From Aphanomyces cochlioides (Eukaryota > Oomycota > Saprolegniomycetes > Saprolegniales > Verrucalvaceae): a stretch of 64,000 nt of DNA. The stretch lies in contig JAHQRK010000041.1 of NCBI GenBank assembly GCA_019828595.1, positions 62,001 to 126,000 of the forward strand. The letters are read 5' to 3'. The notes beneath the pieces were generated by a model. That model did no database searches. It saw only the letters and a list, made by a program, of their open reading frames with translations, and had not been told where the DNA came from. The translations under genes and the position numbers were made by a program. Each line of letters starts with the position of its first letter. Position 1 is the stretch's first letter. This document shows, piece after piece, positions 1 through 64,000 of this stretch.

Positions 1-815
1 CACACCCGTGCATCATGTCACCGTCGTAGTCACCACTCGCTTCTCCGAATATCGACACATTTATACAGAGAAACTACGTCACCAGGCACACCGACGCTTC
101 TCTCAGATAAAACATTGTTGATAAACTCGAGACCTTCACTTCGACAATCTACACCAGCACATGGAACAAGAATTATACACTTTCATGACTGTCAAAAACA
201 TCCTATTCAGAAAGCCTCGAAAACACTACCACCATTTCTGTAGAATGTGAAACAAAATCAAGTCCAATCAAGATGATATGAACTGTTTGAAACAAGTTGA
301 GCGATGTTGCTTGATGGATTGAGTACGATAAACAGTTGGTGTAGCTTTGCTGTTGTTTAGTGAAAAGAATTTAATGTTGTGCCGAATGGAAATATGATTG
401 ATATTCTGATTGAACATGTGTTTACCAGGTATATTTTTGTTTCATGGAAACCTATGAATTTGTTCTGCGGAGTATTGAGGATATACCCTCCCATTCCTTG
501 CGCGAGCAGGAGACTGATATGCTCTCAATAAGTCGATGTACCGCACGAAACTTTGTTTCGGACAAGATTTCGATCCGAAGAAGAGTCAAAATCGGAACTG
601 CTCGCGTATTTTAGACGGGTATCATGTCCATGTGAAATTTTGATGTCCATTGGTCGAATCGTGTTTTTGTGGAGAGATTGGAGTGTAAAGTGTTTGTTTT
701 GATTGACGTGTGTTTGGTTACGATGTGCATAATGTCTGTGTCCGTGGTGGTTGTTTGCAGTGGAAAGGATTGTATGAGTGTATGTGTGGCACGGTGGGTA
801 TACGATAGTATGGAA
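1..815 (-). repeat. Spacer 2 of the tRNA-Asn array, flipped orientation, left end cut by window
   Basis: This is the reverse complement of the 883-bp spacer seen at 10379-11261, beginning inside it. It ends in the sequence that elsewhere lies beside the minus-strand tRNA, but here it abuts a plus-strand tRNA fragment, so the spacer is inverted relative to most copies. No gene is recognised. Short open frames in it recur only because the spacer copies are nearly identical. Confidence 0.85.
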
Positions 816-829
816 TCCTCTATAGCTCA
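816..829 (+). repeat. 14-nt tRNA-Asn 5' fragment (target-site duplication of A1)
   Basis: TCCTCTATAGCTCA is nucleotides 1-14 of tRNA-Asn, left next to the 3' end of element A1. It follows the normal tRNA 5' flank ending in TATGGAA. The full tRNA rebuilt by the stacked insertions lies at 7308-7380. Confidence 0.95.
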
Positions 830-907
830 ATGTCAATGGGGAGTCTATTTGTAGTTAATGTAAACTACAAACTAATATTGCCCGAAGGCTCATCCCATTT
901 CCAACTG

Positions 908-2122
908 CTAGGCTGAATTGGAAATCAATTTGGCTTGTCGTTTTCTTGATTCGCTTCGACGTTGGGACTTCGATTTCTTCGGTGTTTGTAAGCTAACACG
1001 GCGAATATGTCGGATAAAACTGACTCTTGGCATCTGACCCAGGGGGTATACATTTTCATTGTCTTGGATCATACATAGACTTCGGTCTATGCAGCGCTTG
1101 TATCGCTTGGCGAGGACCCAGCAATGGGATGTTGAATCAGTGACAGAAACAACCAAGAATTCTCCGTCAGGCTCATCCAATATCGCTCTACAGATATCAC
1201 GAATTGGATCACCCACCGATTGCTTGAGCAGTTGACGGGAGAATATGGCGTCGTTGTAGTGGAATCCATGTGTGTATGCCAGCTTGAGAAAATCATGCAT
1301 CTTGGAAGGGGGAATGCCCGCGTCTTGAGGAACTCCATGGGCCTCTTTGAAACCCGAAATGACTTCTTCGCTGAGCTCAAAATTGGAGACATTCAAATTG
1401 GTAGCAACGATTCGGATTGCAGCCGCAAGACAAGATTTGTCACTGTTGTTGCCAATTTCTAGCCACAGAGGATCCATCGCTCGAAATTCAGCAAGCGTTG
1501 GGGCGAGACCAGTGTTCGTGAGGAAGTGGGCTCCAGCTTGTCGCCATCGTTGGTACATCGCCACGGCTTCTTGACACCCGCTGAGGTCTTTTTCGTCGAA
1601 CCAGTCTTTGTCGAGTCCATCCGGGCGTTGAAACTTCCAGTTGACTTGGTATTGAATAGTTGAAATTCGATTTCGCATTGATGCCACTTCGCGGTGGTCA
1701 TCGATAAACAACACTTCATCGATGTCATCATCGTCGGTTGGAATTCGCAGAGTGCGTGGGCGGTTGGTTGGGGCATCAGCCGTTGTCGCATTCGTTTGTG
1801 GCCTGGCTGGAACAGAAACATCGTCCAATAGATCCATGAGGGATGGTAGCGGAGATCCATTGTCATTGCCCAAGGGGTCAAATTCGCGGGTGCTCGAGTT
1901 CAAAATGGACATATCAGGAGTAAATTGGTGTTCTTCAGTTGTAACTGGACTTGAAGGACGAGTGTCGGATGATTGCGTCATAGGTACAGAAATCTCAACT
2001 CCATCCACTCCCTCAAGAGTAATCCCTGGAGACATCGAGCTCCCCACACCTCGTGTAGTTATGGGTCTCGACGTCTGCGCGGGGAGTACGCTATCGGCAG
2101 TGAAAATCGTTGAAGCTTCCAT
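908..2122 (-). CDS. Family A ORF3 (copy A1): chromodomain + putative cysteine protease
   Basis: The first in-frame ATG, in a good context (ACAACAATGG), gives 404 residues ending at 908; the open frame continues 5' to 2284 without an AUG. Counted on the 458-codon frame, residues 190-250 read as a chromodomain (IDDHRE, then QYQVNWKF, then a DWF/ENL-like stretch). Cys285 in DKSCL, His387 in SHCWVL and Asp408 in MIQDNE fit a papain- or OTU-fold Cys-His-Asp protease. The C-terminus is basic. This copy has Gln at codon 450, shared only with A2. Its ORF2 is broken, so if the element is mobile its ORF2 must come from another copy. Function is inferred from motifs only. Confidence 0.65.
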   Translation of the reverse strand: MEASTIFTADSVLPAQTSRPITTRGVGSSMSPGITLEGVDGVEISVPMTQSSDTRPSSPVTTEEHQFTPDMSILNSSTREFDPLGNDNGSPLPSLMDLLDDVSVPARPQTNATTADAPTNRPRTLRIPTDDDDIDEVLFIDDHREVASMRNRISTIQYQVNWKFQRPDGLDKDWFDEKDLSGCQEAVAMYQRWRQAGAHFLTNTGLAPTLAEFRAMDPLWLEIGNNSDKSCLAAAIRIVATNLNVSNFELSEEVISGFKEAHGVPQDAGIPPSKMHDFLKLAYTHGFHYNDAIFSRQLLKQSVGDPIRDICRAILDEPDGEFLVVSVTDSTSHCWVLAKRYKRCIDRSLCMIQDNENVYPLGQMPRVSFIRHIRRVSLQTPKKSKSQRRSESRKRQAKLISNSA

Positions 2123-2335
2123 TGTTGTTGTCTTGGGTAAAATCAAAAGTGAGTCTTGGAGAATTGTTTTGAGATTCTCACTGAACTTATTCTCAGTTGC
2201 GACACTTGAGGCAGGCACGATTTGATTGGGCAGTGAAATGTTTTGCGCGGATCGTGAGTGATGGTCGCCAGGATTCCCAATCAAAAATTCAGCTGGGATA
2301 CCAAGTCAAGAATACAGCTGGGGCTTGTAATCAAA

Positions 2336-5300
2336 TTACTGGTGTTCAACTCGAAAAGACATGGGATATTTTTCGAATAGCTCGTTGTATCCAGCTTGAG
2401 AGAAAAGGACTGAGACCGCTTCGATGATGTTTCGATAGTCGAAGTCGTCAGGCGAGAGCAAACGAATTGTTCGCCTGATGGAAGCTGTCCAACTGACAAA
2501 TATAATCTCGTTCCATAGTAAAATCGGTAGAGGCCTTTTGCCATCGAACTTGGTTGCATTTCTTTGAGTCCATAAGGAGTACGTGATGGAAGCACAAAGG
2601 AGGGACCATAATTTGAATAATGCGTCATGCAGGTGTTTTCCTCGCGTATTGGTCTTGAAGCGACTGATATTCGTGGTGGTTGCCCAATCAAACTTAACAC
2701 CATAAGCTCTCCATGCTCGCTCTTGGAACATCCAAACTTGATGTACATGATGACATGTATGGAAGGCATGATGAAAAGTCTCAACATCCGAGCAATCTTC
2801 ATAGACACAACAAATAGCGTCAGGGTTTTGGATCTGCATATAGGAAAACCTCGAGTTGACGGGTAACATCTTCATGTGCAATCGAAACCATACATCGCCT
2901 TGAACAGGTGGAGGTAGATTACACACAGTACGAATGAGACGGATATACTTTGCTATGTCTTTGTCAGTTCTTGTCGTAGTCTTCATAGGATGTATAGCTT
3001 CAGTCTGGGGGGCGTGGTAAGCTAAATTCACCACGTTTTTCTTGGGCCACGACTCGAAAGGTAAATCAGCATCCTTGATTCTGGCTGTAAACGGATGTTG
3101 ACAAGTCGGGACATTAGGCAGTGGCGACCCTTGCCGAATGTCAAACGATCGAACAACTTTGTCGAAGATTCGTGTGAGTTGATTGTAAATGTCGGTTGTG
3201 CGGGGCAATGTGGCAAAGTCCATGACTCCGTCCTGGTTTAGACAAACTTGGGCAGCTGGATTGTTCGACGACATTCGGTTCACGAACATGGTCTCTGTTG
3301 GCCAAGCGCCATGTGGGGTCAGGAAATCCTTCAGGCATCTGAGACCATTTTTGGCCCCGTGGCGGCACCAGAGACGCATGTCTTCATCTTTCACGACATT
3401 TGCTAACATCTTAGCAGAGCCGAAGTGCATTGCGTCGTAGGCTGTGAGCCATACCGGGAGGTTCAGTACCGTGTCGAGATTTGGAGGCACGCCGATTCGC
3501 TTACTCATGTCTGTGGCTGACCAATGTTTCCAAGTATCAAGCCACAGTGGATGGAGCTCGCGAAGCAAAAGCCACTTGGAGCTTGCATTTGGGTAGTATG
3601 AAAGAAAATCGAATGGGTGACTGTCTCGGAATAACTGATGTATTGTGCGGCTAAATTGTCGCTGTACAAGTTTCTTCCACACCAGGATTTCACCAGGAGA
3701 ATCGGCAGACATAAAGAGCTGTAAACGAAGAAGGCGTTGTGTTCGCAGCCTCGATGCAATGTGGGGGATTCCCAGGCCTAAAGGCTTGTCGTACTGCCAC
3801 CTTCTATGGATTGAGGGACGGTAACTCTCATCGAGCTGGGTCTTGCGGCAAAGTATGAACTTGTTTAACATTTTGCGTAACGACCATAGCAGGAGGCACA
3901 GGTACAACGGCTGTTACATGCCACAACATAGATAGCAACATCGTGGAGGCAATAAGCTTTCGGCCCTGCAATGTCCTTGCTCGTTTACCCCATAGTTGAA
4001 AGGACGAGATGAATTTGTCGTTGAGTTTTTGAAGTTGGGAGTCAGCCGAAAGTCGATGGCCAAAGAGAATACCAAGATATTTCGTACACTGACCAGTTGG
4101 TACGATATTGAGCAAACCATCTGCTTCGATGTCTTCTTGATCGAGATGGTCGTTGAGAACCAAGGTCATGCACTTGGAACGATTCAGACGGGCCCCTGAA
4201 GCCGTGCAAAACTCTTCCACAATTGCCATTTGCTCCACAGCAGATTGCAGCGAGTTTGATAACAACGTCGAGTCGTCGGCAAAGAATATACTCGTAATAA
4301 CTGAGTCGTGGGGGAGAGCGATTCCAAGATGTGGGGACGCTCGGAGCATCTCACCAAGAGGTTCTAGGTATAGGACAAACAGTAGGCATGATAAAGGACA
4401 GCCTTGTTTGACGCCTCGGGTAGGTCGGATCTTAGGGCCAAGCTCGCCATTGAAGATGATCTGGACCAAAGGTGAGTCGTACAAAAGAGCTACCCACGCA
4501 ATGAAACCATCACCAGTGTTGACTTCTCTCAGCACATCAAGCATGAATTCTCGATCCACCATGTCGTACGCTTTCGAAAAGTCAAGGAATGTTGCATAGT
4601 AGTCGTGATCTTCGTTGGTGCAAAACGTTTGCAAAGTTTGCACAAGCAGGACGTGGTCATGCAGCCGTCGTCCTGGGACAAAGCCAGCTTGACTTGGGTG
4701 AATGAGATGAGGAGCTACTGTAGCCAGGCGATAAGCGAGGGCACGGGATAGTATCTTCACCTCCACTGACATGAGTGCAATAGGTCGGTAGTTTCCAGGA
4801 TCGCCTCGATCACCAGCTTTGAAGAGCAGAGCCACAGCACTACGCCTTTGTTGAAGGAGTAGTTTACCGTGGTGGTGAAGTTGGTAGTTGAAGACCCTGA
4901 CCAGGATTTCGGAGAAAGCCTCGGGTGCTACTTGGAAGAAGGCCGCTGGCCATCCATCAGGACCAGGAGACTTGTTTGGACTCATTGTCTTGAGAGCACT
5001 ACACAGCTCGGCTGCTGTGATAGGTCTGTCTAGCTCCTCGCGTTGCTCATCATTGAGTTTGCGGGAGATAAACCGTATGACAGCCCTCCGCCTCGCCCGG
5101 TTTAGCCGAGGTTGTTCGCCACGAGTGGTAGTCATTATTGCCTTCCAATGGGCAGTGAATCTCTCTTTGATAGTGGTAGGATCAGACACGGGAATGCCAT
5201 CGACGTTGACCGTCGTGATAGGAACCTTGAGTCCTTGTGGCCTTCGAAAGAAGTGGCTCGTACCGCGTTCGTTGATATTTGCATGAAAATCGAATTGCTG

Positions 5301-6446
5301 ATCCATGCGGTATTGGCGATATTCGATTCTTGCGTTTTCCAGCGCCAACCGAGTAGCATCAACGGCAGCCTCGTCGAGCAAGCCAGCTTCGTATGATCGT
5401 TGTGCAGATATATGTCTCAGTTTTAGGCTTTTGAGCTCGTGTTGCATGGATTGGAGGTGGTGGCGATGACATTGTTGTAAACGTCGTTTGATTCGCTTAA
5501 GCCACCCATACCAGACGGCTCCCATGTTTGTCGATTCGTCCGCACGCATCTCAGAGAGGAGGTGTGATGCCTCTTCTCGTATGGCTTTGATGACGAGCGG
5601 GTCTTTGAGTAGCTCTCTCGGCAGCCTCCAGTAGCCACGGGTCGTGGGTGTATGACTTGTAGAGAGAACGACAGTGTGCTCCAAGTGATCTCCGGCAAAG
5701 CTGTTAGTGGCATATTTTGAGCTTTGGTAGGATTGGGCAACTAAATCTTGGTCAATGAACCAGTAGTCCAGACGATTGCTTCGTCCTGGACCGCTTGCCA
5801 GTCTTTCGTGAGGGTGGTGTAGGCGCCACGCGTCGATGACTCCTAGTTGTGACAGCCAGGCAAGACATTCGACTTTTCCAAAGGTGTGATCTTGCCGTGG
5901 TTTGGAAGCATCGAGGTGTTCGTTGACAGGAAGGTTAAAATCTCCCCCAACCAGGTGTACACTGTTAGCTTCAAAAGCGCGAGGGAGACTGTCAAAGAAA
6001 CTAGCCCGATGTTGAGGGGTAACTGGCGCGTAAATGTTGTGGATGTAGACTGGGGTTTCATCCCAGTACGTTTTGATCACAATATAACGGCCAGGGATAT
6101 CGTGTTGTGATAAGTGCACCAGGCTTGAGAATCCAGGCATCGATTCGTGAAAGTATGATGCAACGCCACATCGACGGTTGTTCAAATTGTCCGTGCGGGT
6201 TGTTCGTAAGTCGTTGGTAAAAAGTTTGTACTTGCTAACACCCACTTCGTTGTCGAGGTGAGTGTGGAAAGTGTCAAGATGTTTTGCGTTGTTGAGTTTC
6301 GTTTCTTGAAAGAGAACAGCTTGTGTCGGTTTCCGAAGACGCCGTGCAACAAGATGTCCGTTTTCTTTCAGCCCATTGAGGTTGCTCGTCGTCACTTCAA
6401 GTATGGGGAGCTTGACAAAATGACCAGCCGCGACCACTTTAGCCAC
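2336..6446 (-). pseudogene. Family A ORF2 (APE endonuclease-reverse transcriptase), frameshifted
   Basis: This is the homologue of the intact 1371-residue ORF2 at 57325-61440. The N-terminal part (endonuclease and RT through motif C and the KYLGILFG block) is open from 6446 to about 3870. There, about 5 nt are missing relative to A6 and A8 (AACATTTTGCGTAACG in place of a longer AACATTTGTTGCCACGTAACG-like run). The C-terminal part continues in another frame to 2336. Both parts are otherwise nearly identical to the intact copy, so the lesion is recent. Confidence 0.9.
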
Positions 6447-6902
6447 GGGAAGCGATCGTTGTGAGATCCGCTAGGTCGCCGTGAATTAAAGTAGGTTCGC
6501 TTGGGTGAAACATGACTTGATTGTGGAGAGTGATATCCAAATCGTTGCTTTCGTGTAGTTGAAGGATTTTTGTCATGATGTGACACATCGATTCTCCGTC
6601 GCCAGTGTACATGAATTCCATTCTGTTCCATATGTGGAGGCCAAGGTCGGTGTACATCAGGAGTGACATGAGCGTTTCGGAGGATAGACTGCGTTTACCA
6701 AGGCGAGAGGGTAACGCTGTCACTGGACTTTTTGTTGAGGCCAAAATTGCCGCATCGCTATTGAAATATAGTGGAGCATGAACTGCCATCAATACTTCTG
6801 CAATGGCCAGCACTTCTTCGACTTCAACTCTGTTGAGGACGATGTCATCATCGGTGATGATTGCCTCGATGAGTGGGAGGTTGTTGACCATCTTCTGGTC
6901 AC
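6439..6902 (-). pseudogene. Family A ORF1, C-terminal fragment
   Basis: About 154 C-terminal codons of ORF1 remain, ending TTIASRG and the TAA that overlaps the ORF2 start. The 5' two-thirds and more are missing through 5' truncation of A1. The fragment matches the C-terminus of the 821-residue ORF1 at 61433-63898 almost exactly. Confidence 0.9.
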
Positions 6903-6903
6903 A

Positions 6904-6917
6904 TCCTCTATAGCTCA
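6904..6917 (+). repeat. 14-nt tRNA-Asn 5' fragment between A1 and A2
   Basis: TCCTCTATAGCTCA separates the truncated 5' end of A1 from the 3' end of A2. It is the target-site duplication that marks A2 as a separate insertion into a tRNA that A1 had rebuilt. Confidence 0.95.
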
Positions 6918-7307
6918 ATGTCAATGGGGAGTCTATTTGTAGTTAATGTAAACTACAAACTAATATTGCCCGAAGGCTCATCCCATTTCCAACTGCTAGG
7001 CTGAATTGGAAATCAATTTGGCTTGTCGTTTTCTTGATTCGCTTCGACGTTGGGACTTCGATTTCTTCGGTGTTTGTAAGCTAACACGGCGAATATGTCG
7101 GATAAAACTGACTCTTGGCATCTGACCCAGGGGGTATACATTTTCATTGTCTTGGATCATACATAGACTTCGGTCTATGCAGCGCTTGTATCGCTTGGCG
7201 AGGACCCAGCAATGGGATGTTGAATCAGTGACAGAAACAACCAAGAATTCTCCGTCAGGCTCATCCAATATCGCTCTACAGATATCACGAATTGGATCAC
7301 CCACTCA
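6918..7307 (-). mobile_element. Family A LINE copy A2, 3' end only (390 bp)
   Basis: This severely 5'-truncated copy holds the family A 3' untranslated end and the last ~103 codons of ORF3 (6996-7304), including His387 and Asp408 but not Cys285. About three extra bases (TCA) lie between the truncated end and the intact tRNA. Like A1 it encodes Gln in the C-terminal SRKRQAKL segment, a variant seen in no other copy here. Confidence 0.92.
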
Positions 7308-7380
7308 TCCTCTATAGCTCAGTTGGTAGAGCGTACGGCTGTTAACCGTAAGGTCGCAGGTTCGAACCCTGCTGGAGGAG
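7308..7380 (+). tRNA. trnN(guu): tRNA-Asn (GUU)
   Basis: A 73-nt cloverleaf: acceptor TCCTCTA/TGGAGGA, D stem GCTC/GAGC, anticodon arm TACGG-CTGTTAA-CCGTA with anticodon GTT at 34-36, T arm GCAGG-TTCGAAC-CCTGC, discriminator G73. There is no intron and CCA is not encoded. A box TAGCTCAGTTGG and B box GGTTCGAACCC are intact. A TTCTTTTCTC Pol III terminator follows directly. The 5' flank is now the truncated end of A2, not the original TATGGAA flank. Confidence 0.97.
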
Positions 7381-8331
7381 TTCTTTTCTCTCTTTTGCAT
7401 ATCCCTTCCAACTTATCGACGTGATCGCAACAAACACATCCAACTCGCAATAGCTTTCACATCAAGTCTATAGAATGAGTAGCTTCTGACATCTTTGATT
7501 AAGACGCGAGGAAAGAATGGACACGTTTTATTCTGCTGTGCACCTTTTAATGATATCATTTGTCGTGTTTGTAAATATCTCAATACTGTAATTGAGACTA
7601 TCTTCACAACTATTTCAAGTCTGTGTCATTTCTGCTTTGTTGGCGCTGTCAGTCGACAAGCCAAGAAACGATTCACACAGATGCATAACAGCAATATCAC
7701 ACACATATGCGACAGAACTTTCTCCAGAATATGTTTGGCAGCAAGCTGCATAAAAAGGTAGGAATGTTACGATTGTGGTCTTGAGATGCGGTATATGGAT
7801 TGATTTCGATCGATGTTAACGTCGTGAAAATATGTCCATGTATACCACCGAAATTTGACACAGTCCACATTGGAGACGATCACATTCTATGCAAAGAACA
7901 AGGTAATGGAGTGAGTACATCCATGTGCTATGATATTTCAAACCAAGTCAATGGAATACTTGTCTCTAGGTCGCTCTTGACGACCGTGATCCGTTGTCTA
8001 AGATATCAGTTGACAAAGTCTAAAAGACACCATATGAGTGATCTCTCCTCAAGTCCAATACAAGCCAAGTTAGCGTGGCGCACATCTGTTGCTGTCAGAG
8101 AATCGCTCATTGGAGTTTCTCTTATGTATTCTGCAATGACTTGCGCACTAGTTGATGAGCAGCAATTTTGAGGCCATTCCACATCATATTGGAGATAAAG
8201 GACTGGTATTGGATTGGCGTGACATAGTCTTCTTATTTACGCATATGTTGACTCGAAGAAGACATGCCGAGAATCTACACGTCAGTATTTGTATTGGTGA
8301 TCAGTTATGGATATGCAAAAAGAGAAAAGAA
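7381..8331 (+). repeat. Spacer 1 of the array (951 bp)
   Basis: The spacer lies between two convergent tRNA-Asn genes. Both ends carry the same inverted sequence of about 23 bp with T-runs that serve as Pol III terminators for either tRNA. The interior is AT-rich and unique to the array. No gene is recognised; a 123-codon open frame inside is broken by a 4-nt insertion in the copy at 9351-10305. Confidence 0.85.
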
Positions 8332-8394
8332 CTCCTCCAGCAGGGTTCGAACCTGCGACCTTACGGTTAACAGCCGTACGCGAGCTATAGAGGA
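8332..8394 (-). pseudogene. tRNA-Asn with 10-nt D-arm deletion
   Basis: The sequence is identical to the array tRNA-Asn except that nucleotides A14-A23 are missing (sense ...AGCTC then GCGTACGG...). This removes most of the D loop and D stem and half the A box, so it cannot fold or be transcribed normally. The deletion starts one base from the A14/G15 site where every LINE here is joined. No element is present, and the 5' flank is the original TTCCATAC-type flank. Confidence 0.93.
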
Positions 8395-9277
8395 TTCCAT
8401 ACTATCGTATACCCACCGTGCCACACATACACTCATACAATCCTTTCCACTGCAAACAACCACCACGGACACAGACATTATGCACATCGTAACCAAACAC
8501 ACGTCAATCAAAACAAACACTTTACACTCCAATCTCTCCACAAAAACACGATTCGACCAATGGACATCAAAATTTCACATGGACATGATACCCGTCTAAA
8601 ATACGCGAGCAGTTCCGATTTTGACTCTTCTTCGGATCGAAATCTTGTCCGAAACAAAGTTTCGTGCGGTACATCGACTTATTGAGAGCATATCAGTCTC
8701 CTGCTCGCGCAAGGAATGGGAGGGTATATCCTCAATACTCCGCAGAACAAATTCATAGGTTTCCATGAAACAAAAATATACCTGGTAAACACATGTTCAA
8801 TCAGAATATCAATCATATTTCCATTCGGCACAACATTAAATTCTTTTCACTAAACAACAGCAAAGCTACACCAACTGTTTATCGTACTCAATCCATCAAG
8901 CAACATCGCTCAACTTGTTTCAAACAGTTCATATCATCTTGATTGGACTTGATTTTGTTTCACATTCTACAGAAATGGTGGTAGTGTTTTCGAGGCTTTC
9001 TGAATAGGATGTTTTTGACAGTCATGAAAGTGTATAATTCTTGTTCCATGTGCTGGTGTAGATTGTCGAAGTGAAGGTCTCGAGTTTATCAACAATGTTT
9101 TATCTGAGAGAAGCGTCGGTGTGCCTGGTGACGTAGTTTCTCTGTATAAATGTGTCGATATTCGGAGAAGCGAGTGGTGACTACGACGGTGACATGATGC
9201 ACGGGTGTGATATGGATTGTCATTGTAGGTATTGTATGAGTGTATGTTTGAAACGGTGAGGGAAGTATAGTATGGAA
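8395..9277 (+). repeat. Spacer 2 of the array (883 bp), normal orientation
   Basis: The spacer lies between a minus-strand tRNA and the next plus-strand tRNA, which diverge from it. Its two ends are similar inverted repeats of about 50 bp (TTCCATACTAT...CATACACTCATACAAT). This suggests the minus tRNA arose by an inverted duplication of the plus tRNA with flanks. No gene recognised. Confidence 0.85.
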
Positions 9278-9350
9278 TCCTCTATAGCTCAGTTGGTAGA
9301 GCGTACGGCTGTTAACCGTAAGGTCGCAGGTTCGAACCCTGCTGGAGGAG
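9278..9350 (+). tRNA. trnN(guu): tRNA-Asn (GUU)
   Basis: A 73-nt cloverleaf with anticodon GTT at 9311-9313. No element is inserted, so the original flank TATAGTATGGAA lies directly upstream and shows the empty-site structure. A TTCTTTTCTC terminator follows. Confidence 0.98.
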
Positions 9351-10305
9351 TTCTTTTCTCTCTTTTGCATATCCCTTCCAACTTATCGACGTGATCGCAA
9401 CAAACACATCCAACTCGCAATAGCTTTCACATCAAGTCTATAGAATGAGTAGCTTCTGACATCTTTGATTAAGACGCGAGGAAAGAATGGACACGTTTTA
9501 TTCTGCTGTGCACCTTTTAATGATATCATTTGTCGTGTTTGTAAATATCTCAATACTGTAATTGAGACTATCTTCACAACTATTTCAAGTCTGTGTCATT
9601 TCTGCTTTGTTGGCGCTGTCAGTCGACAAGCCAAGAAACGATTCACACGGATGCATAACAGCAATATCACACACATATGCGACAGAACTTTCTCCAGAAT
9701 ATGTTTGGCAGCAAGCTGCATAAAAAGGTAGGAATGTTACGATTGTGGTCTTGAGATGCGGTATATGGATTGATTTCGATCGATGTTAACGTCGTGAAAA
9801 TATGTCCATGTATACCACCGAAATTTGACACAGTCCACATTGGAGACGATCACATTCTATGCAAAGAACAAGGTAATGGAGTGAGTACATACATCCATGT
9901 GCTATGATATTTCAAACCAAGTCAATGGAATACTTGTCTCTAGGTCGCTCTTGACGACCGTGATCCGTTGTCTAAGATATCAGTTGACAAAGTCTAAAAG
10001 ACACCATATGAGTGATCTCTCCTCAAGTCCAATACAAGCCAAGTTAGCGTGGCGCACATCTGTTGCTGTCAGAGAATCGCTCATTGGAGTTTCTCTTATG
10101 TATTCTGCAATGACTTGCGCACTAGTTGATGAGCAGCAATTTTGAGGCCATTCCACATCATATTGGAGATAAAGGACTGGTATTGGATTGGCGTGACATA
10201 GTCTTCTTATTTACGCATATGTTGACTCGAAGAAGACATGCCGAGAATCTACACGTCAGTATTTGTATTGGTGATCAGTTATGGATATGCAAAAAGAGAA
10301 AAGAA
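9351..10305 (+). repeat. Spacer 1 of the array (955 bp)
   Basis: Same spacer as 7381-8331. It has an extra TACA (GTACATACATCC), a 4-nt tandem duplication found in no other copy here, which breaks the open frame seen elsewhere and argues that the frame is not a gene. Confidence 0.88.
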
Positions 10306-10378
10306 CTCCTCCAGCAGGGTTCGAACCTGCGACCTTACGGTTAACAGCCGTACGCTCTACCAACTGAGCTATAGAGGA
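10306..10378 (-). tRNA. trnN(guu): tRNA-Asn (GUU)
   Basis: Identical 73-nt gene on the minus strand, transcribed leftward into spacer 1. No element is inserted; the original flank (TTCCATACTATCG on the plus strand) is preserved. T-runs TTCTTTTCTCTTTTTG follow its 3' end. Confidence 0.98.
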
Positions 10379-11261
10379 TTCCATACTATCGTATACCCAC
10401 CGTGCCACACATACACTCATACAATCCTTTCCACTGCAAACAACCACCACGGACACAGACATTATGCACATCGTAACCAAACACACGTCAATCAAAACAA
10501 ACACTTTACACTCCAATCTCTCCACAAAAACACGATTCGACCAATGGACATCAAAATTTCACATGGACATGATACCCGTCTAAAATACGCGAGCAGTTCC
10601 GATTTTGACTCTTCTTCGGATCGAAATCTTGTCCGAAACAAAGTTTCGTGCGGTACATCGACTTATTGAGAGCATATCAGTCTCCTGCTCGCGCAAGGAA
10701 TGGGAGGGTATATCCTCAATACTCCGCAGAACAAATTCATAGGTTTCCATGAAACAAAAATATACCTGGTAAACACATGTTCAATCAGAATATCAATCAT
10801 ATTTCCATTCGGCACAACATTAAATTCTTTTCACTAAACAACAGCAAAGCTACACCAACTGTTTATCGTACTCAATCCATCAAGCAACATCGCTCAACTT
10901 GTTTCAAACAGTTCATATCATCTTGATTGGACTTGATTTTGTTTCACATTCTACAGAAATGGTGGTAGTGTTTTCGAGGCTTTCTGAATAGGATGTTTTT
11001 GACAGTCATGAAAGTGTATAATTCTTGTTCCATGTGCTGGTGTAGATTGTCGAAGTGAAGGTCTCGAGTTTATCAACAATGTTTTATCTGAGAGAAGCGT
11101 CGGTGTGCCTGGTGACGTAGTTTCTCTGTATAAATGTGTCGATATTCGGAGAAGCGAGTGGTGACTACGACGGTGACATGATGCACGGGTGTGATATGGA
11201 TTGTCATTGTAGGTATTGTATGAGTGTATGTTTGAAACGGTGAGGGAAGTATAGTATGGAA
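10379..11261 (+). repeat. Spacer 2 of the array (883 bp), normal orientation
   Basis: Nearly identical to 8395-9277. With the preceding tRNA pair and spacer 1 it completes one uninterrupted 1984-bp array unit (9278-11261). No gene recognised. Confidence 0.88.
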
Positions 11262-11334
11262 TCCTCTATAGCTCAGTTGGTAGAGCGTACGGCTGTTAAC
11301 CGTAAGGTCGCAGGTTCGAACCCTGCTGGAGGAG
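11262..11334 (+). tRNA. trnN(guu): tRNA-Asn (GUU)
   Basis: Identical 73-nt gene, empty target site with original flank. It starts exactly 1984 bp after the tRNA at 9278. Confidence 0.98.
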
Positions 11335-12286
11335 TTCTTTTCTCTCTTTTGCATATCCCTTCCAACTTATCGACGTGATCGCAACAAACACATCCAACTC
11401 GCAATAGCTTTCACATCAAGTCTATAGAATGAGTAGCTTCTGACATCTTTGATTAAGACGCGAGGAAAGAATGGACACGTTTTATTCTGCTGTGCACCTT
11501 TTAATGATATCATTTGTCGTGTTTGTAAATATCTCAATACTGTAATTGAGACTATCTTCACAACTATTTCAAGTCTGTGTCATTTCTGCTTTGTTGGCGC
11601 TGTCAGTCGACAAGCCAAGAAACGATTCACACAGATGCATAACAGCAATATCACACACATATGCGACAGAACTTTCTCCAGAATATGTTTGGCAGCAAGC
11701 TGCATAAAATGGTAGGAATGTTACGATTGTGGTCTTGAGATGCGGTATATGGATTGATTTCGATCGATGTTAACGTCGTGAAAATATGTCCATGTATACC
11801 ACCGAAATTTGACACAGTCCACATTGGAGACGATCACATTCTATGCAAAGAACAAGGTAATGGAGTGAGTACATCCATGTGCTATGATATTTCAAACCAA
11901 GTCAATGGAATACTTGTCTCTAGGTCGCTCTTGACGACCGTGATCCGTTGTCTAAGATATCAGTTGACAAAGTCTAAAAGACACCATATGAGTGATCTCT
12001 CCTCAAGTCCAATACAAGCCAAGTTAGCGTGGCGCACATCTGTTGCTGTCAGAGAATCGCTCATTGGAGTTTCTCTTATGTATTCTGCAATGACTTGCGC
12101 ACTAGTTGATGAGCAGCAATTTTGAGGCCATTCCACATCATATTGGAGATAAAGGACTGGTATTGGATTGGCGTGACATAGTCTTCTTATTTACGCATAT
12201 GTTGACTCGAAGAAGACATGCCGAGAATCTACACGTCAGTATTTGTATTGGTGATCAGTTATGGATATGCAAAAGAGAGAAAAGAA
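11335..12286 (+). repeat. Spacer 1 of the array (952 bp)
   Basis: Same spacer as 7381-8331, with single-base variants (for example AAAATGGTAGG where the first two copies have AAAAAGGTAGG). No gene recognised. Confidence 0.88.
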
Positions 12287-12359
12287 CTCCTCCAGCAGGG
12301 TTCGAACCTGCGACCTTACGGTTAACAGCCGTACGCTCTACCAACTGAGCTATAGAGGA
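12287..12359 (-). tRNA. trnN(guu): tRNA-Asn (GUU), rebuilt beside element B1
   Basis: Complete 73-nt gene. Its 5' end touches the first base of full-length element B1 (AGAGGA followed by AGTTTCC), so tRNA and element are divergently oriented with no bases between. All of its original 5' flank has been displaced beyond three stacked elements, about 13.6 kb away at 25984. Confidence 0.97.
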
Positions 12360-12410
12360 AGTTTCCAATTTGCCAGCTACCCGCAGTACCACTCTACGCT
12401 ATCTGACAAT

Positions 12411-15409
12411 ATGGTTGCTACCCGCTCGACCAACCCTCGTGCCCCATCTTGCTCCTCCGCGTTCTCTCCCTCGGCGTCCAGCCCCAGCGATATGGACGTC
12501 ATCGTCGTTGCTGACCCATCCCCAAGCGATACCGACATGGCGTCGTCGTTGGAAGAGGACGTCGACGATGCTTCCAACGCTTCGCATCATGACGCGTCTA
12601 CGAATCCGCTCCCTACTCCAACGCGCGTTCCGTTTCCACGTCAACGTGCAACCCCTTCGAAACCGCGCCGTTTTGAACCCTTGCCTGTGACTCGCTCGAC
12701 GAAGGCTTGCGATCCCGCGAATGATCCAACGACCTCTGACACTTGCGACGAAGCCTGGCAAGACGGCGTTCCAACCTCGGAAGATGTGCTCATGACGTCA
12801 ACGACCTTGCCCGAAGAATCTCCATCAACCACGTCCATCGTGAGTGATGGTGGCTTGCCTGGCAAGACTCCGTTGGGTTCTGTTCCTTTCGAGAATGTTC
12901 TCTCGACGAGTGATAGTGGCTTCTCGAAGACTCGCTCAAGCACCGACGTCAACATGACGACATGTCAAGGAAGATTCGAGAACAGTCCATCCCTGAGTGA
13001 AGGTCCCTTCTCGAAGAATCCCCCGAGCGACAAGTCCACTCTGGCGACAGGTCAAGATCCCATCGAGACTAGTCGCTCCATGAGTGATGGTCTCTTCTCG
13101 AAGAATCATCGGGCAAGATCTGGAACAATCGCGAACAACCCTGTGGCCAGTGTTGGTCATGGGAATACTCAAGACCAAGTCACCCATGGAAGCTTCTCGA
13201 AGTCCAACGCGAGTGAAGGTCAAACGTGTGACTCTGTCCACCATGGGACAGGGTCCGGACAAGACCAAGCCTCTGACGCACGCTTGAGTGTTGGTCTGAC
13301 GCACGACTCGGACTCTCACTCAGTCCGCCAGCCATCGTCTCAGGCTTCACCCGGATCGCATTTGGAAAACATTTCTCAATCTGGCGGAGCCCAGACACCT
13401 GGCCGTGGCCAACCCAACAACCGCCAGGCCCCCAACGACGTATGGGCCTTCCAAGCGCAACAGCGGTCTCAGTCTCCCAAGGCCATCAAGACCAAGGACG
13501 TTGCTCCTTACCAGCCCACGATGGAGGAACTCGAACCCCTCCTTCGCAAGCGTGCTGCTGGAACCCTCACGTTTGAAGACACCCTCCCGATCCAGAAGCA
13601 CTCGGCGCGCGGCATCGTCGGCTGGTTGCAGATGCCCACGGGTGCACACACGAAGACCATCGATGTTTCAGCTGCCATGGCATCGATCCTTTTCGACAAC
13701 CAAGCCCTCGGCCTCGACACTGCGATTGCTGACATTGTGAGATGCGAGAAGGACATCCCGAACCGCATGCTCAAGTGGGGTGTTGCCTCTCACGAAGCGA
13801 TGACGAAGCTGCGAGGCATCGCGTTTAAGATTCAAGTCGCTCGAGATGGCTCGTCCCAACACTTCACGATGAACGTTCCGCACGTCCTCGGCGGATTTTT
13901 CATGGACATCCCTCAAGGCCTTCAAGATCAAGACGAAGAGCGCCTGATCTTCGACGTCATGACCAAGTTGGAGCCACGCTTCCTGTGGGGCTCCTACCCC
14001 AACGTTTCCTCTTCAAGCGGTATGGCGAGCTCTCGGTACCGCCTTTACTTTGAAGGAACCTCCGTACCAACGACCATACAGCGCGACGGCCGTCTCGTCG
14101 AAGAAATTCTTTTCAAGGGCCGTTGTCTCCGCGTGTACGGTCAAGGGTGGTATTTTCGTGACAAGAACTTGGTTCGTTTGGACCTTGATGCAACGTCCCG
14201 CCAATATGGATTGAACAAGCCAGCTCCCAGCCCAACCAACCCGCCTTCTTCGACTCCCAAGGCGCCAAAACGTCGGAAAACTGCGCAAGCCAACCCTCCG
14301 CAGTGGACTGGCGTCAAGGCGTCGAGAGGCAAGCGCAAGAAGACGCAACAGCAAGTGGATTCCCCCGAGCATGGCCGCTCTTGGATTTCGCCCAACATGT
14401 TTGAAGCCCTCGACGAACGTGTGTGTGTCAACCCCGAGGAACACGTTGCTCAGTTTGGCGATTACAAGATCTCAACGATTGTACCCAAGCTGGACGTCTC
14501 GGATGACCCTCCCCACCTCCCTACGTCCGGTCAATTTGTCGGCGGCACCAAGATCCAAGATGGCGTTCCCAAGCGCATAGAAATGTCTCTTGACGAAATT
14601 CTCGCCGAACTACAAGACCTCGACACCAAGACAGCCAAAGTTCCATTGCATCTCTCAACCCAAGTCGAAGATGCAGTGACCAACAGCTCGTTCAACCTTG
14701 CCCAACTCATCAACGACGGCCGCGTCGATATGCTGTGTAGCCATCTCGAGCGTTCCCCGATTGAATTTGGCTTGCAACTGCACCGACTTTTTGATGAAGA
14801 CCGTGCATGCTTTGAGTACTTTGTGAGACAACGCCTCCTCCATCGGTGGCTTCGAGCGACTTGGGTGGAGACAAACCGTTCTCCCAGCTGTACTCATTGA
14901 CGTGGGGTGTGCGTATGACCCGCGAGCACGTTCAAGCCATCTTCAGCAACATCGAGCTATTCAAGAACATCGACTTCATCGATACTACCATTGACGGCGA
15001 CGAGATTTCCCTCCACCGCGGCGACCTGGAAGAAGTGTTGGCTGTGGCAGAAGTTCTCTTGGCCATTCATGCTCCAACGTACTACAACAGTGATGCTGCG
15101 ATCGTGGCCTCTACCAAGTACCCGGTCACTGCACTGGCTTCTCATTTGGGCTCCCGCTGTTTGTCGGGCGTATCGCTATCTGCCATATTGCTTGACACGA
15201 GCTTCGGCCTCTTGATTTGGAATATCATGGAAACGTTGTATGCCGGCGAAGACGAGAAGTCGCGATACGTCTTGACCACGATCCTGGAATTCCATGAGGC
15301 TGGCTCCCTGGACCCCACCTTCGACAACCAAGTGATGTTCCAACCCGACACTCAGACACTCATGCTGGGAGATGTTGCGAACGCAACGTCTGTCGCGTTC
15401 CGTGGCTAA
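12411..15409 (+). pseudogene. Family B ORF1, single frameshift
   Basis: The ATG at 12411 begins MVATRSTNPR, matching the intact 999-residue ORF1 of B2. One G is missing in a G-run near 14863 (TTGGGTGG against TTGGGGTGG in B2), which ends the first frame at 14900; the last ~180 codons continue in another frame to 15409. The protein has a long Ser/Thr/Pro-rich N-terminus with degenerate repeats, then the conserved core starting VWAFQAQQR. A single homopolymer base could also be a sequencing error. Confidence 0.88.
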
Positions 15410-18400
15410 GGTGGTCGCGGCCGGTCTCTTCACCAAGTTCCCCATACTCGAACTGACCACTGCCAACCTCAATGGGCTGAAAGACAACGGACATCTTGTG
15501 GCGCGGCGACTCCAAATTCCGACCCAAGCCGTTTTCTTTCAAGAAACCAAAATCAATAACATCAAACATCTCGAAACCTTCCAACTCCACCTCAACAACG
15601 AAGTAGGCGTTGGCAAATACAAGCTCTTCACCAACGATCTCCGCACTGATCGCGTCGACTCACTCAACAATCGGCGCTGCGGTGTGGCATCGTATTTCCA
15701 TGGATCCATGCCTGGATTCCTCGACCTGCAACACTTGACCACCCATGACCGACCTGGAAGATACATGGTTGTTCGAACTCAGTGGGACGGCGTTCCTGTG
15801 TACTTTCACAACGTCTATGCCCCGGTTATCGCTCACTCTCGAGCACCGTTTTTCGACGATCTGCCTCGCGACTTTGAAGACGACAGCATTCACTTTGTCG
15901 GAGGCGATTTCAACTTACCCCTGGAAGAGCATCTGGACGCGACTCGACCTCGCCAAGACCACAACGCTGGTAAGGCGGAATGCATTGCCTGGCTTTCAGC
16001 ACTTGGTGTTATCGATGCGTGGAGGATGCACCACCCCAACGAGCGCGTTTACAGCGGCCCTGGTCGAAGCAACCGCCTCGACTACCTGTTTGTGGACCAA
16101 GATATCGTCGCTCAAACGTACGCACGTTCAAGCTATTCCCCAAGCAGCTTTGCAGGCGACCACATGGAACACAAAGTGGTCCTCTCCTGCGAGCAGCGAG
16201 CTCCCGACCGAAGTTACTGGCGCCTCCCCCGTGAGCTCTTAAAGAACCCTCAAGTAGTCGCAGCGATCAAGGCCGAAGCCAATCAACTTTTGGACGAGAT
16301 GCGCGCAGACGACACTCAAAACTTTGGCGCAAAGTGGTACGGCTGGTTGAAGAGAATGAAGAAGCGTCTCCAAGTCAGTCATCGCCAGTACATTGACTCG
16401 ATGAAGTACACACTCAACAGCCTCAAGATGAAGTGGCTTACTTCCCGCCGAGCATTCGACATGGGACTCGTTGAGACATCCATTGTTAATACCGCCCGTC
16501 AAGCCCTTGACACTGCCCGCAGCGAGTACCGACAGTTCAACCTGGATCAGCAATTCGACTTTCACGCCAACGTCAACGAGCGAGGTACCAGTCACTTTTT
16601 TCGTCGACCCAAGGGGATCAAAGTGCCGCTCTCGTCCGTGACAATCAACGGTGTAACGTCGACTGACCCGTCTGAAGTCAAGGCTGGTTTTACGTCTCAT
16701 TGGAAAAACATCATGGTCACTCCAAGAGACCAACCACCGTTGAATCGGGCCCGTCGCCGAGCTATCATTCGAGCCATTACTCGACGTCTCACTCAAGAAC
16801 AGCGCGACGCTCTGGAAAGTCCTCTCACGGCGGAAGACCTGTGCGGCGCGCTCAAGTCTATGAACCCGAACAAGTCTCCTGGTTCAGACGGCTGGCCTGC
16901 AGCTTTCTTTCAAGTCTCCCCGGACGTATTCGCCCAAATCCTGCTCAAGGTGTTCAACTACCAACTCACCCATCACGGTCACCTCCTGCTCCAACAACGC
17001 CGAAGTGCAGTGGCGCTCTTGTTCAAGGCTGGAGACAGAGGCGACCCTGGCAACTATCGGCCGATTACTCTCATGTCGGTTGAAGTCAAGATTCTATCGC
17101 GGGCGCTGGCCTACCGTCTTGCACAAGTTGCCCCATACCTCGCTCACCCAAGCCAAGCTGGTTTTGTCCCTGGCCGTCGCTTGCACGACCACGTGATGCT
17201 GGTACAAGCATTGCAGACTTTCTGTACCAATGAAGACCACGACTACTACGCGACGTTTCTCGACTTTTCCAAGGCATACGATATGGTTGACCAAGGCTTT
17301 CTCTTCGACGTACTCAAGGAGATGAACATCGGTCCCACATTTGTGTCTTGGGTTCAGTTGCTTTACAATACGCCTCTGGTCCAGATCATTTTCAACGACG
17401 GTCTTGGCCCTACCATACGGCCTACCCGCGGAGTCAAGCAAGGTTGCCCCCTATCGTGCATGCTCTTCGTACTTTACCTCGAGCCACTCGGCGAAATGCT
17501 ACGCGGATCTCCTGATTTTGGTATTCCCCTTCCAAATGGAGACTCACTGACGAGCATCTACTTTGCCGACGACACGACTCTACTCTCGTCATCCCTCCAA
17601 GCGGCGGTCGAGCAAATGGCAATTGTCGAAGACTTTTGCTCTGTGTCTGGAGCTCGTCTCAACGTTGCCAAGTGCATGACTTTGGCGCTCAACAACAATC
17701 TCGATATCGAAGACATCGACGATGGTGGCCTCTTGAACGTCTTGCCGAGCGAGAAGCCAGTGAAATACCTTGGTATTCTCTTTGGCCACCGACTGCCGCG
17801 CGATTTTCAAGTCCAGCAACTGAACGACAAGTTTCTGGCTGCGTTTCAAACGTGGGGAAGTCGTGCGCGAACCATCCAAGGCCGCAAACTCATCGTATCG
17901 ACCATGTTGTTGTCGTTGTTATGGCATGTCACGGCTGCAGTGTATGTGCCTCCAACGATGGTTGCCGTTTGGCAAAGAATGGTCAACAAGTACATCCTTG
18001 GTCGGAAGACGCAAATCACCGACCATCATCGCTCAACTATTTGCCGCAAGTGGCAGTTCGATCAAAAACTCGGCCTCGGTATTCCGCATGTGGCTTCGAA
18101 GCTTCGGACTCAGCGACTGCTGCGGCTCCAACTCTTGATGCAGCCCAATTCACCCAACACATTTGCCCCATGGAAGTTGCTTGTCAAGAGACAATTTTCC
18201 CGTGTCATGAACAAGCTGTATCGCGACACCCACCCGTTCGACTTTCTCACGTACTTCCCCAACCACAGCTCCAAGTGGTTGTTTTTGTGGGAGCTGCATC
18301 CTCTTTGGCACGACATTTGGCATCAATGGGCCGCCACACCTATGGCCAAGCGAACCGCTTCGCCACCAAGCCTCGAAGAACTTTTGAACCTCCCCGTGTG

Positions 18401-19526
18401 GCTGACATCCTACCCCGCTCTGCAAGTTGGTCCTGCGGGTGCTACATCAAATGTCGTGAAGACTGCTCTGTGTCGTCGATGGTGTAGACATGCGTCTCAA
18501 AACGGTTTCCACTGCCTCAAAGACTTCTTGACACGGCAAGGGACATGGCCTACAAGAGCTGCGTTTATTGATCGACTGTCATCCAACAACCGTGCGGCAC
18601 AAGTGACGTTACAAGCGAACGGCGCGATGGGATTTGCAGCACCCGAACGTGCTGGTCAAGTTTATAGCCACCTCACCAAGATATTCGACCAAGTCCTCCG
18701 CACGTCTGGCGTTCGAACTGGAACTGCTTTGACCGATATCGATACAACAAGTCACCCTTTCAAGGCACTTTTCAAAGATCAATTGCTATCCTTCGAGCGT
18801 TGGCCCAAGCGACTCGTATCACGTTTGGCGCATCACGCCCCTTCGGATGGAAAACCGCACCCAGTGGCGACATCGTCCCGCGTCGAGCAACAAGATATTG
18901 CGACCTACGTGCGACTCATCCGCAAAACATGCCGTTGGCCGCCTCCCCTCCATGGCGACGTTTGGTTTCGACTGTTGTTCAACATGCTGCCTGTCAACTC
19001 GCGCTTGTTCTACTTGCAACCTCAGCAGCCAGACGTAATTTGCTGTGTCTATACCAATTGCGACGCACCGGAGAACCAACACCACGCCTTCCACACCTGC
19101 TCTCGCGTGTATCCCCTTTGGCGTTTTCACGCGACCGCTTGGCGATGCTTCGGTGTCAATTTCGATTGGACTGCCATCACCAACATCGACCGCTTTCAAG
19201 TCAACGAACGCGGTAGCCAGCTTCAAGACATACTGTTTGTGCTCTGGGCTCTTCTGTGTGCTTCCAACCTTCACTATATTTGGACAACGCACAACGCCGC
19301 CAAGTTCGAATCGAAGAAGCCGCCTCCGCCAGAAATTTGGCAAGAAGTCAGCTTCATCCGATGGCATGCATCGATCCGCAGATGGCTTCGCCTCCAAGAA
19401 GTTGACAGCCCTCAACGAGTGGAAGCAATATCAGCAATCAATACTTTGCATAGACAACCTGTCTATCGCCCACTGGTAGCCAAGTACCCGACTTTGCTCG
19501 CGCTCCAACCTTCAGCCCCAAATTAA
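15372..19526 (+). CDS. Family B ORF2: APE endonuclease-reverse transcriptase
   Basis: 1384 residues from an ATG that lies 38 nt inside the end of ORF1. The N-terminal APE-type endonuclease has ANLNGL, QETK (Glu58), GGDFN (Asp179), SNRLDY and AGDH (His264). The reverse transcriptase has NYRPITLMSVEVKILSRAL, motif A LDFSKAYD (Asp near 631), motif B RGVKQGCPLSC, motif C FADD (Asp near 733/734) and KYLGILFG. The C-terminal region holds a Cys/His cluster (ICCVYTNC...HHAFHTC) like zf-RVT fingers. No RNase H domain was seen. It would nick the tRNA gene and copy the element RNA at the nick. B1 has all motifs intact, though its ORF1 is frameshifted. Confidence 0.93.
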   Translation: MLRTQRLSRSVAKVVAAGLFTKFPILELTTANLNGLKDNGHLVARRLQIPTQAVFFQETKINNIKHLETFQLHLNNEVGVGKYKLFTNDLRTDRVDSLNNRRCGVASYFHGSMPGFLDLQHLTTHDRPGRYMVVRTQWDGVPVYFHNVYAPVIAHSRAPFFDDLPRDFEDDSIHFVGGDFNLPLEEHLDATRPRQDHNAGKAECIAWLSALGVIDAWRMHHPNERVYSGPGRSNRLDYLFVDQDIVAQTYARSSYSPSSFAGDHMEHKVVLSCEQRAPDRSYWRLPRELLKNPQVVAAIKAEANQLLDEMRADDTQNFGAKWYGWLKRMKKRLQVSHRQYIDSMKYTLNSLKMKWLTSRRAFDMGLVETSIVNTARQALDTARSEYRQFNLDQQFDFHANVNERGTSHFFRRPKGIKVPLSSVTINGVTSTDPSEVKAGFTSHWKNIMVTPRDQPPLNRARRRAIIRAITRRLTQEQRDALESPLTAEDLCGALKSMNPNKSPGSDGWPAAFFQVSPDVFAQILLKVFNYQLTHHGHLLLQQRRSAVALLFKAGDRGDPGNYRPITLMSVEVKILSRALAYRLAQVAPYLAHPSQAGFVPGRRLHDHVMLVQALQTFCTNEDHDYYATFLDFSKAYDMVDQGFLFDVLKEMNIGPTFVSWVQLLYNTPLVQIIFNDGLGPTIRPTRGVKQGCPLSCMLFVLYLEPLGEMLRGSPDFGIPLPNGDSLTSIYFADDTTLLSSSLQAAVEQMAIVEDFCSVSGARLNVAKCMTLALNNNLDIEDIDDGGLLNVLPSEKPVKYLGILFGHRLPRDFQVQQLNDKFLAAFQTWGSRARTIQGRKLIVSTMLLSLLWHVTAAVYVPPTMVAVWQRMVNKYILGRKTQITDHHRSTICRKWQFDQKLGLGIPHVASKLRTQRLLRLQLLMQPNSPNTFAPWKLLVKRQFSRVMNKLYRDTHPFDFLTYFPNHSSKWLFLWELHPLWHDIWHQWAATPMAKRTASPPSLEELLNLPVWLTSYPALQVGPAGATSNVVKTALCRRWCRHASQNGFHCLKDFLTRQGTWPTRAAFIDRLSSNNRAAQVTLQANGAMGFAAPERAGQVYSHLTKIFDQVLRTSGVRTGTALTDIDTTSHPFKALFKDQLLSFERWPKRLVSRLAHHAPSDGKPHPVATSSRVEQQDIATYVRLIRKTCRWPPPLHGDVWFRLLFNMLPVNSRLFYLQPQQPDVICCVYTNCDAPENQHHAFHTCSRVYPLWRFHATAWRCFGVNFDWTAITNIDRFQVNERGSQLQDILFVLWALLCASNLHYIWTTHNAAKFESKKPPPPEIWQEVSFIRWHASIRRWLRLQEVDSPQRVEAISAINTLHRQPVYRPLVAKYPTLLALQPSAPN

Positions 19527-19683
19527 CAAGCCCCAAGTATTTATTCAACAAGTCAAAAATCGCTGTACTCCAAAGCCCAAAGTAGAAAATCTGCTGAAGC
19601 ATTTGGAAGTGGGATGAGCCGTTAGTAGGCAATATTAGTATTAGTAGATATTGAAAGTCTATTAATATACCTCCCCATTGCAG

Positions 19684-19697
19684 TGAGCTATAGAGGA
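19684..19697 (-). repeat. 14-nt tRNA-Asn fragment between B1 and A3
   Basis: TGAGCTATAGAGGA on the plus strand is tRNA nucleotides 14-1. It is the target-site duplication at the 3' end of B1 and abuts the truncated 5' end of A3. Confidence 0.95.
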
Positions 19698-19698
19698 T

Positions 19699-22600
19699 GC
19701 CGGAGATCACTTGGAGCACACTGTCGTTCTCTCTACAAGTCATACACCCACGACCCGTGGCTACTGGAGGCTGCCGAGAGAGCTACTCAAAGACCCGCTC
19801 GTCATCAAAGCCATACGAGAAGAGGCATCACACCTCCTCTCTGAGATGCGTGCGGACGAATCGACAAACATGGGAGCCGTCTGGTATGGGTGGCTTAAGC
19901 GAATCAAACGACGTTTACAACAATGTCATCGCCACCACCTCCAATCCATGCAACACGAGCTCAAAAGCCTAAAACTGAGACATATATCTGCACAACGATC
20001 ATACGAAGCTGGCTTGCTCGACGAGGCTGCCGTTGATGCTACTCGGTTGGCGCTGGAAAACGCAAGAATCGAATATCGCCAATACCGCATGGATCAGCAA
20101 TTCGATTTTCATGCAAATATCAACGAACGCGGTACGAGCCACTTCTTTCGAAGGCCACAAGGACTCAAGGTTCCTATCACGACGGTCAACGTCGATGGCA
20201 TTCCCGTGTCTGATCCTACCACTATCAAAGAGAGATTCACTGCCCATTGGAAGGCAATAATGACTACCACTCGTGGCGAACAACCTCGGCTAAACCGGGC
20301 GAGGCGGAGGGCTGTCATACGGTTTATCTCCCGCAAACTCAATGATGAGCAACGCGAGGAGCTAGACAGACCTATCACAGCAGCCGAGCTGTGTAGTGCT
20401 CTCAAGACAATGAGTCCAAACAAGTCTCCTGGTCCTGATGGATGGCCAGCGGCCTTCTTCCAAGTAGCACCCGAGGCTTTCTCCGAAATCCTGGTCAGGG
20501 TCTTCAACTACCAACTTCACCACCACGGTAAACTACTCCTTCAACAAAGGCGTAGTGCTGTGGCTCTGCTCTTCAAAGCTGGTGATCGAGGCGATCCTGG
20601 AAACTACCGACCTATTGCACTCATGTCAGTGGAGGTGAAGATACTATCCCGTGCCCTCGCTTATCGCCTGGCTACAGTAGCTCCTCATCTCATTCACCCA
20701 AGTCAAGCTGGCTTTGTCCCAGGACGACGGCTGCATGACCACGTCCTGCTTGTGCAAACTTTGCAAACGTTTTGCACCAACGAAGATCACGACTACTATG
20801 CAACATTCCTTGACTTTTCGAAAGCGTACGACATGGTGGATCGAGAATTTATGCTTGATGTGCTGAGAGAAGTCAACACTGGGTGATGGTTTCATTGCGT
20901 GGGTAGCTCTTTTGTACGACTCACCTTTGGTCCAGATCATCTTCAATGGCGAGCTTGGCCCTAAGATCCGACCTACCCGAGGCGTCAAACAAGGCTGTCC
21001 TTTATCATGCCTACTGTTCGTCCTATACCTAGAACCTCTTGGTGAGATGCTCCGAGCGTCCCCACATCTTGGAATCGCTCTCCCCCACGACTCAGTTATT
21101 ACGAGTATATTCTTTGCCGACGACTCGACGTTGTTATCAAACTCGCTGCAATCTGCTGTGGAGCAAATGGCAATTGTGGAAGAGTTTTGCACGGCTTCAG
21201 GGGCCCGTCTGAATCGTTCCAAGTGCATGACCTTGGTTCTCAACGACCATCTCGATCAAGAAGACATCGAAGCAGATGGTTTGCTCAATATCGTACCAAC
21301 TGGTCAGTGTACGAAATATCTTGGTATTCTCTTTGGCCATCGACTTTCGGCTGACTCCCAACTTCAAAAACTCAACGACAAATTCATCTCGTCCTTTCAA
21401 CTATGGGGTAAACGAGCAAGGACATTGCAGGGCCGAAAGCTTATTGCCTCCACGATGTTGCTATCTATGTTGTGGCATGTAACAGCCGTTGTACCTGTGC
21501 CTCCTGCTATGGTCGTTACGTGGCAACAAATGTTAAACAAGTTCATACTTTGCCGCAAGACCCAGCTCGATGAGAGTTACCGTCCCTCAATCCATAGAAG
21601 GTGGCAGTACGACAAGCCTTTAGGCTTGGGAATCCCCCACATTGCATCGAGGCTGCGAACACAACGCCTTCTTCGTTTACAGCTCTTTATGTCTGCCGAT
21701 TCTCCTGGTGAAATCCTGGTGTGGAAGAAACTTGTACAGCGACAATTTAGCCGCACAATACATCAGTTATTCCGAGACAGTCACCCATTCGATTTTCTTT
21801 CATACTACCCAAATGCAAGCTCCAAGTGGCTTTTGCTTCGCGAGCTCCATCCACTGTGGCTTGATACTTGGAAACATTGGTCAGCCACAGACATGAGTAA
21901 GCGAATCGGCGTGCCTCCAAATCTCGACACGGTACTGAACCTCCCGGTATGGCTCACAGCCTACGACGCAATGCACTTCGGCTCTGCTAAGATGTTAGCA
22001 AATGTCGTGAAAGATGAAGACATGCGTCTCTGGTGCCGCCACGGGGCCAAAAATGGTCTCAGATGCCTGAAGGATTTCCTGACCCCACATGGTGCTTGGC
22101 CAACAGAGACCATGTTCGTGAACCGAATGTCGTCGAACAATCCAGCTGCCCAAGTTTGTCTAAACCAGGACGGAGTCATGGACTTTGCCACATTGCCCCG
22201 CACAACCGACATTTACAATCAACTCACACGAATCTTCGACAAAGTTGTTCGATCGTTTGACATTCGGCAAGGGTCGCCACTGCCTAATGTCCCGACTTGT
22301 CAACATCCGTTTACAGCCAGAATCAAGGATGCTGATTTACCTTTCGAGTCGTGGCCCAAGAAAAACGTGGTGCATTTAGCTTACCACGCCCCCCAGACTG
22401 AAGCTATACATCCTATGAAGACTACGACAAGAACTGACAAAGACATAGCAAAGTATATCCGTCTCATTCGTACTGTGTGTAATCTACCTCCACCTGTTCA
22501 AGGCGATGTATGGTTTCGATTGCACATGAAGATGTTACCCGTCAACTCGAGGTTTTCCTATATGCAGATCCAAAACCCTGACGCTATTTGTTGTGTCTAT

Positions 22601-23065
22601 GAAGATTGCTCGGATGTTGAGACTTTTCATCATGCCTTCCATGCATGTCATCATGTACATCAAGTTTGGATGTTCCAAGAGCGAGCATGGAGTGCTTATG
22701 GTGTTAAGTTTGATTGGGCAACCACCACGAATATCAGTCGCTTCAAGACCAATACGCGAGGAAAACACCTGCATGACGCATTATTCAAATTATGGTCCCT
22801 CCTTTGTGCTTCCATCACGTACTCCTTATGGACTCAAAGAAATGCAACCAAGTTCGATGGCAAAAGGCCTCTACCGATTTTACTATGGAACGAGATTATA
22901 TTTGTCAGTTGGACAGCTTCCATCAGGCGAACAATTCGTTTGCTCTCGCCTGACGACTTCGACTATCGAAACATCATCGAAGCGGTCTCAGTCCTTTTCT
23001 CTCAAGCTGGATACAACGAGCTATTCGAAAAATATCCCATGTCTTTTCGAGTTGAACACCAGTAA
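19699..23065 (+). pseudogene. Family A ORF2, truncated and frameshifted
   Basis: Lacks the first ~250 codons, including most endonuclease motifs. One extra G near 20883 (CACTGGGTGATGG against CACTGGTGATGG in A8) shifts the frame between motif A and motif B of the reverse transcriptase. Downstream it is open to the normal stop at 23065, with FADD and the C-terminal Cys/His cluster present. Confidence 0.9.
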
Positions 23066-23278
23066 TTTGATTACAAGCCCCAGCTGTATTCTTGACTTGG
23101 TATCCCAGCTGAATTTTTGATTGGGAATCCTGGCGACCATCACTCACGATCCGCGCAAAACATTTCACTGCCCAATCAAATCGTGCCTGACTCAAGTGTC
23201 GCAACTGAGAATAAGTTCAGTGAGAATCTCAAAACAATTCTCCAAGACTCACTTTTGATTTTACCCAAGACAACAACA

Positions 23279-24493
23279 ATGGAAGCTTCAACGATTTTCA
23301 CTGCCGATAGCGTACTCCCCGCGCAGACGTCGAGACCCATAACTACACGAGGTGTGGGGAGCTCGATGTCTCCAGGGATTACTCTTGAGGGAGTGGATGG
23401 AGTTGAGATTTCTGTACCTATGACGCAATCATCCGACACTCGTCCTTCAAGTCCAGTTACAACTGAAGAACACCAATTTACTCCTGATATGTCCATTTTG
23501 AACTCGAGCACCCGCGAATTTGACCCCTTGGGCAATGACAATGGATCTCCGCTACCATCCCTCATGGATCTATTGGACGATGTTTCTGTTCCAGCCAGGC
23601 CACAAACGAATGCGACAACGGCTGATGCCCCAACCAACCGCCCACGCACTCTGCGAATTCCAACCGACGATGATGACATCGATGAAGTGTTGTTTATCGA
23701 TGACCACCGCGAAGTGGCATCAATGCGAAATCGAATTTCAACTATTCAATACCAAGTCAACTGGAAGTTTCAACGCCCGGATGGACTCAACAAAGACTGG
23801 TTCGACGAAAAAGACCTCAGCGGGTGTCAAGAAGCCGTGGCGATGTACCAACGATGGCGACAAGCTGGAGCCCACTTCCTCACGAACACTGGTCTCGCCC
23901 CAACGCTTGCTGAATTTCGAGCGATGGATCCTCTGTGGCTAGAAATTGGCAACAACAGTGACAAATCTTGTCTTGCGGCTGCAATCCGAATCGTTGCTAC
24001 CAATTTGAATGTCTCCAATTTTGAGCTCAGCGAAGAAGTCATTTCGGGTTTCAAAGAGGCCCATGGAGTTCCTCAAGACGCGGGCATTCCCCCTTCCAAG
24101 ATGCATGATTTTCTCAAGCTGGCATACACACATGGATTCCACTACAACGACGCCATATTCTCCCGTCAACTGCTCAAGCAATCGGTGGGTGATCCAATTC
24201 GTGATATCTGTAGAGCGATATTGGATGAGCCTGACGGAGAATTCTTGGTTGTTTCTGTCACTGATTCAACATCCCATTGCTGGGTCCTCGCCAAGCGATA
24301 CAAGCGCTGCATAGACCGAAGTCTATGTATGATCCAAGACAATGAAAATGTATACCCCCTGGGTCAGATGCCAAGAGTCAGTTTTATCCGACATATTCGC
24401 CGTGTTAGCTTACAAACACCGAAGAAATCGAAGTCCCAACGTCGAAGCGAATCAAGAAAACGAAAAGCCAAATTGATTACCAATTCAGCCTAG
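23279..24493 (+). CDS. Family A ORF3 (copy A3): chromodomain + putative cysteine protease
   Basis: First ATG at 23279 gives 404 residues; the same frame is open back to 23117 but has only a TTG there, after a TGA. The chromodomain segment (RISTIQYQVNWKF...) and the Cys/His/Asp candidates are present. It differs from other copies by Asn for Asp in the GLNKDWF segment of the chromodomain. ORF3 is intact while its own ORF2 is broken, so it could act only on another element's machinery. Confidence 0.62.
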   Translation: MEASTIFTADSVLPAQTSRPITTRGVGSSMSPGITLEGVDGVEISVPMTQSSDTRPSSPVTTEEHQFTPDMSILNSSTREFDPLGNDNGSPLPSLMDLLDDVSVPARPQTNATTADAPTNRPRTLRIPTDDDDIDEVLFIDDHREVASMRNRISTIQYQVNWKFQRPDGLNKDWFDEKDLSGCQEAVAMYQRWRQAGAHFLTNTGLAPTLAEFRAMDPLWLEIGNNSDKSCLAAAIRIVATNLNVSNFELSEEVISGFKEAHGVPQDAGIPPSKMHDFLKLAYTHGFHYNDAIFSRQLLKQSVGDPIRDICRAILDEPDGEFLVVSVTDSTSHCWVLAKRYKRCIDRSLCMIQDNENVYPLGQMPRVSFIRHIRRVSLQTPKKSKSQRRSESRKRKAKLITNSA

Positions 24494-24571
24494 CAGTTGG
24501 AAATGGGATGAGCCTTCGGGCAATATTAGTTTGTAGTTTACATTAACTACAAATAGACTCCCCATTGACAT

Positions 24572-24585
24572 TGAGCTATAGAGGA
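24572..24585 (-). repeat. 14-nt tRNA-Asn fragment between A3 and A4
   Basis: TGAGCTATAGAGGA, target-site duplication at the 3' end of A3. Confidence 0.95.
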
Positions 24586-25969
24586 TGACTCAAGTGTCGC
24601 AACTGAGAATAAGTTCAGTGAGAATCTCAAAACAATTCTCCAAGACTCACTTTTGATTTTACCCAAGACAACAACAATGGAAGCTTCAACGATTTTCACT
24701 GCCGATAGCGTACTCCCCGCGCAGACGTCGAGACCCATAACTACACGAGGTGTGGGGAGCTCGATGTCTCCAGGGATTACTCTTGAGGGAGTGGATGGAG
24801 TTGAGATTTCTGTACCTATGACGCAATCATCCGACACTCGTCCTTCAAGTCCAGTTACAACTGAAGAACACCAATTTACTCCTGATATGTCCATTTTGAA
24901 CTCGAGCACCCGCGAATTTGACCCCTTGGGCAATGACAATGGATCTCCGCTACCATCCCTCATGGATCTATTGGACGATGTTTCTGTTCCAGCCAGGCCA
25001 CAAACGAATGCGACAACGGCTGATGCCCCAACCAACCGCCCACGCACTCTGCGAATTCCAACCGACGATGATGACATCGATGAAGTGTTGTTTATCGATG
25101 ACCACCGCGAAGTGGCATCAATGCGAAATCGAATTTCAACTATTCAATACCAAGTCAACTGGAAGTTTCAACGCCCGGATGGACTCGACAAAGACTGGTT
25201 CGACGAAAAAGACCTCAGCGGGTGTCAAGAAGCCGTGGCGATGTACCAACGATGGCGACAAGCTGGAGCCCACTTCCTCACGAACACTGGTCTCGCCCCA
25301 ACGCTTGCTGAATTTCGAGCGATGGATCCTCTGTGGCTAGAAATTGGCAACAACAGTGACAAATCTTGTCTTGCGGCTGCAATCCGAATCGTTGCTACCA
25401 ATTTGAATGTCTCCAATTTTGAGCTCAGCGAAGAAGTCATTTCGGGTTTCAAAGAGGCCCATGGAGTTCCTCAAGACGCGGGCATTCCCCCTTCCAAGAT
25501 GCATGATTTTCTCAAGCTGGCATACACACATGGATTCCACTACAACGACGCCATATTCTCCCGTCAACTGCTCAAGCAATCGGTGGGTGATCCAATTCGT
25601 GATATCTGTAGAGCGATATTGGATGAGCCTGACGGAGAATTCTTGGTTGTTTCTGTCACTGATTCAACATCCCATTGCTGGGTCCTCGCCAAGCGATACA
25701 AGCGCTGCATAGACCGAAGTCTATGTATGATCCAAGACAATGAAAATGTATACCCCCTGGGTCAGATGCCAAGAGTCAGTTTTATCCGACATATTCGCCG
25801 TGTTAGCTTACAAACACCGAAGAAATCGAAGTCCCAACGTCGAAGCGAATCAAGAAAACGAAAAGCCAAATTGATTACCAATTCAGCCTAGCAGTTGGAA
25901 ATGGGATGAGCCTTCGGGCAATATTAGTTTGTAGTTTACATTAACTACAAATAGACTCCCCATTGACAT
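24586..25969 (+). mobile_element. Family A LINE copy A4, ORF3 and 3' end only (1384 bp)
   Basis: A 5'-truncated copy that begins in the upstream open part of ORF3 (TGACTCAAGTGTCGC). It lies farthest from the tRNA in its stack and directly next to original array spacer, so it was the first insertion at this site. It shares the ITNSA variant with A3. Confidence 0.93.
24677..25891 (+). CDS. Family A ORF3 (copy A4), complete from its AUG
   Basis: The truncation point lies 5' of the ORF3 AUG, so this copy keeps the whole 404-residue AUG-initiated frame with chromodomain segment, Cys, His and Asp candidates and the basic tail. No element promoter remains upstream. Expression would need read-through from A3 or B1, which lie upstream in the same orientation. 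It may simply be a dead fragment too young to have decayed. Confidence 0.5.
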   Translation: MEASTIFTADSVLPAQTSRPITTRGVGSSMSPGITLEGVDGVEISVPMTQSSDTRPSSPVTTEEHQFTPDMSILNSSTREFDPLGNDNGSPLPSLMDLLDDVSVPARPQTNATTADAPTNRPRTLRIPTDDDDIDEVLFIDDHREVASMRNRISTIQYQVNWKFQRPDGLDKDWFDEKDLSGCQEAVAMYQRWRQAGAHFLTNTGLAPTLAEFRAMDPLWLEIGNNSDKSCLAAAIRIVATNLNVSNFELSEEVISGFKEAHGVPQDAGIPPSKMHDFLKLAYTHGFHYNDAIFSRQLLKQSVGDPIRDICRAILDEPDGEFLVVSVTDSTSHCWVLAKRYKRCIDRSLCMIQDNENVYPLGQMPRVSFIRHIRRVSLQTPKKSKSQRRSESRKRKAKLITNSA

Positions 25970-25983
25970 TGAGCTATAGAGGA
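25970..25983 (-). repeat. 14-nt tRNA-Asn fragment at the outer end of the B1-A3-A4 stack
   Basis: TGAGCTATAGAGGA followed by the original tRNA 5' flank TTCCATACTATCG. It is the duplication made by A4. Confidence 0.95.
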
Positions 25984-26866
25984 TTCCATACTATCGTATA
26001 CCCACCGTGCCACACATACACTCATACAATCCTTTCCACTGCAAACAACCACCACGGACACAGACATTATGCACATCGTAACCAAACACACGTCAATCAA
26101 AACAAACACTTTACACTCCAATCTCTCCACAAAAACACGATTCGACCAATGGACATCAAAATTTCACATGGACATGATACCCGTCTAAAATACGCGAGCA
26201 GTTCCGATTTTGACTCTTCTTCGGATCGAAATCTTGTCCGAAACAAAGTTTCGTGCGGTACATCGACTTATTGAGAGCATATCAGTCTCCTGCTCGCGCA
26301 AGGAATGGGAGGGTATATCCTCAATACTCCGCAGAACAAATTCATAGGTTTCCATGAAACAAAAATATACCTGGTAAACACATGTTCAATCAGAATATCA
26401 ATCATATTTCCATTCGGCACAACATTAAATTCTTTTCACTAAACAACAGCAAAGCTACACCAACTGTTTATCGTACTCAATCCATCAAGCAACATCGCTC
26501 AACTTGTTTCAAACAGTTCATATCATCTTGATTGGACTTGATTTTGTTTCACATTCTACAGAAATGGTGGTAGTGTTTTCGAGGCTTTCTGAATAGGATG
26601 TTTTTGACAGTCATGAAAGTGTATAATTCTTGTTCCATGTGCTGGTGTAGATTGTCGAAGTGAAGGTCTCGAGTTTATCAACAATGTTTTATCTGAGAGA
26701 AGCGTCGGTGTGCCTGGTGACGTAGTTTCTCTGTATAAATGTGTCGATATTCGGAGAAGCGAGTGGTGACTACGACGGTGACATGATGCACGGGTGTGAT
26801 ATGGATTGTCATTGTAGGTATTGTATGAGTGTATGTTTGAAACGGTGAGGGAAGTATAGTATGGAA
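25984..26866 (+). repeat. Spacer 2 of the array (883 bp), normal orientation
   Basis: Same as 10379-11261. It is flanked on both sides by 14-nt tRNA fragments because elements occupy the tRNA sites on both sides. No gene recognised. Confidence 0.88.
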
Positions 26867-26880
26867 TCCTCTATAGCTCA
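26867..26880 (+). repeat. 14-nt tRNA-Asn fragment (duplication of B2)
   Basis: TCCTCTATAGCTCA after the original flank TATGGAA, directly before the 3' end of B2. Confidence 0.95.
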
Positions 26881-27037
26881 CTGCAATGGGGAGGTATATT
26901 AATAGACTTTCAATATCTACTAATACTAATATTGCCTACTAACGGCTCATCCCACTTCCAAATGCTTCAGCAGATTTTCTACCTTGGGCTTTGGAGTACA
27001 GCGATTTTTGACTTGTTGAATAAATACTTGGGGCTTG
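26881..27037 (-). promoter_or_regulatory. Family B 3' UTR with predicted three-stem RNA structure
   Basis: It runs from the ORF2 stop to the element end (...CTCCCCATTGCAG, read on the minus strand). Three helices can be drawn: an outer AGTGGG/CCCATT stem, a GCC/GGC hairpin, and a long TATTAGTAGA/TCTATTAATA hairpin with one G-U pair. The same three helices form in family A with different sequences. This is the likely recognition structure for the element's own reverse transcriptase; there is no poly(A) tail. Confidence 0.6.
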
Positions 27038-30000
27038 TTAATTTGGGGTTGAAGGTTGGAGCGCGAGCAAAGTCGGGTACTTGGCTACCAGTGGGCGATA
27101 GACAGGTTGTCTATGCAAAGTATTGATTGCTGAAATTGCTTCCACTCGTTGAGGGCTGTCAACTTCTTGGAGGCGAAGCCATCTGCGGATCGATGCATGC
27201 CATCGGATGAAGCTGACTTCTTGCCAAATTTCTGGCGGAGGCGGCTCCTTCGATTCGAACTTGGCGGCGTTGTGCGTTGTCCAAATATAGTGAAGGTTGG
27301 AAGCACACAGAAGAGCCCAGAGCACAAACAGTATGTCTTGAAGCTGGCTACCGCGTTCGTTGACTTGAAAGCGGTCGATGTTGGTGATGGCAGTCCAATC
27401 GAAATTGACACCGAAGCATCGCCAAGCGGTCGCGTGAAAACGCCAAAGGGGATACACGCGAGAGCAGGTGTGGAAGGCGTGGTGTTGGTTCTCCGGTGCG
27501 TCGCAATTGGTATAGACACAGCAAATTACGTCTGGCTGCTGAGGTTGCAAGTAGAACAAGCGCGAGTTGACAGGCAGCATGTTGAACAACAGTCGAAACC
27601 AAACGTCGCCATGGAGGGGAGGCGGCCAACGGCATGTTTTGCGGATGAGTCGCACGTAGGTCGCAATATCTTGTTGCTCGACGCGGGACGATGTCGCCAC
27701 TGGGTGCGGTTTTCCATCCGAAGGGGCGTGATGCGCCAAACGTGATACGAGTCGCTTGGGCCAACGCTCGAAGGATAGCAATTGATCTTTGAAAAGTGCC
27801 TTGAAAGGGTGACTTGTTGTATCGATATCGGTCAAAGCAGTTCCAGTTCGAACGCCAGACGTGCGGAGGACTTGGTCGAATATCTTGGTGAGGTGGCTAT
27901 AAACTTGACCAGCACGTTCGGGTGCTGCAAATCCCATCGCGCCGTTCGCTTGTAACGTCACTTGTGCCGCACGGTTGTTGGATGACAGTCGATCAATAAA
28001 CGCAGCTCTTGTAGGCCATGTCCCTTGCCGTGTCAAGAAGTCTTTGAGGCAGTGGAAACCGTTTTGAGACGCATGTATACACCATCGACGACACAGAGCA
28101 GTCTTCACGACATTTGATGTAGCACCCGCAGGACCAACTTGCAGAGCGGGGTAGGATGTCAGCCACACGGGGAGGTTCAAAAGTTCTTCGAGGCTTGGTG
28201 GCGAAGCGGTTCGCTTGGCCATAGGTGTGGCGGCCCATTGATGCCAAATGTCGTGCCAAAGAGGATGCAGCTCCCACAAAAACAACCACTTGGAGCTGTG
28301 GTTGGGGAAGTACGTGAGAAAGTCGAACGGGTGGGTGTCGCGATACAGCTTGTTCATGACACGGGAAAATTGTCTCTTGACAAGCAACTTCCATGGGGCA
28401 AATGTGTTGGGTGAATTGGGCTGCATCAAGAGTTGGAGCCGCAGCAGTCGCTGAGTCCGAAGCTTCGAAGCCACATGCGGAATACCGAGGCCGAGTTTTT
28501 GATCGAACTGCCACTTGCGGCAAATAGTTGAGCGATGATGGTCGGTGATTTGCGTCTTCCGACCAAGGATGTACTTGTTGACCATTCTTTGCCAAACGGC
28601 AACCATCGTTGGAGGCACATACACTGCAGCCGTGACATGCCATAACAACGACAACAACATGGTCGATACGATGAGTTTGCGGCCTTGGAGGGTTCGCGCA
28701 CGACTTCCCCACGTTTGAAACGCAGCCAGAAACTTGTCGTTCAGTTGCTGGACTTGAAAATCGCGCGGCAGTCGGTGGCCAAAGAGAATACCAAGGTATT
28801 TCACTGGCTTCTCGCTCGGCAAGACGTTCAAGAGGCCACCATCGTCGATGTCTTCGATATCGAGATTGTTGTTGAGCGCCAAAGTCATGCACTTGGCAAC
28901 GTTGAGACGAGCTCCAGACACAGAGCAAAAGTCTTCGACAATTGCCATTTGCTCGACCGCCGCTTGGAGGGATGACGAGAGTAGAGTCGTGTCGTCGGCA
29001 AAGTAGATGCTCGTCAGTGAGTCTCCGTTTGGAAGGGGAATACCAAAATCAGGAGATCCGCGTAGCATTTCGCCGAGTGGCTCGAGGTAAAGTACGAAGA
29101 GCATGCACGATAGGGGGCAACCTTGCTTGACTCCGCGGGTAGGCCGTATGGTTGGGCCAAGACCGTCGTTGAAAATGATCTGGACCAGAGGCGTATTGTA
29201 AAGCAACTGAACCCAAGACACAAATGTGGGACCGATGTTCATCTCCTTGAGTACGTCGAAGAGAAAGCCTTGGTCAACCATATCGTATGCCTTGGAAAAG
29301 TCGAGAAGCGTCGCGTAGTAGTCGTGGTCTTCATTGGTACAGAAAGTCTGCAATGCTTGTACCAGCATCACGTGGTCGTGCAAGCGACGGCCAGGGACAA
29401 AACCAGCTTGGCTTGGGTGAGCGAGGTATGGGGCAACTTGTGCAAGACGGTAGGCCAGCGCCCGCGATAGAATCTTGACTTCAACCGACATGAGAGTAAT
29501 CGGCCGATAGTTGCCAGGGTCGCCTCTGTCTCCAGCCTTGAACAAGAGCGCCACTGCACTTCGGCGTTGTTGGAGCAGGAGGTGACCGTGATGGGTGAGT
29601 TGGTAGTTGAACACCTTGAGCAGGATTTGGGCGAATACGTCCGGGGAGACTTGAAAGAAAGCTGCAGGCCAGCCGTCTGGACCAGGAGACTTGTTCGGGT
29701 TCATAGACTTGAGCGCGCCGCACAGGTCTTCCGCCGTGAGAGGACTTTCCAGAGCGTCGCGCTGTTCTTGAGTGAGACGTCGAGTAATGGCTCGAATGAT
29801 AGCTCGGCGACGGGCCCGATTCAACGGTGGTTGGTCTCTTGGAGTGACCATGATGTTTTTCCAATGAGACGTAAAACCAGCCTTGACTTCAGACGGGTCA
29901 GTCGACGTTACACCGTTGATTGTCACGGACGAGAGCGGCACTTTGATCCCCTTGGGTCGACGAAAAAAGTGACTGGTACCTCGCTCGTTGACGTTGGCGT

Positions 30001-31192
30001 GAAAGTCGAATTGCTGATCCAGGTTGAACTGTCGGTACTCGCTGCGGGCAGTGTCAAGGGCTTGACGGGCGGTATTAACAATGGATGTCTCAACGAGTCC
30101 CATGTCGAATGCTCGGCGGGAAGTAAGCCACTTCATCTTGAGGCTGTTGAGTGTGTACTTCATCGAGTCAATGTACTGGCGATGACTGACTTGGAGACGC
30201 TTCTTCATTCTCTTCAACCAGCCGTACCACTTTGCGCCAAAGTTTTGAGTGTCGTCTGCGCGCATCTCGTCCAAAAGTTGATTGGCTTCGGCCTTGATCG
30301 CTGCGACTACTTGAGGGTTGTTTAAGAGCTCACGGGGGAGGCGCCAGTAACTTCGGTCGGGAGCTCGCTGCTCGCAGGAGAGGACCACTTTGTGTTCCAT
30401 GTGGTCGCCTGCAAAGCTGCTTGGGGAATAGCTTGAACGTGCGTACGTTTGAGCGACGATATCTTGGTCCACAAACAGGTAGTCGAGGCGGTTGCTTCGA
30501 CCAGGGCCGCTGTAAACGCGCTCGTTGGGGTGGTGCATCCTCCACGCATCGATAACACCAAGTGCTGAAAGCCAGGCAATGCATTCCGCCTTACCAGCGT
30601 TGTGGTCTTGGCGAGGTCGAGTCGCGTCCAGATGCTCCTCCAGGGGTAAGTTGAAATCGCCTCCGACAAAGTGAATGCTGTCGTCTTCAAAGTCGCGAGG
30701 CAGGTCGTCGAAAAACGGTGCTCGAGAGTGAGCGATAACCGGGGCATAGACGTTGTGAAAGTACACAGGAACGCCGTCCCACTGAGTTCGAACAACCATG
30801 TATCTTCCAGGTCGGTCATGGGTGGTCAAGTGTTGCAGGTCGAGGAATCCAGGCATGGATCCATGGAAATACGATGCCACACCGCAGCGCCGATTGTTGA
30901 GTGAGTCGACGCGATCAGTGCGGAGATCGTTGGTGAAGAGCTTGTATTTGCCAACGCCTACTTCGTTGTTGAGGTGGAGTTGGAAGGTTTCGAGATGTTT
31001 GATGTTATTGATTTTGGTTTCTTGAAAGAAAACGGCTTGGGTCGGAATTTGGAGTCGCCGCGCCACAAGATGTCCGTTGTCTTTCAGCCCATTGAGGTTG
31101 GCAGTGGTCAGTTCGAGTATGGGGAACTTGGTGAAGAGACCGGCCGCGACCACCTTAGCCACGGAACGCGACAGACGTTGCGTTCGCAACAT
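27038..31192 (-). CDS. Family B ORF2: APE endonuclease-reverse transcriptase (intact)
   Basis: 1384 residues from an ATG at 31192, 38 nt inside ORF1. All key elements are present: endonuclease QETK, GGDFN, SNRLDY and AGDH; RT motif A LDFSKAYD, motif B RGVKQGCPLSC, motif C FADD; C-terminal Cys/His finger. The length equals B1. Role: nick the tRNA-Asn gene in its A box and reverse-transcribe the element RNA from that nick. Overlap with ORF1 in a +1-shifted frame suggests both are read from one mRNA. Confidence 0.94.
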   Translation of the reverse strand: MLRTQRLSRSVAKVVAAGLFTKFPILELTTANLNGLKDNGHLVARRLQIPTQAVFFQETKINNIKHLETFQLHLNNEVGVGKYKLFTNDLRTDRVDSLNNRRCGVASYFHGSMPGFLDLQHLTTHDRPGRYMVVRTQWDGVPVYFHNVYAPVIAHSRAPFFDDLPRDFEDDSIHFVGGDFNLPLEEHLDATRPRQDHNAGKAECIAWLSALGVIDAWRMHHPNERVYSGPGRSNRLDYLFVDQDIVAQTYARSSYSPSSFAGDHMEHKVVLSCEQRAPDRSYWRLPRELLNNPQVVAAIKAEANQLLDEMRADDTQNFGAKWYGWLKRMKKRLQVSHRQYIDSMKYTLNSLKMKWLTSRRAFDMGLVETSIVNTARQALDTARSEYRQFNLDQQFDFHANVNERGTSHFFRRPKGIKVPLSSVTINGVTSTDPSEVKAGFTSHWKNIMVTPRDQPPLNRARRRAIIRAITRRLTQEQRDALESPLTAEDLCGALKSMNPNKSPGPDGWPAAFFQVSPDVFAQILLKVFNYQLTHHGHLLLQQRRSAVALLFKAGDRGDPGNYRPITLMSVEVKILSRALAYRLAQVAPYLAHPSQAGFVPGRRLHDHVMLVQALQTFCTNEDHDYYATLLDFSKAYDMVDQGFLFDVLKEMNIGPTFVSWVQLLYNTPLVQIIFNDGLGPTIRPTRGVKQGCPLSCMLFVLYLEPLGEMLRGSPDFGIPLPNGDSLTSIYFADDTTLLSSSLQAAVEQMAIVEDFCSVSGARLNVAKCMTLALNNNLDIEDIDDGGLLNVLPSEKPVKYLGILFGHRLPRDFQVQQLNDKFLAAFQTWGSRARTLQGRKLIVSTMLLSLLWHVTAAVYVPPTMVAVWQRMVNKYILGRKTQITDHHRSTICRKWQFDQKLGLGIPHVASKLRTQRLLRLQLLMQPNSPNTFAPWKLLVKRQFSRVMNKLYRDTHPFDFLTYFPNHSSKWLFLWELHPLWHDIWHQWAATPMAKRTASPPSLEELLNLPVWLTSYPALQVGPAGATSNVVKTALCRRWCIHASQNGFHCLKDFLTRQGTWPTRAAFIDRLSSNNRAAQVTLQANGAMGFAAPERAGQVYSHLTKIFDQVLRTSGVRTGTALTDIDTTSHPFKALFKDQLLSFERWPKRLVSRLAHHAPSDGKPHPVATSSRVEQQDIATYVRLIRKTCRWPPPLHGDVWFRLLFNMLPVNSRLFYLQPQQPDVICCVYTNCDAPENQHHAFHTCSRVYPLWRFHATAWRCFGVNFDWTAITNIDRFQVNERGSQLQDILFVLWALLCASNLHYIWTTHNAAKFESKEPPPPEIWQEVSFIRWHASIRRWLRLQEVDSPQRVEAISAINTLHRQPVYRPLVAKYPTLLALQPSTPN

Positions 31193-34154
31193 CTCCCAGC
31201 ATGAGTGTCTGAGTGTCGGGTTGGAACATCACTTGGTTGTCGAAGGTGGGGTCCAGGGAGCTAGCCTCATGGAATTCCAGGATCGTGGTCAAGACGTATC
31301 GCGACTTCTCGTCTTCGCCGGCATACAACGTTTCCATGATATTCCAAATCAAGAGGCCGAAGCTCGTGTCAAGCAATATGGCAGATAGCGATACGCCCGA
31401 CAAACAGCGGGAGCCCAAATGAGAAGCCAGTGCAGTGACCGGGTACTTGGTAGAGGCCACGATCGCAGCATCACTGTTGTAGTACGTTGGAGCATGAATG
31501 GCCAAGAGAACTTCTGCCACAGCCAACACTTCTTCCAGGTCGCCGCGGTGGAGGGAAATCTCGTCGCCGTCAATGGTAGTATCGATGAAGTCGATGTTCT
31601 TGAATAGCTCGATGTTGCTGAAGATGGCTTGAACGTGCTCGCGGGTCATACGCACACCCCACGTCAATGAGTACAGCTGGGAGAACGGTTTGTCTCCACC
31701 CCAAGTCGCTCGAAGCCACCGATGGAGGAGGCGTTGTCTCACAAAGTACTCAAAGCACGCACGGTCTTCATCAAAAAGTCGGTGCAGTTGCAAGCCAAAT
31801 TCAATCGGGGAACGCTCGAGATGGCTACACAGCATGTCGACGCGGCCGTCGTTGATGAGTTGGGCAAGGTTGAACGAGCTGTTGGTCACTGCATCTTCGA
31901 CTTGGGTTGAGAGATGCAATGGAACTTTGGCTGTCTTGGTGTCGAGGTCTTGTAGTTCGGCGAGAATTTCGTCAAGAGACATTTCTATGCGCTTGGGAAC
32001 GCCATCTTGGATCTTGGTGCCGCCGACAAATTGACCGGACGTAGGGAGGTGGGGAGGGTCATCCGAGACGTCCAGCTTGGGTACAATCGTTGAGATCTTG
32101 TAATCGCCAAACTGAGCAACGTGTTCCTCGGGGTTGACACACACACGTTCGTCGAGGGCTTCAAACATGTTGGGCGAAATCCAAGAGCGGCCATGCTCGG
32201 GGGAATCCACTTGCTGTTGCGTCTTCTTGCGCTTGCCTCTCGACGCCTTGACGCCAGTCCACTGCGGAGGGTTGGCTTGCGCAGTTTTCCGACGTTTTGG
32301 CGCCTTGGGAGTCGAAGAAGGCGGGTTGGTTGGGCTGGGAGCTGGCTTGTTCAATCCATATTGGCGGGACGTTGCATCAAGGTCCAAACGAACCAAGTTC
32401 TTGTCACGAAAATACCACCCTTGACCGTACACGCGGAGACAACGGCCCTTGAAAAGAATTTCTTCGACGAGACGGCCGTCGCGCTGCATGGTCGTTGGTA
32501 CGGAGGTTCCTTCAAAGTAAAGGCGGTACCGAGAGCTCGCCATACCGCTTGAAGAGGAAACGTTGGGGTAGGAGCCCCACAGGAAGCGTGGCTCCAACTT
32601 GGTCATGACGTCGAAGATCAGGCGCTCTTCGTCTTGATCTTGAAGGCCTTGAGGGATGTCCATGAAAAATCCGCCGAGGACGTGCGGAACGTTCATCGTG
32701 AAGTGTTGGGACGAGCCATCTCGAGCGACTTGAATCTTAAACGCGATGCCTCGCAGCTTCGTCATCGCTTCGTGAGAGGCAACACCCCACTTGAGCATGC
32801 GGTTCGGGATGTCCTTCTCGCATCTCACAATGTCAGCAATCGCAGTGTCGAGGCCGAGGGCTTGGTTGTCGAAAAGGATCGATGCCATGGCAGCTGAAAC
32901 ATCGATGGTCTTCGTGTGTGCACCCGTGGGCATCTGCAACCAGCCGACGATGCCGCGCGCCGAGTGCTTCTGGATCGGGAGGGTGTCTTCAAACGTGAGG
33001 GTTCCAGCAGCACGCTTGCGAAGGAGGGGTTCGAGTTCCTCCATCGTGGGCTGGTAAGGAGCAACGTCCTTGGTCTTGATGGCCTTGGCAGACTGAGACC
33101 GCTGTTGCGCTTGGAAGGCCCATACGTCGTTGGGGGCCTGGCGGTTGTTGGGTTGGCCACGGCCAGGTGTCTGGGCTCCGCCAGATTGAGAAATGTTTTC
33201 CAAATGCGATCCGGGTGAAGCCTGAGACGATGGCTGGCGGACTGAGTGAGAGTCCGAGTCGTGCGTCAGACCAACACTCAAGCGTGCGTCAGAGGCTTGG
33301 TCTTGTCCGGACCCTGTCCCATGGTGGACAGAGTCACACGTTTGACCTTCACTCGCGTTGGACTTCGAGAAGCTTCCATGGGTGACTTGGTCTTGAGTAT
33401 TCCCATGACCAACACTGGCCACAGGGTTGTTCGCGATTGTTCCAGATCTTGCCCGATGATTCTTCGAGAAGAGACCATCACTCATGGAGCGACTAGTCTC
33501 GATGGGATCTTGACCTGTCGCCAGAGTGGACTTGTCGCTCGGGGGATTCTTCGAGAAGGGACCTTCACTCAGGGATGGACTGTTCTCGAATCTTCCTTGA
33601 CCTGTCGTCATGTTGACGTCGGTGCTTGAGCGAGTCTTCGAGAAGCCACTATCACTCGTCGAGAGAACATTCTCGAAAGGAACAGAACCCAACGGAGTCT
33701 TGCCAGGCAAGCCACCATCACTCACGATGGACGTGGTTGATGGAGATTCTTCGGGCAAGGTCGTTGACGTCATGAGCACATCTTCCGAGGTTGGAACGCC
33801 GTCTTGCCAGGCTTCGTCGCAAGTGTCAGAGGTCGTTGGATCATTCGCGGGATCGCAAGCCTTCGTCGAGCGAGTCACAGGCAAGGGTTCAAAACGGCGC
33901 GGTTTCGAAGGGGTTGCACGTTGACGTGGAAACGGAACGCGCGTTGGAGTAGGGAGCGGATTCGTAGACGCGTCATGATGCGAAGCGTTGGAAGCATCGT
34001 CGACGTCCTCTTCCAACGACGACGCCATGTCGGTATCGCTTGGGGATGGGTCAGCAACGACGATGACGTCCATATCGCTGGGGCTGGACGCCGAGGGAGA
34101 GAACGCGGAGGAGCAAGATGGGGCACGAGGGTTGGTCGAGCGGGTAGCAACCAT
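31155..34154 (-). CDS. Family B ORF1 protein (999 aa)
   Basis: Starts at the first ATG, 52 nt from the element's 5' end (MVATRSTNPR). Residues 1-380 are low-complexity, rich in Ser, Thr and Pro, with acidic stretches. Residues ~165-265 hold about three to four degenerate ~29-residue repeats built on SxSxGxFSK. A core conserved with family A follows (VWAFQAQQR, PTMEELEPLLRKR, DTLPIQKHS, VGWLQM, RFLWGSY, RYRLYFEGT, FKGRCLRVYGQGW), then a basic RGKRKK patch and a conserved SPNMFEALDER. No CCHC zinc knuckle is present. By position it is the RNA-binding, particle-forming protein of a LINE, but no known fold is certain. Confidence 0.85.
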   Translation of the reverse strand: MVATRSTNPRAPSCSSAFSPSASSPSDMDVIVVADPSPSDTDMASSLEEDVDDASNASHHDASTNPLPTPTRVPFPRQRATPSKPRRFEPLPVTRSTKACDPANDPTTSDTCDEAWQDGVPTSEDVLMTSTTLPEESPSTTSIVSDGGLPGKTPLGSVPFENVLSTSDSGFSKTRSSTDVNMTTGQGRFENSPSLSEGPFSKNPPSDKSTLATGQDPIETSRSMSDGLFSKNHRARSGTIANNPVASVGHGNTQDQVTHGSFSKSNASEGQTCDSVHHGTGSGQDQASDARLSVGLTHDSDSHSVRQPSSQASPGSHLENISQSGGAQTPGRGQPNNRQAPNDVWAFQAQQRSQSAKAIKTKDVAPYQPTMEELEPLLRKRAAGTLTFEDTLPIQKHSARGIVGWLQMPTGAHTKTIDVSAAMASILFDNQALGLDTAIADIVRCEKDIPNRMLKWGVASHEAMTKLRGIAFKIQVARDGSSQHFTMNVPHVLGGFFMDIPQGLQDQDEERLIFDVMTKLEPRFLWGSYPNVSSSSGMASSRYRLYFEGTSVPTTMQRDGRLVEEILFKGRCLRVYGQGWYFRDKNLVRLDLDATSRQYGLNKPAPSPTNPPSSTPKAPKRRKTAQANPPQWTGVKASRGKRKKTQQQVDSPEHGRSWISPNMFEALDERVCVNPEEHVAQFGDYKISTIVPKLDVSDDPPHLPTSGQFVGGTKIQDGVPKRIEMSLDEILAELQDLDTKTAKVPLHLSTQVEDAVTNSSFNLAQLINDGRVDMLCSHLERSPIEFGLQLHRLFDEDRACFEYFVRQRLLHRWLRATWGGDKPFSQLYSLTWGVRMTREHVQAIFSNIELFKNIDFIDTTIDGDEISLHRGDLEEVLAVAEVLLAIHAPTYYNSDAAIVASTKYPVTALASHLGSRCLSGVSLSAILLDTSFGLLIWNIMETLYAGEDEKSRYVLTTILEFHEASSLDPTFDNQVMFQPDTQTLMLGDVANATSVAFRG

Positions 34155-34206
34155 ATTGTCAGATAGCGTAGAGTGGTACTGCGGGGTAGCTGGCAAATTG
34201 GAAACT
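34155..34206 (-). promoter_or_regulatory. Family B 5' UTR with conserved element start
   Basis: The first 35 nt of the element (AGTTTCCAATTTGCCAGC...GTACCACT) are identical to family A, although the rest of the UTR and the coding starts differ. LINEs must carry their promoter downstream of the start site, so this block is the best candidate. TTTCC then AATTTG resembles the oomycete Inr plus FPR core promoter, which is inference. Confidence 0.5.
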
Positions 34207-34279
34207 TCCTCTATAGCTCAGTTGGTAGAGCGTACGGCTGTTAACCGTAAGGTCGCAGGTTCGAACCCTGCTGGAGGAG
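34207..34279 (+). tRNA. trnN(guu): tRNA-Asn (GUU), rebuilt beside B2
   Basis: Complete 73-nt gene. Its first base directly follows the first base of B2 in divergent orientation (GGAAACT then TCCTCTA). Terminator T-runs follow. Confidence 0.97.
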
Positions 34280-35231
34280 TTCTTTTCTCTCTTTTGCATA
34301 TCCCTTCCAACTTATCGACGTGATCGCAACAAACACATCCAACTCGCAATAGCTTTCACATCAAGTCTATAGAATGAGTAGCTTCTGACATCTTTGATTA
34401 AGACGCGAGGAAAGAATGGACACGTTTTATTCTGCTGTGCACCTTTTAATGATATCATTTGTCGTGTTTGTAAATATCTCAATACTGTAATTGAGACTAT
34501 CTTCACAACTATTTCAAGTCTGTGTCATTTCTGCTTTGTTGGCGCTGTCAGTCGACAAGCCAAGAAACGATTCACACAGATGCATAACAGCAATATCACA
34601 CACATATGCGACAGAACTTTCTCCAGAATATGTTTGGCAGCAAGCTGCATAAAATGGTAGGAATGTTACGATTGTGGTCTTGAGATGCGGTATATGGATT
34701 GATTTCGATCGATGTTAACGTCGTGAAAATATGTCCATGTATACCACCGAAATTTGACACAGTCCACATTGGAGACGATCACATTCTATGCAAAGAACAA
34801 GGTAATGGAGTGAGTACATCCATGTGCTATGATATTTCAAACCATGTCAATGGAATACTTGTCTCTAGGTCGCTCTTGACGACCGTGATCCGTTGTCTAA
34901 GATATCAGTTGACAAAGTCTAAAAGACACCATATGAGTGATCTCTCCTCAAGTCCAATACAAGCCAAGTTAGCGTGGCGCACATCTGTTGCAGTCAGAGA
35001 ATCGCTCATTGGAGTTTCTCTTATGTATTCTGCAATGACTTGCGCACTAGTTGATGAGCAGCAATTTTGAGGCCATTCCACATCATATTGGAGATAAAGG
35101 ACTGGTATTGGATTGGCGTGACATAGTCTTCTTATTTACGCATATGTTGACTCGAAGAAGACATGCCGAGAATCTACACGTCAGTATTTGTATTGGTGAT
35201 CAGTTATGGATATGCAAAAGAGAGAAAAGAA
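34280..35231 (+). repeat. Spacer 1 of the array (952 bp)
   Basis: Same as other spacer 1 copies. It shares with 40923-41874 a private T-to-A change (GTTGCAGTCAG), suggesting these two units are recent duplicates or were homogenised together. No gene recognised. Confidence 0.88.
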
Positions 35232-35304
35232 CTCCTCCAGCAGGGTTCGAACCTGCGACCTTACGGTTAACAGCCGTACGCTCTACCAACTGAGCTATAG
35301 AGGA
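35232..35304 (-). tRNA. trnN(guu): tRNA-Asn (GUU), rebuilt beside B3
   Basis: Complete 73-nt gene on the minus strand with the truncated 5' end of B3 as its new 5' flank. Confidence 0.97.
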
Positions 35305-36440
35305 TCCCCGTGTGGCTGACATCCTACCCCGCTCTGCAAGTTGGTCCTGCGGGTGCTACATCAAATGTCGTGAAGACTGCTCTGTGTCGTCGATGGTGTA
35401 GACATGCGTCTCAAAACGGTTTCCACTGCCTCAAAGACTTCTTGACACGGCAAGGGACATGGCCTACAAGAGCTGCGTTTATTGATCGACTGTCATCCAA
35501 CAACCGTGCGGCACAAGTGACGTTACAAGCGAACGGCGCGATGGGATTTGCAGCACCCGAACGTGCTGGTCAAGTTTATAGCCACCTCACCAAGATATTC
35601 GACCAAGTCCTCCGCACGTCTGGCGTTCGAACTGGAACTGCTTTGACCGATATCGATACAACAAGTCACCCTTTCAAGGCACTTTTCAAAGATCAATTGC
35701 TATCCTTCGAGCGTTGGCCCAAGCGACTCGTATCACGTTTGGCGCATCACGCCCCTTCGGATGGAAAACCGCACCCAGTGGCGACATCGTCCCGCGTCGA
35801 GCAACAAGATATTGCGACCTACGTGCGACTCATCCGCAAAACATGCCGTTGGCCGCCTCCCCTCCATGGCGACGTTTGGTTTCGACTGTTGTTCAACATG
35901 CTGCCTGTCAACTCGCGCTTGTTCTACTTGCAACCTCAGCAGCCAGACGTAATTTGCTGTGTCTATACCAATTGCGACGCACCGGAGAACCAACACCACG
36001 CCTTCCACACCTGCTCTCGCGTGTATCCCCTTTGGCGTTTTCACGCGACCGCTTGGCGATGCTTCGGTGTCAATTTCGATTGGACTGCCATCACCAACAT
36101 CGACCGCTTTCAAGTCAACGAACGCGGTAGCCAGCTTCAAGACATACTGTTTGTGCTCTGGGCTCTTCTGTGTGCTTCCAACCTTCACTATATTTGGACA
36201 ACGCACAACGCCGCCAAGTTCGAATCGAAGGAGCCGCCTCCGCCAGAAATTTGGCAAGAAGTCAGCTTCATCCGATGGCATGCATCGATCCGCAGATGGC
36301 TTCGCCTCCAAGAAGTTGACAGCCCTCAACGAGTGGAAGCAATTTCAGCAATCAATACTTTGCATAGACAACCTGTCTATCGCCCACTGGTAGCCAAGTA
36401 CCCGACTTTGCTCGCGCTCCAACCTTCAACCCCAAATTAA
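35305..36440 (+). pseudogene. Family B ORF2, C-terminal fragment
   Basis: Open to the normal stop but without the endonuclease and catalytic RT motifs. The ICCVYTNC...HHAFHTC finger is present. A truncation product, not a functional gene. Confidence 0.9.
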
Positions 36441-36597
36441 CAAGCCCCAAGTATTTATTCAACAAGTCAAAAATCGCTGTACTCCAAAGCCCAAGGTAGA
36501 AAATCTGCTGAAGCATTTGGAAGTGGGATGAGCCGTTAGTAGGCAATATTAGTATTAGTAGATATTGAAAGTCTATTAATATACCTCCCCATTGCAG
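35305..36597 (+). mobile_element. Family B LINE copy B3, 5'-truncated (1293 bp)
   Basis: Holds the last ~378 codons of ORF2 (from CCCCGTGTGGCTGAC, ending at 36440), with the Cys/His finger, and the 3' UTR. No endonuclease or RT remains. Same target junctions as the others. Confidence 0.93.
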
Positions 36598-36611
36598 TGA
36601 GCTATAGAGGA
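36598..36611 (-). repeat. 14-nt tRNA-Asn fragment (duplication of B3)
   Basis: TGAGCTATAGAGGA followed by the original flank TTCCATACTATCG. Confidence 0.95.
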
Positions 36612-37494
36612 TTCCATACTATCGTATACCCACCGTGCCACACATACACTCATACAATCCTTTCCACTGCAAACAACCACCACGGACACAGACATTATGC
36701 ACATCGTAACCAAACACACGTCAATCAAAACAAACACTTTACACTCCAATCTCTCCACAAAAACACGATTCGACCAATGGACATCAAAATTTCACATGGA
36801 CATGATACCCGTCTAAAATACGCGAGCAGTTCCGATTTTGACTCTTCTTCGGATCGAAATCTTGTCCGAAACAAAGTTTCGTGCGGTACATCGACTTATT
36901 GAGAGCATATCAGTCTCCTGCTCGCGCAAGGAATGGGAGGGTATATCCTCAATACTCCGCAGAACAAATTCATAGGTTTCCATGAAACAAAAATATACCT
37001 GGTAAACACATGTTCAATCAGAATATCAATCATATTTCCATTCGGCACAACATTAAATTCTTTTCACTAAACAACAGCAAAGCTACACCAACTGTTTATC
37101 GTACTCAATCCATCAAGCAACATCGCTCAACTTGTTTCAAACAGTTCATATCATCTTGATTGGACTTGATTTTGTTTCACATTCTACAGAAATGGTGGTA
37201 GTGTTTTCGAGGCTTTCTGAATAGGATGTTTTTGACAGTCATGAAAGTGTATAATTCTTGTTCCATGTGCTGGTGTAGATTGTCGAAGTGAAGGTCTCGA
37301 GTTTATCAACAATGTTTTATCTGAGAGAAGCGTCGGTGTGCCTGGTGACGTAGTTTCTCTGTATAAATGTGTCGATATTCGGAGAAGCGAGTGGTGACTA
37401 CGACGGTGACATGATGCACGGGTGTGATATGGATTGTCATTGTAGGTATTGTATGAGTGTATGTTTGAAACGGTGAGGGAAGTATAGTATGGAA
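36612..37494 (+). repeat. Spacer 2 of the array (883 bp), normal orientation
   Basis: Same as 10379-11261; both adjoining tRNA sites are occupied by elements. No gene recognised. Confidence 0.88.
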
Positions 37495-37508
37495 TCCTCT
37501 ATAGCTCA
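37495..37508 (+). repeat. 14-nt tRNA-Asn fragment (duplication of B4)
   Basis: TCCTCTATAGCTCA directly before the 3' end of B4. Confidence 0.95.
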
Positions 37509-40500
37509 CTGCAATGGGGAGGTATATTAATAGACTTTCAATATCTACTAATACTAATATTGCCTACTAACGGCTCATCCCACTTCCAAATGCTTCAGCA
37601 GATTTTCTACTTTGGGCTTTGGAGTACAGCGATTTTTGACTTGTTGAATAAATACTTGGGGCTTGTTAATTTGGGGCTGAAGGTTGGAGCGCGAGCAAAG
37701 TCGGGTACTTGGCTACCAGTGGGCGATAGACAGGTTGTCTATGCAAAGTATTGATTGCTGAAATTGCTTCCACTCGTTGAGGGCTGTCAACTTCTTGGAG
37801 GCGAAGCCATCTGCGGATCGATGCATGCCATCGGATGAAGCTGACTTCTTGCCAAATTTCTGGCGGAGGCGGCTCCTTCGATTCGAACTTGGCGGCGTTG
37901 TGCGTTGTCCAAATATAGTGAAGGTTGGAAGCACACAGAAGAGCCCAGAGCACAAACAGTATGTCTTGAAGCTGGCTACCGCGTTCGTTGACTTGAAAGC
38001 GGTCGATGTTGGTGATGGCAGTCCAATCGAAATTGACACCGAAGCATCGCCAAGCGGTCGCGTGAAAACGCCAAAGGGGATACACGCGAGAGCAGGTGTG
38101 GAAGGCGTGGTGTTGGTTCTCCGGTGCGTCGCAATTGGTATAGACACAGCAAATTACGTCTGGCTGCTGAGGTTGCAAGTAGAACAAGCGCGAGTTGACA
38201 GGCAGCATGTTGAACAACAGTCGAAACCAAACGTCGCCATGGAGGGGAGGCGGCCAACGGCATGTTTTGCGGATGAGTCGCACGTAGGTCGCAATATCTT
38301 GTTGCTCGACGCGGGACGATGTCGCCACTGGGTGCGGTTTTCCATCCGAAGGGGCGTGATGCGCCAAACGTGATACGAGTCGCTTGGGCCAACGCTCGAA
38401 GGATAGCAATTGATCTTTGAAAAGTGCCTTGAAAGGGTGACTTGTTGTATCGATATCGGTCAAAGCAGTTCCAGTTCGAACGCCAGACGTGCGGAGGACT
38501 TGGTCGAATATCTTGGTGAGGTGGCTATAAACTTGACCAGCACGTTCGGGTGCTGCAAATCCCATCGCGCCGTTCGCTTGTAACGTCACTTGTGCCGCAC
38601 GGTTGTTGGATGACAGTCGATCAATAAACGCAGCTCTTGTAGGCCATGTCCCTTGCCGTGTCAAGAAGTCTTTGAGGCAGTGGAAACCGTTTTGAGACGC
38701 ATGTCTACACCATCGACGACACAGAGCAGTCTTCACGACATTTGATGTAGCACCCGCAGGACCAACTTGCAGAGCGGGGTAGGATGTCAGCCACACGGGG
38801 AGGTTCAAAAGTTCTTCGAGGCTTGGTGGCGAAGCGGTTCGCTTGGCCATAGGTGTGGCGGCCCATTGATGCCAAATGTCGTGCCAAAGAGGATGCAGCT
38901 CCCACAAAAACAACCACTTGGAGCTGTGGTTGGGGAAGTACGTGAGAAAGTCGAACGGGTGGGTGTCGCGATACAGCTTGTTCATGACACGGGAAAATTG
39001 TCTCTTGACAAGCAACTTCCATGGGGCAAATGTGTTGGGTGAATTGGGCTGCATCAAGAGTTGGAGCCGCAGCAGTCGCTGAGTCCGAAGCTTCGAAGCC
39101 ACATGCGGAATACCGAGGCCGAGTTTTTGATCGAACTGCCACTTGCGGCAAATAGTTGAGCGATGATGGTCGGTGATTTGCGTCTTCCGACCAAGGATGT
39201 ACTTGTTGACCATTCTTTGCCAAACGGCAACCATCGTTGGAGGCACATACACTGCAGCCGTGACATGCCATAACAACGACAACAACATGGTCGATACGAT
39301 GAGTTTGCGGCCTTGGATGGTTCGCGCACGACTTCCCCACGTTTGAAACGCAGCCAGAAACTTGTCGTTCAGTTGCTGGACTTGAAAATCGCGCGGCAGT
39401 CGGTGGCCAAAGAGAATACCAAGGTATTTCACTGGCTTCTCGCTCGGCAAGACGTTCAAGAGGCCACCATCGTCGATGTCTTCGATATCGAGATTGTTGT
39501 TGAGCGCCAAAGTCATGCACTTGGCAACGTTGAGACGAGCTCCAGACACAGAGCAAAAGTCTTCGACAATTGCCATTTGCTCGACCGCCGCTTGGAGGGA
39601 TGACGAGAGTAGAGTCGTGTCGTCGGCAAAGTAGATGCTCGTCAGTGAGTCTCCATTTGGAAGGGGAATACCAAAATCAGGAGATCCGCGTAGCATTTCG
39701 CCGAGTGGCTCGAGGTAAAGTACGAAGAGCATGCACGATAGGGGGCAACCTTGCTTGACTCCGCGGGTAGGCCGTATGGTAGGGCCAAGACCGTCGTTGA
39801 AAATGATCTGGACCAGAGGCGTATTGTAAAGCAACTGAACCCAAGACACAAATGTGGGACCGATGTTCATCTCCTTGAGTACGTCGAAGAGAAAGCCTTG
39901 GTCAACCATATCGTATGCCTTGGAAAAGTCGAGAAACGTCGCGTAGTAGTCGTGGTCTTCATTGGTACAGAAAGTCTGCAATGCTTGTACCAGCATCACG
40001 TGGTCGTGCAAGCGACGGCCAGGGACAAAACCAGCTTGGCTTGGGTGAGCGAGGTATGGGGCAACTTGTGCAAGACGGTAGGCCAGCGCCCGCGATAGAA
40101 TCTTGACTTCAACCGACATGAGAGTAATCGGCCGATAGTTGCCAGGGTCGCCTCTGTCTCCAGCCTTGAACAAGAGCGCCACTGCACTTCGGCGTTGTTG
40201 GAGCAGGAGGTGACCGTGATGGGTGAGTTGGTAGTTGAACACCTTGAGCAGGATTTGGGCGAATACGTCCGGGGAGATTTGAAAGAAAGCTGCAGGCCAG
40301 CCGTCTGAACCAGGAGACTTGTTCGGGTTCATAGACTTGAGCGCACCGCACAGGTCTTCCGCCGTGAGAGGACTTTCCAGAGCGTCGCGCTGTTCTTGAG
40401 TGAGACGTCGAGTAATGGCTCGAATGATAGCTCGGCGACGGGCCCGATTCAACGGTGGTTGGTCTCTTGGAGTGACCATGATGTTTTTCCAATGAGACGT

Positions 40501-40849
40501 AAAACCAGCCTTGACTTCAGACGGGTCAGTCGACGTTACACCGTTGATTGTCACGGACGAGAGCGGCACTTTGATCCCCTTGGGTCGACGAAAAAAGTGA
40601 CTGGTACCTCGCTCGTTGACGTTGGCGTGAAAGTCGAATTGCTGATCCAGGTTGAACTGTCGGTACTCGCTGCGGGCAGTGTCAAGGGCTTGACGGGCGG
40701 TATTAACAATGGATGTCTCAACGAGTCCCATGTCGAATGCTCGGCGGGAAGTAAGCCACTTCATCTTGAGGCTGTTGAGTGTGTACTTCATCGAGTCAAT
40801 GTACTGGCGATGACTGACTTGGAGACGCTTCTTCATTCTCTTCAACCAA
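37509..40849 (-). mobile_element. Family B LINE copy B4, 5'-truncated in ORF2 (3341 bp)
   Basis: Contains the 3' UTR and the ORF2 part downstream of the endonuclease domain. The truncated end (TTCAACCA) joins the tRNA with about one to two bases that match the original flank. Confidence 0.93.
37666..40849 (-). pseudogene. Family B ORF2 fragment (reverse transcriptase and C-terminus)
   Basis: About 1060 codons remain open, from LKRMKKRLQVSH through motif A LDFSKAYD, RGVKQGCPLSC, FADD, KYLGILFG and the Cys/His finger to the normal stop. The endonuclease and original start are missing. An internal Met could start an RT-only protein, but no promoter remains, so I treat it as a truncation product. 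Confidence 0.85.
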
Positions 40850-40922
40850 TCCTCTATAGCTCAGTTGGTAGAGCGTACGGCTGTTAACCGTAAGGTCGCA
40901 GGTTCGAACCCTGCTGGAGGAG
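40850..40922 (+). tRNA. trnN(guu): tRNA-Asn (GUU), rebuilt beside B4
   Basis: Complete 73-nt gene with the usual terminator; the 5' flank is the truncated interior of B4. Confidence 0.97.
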
Positions 40923-41874
40923 TTCTTTTCTCTCTTTTGCATATCCCTTCCAACTTATCGACGTGATCGCAACAAACACATCCAACTCGCAATAGCTTTC
41001 ACATCAAGTCTATAGAATGAGTAGCTTCTGACATCTTTGATTAAGACGCGAGGAAAGAATGGACACGTTTTATTCTGCTGTGCACCTTTTAATGATATCA
41101 TTTGTCGTGTTTGTAAATATCTCAATACTGTAATTGAGACTATCTTCACAACTATTTCAAGTCTGTGTCATTTCTGCTTTGTTGGCGCTGTCAGTCGACA
41201 AGCCAAGAAACGATTCACACAGATGCATAACAGCAATATCACACACATATGCGACAGAACTTTCTCCAGAATATGTTTGGCAGCAAGCTGCATAAAATGG
41301 TAGGAATGTTACGATTGTGGTCTTGAGATGCGGTATATGGATTGATTTCGATCGATGTTAACGTCGTGAAAATATGTCCATGTATACCACCGAAATTTGA
41401 CACAGTCCACATTGGAGACGATCACATTCTATGCAAAGAACAAGGTAATGGAGTGAGTACATCCATGTGCTATGATATTTCAAACCAAGTCAATGGAATA
41501 CTTGTCTCTAGGTCGCTCTTGACGACCGTGATCCGTTGTCTAAGATATCAGTTGACAAAGTCTAAAAGACACCATATGAGTGATCTCTCCTCAAGTCCAA
41601 TACAAGCCAAGTTAGCGTGGCGCACATCTGTTGCAGTCAGAGAATCGCTCATTGGAGTTTCTCTTATGTATTCTGCAATGACTTGCGCACTAGTTGATGA
41701 GCAGCAATTTTGAGGCCATTCCACATCATATTGGAGATAAAGGACTGGTATTGGATTGGCGTGACATAGTCTTCTTATTTACGCATATGTTGACTCGAAG
41801 AAGACATGCCGAGAATCTACACGTCAGTATTTGTATTGGTGATCAGTTATGGATATGCAAAAGAGAGAAAAGAA
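40923..41874 (+). repeat. Spacer 1 of the array (952 bp)
   Basis: Same spacer, with the GTTGCAGTCAG variant shared with 34280-35231. No gene recognised. Confidence 0.88.
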
Positions 41875-41947
41875 CTCCTCCAGCAGGGTTCGAACCTGCG
41901 ACCTTACGGTTAACAGCCGTACGCTCTACCAACTGAGCTATAGAGGA
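41875..41947 (-). tRNA. trnN(guu): tRNA-Asn (GUU), rebuilt beside A5
   Basis: Complete 73-nt gene on the minus strand; the 5' flank is the truncated end of A5. Confidence 0.97.
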
Positions 41948-42617
41948 TACGCTTGCTGAATTTCGAGCGATGGATCCTCTGTGGCTAGAAATTGGCAACA
42001 ACAGTGACAAATCTTGTCTTGCGGCTGCAATCCGAATCGTTGCTACCAATTTGAATGTCTCCAATTTTGAGCTCAGCGAAGAAGTCATTTCGGGTTTCAA
42101 AGAGGCCCATGGAGTTCCTCACGACGCGGGCATTCCCCCTTCCAAGATGCATGATTTTCTCAAGCTGGCATACACACATGGATTCCACTACAACGACGCC
42201 ATATTCTCCCGTCAACTGCTCAAGCAATCGGTGGGTGATCCAATTCGTGATATCTGTAGAGCGATATTGGATGAGCCTGACGGAGAATTCTTGGTTGTTT
42301 CTGTCACTGATTCAACATCCCATTGCTGGGTCCTCGCCAAGCGATACAAGCGCTGCATAGACCGAAGTCTATGTATGATCCAAGACAATGAAAATGTATA
42401 CCCCCTGGGTCAGATGCCAAGAGTCAGTTTTATCCGACATATTCGCCGTGTTAGCTTACAAACACCGAAGAAATCGAAGTCCCAACGTCGAAGCGAATCA
42501 AGAAAACGAAAAGCCAAATTGATTTCCAATTCAGCCTAGCAGTTGGAAATGGGATGAGCCTTCGGGCAATATTAGTTTGTAGTTTACATTAACTACAAAT
42601 AGACTCCCCATTGACAT
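41948..42617 (+). mobile_element. Family A LINE copy A5, ORF3 3' part only (670 bp)
   Basis: Begins within ORF3 (ACGCTTGCTGAATTTCGAGC) and runs to the complete 3' end. The remaining ORF3 fragment (to 42539) covers the whole putative protease domain from codon ~263, but not the chromodomain. It has His for Gln after GVP (codon 320 of the frame). Confidence 0.92.
41970..42539 (+). pseudogene. Family A ORF3, protease-domain fragment
   Basis: An open stretch of 189 codons from internal Met270 of the full frame, keeping Cys285, His387, Asp408 and the basic tail. It lacks the chromodomain and any recognisable promoter, and is most simply a 5'-truncation remnant. Confidence 0.75.
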
Positions 42618-42631
42618 TGAGCTATAGAGGA
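42618..42631 (-). repeat. 14-nt tRNA-Asn fragment (duplication of A5)
   Basis: TGAGCTATAGAGGA followed by the original flank TTCCATACTATCG. Confidence 0.95.
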
Positions 42632-43516
42632 TTCCATACTATCGTATACCCACCGTGCCACACATACACTCATACAATCCTTTCCACTGCAAACAACCAC
42701 CACGGACACAGACATTATGCACATCGTAACCAAACACACGTCAATCAAAACAAACACTTTACACTCCAATCTCTCCACAAAAACACGATTCGACCAATGG
42801 ACATCAAAATTTCACATGGACATGATACCCGTCTAAAATACGCGAGCAGTTCCGATTTTGACTCTTCTTCGGATCGAAATCTTGTCCGAAAAACAAAGTT
42901 TCGTGCGGTACATCGACTTATTGAGAGCATATCAGTCTCCTGCTCGCGCAAGGAATGGGAGGGTATATCCTCAATACTCCGCAGAACAAATTCATAGGTT
43001 TCCATGAAACAAAAATATACCTGGTAAACACATGTTCAATCAGAATATCAATCATATTTCCATTCGGCACAACATTAAATTCTTTTCACTAAACAACAGC
43101 AAAGCTACACCAACTGTTTATCGTACTCAATCCATCAAGCAACATCGCTCAACTTGTTTCAAACAGTTCATATCATCTTGATTGGACTTGATTTTGTTTC
43201 ACATTCTACAGAAATGGTGGTAGTGTTTTCGAGGCTTTCTGAATAGGATGTTTTTGACAGTCATGAAAGTGTATAATTCTTGTTCCATGTGCTGGTGTAG
43301 ATTGTCGAAGTGAAGGTCTCGAGTTTATCAACAATGTTTTATCTGAGAGAAGCGTCGGTGTGCCTGGTGACGTAGTTTCTCTGTATAAATGTGTCGATAT
43401 TCGGAGAAGCGAGTGGTGACTACGACGGTGACATGATGCACGGGTGTGATATGGATTGTCATTGTAGGTATTGTATGAGTGTATGTTTGAAACGGTGAGG
43501 GAAGTATAGTATGGAA
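42632..43516 (+). repeat. Spacer 2 of the array (885 bp), normal orientation
   Basis: Same spacer with two extra A residues near 42890 (CCGAAAAACAAAG). No gene recognised. Confidence 0.88.
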
Positions 43517-43589
43517 TCCTCTATAGCTCAGTTGGTAGAGCGTACGGCTGTTAACCGTAAGGTCGCAGGTTCGAACCCTGCTGGAGGAG
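43517..43589 (+). tRNA. trnN(guu): tRNA-Asn (GUU)
   Basis: Complete 73-nt gene, empty target site with original flank. Confidence 0.98.
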
Positions 43590-44541
43590 TTCTTTTCTCT
43601 CTTTTGCATATCCCTTCCAACTTATCGACGTGATCGCAACAAACACATCCAACTCGCAATAGCTTTCACATCAAGTCTATAGAATGAGTAGCTTCTGACA
43701 TCTTTGATTAAGACGCGAGGAAAGAATGGACACGTTTTATTCTGCTGTGCACCTTTTAATGATATCATTTGTCGTGTTTGTAAATATCTCAATACTGTAA
43801 TTGAGACTATCTACACAACTATTTCAAGTCTGTGTCATTTCTGCTTTGTTGGCGCTGTCAGTCGACAAGCCAAGAAACGATTCACACGGATGCATAACAG
43901 CAATATCACACACATATGCGACAGAACTTTCTCCAGAATATGTTTGGCAGCAAGCTGCATAAAAAGGTAGGAATGTTACGATTGTGGTCTTGAGATGCGG
44001 TATATGGATTGATTTCGATCGATGTTAACGTCGTGAAAATATGTCCATGTATACCACCGAAATTTGACACAGTCCACATTGGAGACGATCACATTCTATG
44101 GAAAGAACAAGGTAATGGAGTGAGTACATCCATGTGCTATGATATTTCAAACCAAGTCAATGGAATACTTGTCTCTAGGTCGCTCTTGACGACCGTGATC
44201 CGTTGTCTAAGATATCAGTTGACAAAGTCTAAAAGACACCATATGAGTGATCTCTCCTCAAGTCCAATACAAGCCAAGTTAGCGTGGCGCACATCTGTTG
44301 CTGTCAGAGAATCGCTCATTGGAGTTTCTCTTATGTATTCTGCAATGACTTGCGCACTAGTTGATGAGCAGCAATTTTGAGGCCATTCCACATCATATTG
44401 GAGATAAAGGACTGGTATTGGATTGGCGTGACATAGTCTTCTTATTTACGCATATGTTGACTCGAAGAAGACATGCCGAGAATCTACACGTCAGTATTTG
44501 TATTGGTGATCAGTTATGGATATGCAAAAGAGAGAAAAGAA
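43590..44541 (+). repeat. Spacer 1 of the array (952 bp)
   Basis: Same spacer. Shares the CACACGGATGC variant with 9351-10305 but lacks that copy's TACA insertion. No gene recognised. Confidence 0.88.
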
Positions 44542-44614
44542 CTCCTCCAGCAGGGTTCGAACCTGCGACCTTACGGTTAACAGCCGTACGCTCTACCAAC
44601 TGAGCTATAGAGGA
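44542..44614 (-). tRNA. trnN(guu): tRNA-Asn (GUU)
   Basis: Complete 73-nt gene on the minus strand, empty target site, followed directly by spacer 2. Confidence 0.98.
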
Positions 44615-45497
44615 TTCCATACTATCGTATACCCACCGTGCCACACATACACTCATACAATCCTTTCCACTGCAAACAACCACCACGGACACAGACATTA
44701 TGCACATCGTAACCAAACACACGTCAATCAAAACAAACACTTTACACTCCAATCTCTCCACAAAAACACGATTCGACCAATGGACATCAAAATTTCACAT
44801 GGACATGATACCCGTCTAAAATACGCGAGCAGTTCCGATTTTGACTCTTCTTCGGATCGAAATCTTGTCCGAAACAAAGTTTCGTGCGGTACATCGACTT
44901 ATTGAGAGCATATCAGTCTCCTGCTCGCGCAAGGAATGGGAGGGTATATCCTCAATACTCCGCAGAACAAATTCATAGGTTTCCATGAAACAAAAATATA
45001 CCTGGTAAACACATGTTCAGTCAGAATATCAATCATATTTCCATTCGGCACAACATTAAATTCTTTTCACTAAACAACAGCAAAGCTACACCAACTGTTT
45101 ATCGTACTCAATCCATCAAGCAACATCGCTCAACTTGTTTCAAACAGTTCATATCATCTTGATTGGACTTGATTTTGTTTCACATTCTACAGAAATGGTG
45201 GAAGTGTTTTCGAGGCTTTCTGAATAGGATGTTTTTGACAGTCATGAAAGTGTATAATTCTTGTTCCATGTGCTGGTGTAGATTGTCGAAGTGAAGGTCT
45301 CGAGTTTATCAACAATGTTTTATCTGAGAGAAGCGTCGGTGTGCCTGGTGACGTAGTTTCTCTGTATAAATGTGTCGATATTCGGAGAAGCGAGTGGTGA
45401 CTACGACGGTGACATGATGCACGGGTGTGATATGGATTGTCATTGTAGGTATTGTATGAGTGTATGTTTGAAACGGTGAGGGAAGTATAGTATGGAA
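44615..45497 (+). repeat. Spacer 2 of the array (883 bp), normal orientation
   Basis: Same spacer with minor substitutions (GTTCAGTCAG; GTGGAAGTG). No gene recognised. Confidence 0.88.
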
Positions 45498-45511
45498 TCC
45501 TCTATAGCTCA
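45498..45511 (+). repeat. 14-nt tRNA-Asn fragment (duplication of A6)
   Basis: TCCTCTATAGCTCA directly before the 3' end of A6. Confidence 0.95.
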
Positions 45512-45589
45512 ATGTCAATGGGGAGTCTATTTGTAGTTAATGTAAACTACAAACTAATATTGCCCGAAGGCTCATCCCATTTCCAACTG

Positions 45590-46804
45590 CTAGGCTGAAT
45601 TGGTAATCAATTTGGCTTTTCGTTTTCTTGATTCGCTTCGACGTTGGGACTTCGATTTCTTCGGTGTTTGTAAGCTAACACGGCGAATATGTCGGATAAA
45701 ACTGACTCTTGGCATCTGACCCAGGGGGTATACATTTTCATTGTCTTGGATCATACATAGACTTCGGTCTATGCAGCGCTTGTATCGCTTGGCGAGGACC
45801 CAGCAATGGGATGTTGAATCAGTGACAGAAACAACCAAGAATTCTCCGTCAGGCTCATCCAATATCGCTCTACAGATATCACGAATTGGATCACCCACCG
45901 ATTGCTTGAGCAGTTGACGGGAGAATATGGCGTCGTTGTAGTGGAATCCATGTGTGTATGCCAGCTTGAGAAAATCATGCATCTTGGAAGGGGGAATGCC
46001 CGCGTCTTGAGGAACTCCATGGGCCTCTTTGAAACCCGAAATGACTTCTTCGCTGAGCTCAAAATTGGAGACATTCAAATTGGTAGCAACGATTCGGATT
46101 GCAGCCGCAAGACAAGATTTGTCACTGTTGTTGCCAATTTCTAGCCACAGAGGATCCATCGCTCGAAATTCAGCAAGCGTTGGGGCGAGACCAGTGTTCG
46201 TGAGGAAGTGGGCTCCAGCTTGTCGCCATCGTTGGTACATCGCCACGGCTTCTTGACACCCGCTGAGGTCTTTTTCGTCGAACCAGTCTTTGTCGAGTCC
46301 ATCCGGGCGTTGAAACTTCCAGTTGACTTGGTATTGAATAGTTGAAATTCGATTTCGCATTGATGCCACTTCGCGGTGGTCATCGATAAACAACACTTCA
46401 TCGATGTCATCATCGTCGGTTGGAATTCGCAGAGTGCGTGGGCGGTTGGTTGGGGCATCAGCCGTTGTCGCATTCGTTTGTGGCCTGGCTGGAACAGAAA
46501 CATCGTCCAATAGATCCATGAGGGATGGTAGCGGAGATCCATTGTCATTGCCCAAGGGGTCAAATTCGCGGGTGCTCGAGTTCAAAATGGACATATCAGG
46601 AGTAAATTGGTGTTCTTCAGTTGTAACTGGACTTGAAGGACGAGTGTCGGATGATTGCGTCATAGGTACAGAAATCTCAACTCCATCCACTCCCTCAAGA
46701 GTAATCCCTGGAGACATCGAGCTCCCCACACCTCGTGTAGTTATGGGTCTCGACGTCTGCGCGGGGAGTACGCTATCGGCAGTGAAAATCGTTGAAGCTT
46801 CCAT
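45590..46804 (-). CDS. Family A ORF3 (copy A6): chromodomain + putative cysteine protease
   Basis: 404 residues from the first ATG (46804); the frame is open upstream to 46966 without an AUG. Contains the chromodomain segment, Cys/His/Asp candidates and basic tail as in A8. Ends ITNSA like A3 and A4. It begins ~213 nt after the ORF2 stop (47018), in a different frame. Confidence 0.63.
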   Translation of the reverse strand: MEASTIFTADSVLPAQTSRPITTRGVGSSMSPGITLEGVDGVEISVPMTQSSDTRPSSPVTTEEHQFTPDMSILNSSTREFDPLGNDNGSPLPSLMDLLDDVSVPARPQTNATTADAPTNRPRTLRIPTDDDDIDEVLFIDDHREVASMRNRISTIQYQVNWKFQRPDGLDKDWFDEKDLSGCQEAVAMYQRWRQAGAHFLTNTGLAPTLAEFRAMDPLWLEIGNNSDKSCLAAAIRIVATNLNVSNFELSEEVISGFKEAHGVPQDAGIPPSKMHDFLKLAYTHGFHYNDAIFSRQLLKQSVGDPIRDICRAILDEPDGEFLVVSVTDSTSHCWVLAKRYKRCIDRSLCMIQDNENVYPLGQMPRVSFIRHIRRVSLQTPKKSKSQRRSESRKRKAKLITNSA

Positions 46805-47017
46805 TGTTGTTGTCTTGGGTAAAATCAAAAGTGAGTCTTGGAGAATTGTTTTGAGATTCTCACTGAACTTATTCTCAGTTGCGACACTTGAGTCAGGCAC
46901 GATTTGATTGGGCAGTGAAATGTTTTGCGCGGATCGTGAGTGATGGTCGCCAGGATTCCCAATCAAAAATTCAGCTGGGATACCAAGTCAAGAATACAGC
47001 TGGGGCTTGTAATCAAA

Positions 47018-50000
47018 TTACTGGTGTTCAACTCGAAAAGACATGGGATATTTGTCGAATAGCTCGTTGTATCCAGCTTGAGAGAAAAGGACTGAGACCG
47101 CTTCGATGATGTTTCGATAGTCGAAGTCGTCAGGCGAGAGCAAACGAATTGTTCGCCTGATGGAAGCTGTCCAACTGACAAATATAATCTCGTTCCATAG
47201 TAAAATCGGTAGAGGCCTTTTGCCATCGAACTTGGTTGCATTTCTTTGAGTCCATAAGGAGTACGTGATGGAAGCACAAAGGAGGGACCATAATTTGAAT
47301 AATGCGTCATGCAGGTGTTTTCCTCGCGTATTGGTCTTGAAGCGACTGATATTCGTGGTGGTTGCCCAATCAAACTTAACACCATAAGCACTCCATGCTC
47401 GCTCTTGGAACATCCAAACTTGATGTACATGATGACATGTATGGAAGGCATGATGAAAAGTCTCAACATCCGAGCAATCTTCATAGACACAACAAATAGC
47501 GTCAGGGTTTTGGATCTGCATATAGGAAAACCTCGAGTTGACGGGTAACATCTTCATGTGCAATCGAAACCATACATCGCCTTGAACAGGTGGAGGTAGA
47601 TTACACACAGTACGAATGAGACGGATATACTTTGCTATGTCTTTGTCAGTTCTTGTCGTAGTCTTCATAGGATGTATAGCTTCAGTCTGGGGGGCGTGGT
47701 AAGCTAAATGCACCACTTTTTTCTTGGGCCACGACTCGAAAGGTAAATCAGCATCCTTGATTCTGGCTGTAAACGGATGTTGACAAGTCGGGACATTAGG
47801 CAGTGGCGACCCTTGCCGAATGTCAAACGATCGAACAACTTTGTCGAAGATTCGTGTGAGTTGATTGTAAATGTCGGTTGTGCGGGGCAATGTGGCAAAG
47901 TCCATGACTCCGTCCTGGTTTAGACAAACTTGGGCAGCTGGATTGTTCGACGACATTCGGTTCACGAACATGGTCTCTGTTGGCCAAGCGCCATGTGGGG
48001 TCAGGAAATCCTTCAGGCATCTGAGACCATTTTTGGCCCCGTGGCGGCACCAGAGACGCATGTCTTCATCTTTCACGACATTTGCTAACATCTTAGCAGA
48101 GCCGAAGTGCATTGCGTCGTAGGCTGTGAGCCATACCGGGAGGTTCAGTACCGTGTCGAGATTTGGAGGCACGCCGATTCGCTTACTCATGTCTGTGGCT
48201 GACCAATGTTTCCAAGTATCAAGCCACAGTGGATGGAGCTCGCGAAGCAAAAGCCACTTGGAGCTTGCATTTGGGTAGTATGAAAGAAAATCGAATGGGT
48301 GACTGTCTCGGAATAACTGATGTATTGTGCGGCTAAATTGTCGCTGTACAAGTTTCTTCCACACCAGGATTTCACCAGGAGAATCGGCAGACATAAAGAG
48401 CTGTAAACGAAGAAGGCGTTGTGTTCGCAGCCTCGATGCAATGTGGGGGATTCCCAGGCCTAAAGGCTTGTCGTACTGCCACCTTCTATGGATTGAGGGA
48501 CGGTAACTCTCATCGAGCTGGGTCTTGCGGCAAAGTATGAACTTGTTTAACATTTGTTGCCACGTAACGACCATAGCAGGAGGCACAGGTACAACGGCTG
48601 TTACATGCCACAACATAGATAGCAACATCGTGGAGGCAATAAGCTTTCGGCCCTGCAATGTCCTTGCTCGTTTACCCCATAGTTGAAAGGACGAGATGAA
48701 TTTGTCGTTGAGTTTTTGAAGTTGGGAGTCAGCCGAAAGTCGATGGCCAAAGAGAATACCAAGATATTTCGTACACTGACCAGTTGGTACGATATTGAGC
48801 AAACCATCTGCTTCGATGTCTTCTTGATCGAGATGGTCGTTGAGAACCAAGGTCATGCACTTGGAACGATTCAGACGGGCCCCTGAAGCCGTGCAAAACT
48901 CTTCCACAATTGCCATTTGCTCCACAGCAGATTGCAGCGAGTTTGATAACAACGTCGAGTCGTCGGCAAATAATATACTCGTAATAACTGAGTCGTGGGG
49001 GAGAGCGATTCCAAGATGTGGGGACGCTCGGAGCATCTCACCAAGAGGTTCTAGGTATAGGACGAACAGTAGGCATGATAAAGGACAGCCTTGTTTGACG
49101 CCTCGGGTAGGTCGGATCTTAGGGCCAAGCTCGCCATTGAAGATGATCTGGACCAAAGGTGAGTCGTACAAAAGAGCTACCCACGCAATGAAACCATCAC
49201 CAGTGTTGACTTCTCTCAGCACATCAAGCATAAATTCTCGATCCACCATGTCGTACGCTTTCGAAAAGTCAAGGAATGTTGCATAGTAGTCGTGATCTTC
49301 GTTGGTGCAAAACGTTTGCAAAGTTTGCACAAGCAGGACGTGGTCATGCAGCCGTCGTCCTGGGACAAAGCCAGCTTGACTTGGGTGAAGAGATGAGGAG
49401 CTACTGTAGCCAGGCGATAAGCGAGGGCACGGGATAGTATCTTCACCTCCACTGACATGAGTGCAATAGGTCGGTAGTTTCCAGGATCGCCTCGATCACC
49501 AGCTTTGAAGAGCAGAGCCACAGCACTACGCCTTTGTTGAAGGAGTAGTTTACCGTGGTGGTGAAGTTGGTAGTTGAAGACCCTGACCAGGATTTCGGAG
49601 AAAGCCTCGGGTGCTACTTGGAAGAAGGCCGCTGGCCATCCATCAGGACCAGGAGACTTGTTTGGACTCATTGTCTTGAGAGCACTACACAGCTCGGCTG
49701 CTGTGATAGGTCTGTCTAGCTCCTCGCGTTGCTCATCATTGAGTTTGCGGGAGATAAACCGTATGACAGCCCTCCGCCTCGCCCGGTTTAGCCGAGGTTG
49801 TTCGCCACGAGTGGTAGTCATTATTGCCTTCCAATGGGCAGTGAATCTCTCTTTGATAGTGGTAGGATCAGACACGGGAATGCCATCGACGTTGACCGTC
49901 GTGATAGGAACCTTGAGTCCTTGTGGCCTTCGAAAGAAGTGGCTCGTACCGCGTTCGTTGATATTTGCATGAAAATCGAATTGCTGATCCATGCGGTATT

Positions 50001-51132
50001 GGCGATATTCGATTCTTGCGTTTTCCAGCGCCAACCGAGTAGCATCAACGGCAGCCTCGTCGAGCAAGCCAGCTTCGTATGATCGTTGTGCAGATATATG
50101 TCTCAGTTTTAGGCTTTTGAGCTCGTGTTGCATGGATTGGAGGTGGTGGCGATGACATTGTTGTAAACGTCGTTTGATTCGCTTAAGCCACCCATACCAG
50201 ACGGCTCCCATGTTTGTCGATTCGTCCGCACGCATCTCAGAGAGGAGGTGTGATGCCTCTTCTCGTATGGCTTTGATGACGAGCGGGTCTTTGAGTAGCT
50301 CTCTCGGCAGCCTCCAGTAGCCACGGGTCGTGGGTGTATGACTTGTAGAGAGAACGACAGTGTGCTCCAAGTGATCTCCGGCAAAGCTGTTAGTGGCATA
50401 TTTTGAGCTTTGGTAGGATTGGGCAACTAAATCTTGGTCAATGAACCAGTAGTCCAGACGATTGCTTCGTCCTGGACCGCTTGCCAGTCTTTCGTGAGGG
50501 TGGTGTAGGCGCCACGCGTCGATGACTCCTAGTTGTGACAGCCAGGCAAGACATTCGACTTTTCCAAAGGTGTGATCTTGCCGTGGTTTGGAAGCATCGA
50601 GGTGTTCGTTGACAGGAAGGTTAAAATCTCCCCCAACCAGGTGTACACTGTTAGCTTCAAAAGCGCGAGGGAGACTGTCAAAGAAACTAGCCCGATGTTG
50701 AGGGGTAACTGGCGCGTAAATGTTGTGGATGTAGACTGGGGTTTCATCCCAGTACGTTTTGATCACAATATAACGGCCAGGGATATCGTGTTGTGATAAG
50801 TGCACCAGGCTTGAGAATCCAGGCATCGATTCGTGAAAGTATGATGCAACGCCACATCGACGGTTGTTCAAATTGTCCGTGCGGGTTGTTCGTAAGTCGT
50901 TGGTAAAAAGTTTGTACTTGCTAACACCCACTTCGTTGTCGAGGTGAGTGTGGAAAGTGTCAAGATGTTTTGCGTTGTTGAGTTTCGTTTCTTGAAAGAG
51001 AACAGCTTGTGTCGGTTTCCGAAGACGCCGTGCAACAAGATGTCCGTTTTCTTTCAGCCCATTGAGGTTGCTCGTCGTCACTTCAAGTATGGGGAGCTTG
51101 ACAAAATGACCAGCCGCGACCACTTTAGCCAC
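47018..51132 (-). pseudogene. Family A ORF2, single-base deletion
   Basis: Open from the non-AUG start at 51132 through the endonuclease and first RT motifs. At about 49388 one T is missing (GGTGAAGAGATG against GGTGAATGAGATG on the plus strand), so the first frame runs to 49216 as nonsense. The correct frame resumes downstream with motif A, motif B, a LADD-type motif C (Leu for the Phe of FADD, codons TSILFADD) and the C-terminus. Otherwise like the intact A8 protein. Confidence 0.9.
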
Positions 51133-53590
51133 GGGAAGCGATCGTTGTGAGATCCGCTAGGTCGCCGTGAATTAAAGTAGGTTCGCTTGGGTGAAACATG
51201 ACTTGATTGTGGAGAGTGATATCCAAATCGTTGCTTTCGTGTAGTTGAAGGATTTTTGTCATGATGTGACACATCGATTCTCCGTCGCCAGTGTACATGA
51301 ATTCCATTCTGTTCCATATGTGGAGGCCAAGGTCGGTGTACATCAGGAGTGACATGAGCGTTTCGGAGGATAGACTGCGTTTACCAAGGCGAGAGGGTAA
51401 CGCTGTCACTGGACTTTTTGTTGAGGCCAAAATTGCCGCATCGCTATTGAAATATAGTGGAGCATGAACTGCCATCAATACTTCTGCAATGGCCAGCACT
51501 TCTTCGACTTCAACTCTGTTGAGGACGATGTCATCATCGGTGATGATTGCCTCGATGAGTGGGAGGTTGTTGACCATCTTCTGGTCACTGAACACCGAGA
51601 TCACGTGGTCGTGAGTGATTGGAGTGCCGAATGTTGCCTCGTAGAGCTGACCAAAAGATTTTGTGCCACCACCAGACGCTCTTAGCCAACGATTAAGCAG
51701 TCGAAGACGAACAAAGTATTCGAAGCTGTCACGATTGGAGACAAAAATTTGGTGCAGTTGCAGTCCAAATTCGATTGGCGCACGTTCTAGATGGATGCAG
51801 ATCGTGTCAACACGCCCGTCCGTAATCAATTTCAATAAGTTGAAGGAATCGTGCGCTAACGCTTCCTTAACTTGGGCCGGGATATGTTGTGGTGCGTTTT
51901 GAGCCTTGGTGTCAAGGTCGTTGAGCTCGGCAAGTATGGCATCGAGAGACTTCTCAAACCTTTGGATTGAGCCCTCGTGGGGTTTGATCCCGCTAATGAA
52001 CTCTTCAGCGGCAACGTGCACCTTGTCACCAGATTTGAGTGTCAGCTTTGGAACAATTACTTTGACAGTGGTGTTGCCAACTGTCGTTTCGTGTTCCTCG
52101 GGCTCAACATTAGCGCGTTCGTCCAGAGCCGCAAACATGTTCGGGGAGATCCAAGGACGATCAGGAGCTGGGATTGAGCCAGCGGAGATTGGGGTTTTCT
52201 TTCTTTTGCCTGTAGTTTGAACTTCAGTCCATTCCTTGTTGCTGTCTCGGGTCGTTTTCTGCCGTTTGGCAGTGGATGTCGAGACAGCGGCGTCTCCCCG
52301 TGGGCGGTGAGGGGTTGCGTGAAGTCCATGTTGGGTGGCGATTACATCGAGGTCAAGGCGCGCGAGCTTCTTGTCACGGTAAAACCATCCTTGACCAAAC
52401 ACGCGGAGGCACCGACCCTTGAAAATGAATTCTTCAATTGATCGACCGTCATTGTGCATAGATTCGGGTATAGCTGTCCCTTCAAAATACAAGCGATAAC
52501 GAGAGCTAGCCAAGCCAGTCGTCGAGGAAACTGTGGAGTATGAGCCCCACAAAAAGCGCGGCTCAAGCTTTGACATGATGCTGAACATGAGACGTTCTTC
52601 ATCCTGTCCTTGGAGACCAGATGGGATATCGATGAAATATCCATCAAGTATATGGGGCTCAGTCATGACAAATCTCTGAGAGCTGCCATCCTTTGCCACT
52701 TGGATCTTGAGAGAGACTCCACGCAGCTTTTTAAGAGCATCTTCAGAGGCTATGCCCCACTTGAGAAGACGATTGGAGACATCTTTCTCGCACTTGATGA
52801 CATCGACAAATGCATCGTCCAAATCAAGCGCTTGGTTGTCAAACAATAGAGATGTCATTGCCTTGGAGATGTCGATGTATTTGGTGTATTGGCCAGTGGA
52901 CATTTGTAGCCAGCCAACAACATCTCTGGGGGAATGTTTTTGGATGGGCAAAGTGTCGTCAAACGTGAGAGATCCTGTCGCGCGTTTTTGCAACAAGGAC
53001 GCCAGCTCGGCCATAGTTGGTCGATAATGGCCGACGTCACTGTTCCGCTGAGCCTTGGCAGATTTAGCTCTCTGCTTGGCTTGGAATTCCCACACGCATT
53101 CGTTTGGCTTTTTGGTCGAGGTGTTCGACTCGGGTGGTATTGGCACGGAGCGTGTTGTAGCAGGAGGCGAGGCATCGATTTGAGCTTCAGGCTCCATTTC
53201 CACATCAACATTGGTGTCGCGAATCGATTGGTCTTCAGAGCGCGGCTCCAGCTCAGTGGCTTGAGTAATCGGTGGGGTATGTGGTTGGTTGTTGTTGGAG
53301 ATATCCTCTATGTCTTCATCAGGCATCGGAGAAACATTATCCTTGTTGACAGTTTTGTCGCTGGTACGAGCGCTTGGTAATGGCACGCGACCACCGAGTG
53401 TAGCAAGACGTATGGGCGGTTGAGCAGCAGGCGGAGTTTTGTCGATGATTGAGTCAGGTTCATCGTCATCATCATCGTCAACAATCACCTCCATGATACT
53501 AGAAGCGTCCGAGGTATTGCGAAAGGGAGAGACAGAAAAAGCTGAGGGCTTGTGTGCATGAGCACGGCTGGAAGAGCGGGTAGTCGCCAT
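51125..53590 (-). CDS. Family A ORF1 protein (821 aa)
   Basis: Starts at the ATG 52 nt from the element 5' end (MATTRSSSRA). Residues 1-165 are low-complexity with an Asp run (38-43). The conserved core spans ~166-420 (VWEFQAKQR, PTMAELASLL, DTLPIQKHS, VGWLQM, RFLWGSY, RYRLYFEGT, FKGRCLRVFGQGW). A basic KRKKTP patch lies near 462, then SPNMFAALDER near 482. It ends SRG with a TAA overlapping the ORF2 start. No zinc knuckle. Probably the RNA-binding protein of the element, by position only. Confidence 0.85.
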   Translation of the reverse strand: MATTRSSSRAHAHKPSAFSVSPFRNTSDASSIMEVIVDDDDDDEPDSIIDKTPPAAQPPIRLATLGGRVPLPSARTSDKTVNKDNVSPMPDEDIEDISNNNQPHTPPITQATELEPRSEDQSIRDTNVDVEMEPEAQIDASPPATTRSVPIPPESNTSTKKPNECVWEFQAKQRAKSAKAQRNSDVGHYRPTMAELASLLQKRATGSLTFDDTLPIQKHSPRDVVGWLQMSTGQYTKYIDISKAMTSLLFDNQALDLDDAFVDVIKCEKDVSNRLLKWGIASEDALKKLRGVSLKIQVAKDGSSQRFVMTEPHILDGYFIDIPSGLQGQDEERLMFSIMSKLEPRFLWGSYSTVSSTTGLASSRYRLYFEGTAIPESMHNDGRSIEEFIFKGRCLRVFGQGWFYRDKKLARLDLDVIATQHGLHATPHRPRGDAAVSTSTAKRQKTTRDSNKEWTEVQTTGKRKKTPISAGSIPAPDRPWISPNMFAALDERANVEPEEHETTVGNTTVKVIVPKLTLKSGDKVHVAAEEFISGIKPHEGSIQRFEKSLDAILAELNDLDTKAQNAPQHIPAQVKEALAHDSFNLLKLITDGRVDTICIHLERAPIEFGLQLHQIFVSNRDSFEYFVRLRLLNRWLRASGGGTKSFGQLYEATFGTPITHDHVISVFSDQKMVNNLPLIEAIITDDDIVLNRVEVEEVLAIAEVLMAVHAPLYFNSDAAILASTKSPVTALPSRLGKRSLSSETLMSLLMYTDLGLHIWNRMEFMYTGDGESMCHIMTKILQLHESNDLDITLHNQVMFHPSEPTLIHGDLADLTTIASRG

Positions 53591-53642
53591 GTTGTCAGTT
53601 TTGGACAGTGGTACTGCGGGGTAGCTGGCAAATTGGAAACTA

Positions 53643-53715
53643 TCCTCTATAGCTCAGTTGGTAGAGCGTACGGCTGTTAACCGTAAGGTCGCAGGTTCGA
53701 ACCCTGCTGGAGGAG
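53643..53715 (+). tRNA. trnN(guu): tRNA-Asn (GUU), rebuilt beside A6
   Basis: Complete 73-nt gene; its 5' flank is the conserved 5' end of full-length A6, divergently oriented. Confidence 0.97.
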
Positions 53716-54667
53716 TTCTTTTCTCTCTTTTGCATATCCCTTCCAACTTATCGACGTGATCGCAACAAACACATCCAACTCGCAATAGCTTTCACATCAA
53801 GTCTATAGAATGAGTAGCTTCTGACATCTTTGATTAAGACGCGAGGAAAGAATGGACACGTTTTATTCTGCTGTGCACCTTTTAATGATATCATTTGTCG
53901 TGTTTGTAAATATCTCAATACTGTAATTGAGACTATCTTCACAACTATTTCAAGTCTGTGTCATTTCTGCTTTGTTGGCGCTGTCAGTCGACAAGCCAAG
54001 AAACGATTCACACAGATGCATAACAGCAATATCACACACATATGCGACAGAACTTTCTCCAGAATATGTTTGGCAGCAAGCTGCATAAAATGGTAGGAAT
54101 GTTACGATTGTGGTCTTGAGATGCGGTAGATGGATTGATTTCGATCGATGTTAACGTCGTGAAAATATGTCCATGTATACCACCGAAATTTGACACAGTC
54201 CACATTGGAGACGATCACATTCTATGCAAAGAACAAGGTAATGGAGTGAGTACATCCATGTGCTATGATATTTCAAACCAAGTCAATGGAATACTTGTCT
54301 CTAGGTCGCTCTTGACGACCGTGATCCGTTGTCTAAGATATCAGTTGACAAAGTCTAAAAGACACCATATGAGTGATCTCTCCTCAAGTCCAATACAAGC
54401 CAAGTTAGCGTGGCGCACATCTGTTGCTGTCAGAGAATCGCTCATTGGAGTTTCTCTTATGTATTCTGCAATGACTTGCGCACTAGTTGATGAGCAGCAA
54501 TTTTGAGGCCATTCCACATCATATTGGAGATAAAGGACTGGTATTGGATTGGCGTGACATAGTCTTCTTATTTACGCATATGTTGACTCGAAGAAGACAT
54601 GCCGAGAATCTACACGTCAGTATTTGTATTGGTGATCAGTTATGGATATGCAAAAGAGAGAAAAGAA
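53716..54667 (+). repeat. Spacer 1 of the array (952 bp)
   Basis: Same spacer; one T-to-G change (GCGGTAGATGG). No gene recognised. Confidence 0.88.
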
Positions 54668-54740
54668 CTCCTCCAGCAGGGTTCGAACCTGCGACCTTAC
54701 GGTTAACAGCCGTACGCTCTACCAACTGAGCTATAGAGGA
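54668..54740 (-). tRNA. trnN(guu): tRNA-Asn (GUU), rebuilt beside A7
   Basis: Complete 73-nt gene on the minus strand; the 5' flank is the truncated end of A7. Confidence 0.97.
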
Positions 54741-54907
54741 TTAGCTTACAAACACCGAAGAAATCGAAGTCCCAACGTCGAAGCGAATCAAGAAAACGAA
54801 AAGCCAAATTGATTTCCAATTCAGCCTAGCAGTTGGAAATGGGATGAGCCTTCGGGCAATATTAGTTTGTAGTTTACATTAACTACAAATAGACTCCCCA
54901 TTGACAT
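54741..54907 (+). mobile_element. Family A LINE copy A7, 167-bp 3' remnant
   Basis: The shortest copy: the last ~28 codons of ORF3 plus the 3' UTR. Even this one shows the exact target junctions and the 14-nt duplication, so the 3' end alone is enough to identify an insertion. Confidence 0.92.
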
Positions 54908-54921
54908 TGAGCTATAGAGGA
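54908..54921 (-). repeat. 14-nt tRNA-Asn fragment (duplication of A7)
   Basis: TGAGCTATAGAGGA followed by the flank TTCCATACTATACTTCC, the end of spacer 2 that normally adjoins a plus-strand tRNA. Confidence 0.95.
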
Positions 54922-55804
54922 TTCCATACTATACTTCCCTCACCGTTTCAAACATACACTCATACAATACCTACAATGACAATCCATATCACACCCGTGC
55001 ATCATGTCACCGTCGTAGTCACCACTCGCTTCTCCGAATATCGACACATTTATACAGAGAAACTACGTCACCAGGCACACCGACGCTTCTCTCAGATAAA
55101 ACATTGTTGATAAACTCGAGACCTTCACTTCGACAATCTACACCAGCACATGGAACAAGAATTATACACTTTCATGACTGTCAAAAACATCCTATTCAGA
55201 AAGCCTCGAAAACACTACCACCATTTCTGTAGAATGTGAAACAAAATCAAGTCCAATCAAGATGATATGAACTGTTTGAAACAAGTTGAGCGATGTTGCT
55301 TGATGGATTGAGTACGATAAACAGTTGGTGTAGCTTTGCTGTTGTTTAGTGAAAAGAATTTAATGTTGTGCCGAATGGAAATATGATTGATATTCTGATT
55401 GAACATGTGTTTACCAGGTATATTTTTGTTTCATGGAAACCTATGAATTTGTTCTGCGGAGTATTGAGGATATACCCTCCCATTCCTTGCGCGAGCAGGA
55501 GACTGATATGCTCTCAATAAGTCGATGTACCGCACGAAACTTTGTTTCGGACAAGATTTCGATCCGAAGAAGAGTCAAAATCGGAACTGCTCGCGTATTT
55601 TAGACGGGTATCATGTCCATGTGAAATTTTGATGTCCATTGGTCGAATCGTGTTTTTGTGGAGAGATTGGAGTGTAAAGTGTTTGTTTTGATTGACGTGT
55701 GTTTGGTTACGATGTGCATAATGTCTGTGTCCGTGGTGGTTGTTTGCAGTGGAAAGGATTGTATGAGTGTATGTGTGGCACGGTGGGTATACGATAGTAT
55801 GGAA
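54922..55804 (-). repeat. Spacer 2 of the array (883 bp), flipped
   Basis: Reverse complement of the normal spacer 2, placed between the same kinds of neighbours. Both boundaries fall in the inverted tRNA-plus-flank repeats, as expected of recombination between the inverted tRNA copies. No gene recognised. Confidence 0.87.
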
Positions 55805-55818
55805 TCCTCTATAGCTCA
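55805..55818 (+). repeat. 14-nt tRNA-Asn fragment (duplication of A8)
   Basis: TCCTCTATAGCTCA directly before the 3' end of A8. Confidence 0.95.
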
Positions 55819-55896
55819 ATGTCAATGGGGAGTCTATTTGTAGTTAATGTAAACTACAAACTAATATTGCCCGAAGGCTCATCCCATTTCCAACTG
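55819..55896 (-). promoter_or_regulatory. Family A 3' UTR with predicted three-stem RNA structure
   Basis: 78 nt from the ORF3 stop to the element end (...CTCCCCATTGACAT on the minus strand). An outer AATGGG/CCCATT stem, a GCC-TTCG-GGC hairpin and a perfect 9-bp TTTGTAGTT/AACTACAAA hairpin with a 6-nt loop can be drawn. Family B keeps all three with different arms. Likely the RT recognition site. Confidence 0.62.
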
Positions 55897-57111
55897 CTAG
55901 GCTGAATTGGAAATCAATTTGGCTTTTCGTTTTCTTGATTCGCTTCGACGTTGGGACTTCGATTTCTTCGGTGTTTGTAAGCTAACACGGCGAATATGTC
56001 GGATAAAACTGACTCTTGGCATCTGACCCAGGGGGTATACATTTTCATTGTCTTGGATCATACATAGACTTCGGTCTATGCAGCGCTTGTATCGCTTGGC
56101 GAGGACCCAGCAATGGGATGTTGAATCAGTGACAGAAACAACCAAGAATTCTCCGTCAGGCTCATCCAATATCGCTCTACAGATATCACGAATTGGATCA
56201 CCCACCGATTGCTTGAGCAGTTGACGGGAGAATATGGCGTCGTTGTAGTGGAATCCATGTGTGTATGCCAGCTTGAGAAAATCATGCATCTTGGAAGGGG
56301 GAATGCCCGCGTCTTGAGGAACTCCATGGGCCTCTTTGAAACCCGAAATGACTTCTTCGCTGAGCTCAAAATTGGAGACATTCAAATTGGTAGCAACGAT
56401 TCGGATTGCAGCCGCAAGACAAGATTTGTCACTGTTGTTGCCAATTTCTAGCCACAGAGGATCCATCGCTCGAAATTCAGCAAGCGTTGGGGCGAGACCA
56501 GTGTTCGTGAGGAAGTGGGCTCCAGCTTGTCGCCATCGTTGGTACATCGCCACGGCTTCTTGACACCCGCTGAGGTCTTTTTCGTCGAACCAGTCTTTGT
56601 CGAGTCCATCCGGGCGTTGAAACTTCCAGTTGACTTGGTATTGAATAGTTGAAATTCGATTTCGCATTGATGCCACTTCGCGGTGGTCATCGATAAACAA
56701 CACTTCATCGATGTCATCATCGTCGGTTGGAATTCGCAGAGTGCGTGGGCGGTTGGTTGGGGCATCAGCCGTTGTCGCATTCGTTTGTGGCCTGGCTGGA
56801 ACAGAAACATCGTCCAATAGATCCATGAGGGATGGTAGCGGAGATCCATTGTCATTGCCCAAGGGGTCAAATTCGCGGGTGCTCGAGTTCAAAATGGACA
56901 TATCAGGAGTAAATTGGTGTTCTTCAGTTGTAACTGGACTTGAAGGACGAGTGTCGGATGATTGCGTCATAGGTACAGAAATCTCAACTCCATCCACTCC
57001 CTCAAGAGTAATCCCTGGAGACATCGAGCTCCCCACACCTCGTGTAGTTATGGGTCTCGACGTCTGCGCGGGGAGTACGCTATCGGCAGTGAAAATCGTT
57101 GAAGCTTCCAT
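55897..57111 (-). CDS. Family A ORF3: chromodomain + putative cysteine protease (intact element)
   Basis: 404 residues from the first ATG; the open frame extends upstream to 57273 (458 codons) but starts there after a TGA with no AUG. On the 458-codon count, ~190-250 is a chromodomain-like segment (VLFIDDHRE; QYQVNWKFQRPDG; DWFDEKDLSGC; YQRW), a domain that in other retroelements binds methylated histones. ~275-420 has D282-K-S-C285-L, S-H387-C-W-V-L and M-I-Q-D408-N, fitting a papain/OTU-type Cys-His-Asp site. The tail is basic. The ORF begins ~213 nt after the ORF2 stop. Family B lacks it entirely. Alternatives: a catalytically dead protease fold, or an unrelated fold. Biochemical role unknown. 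Confidence 0.68.
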   Translation of the reverse strand: MEASTIFTADSVLPAQTSRPITTRGVGSSMSPGITLEGVDGVEISVPMTQSSDTRPSSPVTTEEHQFTPDMSILNSSTREFDPLGNDNGSPLPSLMDLLDDVSVPARPQTNATTADAPTNRPRTLRIPTDDDDIDEVLFIDDHREVASMRNRISTIQYQVNWKFQRPDGLDKDWFDEKDLSGCQEAVAMYQRWRQAGAHFLTNTGLAPTLAEFRAMDPLWLEIGNNSDKSCLAAAIRIVATNLNVSNFELSEEVISGFKEAHGVPQDAGIPPSKMHDFLKLAYTHGFHYNDAIFSRQLLKQSVGDPIRDICRAILDEPDGEFLVVSVTDSTSHCWVLAKRYKRCIDRSLCMIQDNENVYPLGQMPRVSFIRHIRRVSLQTPKKSKSQRRSESRKRKAKLISNSA

Positions 57112-57324
57112 TGTTGTTGTCTTGGGTAAAATCAAAAGTGAGTCTTGGAGAATTGTTTTGAGATTCTCACTGAACTTATTCTCAGTTGCGACACTTGAGT
57201 CAGGCACGATTTGATTGGGCAGTGAAATGTTTTGCGCGGATCGTGAGTGATGGTCGCCAGGATTCCCAATCAAAAATTCAGCTGGGATACCAAGTCAAGA
57301 ATACAGCTGGGGCTTGTAATCAAA

Positions 57325-60300
57325 TTACTGGTGTTCAACTCGAAAAGACATGGGATATTTTTCGAATAGCTCGTTGTATCCAGCTTGAGAGAAAAGGACT
57401 GAGACCGCTTCGATGATGTTTCGATAGTCGAAGTCGTCAGGCGAGAGCAAACGAATTGTTCGCCTGATGGAAGCTGTCCAACTGACAAATATAATCTCGT
57501 TCCATAGTAAAATCGGTAGAGGCCTTTTGCCATCGAACTTGGTTGCATTTCTTTGAGTCCATAAGGAGTACGTGATGGAAGCACAAAGGAGGGACCATAA
57601 TTTGAATAATGCGTCATGCAGGTGTTTTCCTCGCGTATTGGTCTTGAAGCGACTGATATTCGTGGTGGTTGCCCAATCAAACTTAACACCATAAGCTCTC
57701 CATGCTCGCTCTTGGAACATCCAAACTTGATGTACATGATGACATGTATGGAAGGCATGATGAAAAGTCTCAACATCCGAGCAATCTTCATAGACACAAC
57801 AAATAGCGTCAGGGTTTTGGATCTGCATATAGGAAAACCTCGAGTTGACGGGTAACATCTTCATGTGCAATCGAAACCATACATCGCCTTGAACAGGTGG
57901 AGGTAGATTACACACAGTACGAATGAGACGGATATACTTTGCTATGTCTTTGTCAGTTCTTGTCGTAGTCTTCATAGGATGTATAGCTTCAGTCTGGGGG
58001 GCGTGGTAAGCTAAATTCACCACGTTTTTCTTGGGCCACGACTCGAAAGGTAAATCAGCATCCTTGATTCTGGCTGTAAACGGATGTTGACAAGTCGGGA
58101 CATTAGGCAGTGGCGACCCTTGCCGAATGTCAAACGATCGAACAACTTTGTCGAAGATTCGTGTGAGTTGATTGTAAATGTCGGTTGTGCGGGGCAATGT
58201 GGCAAAGTCCATGACTCCGTCCTGGTTTAGACAAACTTGGGCAGCTGGATTGTTCGACGACATTCGGTTCACGAACATGGTCTCTGTTGGCCAAGCGCCA
58301 TGTGGGGTCAGGAAATCCTTCAGGCATCTGAGACCATTTTTGGCCCCGTGGCGGCACCAGAGACGCATGTCTTCATCTTTCACGACATTTGCTAACATCT
58401 TAGCAGAGCCGAAGTGCATTGCGTCGTAGGCTGTGAGCCATACCGGGAGGTTCAGTACCGTGTCGAGATTTGGAGGCACGCCGATTCGCTTACTCATGTC
58501 TGTGGCTGACCAATGTTTCCAAGTATCAAGCCACAGTGGATGGAGCTCGCGAAGCAAAAGCCACTTGGAGCTTGCATTTGGGTAGTATGAAAGAAAATCG
58601 AATGGGTGACTGTCTCGGAATAACTGATGTATTGTGCGGCTAAATTGTCGCTGTACAAGTTTCTTCCACACCAGGATTTCACCAGGAGAATCGGCAGACA
58701 TAAAGAGCTGTAAACGAAGAAGGCGTTGTGTTCGCAGCCTCGATGCAATGTGGGGGATTCCCAAGCCTAAAGGCTTGTCGTACTGCCACCTTCTATGGAT
58801 TGAGGGACGGTAACTCTCATCGAGCTGGGTCTTGCGGCAAAGTATGAACTTGTTTAACATTTGTTGCCACGTAACGACCATAGCAGGAGGCACAGGTACA
58901 ACGGCTGTTACATGCCACAACATAGATAGCAACATCGTGGAGGCAATAAGCTTTCGGCCCTGCAATGTCCTTGCTCGTTTACCCCATAGTTGAAAGGACG
59001 AGATGAATTTGTCGTTGAGTTTTTGAAGTTGGGAGTCAGCCGAAAGTCGATGGCCAAAGAGAATACCAAGATATTTCGTACACTGACCAGTTGGTACGAT
59101 ATTGAGCAAACCATCTGCTTCGATGTCTTCTTGATCGAGATGGTCGTTGAGAACCAAGGTCATGCACTTGGAACGATTCAGACGGGCCCCTGAAGCCGTG
59201 CAAAACTCTTCCACAATTGCCATTTGCTCCACAGCAGATTGCAGCGAGTTTGATAACAACGTCGAGTCGTCGGCAAAGAATATACTCGTAATAACTGAGT
59301 CGTGGGGGAGAGCGATTCCAAGATGTGGGGACGCTCGGAGCATCTCACCAAGAGGTTCTAGGTATAGGACGAACAGTAGGCATGATAAAGGACAGCCTTG
59401 TTTGACGCCTCGGGTAGGTCGGATCTTAGGGCCAAGCTCGCCATTGAAGATGATCTGGACCAAAGGTGAGTCGTACAAAAGAGCTACCCACGCAATGAAA
59501 CCATCACCAGTGTTGACTTCTCTCAGCACATCAAGCATGAATTCTCGATCCACCATGTCGTACGCTTTCGAAAAGTCAAGGAATGTTGCATAGTAGTCGT
59601 GATCTTCGTTGGTGCAAAACGTTTGCAAAGTTTGCACAAGCAGGACGTGGTCATGCAGCCGTCGTCCTGGGACAAAGCCAGCTTGACTTGGGTGAATGAG
59701 ATGAGGAGCTACTGTAGCCAGGCGATAAGCGAGGGCACGGGATAGTATCTTCACCTCCACTGACATGAGTGCAATAGGTCGGTAGTTTCCAGGATCGCCT
59801 CGATCACCAGCTTTGAAGAGCAGAGCCACAGCACTACGCCTTTGTTGAAGGAGTAGTTTACCGTGGTGGTGAAGTTGGTAGTTGAAGACCCTGACCAGGA
59901 TTTCGGAGAAAGCCTCGGGTGCTACTTGGAAGAAGGCCGCTGGCCATCCATCAGGACCAGGAGACTTGTTTGGACTCATTGTCTTGAGAGCACTACACAG
60001 CTCGGCTGCTGTGATAGGTCTGTCTAGCTCCTCGCGTTGCTCATCATTGAGTTTGCGGGAGATAAACCGTATGACAGCCCTCCGCCTCGCCCGGTTTAGC
60101 CGAGGTTGTTCGCCACGAGTGGTAGTCATTATTGCCTTCCAATGGGCAGTGAATCTCTCTTTGATAGTGGTAGGATCAGACACGGGAATGCCATCGACGT
60201 TGACCGTCGTGATAGGAACCTTGAGTCCTTGTGGCCTTCGAAAGAAGTGGCTCGTACCGCGTTCGTTGACATTTGCATGAAAATCGAATTGCTGATCCAT

Positions 60301-61440
60301 GCGGTATTGGCGATATTCGATTCGTGCGTTTTCCAGCGCCAACCGAGTAGCATCAACGGCAGCCTCGTCGAGCAAGCCAGCTTCGTATGATCGTTGTGCA
60401 GATATATGTCTCAGTTTTAGGCTTTTGAGCTCGTGTTGCATGGATTGGAGGTGGTGGCGATGACATTGTTGTAAACGTCGTTTGATTCGCTTAAGCCACC
60501 CATACCAGACGGCTCCCATGTTTGTCGATTCGTCCGCACGCATCTCAGAGAGGAGGTGTGATGCCTCTTCTCGTATGGCTTTGATGACGAGCGGGTCTTT
60601 GAGTAGCTCTCTCGGCAGCCTCCAGTAGCCACGGGTCGTGGGTGTATGACTTGTAGAGAGAACGACAGTGTGCTCCAAGTGATCTCCGGCAAAGCTGTTA
60701 GTGGCATATTTTGAGCTTTGGTAGGATTGGGCAACTAAATCTTGGTCAATGAACCAGTAGTCCAGACGATTGCTTCGTCCTGGACCGCTTGCCAGTCTTT
60801 CGTGAGGGTGGTGTAGGCGCCACGCGTCGATGACTCCTAGTTGTGACAGCCAGGCAAGACATTCGACTTTTCCAAAGGTGTGATCTTGCCGTGGTTTGGA
60901 AGCATCGAGGTGTTCGTTGACAGGAAGGTTAAAATCTCCCCCAACCAGGTGTACACTGTTAGCTTCAAAAGCGCGAGGGAGACTGTCAAAGAAACTAGCC
61001 CGATGTTGAGGGGTAACTGGCGCGTAGATGTTGTGGATGTAGACTGGGGTTTCATCCCAGTACGTTTTGATCACAATATAACGGCCAGGGATATCGTGTT
61101 GTGATAAGTGCACCAGGCTTGAGAATCCAGGCATCGATTCGTGAAAGTATGATGCAACGCCACATCGACGGTTGTTCAAATTGTCCGTGCGGGTTGTTCG
61201 TAAGTCGTTGGTAAAAAGTTTGTACTTGCTAACACCCACTTCGTTGTCGAGGTGAGTGTGGAAAGTGTCAAGATGTTTTGCGTTGTTGAGTTTCGTTTCT
61301 TGAAAGAGAACAGCTTGTGTCGGTTTCCGAAGACGCCGTGCAACAAGATGTCCGTTTTCTTTCAGCCCATTGAGGTTGCTCGTCGTCACTTCAAGTATGG
61401 GGAGCTTGACAAAATGACCAGCCGCGACCACTTTAGCCAC
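57325..61440 (-). CDS. Family A ORF2: APE endonuclease-reverse transcriptase (intact)
   Basis: 1371 codons from a GTG that overlaps the ORF1 stop (CGTGGCTAAAG). An in-frame TAG lies 27 nt upstream and the first AUG is Met103, inside the endonuclease, so a non-AUG or coupled start is implied. Endonuclease: NLNGL, QETK (Glu48), YAPV, GGDFN (Asp169), SNRLDY (Asp227), AGDH (His254). Reverse transcriptase: NKSPGPDGWP 491-500, motif A LDFSKAYD (Asp622), motif B RGVKQGCPLSC from 677, FADD (Asp724/725), KYLGILFG near 789. C-terminal Cys/His finger 1214-1233. No RNase H. Role: cut the tRNA-Asn A box and prime cDNA synthesis there. Close in sequence to family B ORF2. Confidence 0.94.
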   Translation of the reverse strand: MAKVVAAGHFVKLPILEVTTSNLNGLKENGHLVARRLRKPTQAVLFQETKLNNAKHLDTFHTHLDNEVGVSKYKLFTNDLRTTRTDNLNNRRCGVASYFHESMPGFSSLVHLSQHDIPGRYIVIKTYWDETPVYIHNIYAPVTPQHRASFFDSLPRAFEANSVHLVGGDFNLPVNEHLDASKPRQDHTFGKVECLAWLSQLGVIDAWRLHHPHERLASGPGRSNRLDYWFIDQDLVAQSYQSSKYATNSFAGDHLEHTVVLSTSHTPTTRGYWRLPRELLKDPLVIKAIREEASHLLSEMRADESTNMGAVWYGWLKRIKRRLQQCHRHHLQSMQHELKSLKLRHISAQRSYEAGLLDEAAVDATRLALENARIEYRQYRMDQQFDFHANVNERGTSHFFRRPQGLKVPITTVNVDGIPVSDPTTIKERFTAHWKAIMTTTRGEQPRLNRARRRAVIRFISRKLNDEQREELDRPITAAELCSALKTMSPNKSPGPDGWPAAFFQVAPEAFSEILVRVFNYQLHHHGKLLLQQRRSAVALLFKAGDRGDPGNYRPIALMSVEVKILSRALAYRLATVAPHLIHPSQAGFVPGRRLHDHVLLVQTLQTFCTNEDHDYYATFLDFSKAYDMVDREFMLDVLREVNTGDGFIAWVALLYDSPLVQIIFNGELGPKIRPTRGVKQGCPLSCLLFVLYLEPLGEMLRASPHLGIALPHDSVITSIFFADDSTLLSNSLQSAVEQMAIVEEFCTASGARLNRSKCMTLVLNDHLDQEDIEADGLLNIVPTGQCTKYLGILFGHRLSADSQLQKLNDKFISSFQLWGKRARTLQGRKLIASTMLLSMLWHVTAVVPVPPAMVVTWQQMLNKFILCRKTQLDESYRPSIHRRWQYDKPLGLGIPHIASRLRTQRLLRLQLFMSADSPGEILVWKKLVQRQFSRTIHQLFRDSHPFDFLSYYPNASSKWLLLRELHPLWLDTWKHWSATDMSKRIGVPPNLDTVLNLPVWLTAYDAMHFGSAKMLANVVKDEDMRLWCRHGAKNGLRCLKDFLTPHGAWPTETMFVNRMSSNNPAAQVCLNQDGVMDFATLPRTTDIYNQLTRIFDKVVRSFDIRQGSPLPNVPTCQHPFTARIKDADLPFESWPKKNVVNLAYHAPQTEAIHPMKTTTRTDKDIAKYIRLIRTVCNLPPPVQGDVWFRLHMKMLPVNSRFSYMQIQNPDAICCVYEDCSDVETFHHAFHTCHHVHQVWMFQERAWRAYGVKFDWATTTNISRFKTNTRGKHLHDALFKLWSLLCASITYSLWTQRNATKFDGKRPLPILLWNEIIFVSWTASIRRTIRLLSPDDFDYRNIIEAVSVLFSQAGYNELFEKYPMSFRVEHQ

Positions 61441-63898
61441 GGGAAGCGATCGTTGTGAGATCCGCTAGGTCGCCGTGAATTAAAGTAGGTTCGCTTGGGT
61501 GAAACATGACTTGATTGTGGAGAGTGATATCCAAATCGTTGCTTTCGTGTAGTTGAAGGATTTTTGTCATGATGTGACACATCGATTCTCCGTCGCCAGT
61601 GTACATGAATTCCATTCTGTTCCATATGTGGAGGCCAAGGTCGGTGTACATCAGGAGTGACATGAGCGTTTCGGAGGATAGACTGCGTTTACCAAGGCGA
61701 GAGGGTAACGCTGTCACTGGACTTTTTGTTGAGGCCAAAATTGCCGCATCGCTATTGAAATATAGTGGAGCATGAACTGCCATCAATACTTCTGCAATGG
61801 CCAGCACTTCTTCGACTTCAACTCTGTTGAGGACGATGTCATCATCGGTGATGATTGCCTCGATGAGTGGGAGGTTGTTGACCATCTTCTGGTCACTGAA
61901 CACCGAGATCACGTGGTCGTGAGTGATTGGAGTGCCGAATGTTGCCTCGTAGAGCTGACCAAAAGATTTTGTGCCACCACCAGACGCTCTTAGCCAACGA
62001 TTAAGCAGTCGAAGACGAACAAAGTATTCGAAGCTGTCACGATTGGAGACAAAAATTTGGTGCAGTTGCAGTCCAAATTCGATTGGCGCACGTTCTAGAT
62101 GGATGCAGATCGTGTCAACACGCCCGTCCGTAATCAATTTCAATAAGTTGAAGGAATCGTGCGCTAACGCTTCCTTAACTTGGGCCGGGATATGTTGTGG
62201 TGCGTTTTGAGCCTTGGTGTCAAGGTCGTTGAGCTCGGCAAGTATGGCATCGAGAGACTTCTCAAACCTTTGGATTGAGCCCTCGTGGGGTTTGATCCCG
62301 CTAATGAACTCTTCAGCGGCAACGTGCACCTTGTCACCAGATTTGAGTGTCAGCTTTGGAACAATTACTTTGACAGTGGTGTTGCCAACTGTCGTTTCGT
62401 GTTCCTCGGGCTCAACATTAGCGCGTTCGTCCAGAGCCGCAAACATGTTCGGGGAGATCCAGGGACGATCAGGAGCTGGGATTGAGCCAGCGGAGATTGG
62501 GGTTTTCTTTCTTTTGCCTGTAGTTTGAACTTCAGTCCATTCCTTGTTGCTGTCTCGGGTCGTTTTCTGCCGTTTGGCAGTGGATGTCGAGACAGCGGCG
62601 TCTCCCCGTGGGCGGTGAGGGGTTGCGTGAAGTCCATGTTGGGTGGCGATTACATCGAGGTCAAGGCGCGCGAGCTTCTTGTCACGGTAAAACCATCCTT
62701 GACCAAACACGCGGAGGCACCGACCCTTGAAAATGAATTCTTCAATTGATCGACCGTCATTGTGCATAGATTCGGGTATAGCTGTCCCTTCAAAATACAA
62801 GCGATAACGAGAGCTAGCCAAGCCAGTCGTCGAGGAAACTGTGGAGTATGAGCCCCACAAAAAGCGTGGCTCAAGCTTTGACATGATGCTGAACATGAGA
62901 CGTTCTTCATCCTGTCCTTGGAGACCAGATGGGATATCGATGAAATATCCATCAAGTATATGGGGCTCAGTCATGACAAATCTCTGAGAGCTGCCATCCT
63001 TTGCCACTTGGATCTTGAGAGAGACTCCACGCAGCTTTTTAAGAGCATCTTCAGAGGCTATGCCCCACTTGAGAAGACGATTGGAGACATCTTTCTCGCA
63101 CTTGATGACATCGACAAATGCATCGTCCAAATCAAGCGCTTGGTTGTCAAACAATAGAGATGTCATTGCCTTGGAGATGTCGATGTATTTGGTGTATTGG
63201 CCAGTGGACATTTGTAGCCAGCCAACAACATCTCTGGGGGAATGTTTTTGGATGGGCAAAGTGTCGTCAAACGTGAGAGATCCTGTCGCGCGTTTTTGCA
63301 ACAAGGACGCCAGCTCGGCCATAGTTGGTCGATAATGGCCGACGTCACTGTTCCGCTGAGCCTTGGCAGATTTAGCTCTCTGCTTGGCTTGGAATTCCCA
63401 CACGCATTCGTTTGGCTTTTTGGTCGAGGTGTTCGACTCGGGTGGTATTGGCACGGAGCGTGTTGTAGCAGGAGGCGAGGCATCGATTTGAGCTTCAGGC
63501 TCCATTTCCACATCAACATTGGTGTCGCGAATCGATTGGTCTTCAGAGCGCGGCTCCAGCTCAGTGGCTTGAGTAATCGGTGGGGTATGTGGTTGGTTGT
63601 TGTTGGAGATATCCTCTATGTCTTCATCAGGCATCGGAGAAACATTATCCTTGTTGACAGTTTTGTCGCTGGTACGAGCGCTTGGTAATGGCACGCGACC
63701 ACCGAGTGTAGCAAGACGTATGGGCGGTTGAGCAGCAGGCGGAGTTTTGTCGATGATTGAGTCAGGTTCATCGTCATCATCATCGTCAACAATCACCTCC
63801 ATGATACTAGAAGCGTCCGAGGTATTGCGAAAGGGAGAGGCAGAAAAAGCTGAGGGCTTGTGTGCATGAGCACGGCTGGAAGAGCGGGTAGTCGCCAT
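61433..63898 (-). CDS. Family A ORF1 protein (821 aa, intact element)
   Basis: Starts at the first ATG, 54 nt from the element's 5' junction. Same organisation as in A6: acidic/Ser-Pro-rich N-terminus to ~165, core shared with family B at ~166-420, basic KRKKTP patch near 462, SPNMFAALDER near 482, and a mostly helical-looking C-terminus ending SRG. No CCHC knuckle or confident RRM. The stop codon overlaps the ORF2 start by 8 nt, in a +1-shifted frame. Presumed RNA-binding structural protein. Confidence 0.86.
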   Translation of the reverse strand: MATTRSSSRAHAHKPSAFSASPFRNTSDASSIMEVIVDDDDDDEPDSIIDKTPPAAQPPIRLATLGGRVPLPSARTSDKTVNKDNVSPMPDEDIEDISNNNQPHTPPITQATELEPRSEDQSIRDTNVDVEMEPEAQIDASPPATTRSVPIPPESNTSTKKPNECVWEFQAKQRAKSAKAQRNSDVGHYRPTMAELASLLQKRATGSLTFDDTLPIQKHSPRDVVGWLQMSTGQYTKYIDISKAMTSLLFDNQALDLDDAFVDVIKCEKDVSNRLLKWGIASEDALKKLRGVSLKIQVAKDGSSQRFVMTEPHILDGYFIDIPSGLQGQDEERLMFSIMSKLEPRFLWGSYSTVSSTTGLASSRYRLYFEGTAIPESMHNDGRSIEEFIFKGRCLRVFGQGWFYRDKKLARLDLDVIATQHGLHATPHRPRGDAAVSTSTAKRQKTTRDSNKEWTEVQTTGKRKKTPISAGSIPAPDRPWISPNMFAALDERANVEPEEHETTVGNTTVKVIVPKLTLKSGDKVHVAAEEFISGIKPHEGSIQRFEKSLDAILAELNDLDTKAQNAPQHIPAQVKEALAHDSFNLLKLITDGRVDTICIHLERAPIEFGLQLHQIFVSNRDSFEYFVRLRLLNRWLRASGGGTKSFGQLYEATFGTPITHDHVISVFSDQKMVNNLPLIEAIITDDDIVLNRVEVEEVLAIAEVLMAVHAPLYFNSDAAILASTKSPVTALPSRLGKRSLSSETLMSLLMYTDLGLHIWNRMEFMYTGDGESMCHIMTKILQLHESNDLDITLHNQVMFHPSEPTLIHGDLADLTTIASRG

Positions 63899-63952
63899 GT
63901 TGTCAGTTTTGGACAGTGGTACTGCGGGGTAGCTGGCAAATTGGAAACTTCA
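63899..63952 (-). promoter_or_regulatory. Family A 5' UTR with conserved element start
   Basis: Two or three extra bases (TGA) follow the tRNA, then AGTTTCCAATTTGCCAGC, part of a 35-nt block identical to family B's start. After it the families diverge until CTGACAA just before the ORF1 ATG. Likely internal promoter. Resemblance of TTTCC-AATTTG to an oomycete Inr/FPR is suggestive only. Confidence 0.5.
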
Positions 63953-63966
63953 TCCTCTATAGCTCA
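63953..63966 (+). repeat. 14-nt tRNA-Asn fragment between A8 and B5
   Basis: TCCTCTATAGCTCA, the duplication made by B5. The complete tRNA must lie beyond the window's right end. Confidence 0.93.
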
Positions 63967-64000
63967 CTGCAATGGGGAGGTATATTAATAGACTTTCAAT
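63967..64000 (-). mobile_element. Family B LINE copy B5, 3' end only, cut by window
   Basis: The final 34 bases match the 3' end of family B (CTGCAATGGGGAGGTATATTAATAG...) in the usual orientation. The length and intactness of this copy cannot be judged from this window. Confidence 0.88.

Follow-up and report, generated by a model that had tools for sequence, protein, structure and literature searches.

LINEs of the oomycete Aphanomyces cochlioides very probably enter the A box of tRNA genes by target-primed reverse transcription, in a site-specific manner and with a target duplication that rebuilds the interrupted gene. These L1-type elements came to light in a window of 64,000 nt, the whole stretch of DNA analysed (GCA_019828595.1, contig JAHQRK010000041.1, 62,001-126,000, forward strand), and junctions of the same form recur throughout the genome.

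Insertions and rebuilt tRNA-Asn genes in the window

ARAGORN and Rfam identify 13 intact tRNA-Asn(GTT) genes in the window, and Rfam adds one deleted copy (8332-8394, minus strand), which has a 10-nt deletion starting at the cut site and no element on its 5' side. The 14-mer TCCTCTATAGCTCA occurs 26 times, 13 times within the intact tRNAs and 13 times followed by the 3' end of an element (eight of family A, five of family B); at up to two mismatches, the only near-match is the deleted copy. A preliminary description of this window had claimed that each element is in antisense orientation to the tRNA with its 3' end joined to tRNA-Asn nucleotide A14, and this holds for all 13 3' ends. It had also claimed that nucleotides 1-14 or 1-15 are duplicated at the element 5' end, and an intact copy of nucleotides 1-14 follows in each of the 12 elements that have both ends in view. 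These 12 align end to end with their family reference, leaving 0-3 unmatched 5' bases. The 14-nt copy continues as an intact tRNA in eight cases, with all 73 nt exact, and runs into the next element in the other four; the claimed regeneration of the complete gene holds. The eight truncated copies have eight distinct 5' truncation points, and searching the window with the 20-mer 3' ends, at up to three mismatches, added no copy of family A or B.

The leftmost chain begins with a tRNA-Asn stub of nucleotides 1-14 (816-829, plus strand) that has host flank on its left and forms the 3' junction of a 5'-truncated family A LINE of 6074 nt (830-6903, minus). A second stub (6904-6917, plus) separates this element from a stacked, 5'-truncated family A insertion of 390 nt (6918-7307, minus), and an intact rebuilt tRNA-Asn(GTT) follows (7308-7380, plus). 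Empty, that is uninserted, tRNA-Asn genes lie at 9278-9350 (plus), 10306-10378 (minus), 11262-11334 (plus), 43517-43589 (plus) and 44542-44614 (minus). A three-element chain runs in the opposite direction. From its outer stub (25970-25983, minus), which adjoins host flank, it passes through a 1384-nt 5'-truncated family A LINE (24586-25969, plus), a stub (24572-24585, minus), a 4874-nt 5'-truncated family A LINE (19698-24571, plus), a further stub (19684-19697, minus) and a full-length family B LINE of 7324 nt (12360-19683, plus; ORF2 at 15372-19526) to an intact rebuilt tRNA-Asn (12287-12359, minus). Thus the target is reusable, as had been claimed, with stacked elements standing between stubs.

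Single insertions read as a stub of nucleotides 1-14, an element and an intact rebuilt tRNA-Asn. The family B reference copy, full length at 7326 nt (26881-34206, minus), lies between 26867-26880 and 34207-34279 (both plus); 5'-truncated family B LINEs of 1293 nt (35305-36597, plus) and 3341 nt (37509-40849, minus) lie between stub 36598-36611 and tRNA 35232-35304 (both minus) and between stub 37495-37508 and tRNA 40850-40922 (both plus), respectively. Likewise, 5'-truncated family A LINEs of 670 nt (41948-42617, plus) and 167 nt (54741-54907, plus) are joined to stubs at 42618-42631 and 54908-54921 and to tRNAs at 41875-41947 and 54668-54740 (all minus), and a full-length family A LINE of 8131 nt (45512-53642, minus) has its stub at 45498-45511 and its tRNA at 53643-53715 (both plus). 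Finally, a stub at 55805-55818 (plus) precedes the family A reference copy, full length at 8134 nt (55819-63952, minus), which carries ORF1 (61433-63898), ORF2 (57325-61440, 1371 aa) and ORF3 (55897-57273), all on the minus strand; beyond it are a stub (63953-63966, plus) and a family B element running off the window.

Element families and their proteins

Sequence comparison shows that the elements are L1-type (AP-endonuclease) LINEs, probably of the L1 or Tx1 clade. ORF2 of the family A reference contains an AP endonuclease, a reverse transcriptase and, in its C-terminal part, a weak zinc-binding match. RVT_1 matches in ORF2 (Pfam, E 1.4e-32 and 3.4e-34) mark the reverse transcriptase as of the non-LTR type, and among 20 aligned ORF2 sequences its residues A723, D724 and D725 are invariant, as are endonuclease residues G168, D169, N171, D227, D253 and H254. 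The AP endonuclease is assigned by searching with a profile of ORF2, which matches human L1 ORF2p (E 4e-137, positions 2-887, across endonuclease and reverse transcriptase) and L1 endonuclease chains (E about 3e-24); single-protein Pfam matches fall under their cut-offs (endonuclease 17.4 of 24.5 bits, zinc 18.5 of 27.5 bits), and for family B the endonuclease is not listed at E 0.01. No other endonuclease appears among the Pfam matches of the element proteins, a collection that may lack a restriction-like model. The presence of ORF1 and ORF2, the 5' truncation and the fixed 3' end are likewise those of L1-type elements; family A has a third ORF too. Domain searches with ORF1 and ORF3 returned nothing solid. 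The AlphaFold models have mean pLDDT values of 63.9 (ORF1) and 37.9 (ORF3), and Foldseek found no match to the ORF1 model at E ≤0.001, the best being an RNA-binding-domain match at E 0.22. No relatives were confirmed in viral and genomic contig collections.

A third family, C, has an ORF2 38-39% identical to those of A and B and occupies the same site in tRNA-Phe and tRNA-Thr. The element 3' termini, CCATTGACAT, CCATTGCAG or GATTGTACAC, stand directly at the junction, with no poly(A). In all three families the 3' end forms a more stable fold than shuffled sequences do (z -3.8 for A, -2.8 for B and -2.3 for C); no single fold is common to A/B and C, and we therefore make no claim of a shared recognition structure. 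The 5' UTR measures 52-60 nt by eye, if ORF1 starts at the first ATG. In the last 15 nt before the tRNA, full-length copies of A/B and of C both have, by eye, GGCAAA (-15 to -10) and AAA (-5 to -3); in a plain count by eye, 10 of the 15 bases are alike between A/B and C. No DNA similarity between A/B and C was found by blastn.

Range of targets, duplication and mechanism

What defines the target? The preliminary description had named a genome-wide tabulation of 3' junctions as the test that could refute it, and the outcome bears the description out. Exact 3' ends number 203 for family A, and GCTCA directly precedes all 203; for family B they number 224, of which 221 follow GCTCA and three lack it. 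Control patterns (read backwards) gave 0 matches. Among 85 junctions read (L080 was too short and was left out), 82 correspond to nucleotides 1-14 of nine tRNAs for which genes were seen, namely Asn, Phe, two Lys, two Ala, Tyr, Thr and Met (identified by ARAGORN; Tyr by eye). Two more lie at another tRNA-like 5' end, so that 84 of 85 end a 14-nt stretch with the form of a tRNA 5' end; ten different stretches of this sort occur, spread over 14 contigs. The exception, C15:1207852, is away from a tRNA 5' end: it falls at TTGGCTCA, preceded by a stretch that by eye resembles tRNA-Val. Many tRNAs therefore serve as targets, each through its Pol III A box, TRGCTCA^G. Specificity for tRNA-Asn, as first described, fits the window and is rejected for the genome by the ten different 5' ends.

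The duplication is equally regular. In the window and the tRNA-Phe array, a tandem repeat with a 1124-bp unit, all 38 A/B insertions with both ends carry the element end to end (37 of a single family and one A/B chimera) and a target duplication no shorter than 14 nt, the same in short, long and stacked copies. Among 39 insertions, its length is 14 nt in 14, 15 nt in 16, 16 nt in six and 17 nt in one, with two uninformative. The divergence count excluded five of 38 copies (<800 nt). Raw counts are inflated by array duplication; for example, four C15 copies have the common 5' truncation point 3626, and several other truncation points occur in C15. Where chains end in a tRNA, 19 of 23 end in an exact full-length gene and the other four differ downstream of nucleotide 14. 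Similarly, the 5' end of a full-length element stands directly before a complete tRNA-Lys(TTT), tRNA-Lys(CTT) and tRNA-Thr(CGT). Other places where a rebuilt tRNA was expected have a further stacked junction instead in L057, L071 and L074, and neither tRNA nor junction in L055, L070, L072, L073, L075 and L079, where copies are non-full-length or the offset is wrong.

We propose that the endonuclease of the element makes a nick in the sense strand of the tRNA at the A14/G15 boundary and that the A14 3'-OH primes cDNA synthesis starting precisely at the 3' end of the element RNA, which would place the element antisense to the tRNA. The second strand would be cut 14-15 nt upstream, at tRNA nucleotide 1 or 1 nt outside; these cut positions, and the A14/G15 nick, are those originally proposed, and they hold. 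Since the tRNAs of this class all have 14 nt from the 5' end to A14, filling in the stagger would duplicate nucleotides 1-14 and yield a complete tRNA, with A and B boxes, at the element 5' end, leaving a 14-nt stub at its 3' end. The restored tRNA would again be a target, so that elements stack and the newest should adjoin the tRNA. The junctions, duplications, rebuilt genes, stacking, range of tRNA targets and enzyme class are observed; the order of strand cuts and the priming step are what we infer. The rebuilt tRNA is probably still transcribed, and recognition probably combines the A-box sequence with Pol III factors or with more of the tRNA context. More tentatively, the lineage may have tuned its cut spacing to the fixed 14 nt and so gained entry to almost any TRGCTCAG tRNA without host loss; the element 5' terminus might then be a working Pol III leader replacing the lost 5' flank, and the rebuilt, open tRNA both the element's upstream promoter and the next target. 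The shortness of the 5' UTR and the bases that A/B and C have alike just before the tRNA hint at this.

Could the pattern be a local artefact, in which unequal crossing-over or conversion multiplied the tRNA arrays together with one or a few insertions? The tandem repetition of the arrays and the truncation point common to four C15 copies are what such multiplication would leave, but the eight truncation points of the window, the several others in C15, the ten tRNA-like 5' ends across 14 contigs and the use of the same nucleotide by three families make it very improbable; even the tRNA-Lys(TTT) genes of C12 and of C1, each without a second match of its kind there, carry insertions. Distinct truncations and many contigs and tRNA kinds rule out a single duplicated event and refute assembly or duplication artefact as a full explanation. 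Survivorship, in which cuts are less regular and only tRNA-preserving insertions persist, is unlikely. tRNA genes are essential and selection against insertions that break them is expected, but a broken copy should be tolerable in arrays of tens of identical genes, where tRNAs broken in other ways are in fact retained (8332-8394; C15:45799), and the duplication is without exception (38/38).

A reading that we regard as possible, if doubtful, is that Pol III factors on tRNA genes direct targeting, a view put forward for TRE5 and Ty3; the bound complex would set the site and the endonuclease exercise little sequence choice. In the tRNA-Phe array, AGTCTTGTAGCTCAG also occurs 38 times in the spacers, always 331-334 bp upstream of the 5' end of a tRNA-Phe, and these copies received 0 of 28 insertions, so the 8-mer alone is insufficient for targeting; likewise, judging by the base composition of the window and C15, the genome should have about 4,560 TRGCTCAG sites, yet only one of 85 junctions lies off tRNA-like 5' ends. 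However, an extended DNA motif, with GNNGGNAGAGC downstream, would explain the spacer result equally well. GCTCA is absent from many eukaryotic tRNAs (Leu, Ser, Gly, Asp, His), which pure factor targeting should also reach, but essentially all junctions have GCTCA at tRNA positions 10-14.

Relation to known elements

Prophages and islands that integrate in bacterial tRNA genes restore the gene by duplicating one end, using integrases and an element-borne copy of the tRNA end. In contrast, the Aphanomyces LINEs duplicate the target's own 5' end. The preliminary description knew of no family with this design. As a general claim this was too broad, since non-LTR retrotransposons specific for tRNA genes are published: the NeSL-related NeSL-1_TV in tRNA-Pro, LIN15_SM in tRNA-Arg and LIN25_SM in tRNA-Glu (PMC4640811). 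These are allied to restriction-like-endonuclease lineages, whereas the Aphanomyces elements have an AP endonuclease; the NeSL-related elements are listed with one tRNA per family, and gene rebuilding is not reported in the sections of PMC4640811 used here. The dictyostelid TRE5, TRE3 and NLTR-A/B are likewise AP-endonuclease, L1-like and tied to tRNA genes, and NLTR-A, 2-6 bp upstream of the mature tRNA, occupies a position in which a gene-rebuilding element would seem to lie as well. In the relevant sections, however, they are reported outside the gene, in a position window rather than at one nucleotide, and TREs end in poly(A), which the Aphanomyces elements lack (PMC5006619, PMC5911963). 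Here GCTCA adjoins the 3' ends (203/203 A, 221/224 B), and insertion is not at a distance from the gene.

Utopia, in oomycete U2 snRNA arrays, is likewise a site-specific non-LTR element in small-RNA genes, with intact U2 genes upstream of its insertions, but differs in its restriction-like endonuclease and U2 target; its 5' cut in oomycetes was left unsettled by its authors (PMC4640811). Keno, Mutsu and Dewa (named in PMC3706591; Keno also in PMC4640811) are likewise non-LTR elements specific for small-RNA genes. Keno has an AP-like endonuclease and Dewa lies in a tRNA-Leu spacer, but between them they use U2, 5S and a tRNA spacer rather than the tRNA A box, and the sections consulted report no rebuilding (PMC3706591, PMC4640811). 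Dada DNA transposons do insert inside tRNA genes, and some families duplicate TAGCTC of the A box; as described in PMC3706591, they differ in having a DDE transposase, a 6-7 bp duplication and family-specific tRNA targets. Such a short duplication should be unable to restore a tRNA 5' end, and the Aphanomyces elements have a reverse transcriptase and duplicate at least 14 nt. No L1-type element with a pan-tRNA, gene-rebuilding design was found in searches of open-access literature, and in this narrower form the claim of novelty stands as far as that literature goes: the design appears to be new, with tRNA-specific non-LTR elements already known from restriction-like-endonuclease lineages.

A retrotransposon can thus live at high copy number inside essential genes without breaking them, by a stagger matched to the geometry of the gene. 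This unites two strategies, residence inside multicopy RNA genes (R1, R2) and the sparing of tRNA genes (TRE, Ty). It also makes testable the reading of a Pol III promoter element by an AP endonuclease, the needs beyond TRGCTCAG and the takeover of the tRNA 5' leader. A nuclease with an A-box target would reach a large number of tRNA genes simultaneously and keep them intact, which is relevant to the search for harmless insertion sites.

Target sites in the window and across the genome

What do these elements recognize? The window (C36 bases 62001-126000 of an assembly of 76.2 Mb in 94 contigs) is a tandem array with a unit of ~2 kb, for example 1984 bp from 9278 to 11262, and each unit carries two convergent tRNA-Asn(GTT) genes. 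Nucleotides 1-14 of tRNA-Asn, TCCTCTATAGCTCA, occur 26 times: 13 copies lie within intact tRNAs and 13 directly abut the 3' end of an element, which belongs to family A in eight instances and to family B in five. All 12 elements with both ends present align, over the stretch up to the next 14-mer, to a full-length family copy with 0-3 unmatched 5' bases. The elements fall into nine chains (elements stacked at one tRNA), eight of which terminate in an exact 73-nt tRNA while one runs out of the window. The pattern reported in the preliminary description is confirmed. Two chains have two elements in view and one has three; therefore, the rebuilt tRNA has been targeted again. Among the 13 intact tRNAs, eight adjoin an element on the 5' side, and the remaining five are empty. 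One further tRNA-Asn copy, at 8332-8394 on the minus strand, carries no element and lacks 10 nt, the deletion starting at the cut site (after nucleotide 13); it may have arisen when a nick was repaired and no element was inserted.

Contig C15 opens with 190 kb of tandemly repeated tRNA-Phe(GAA), each unit measuring 1124 bp; ARAGORN finds 36 genes in this array, which is interrupted by elements. Its 28 junctions (16 of family A, 11 of family B and one of family C) are all preceded by GCCGCGATAGCTCA, nucleotides 1-14 of tRNA-Phe. Tabulated genome-wide, the 3' junctions uphold the site: GCTCA immediately precedes 203 of 203 exact family A ends and 221 of 224 exact family B ends, and searches with lengthened or extended versions of the family A pattern, allowing two mismatches, again gave 203 each. 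We read the sequence of 85 distinct junctions on 14 contigs, comprising 13 in the window, 30 in C15:1-205000 and 42 elsewhere that were hand-picked for spread over contigs (one extra piece was too short to use). By 14-mer they represent tRNA-Phe (34), Asn (17), Tyr (7), Ala(AGC) (7), Met(CAT) (7), Thr(CGT) (3), Ala(CGC) (3), Lys(TTT) (2) and Lys(CTT) (2), along with GGTCGTATAGCTCA (2, no tRNA gene seen) and GGGAAATTGGCTCA (1); identities are from ARAGORN, except that Tyr(GTA) was recognized by eye from a split tRNA. The tRNA-specific site proposed earlier therefore stands as regards the exact A14 junction, but not its restriction to tRNA-Asn. The GGGAAATTGGCTCA junction, a family A copy at C15:1207852 (piece L046) behind a tRNA-Val-like stretch, is the sole one of the 85 away from a tRNA-like 5' end. 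Across the eleven 14-mers T8 and GCTCA at positions 10-14 are invariant, position 9 is A or G, and positions 1-7 vary; this conservation puts the target in the middle of the Pol III A box.

Are the insertions independent? The eight truncated copies in the window have eight distinct truncation points, which, together with the spread over 14 contigs, rules out as a full explanation the local duplication artefact that the preliminary description had considered. Several additional truncation points are found in C15, where one is common to four copies that are probably array duplicates. Two pairs of different insertions have nearly coincident truncation points, namely window 24585 with C15:161093 and C15:38507 with C15:176344 (reference 3262/3267 and 5396/5398), which suggests that the reverse transcriptase stalls at fixed positions. 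Over the last 800 nt, a count that omits five shorter copies, 21 family A copies differ from the majority by 0-2 substitutions and 12 family B copies by 0-5. Given this near-identity, the elements were recently active.

Rebuilding of the tRNA gene

In the window and C15, a full copy of nucleotides 1-14 follows each of the 38 family A or B insertions with both ends in view, as well as the single family C copy. The mechanism put forward in the preliminary description, a nick between A14 and G15 with a stagger of 14-15 nt that rebuilds the gene, is well supported. With one exception, the 38 insertions align end to end to one family with at most three unmatched 5' bases. The exception, at C15:151401-152947 (L024), is a chimera of 590 nt of family B and 943 nt of family A that looks as if the reverse transcriptase had switched templates; a comparable A/B joint was seen by eye in the predicted protein P0038. 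When the 3'-end scan was relaxed to allow 3 mismatches in 20, neither the window nor C15 yielded additional copies of family A or B, and C15 had no 14-mers differing at 1-2 positions; thus, pairing by exact 14-mers concealed no exceptions. The duplication measures 14 nt in 14 of 39 cases, 15 in 16, 16 in six and 17 in one, and two are uninformative, having an identical element end on either flank. Values above the shorter ones can be chance matches.

Among 23 chains terminating in a tRNA in the window and C15, the terminal gene is exact in 19; in the other four the tRNA is intact to nucleotide 14 and altered beyond. Three of these share one poly(T)/poly(A) insertion near the anticodon arm of tRNA-Phe (C15:45799, 79736 and 104383; L013, L016 and L019), bounded by a repeat of CTGAAGATCTGAAGGT, and each comes after a family A copy with an identical truncation point. 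The fourth is a partial duplication, in which 28 nt of the tRNA-Phe 5' end lie directly 5' of the full tRNA beside a truncated family B copy (C15:71800, L016). Similarly, the 5' end of a full-length element directly adjoins a complete tRNA-Lys(TTT) on C12, tRNA-Lys(CTT) on C34 and tRNA-Thr on C2.

Priming and target recognition

Since the element 3' end abuts A14, on the 5' side of the tRNA, the sense strand of the tRNA would be the one that primes synthesis. Reading the insertion products through the standard model of target-primed reverse transcription, we propose that a sense-strand nick between A14 and G15 would supply the primer, and that a second cut would fall on the opposite strand 14-15 nt upstream. 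The sequence there varies among tRNAs, so the position of the upstream cut must depend on distance. The precise 3' ends, which lack poly(A), suggest exact recognition of the element 3' end, and read-through element RNA would carry TGAGCTA, which could pair with any target A box.

The spacers of the tRNA-Phe array also carry AGTCTTGTAGCTCAG, intact in 38 places and always 331-334 bp upstream of a tRNA-Phe 5' end; these spacer copies received none of the 28 insertions. Judging by base composition in the window and C15, the genome should contain about 4,560 TRGCTCAG sites. The 8-mer alone is thus insufficient, and the extra determinant would be either a longer DNA motif extending into GNNGGNAGAGC or a Pol III factor. 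Were such a factor alone to set the target, GCTCA at almost every junction would be difficult to explain.

Element proteins and known systems

ORF2 measures 1371 aa in family A, 1384 aa in B and about 1395 aa in C, and comprises an N-terminal AP endonuclease and a reverse transcriptase. A zinc-binding model matches weakly close to the C-terminus; with single proteins, this model and the endonuclease model score under Pfam cut-offs. A profile built from 20 relatives aligns with human L1 ORF2p all the way from the endonuclease through the reverse transcriptase (E 4e-137); it also matches isolated L1 endonuclease chains (E about 3e-24), and R2 in the reverse transcriptase region only (E 6.6e-54). 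In ORF2, families A and B share 64% identity. Family C, despite 38-39% identity to both, inserts at the same nucleotide in tRNA-Phe and tRNA-Thr; unlike family B, its element (C15:141609-150289, L023-L024) continues for ~2 kb on the 3' side of ORF2, and this stretch holds an internal direct repeat close to its end. Named relatives of ORF1 are from Aphanomyces, and close ones of ORF2 from Aphanomyces, Achlya and Thraustotheca, with one distant match from Vitis; three named A. cochlioides proteins (AC1031 locus tags) are 95-100% identical to ORF2 or ORF3 across 17-66% of the query.

A third reading frame, ORF3 (458 aa), lies downstream of ORF2 in family A and is absent from family B. It is open in four window copies (55897-57273 on the minus strand, 908-2284, 45590-46966 and 23117-24493), with 1-2 differences from the first. 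Its homolog P0037 matches a chromo-domain weakly, below threshold. Two residues, C285 and H387, do not vary among four sequences and, by eye, could fit a cysteine protease.

How do these elements compare with known systems? The sources cited here describe tRNA-specific non-LTR elements (NeSL-1_TV, LIN15_SM and LIN25_SM; PMC4640811), L1-like elements adjacent to tRNAs (PMC5006619, PMC5911963), A-box DNA transposons (PMC3706591), Dada and target specificity in general (PMC8869645), Utopia in oomycete U2 arrays (PMC4640811) and tRNA tandem arrays in Phytophthora infestans (PMC9584435); in Saprolegniales, L1 elements that carry a plant-like RNase H are reported as undetectable (PMC5348765). Our search of open-access literature found no L1-type element combining one cut site common to many tRNAs with regular gene rebuilding. 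The earlier suggestion that no such design had been described therefore holds within that search, but must be narrowed, since tRNA-specific non-LTR elements are already known. As far as searched, what is new here is the L1-type design, with one cut site across many tRNAs and a target gene that is regularly rebuilt.
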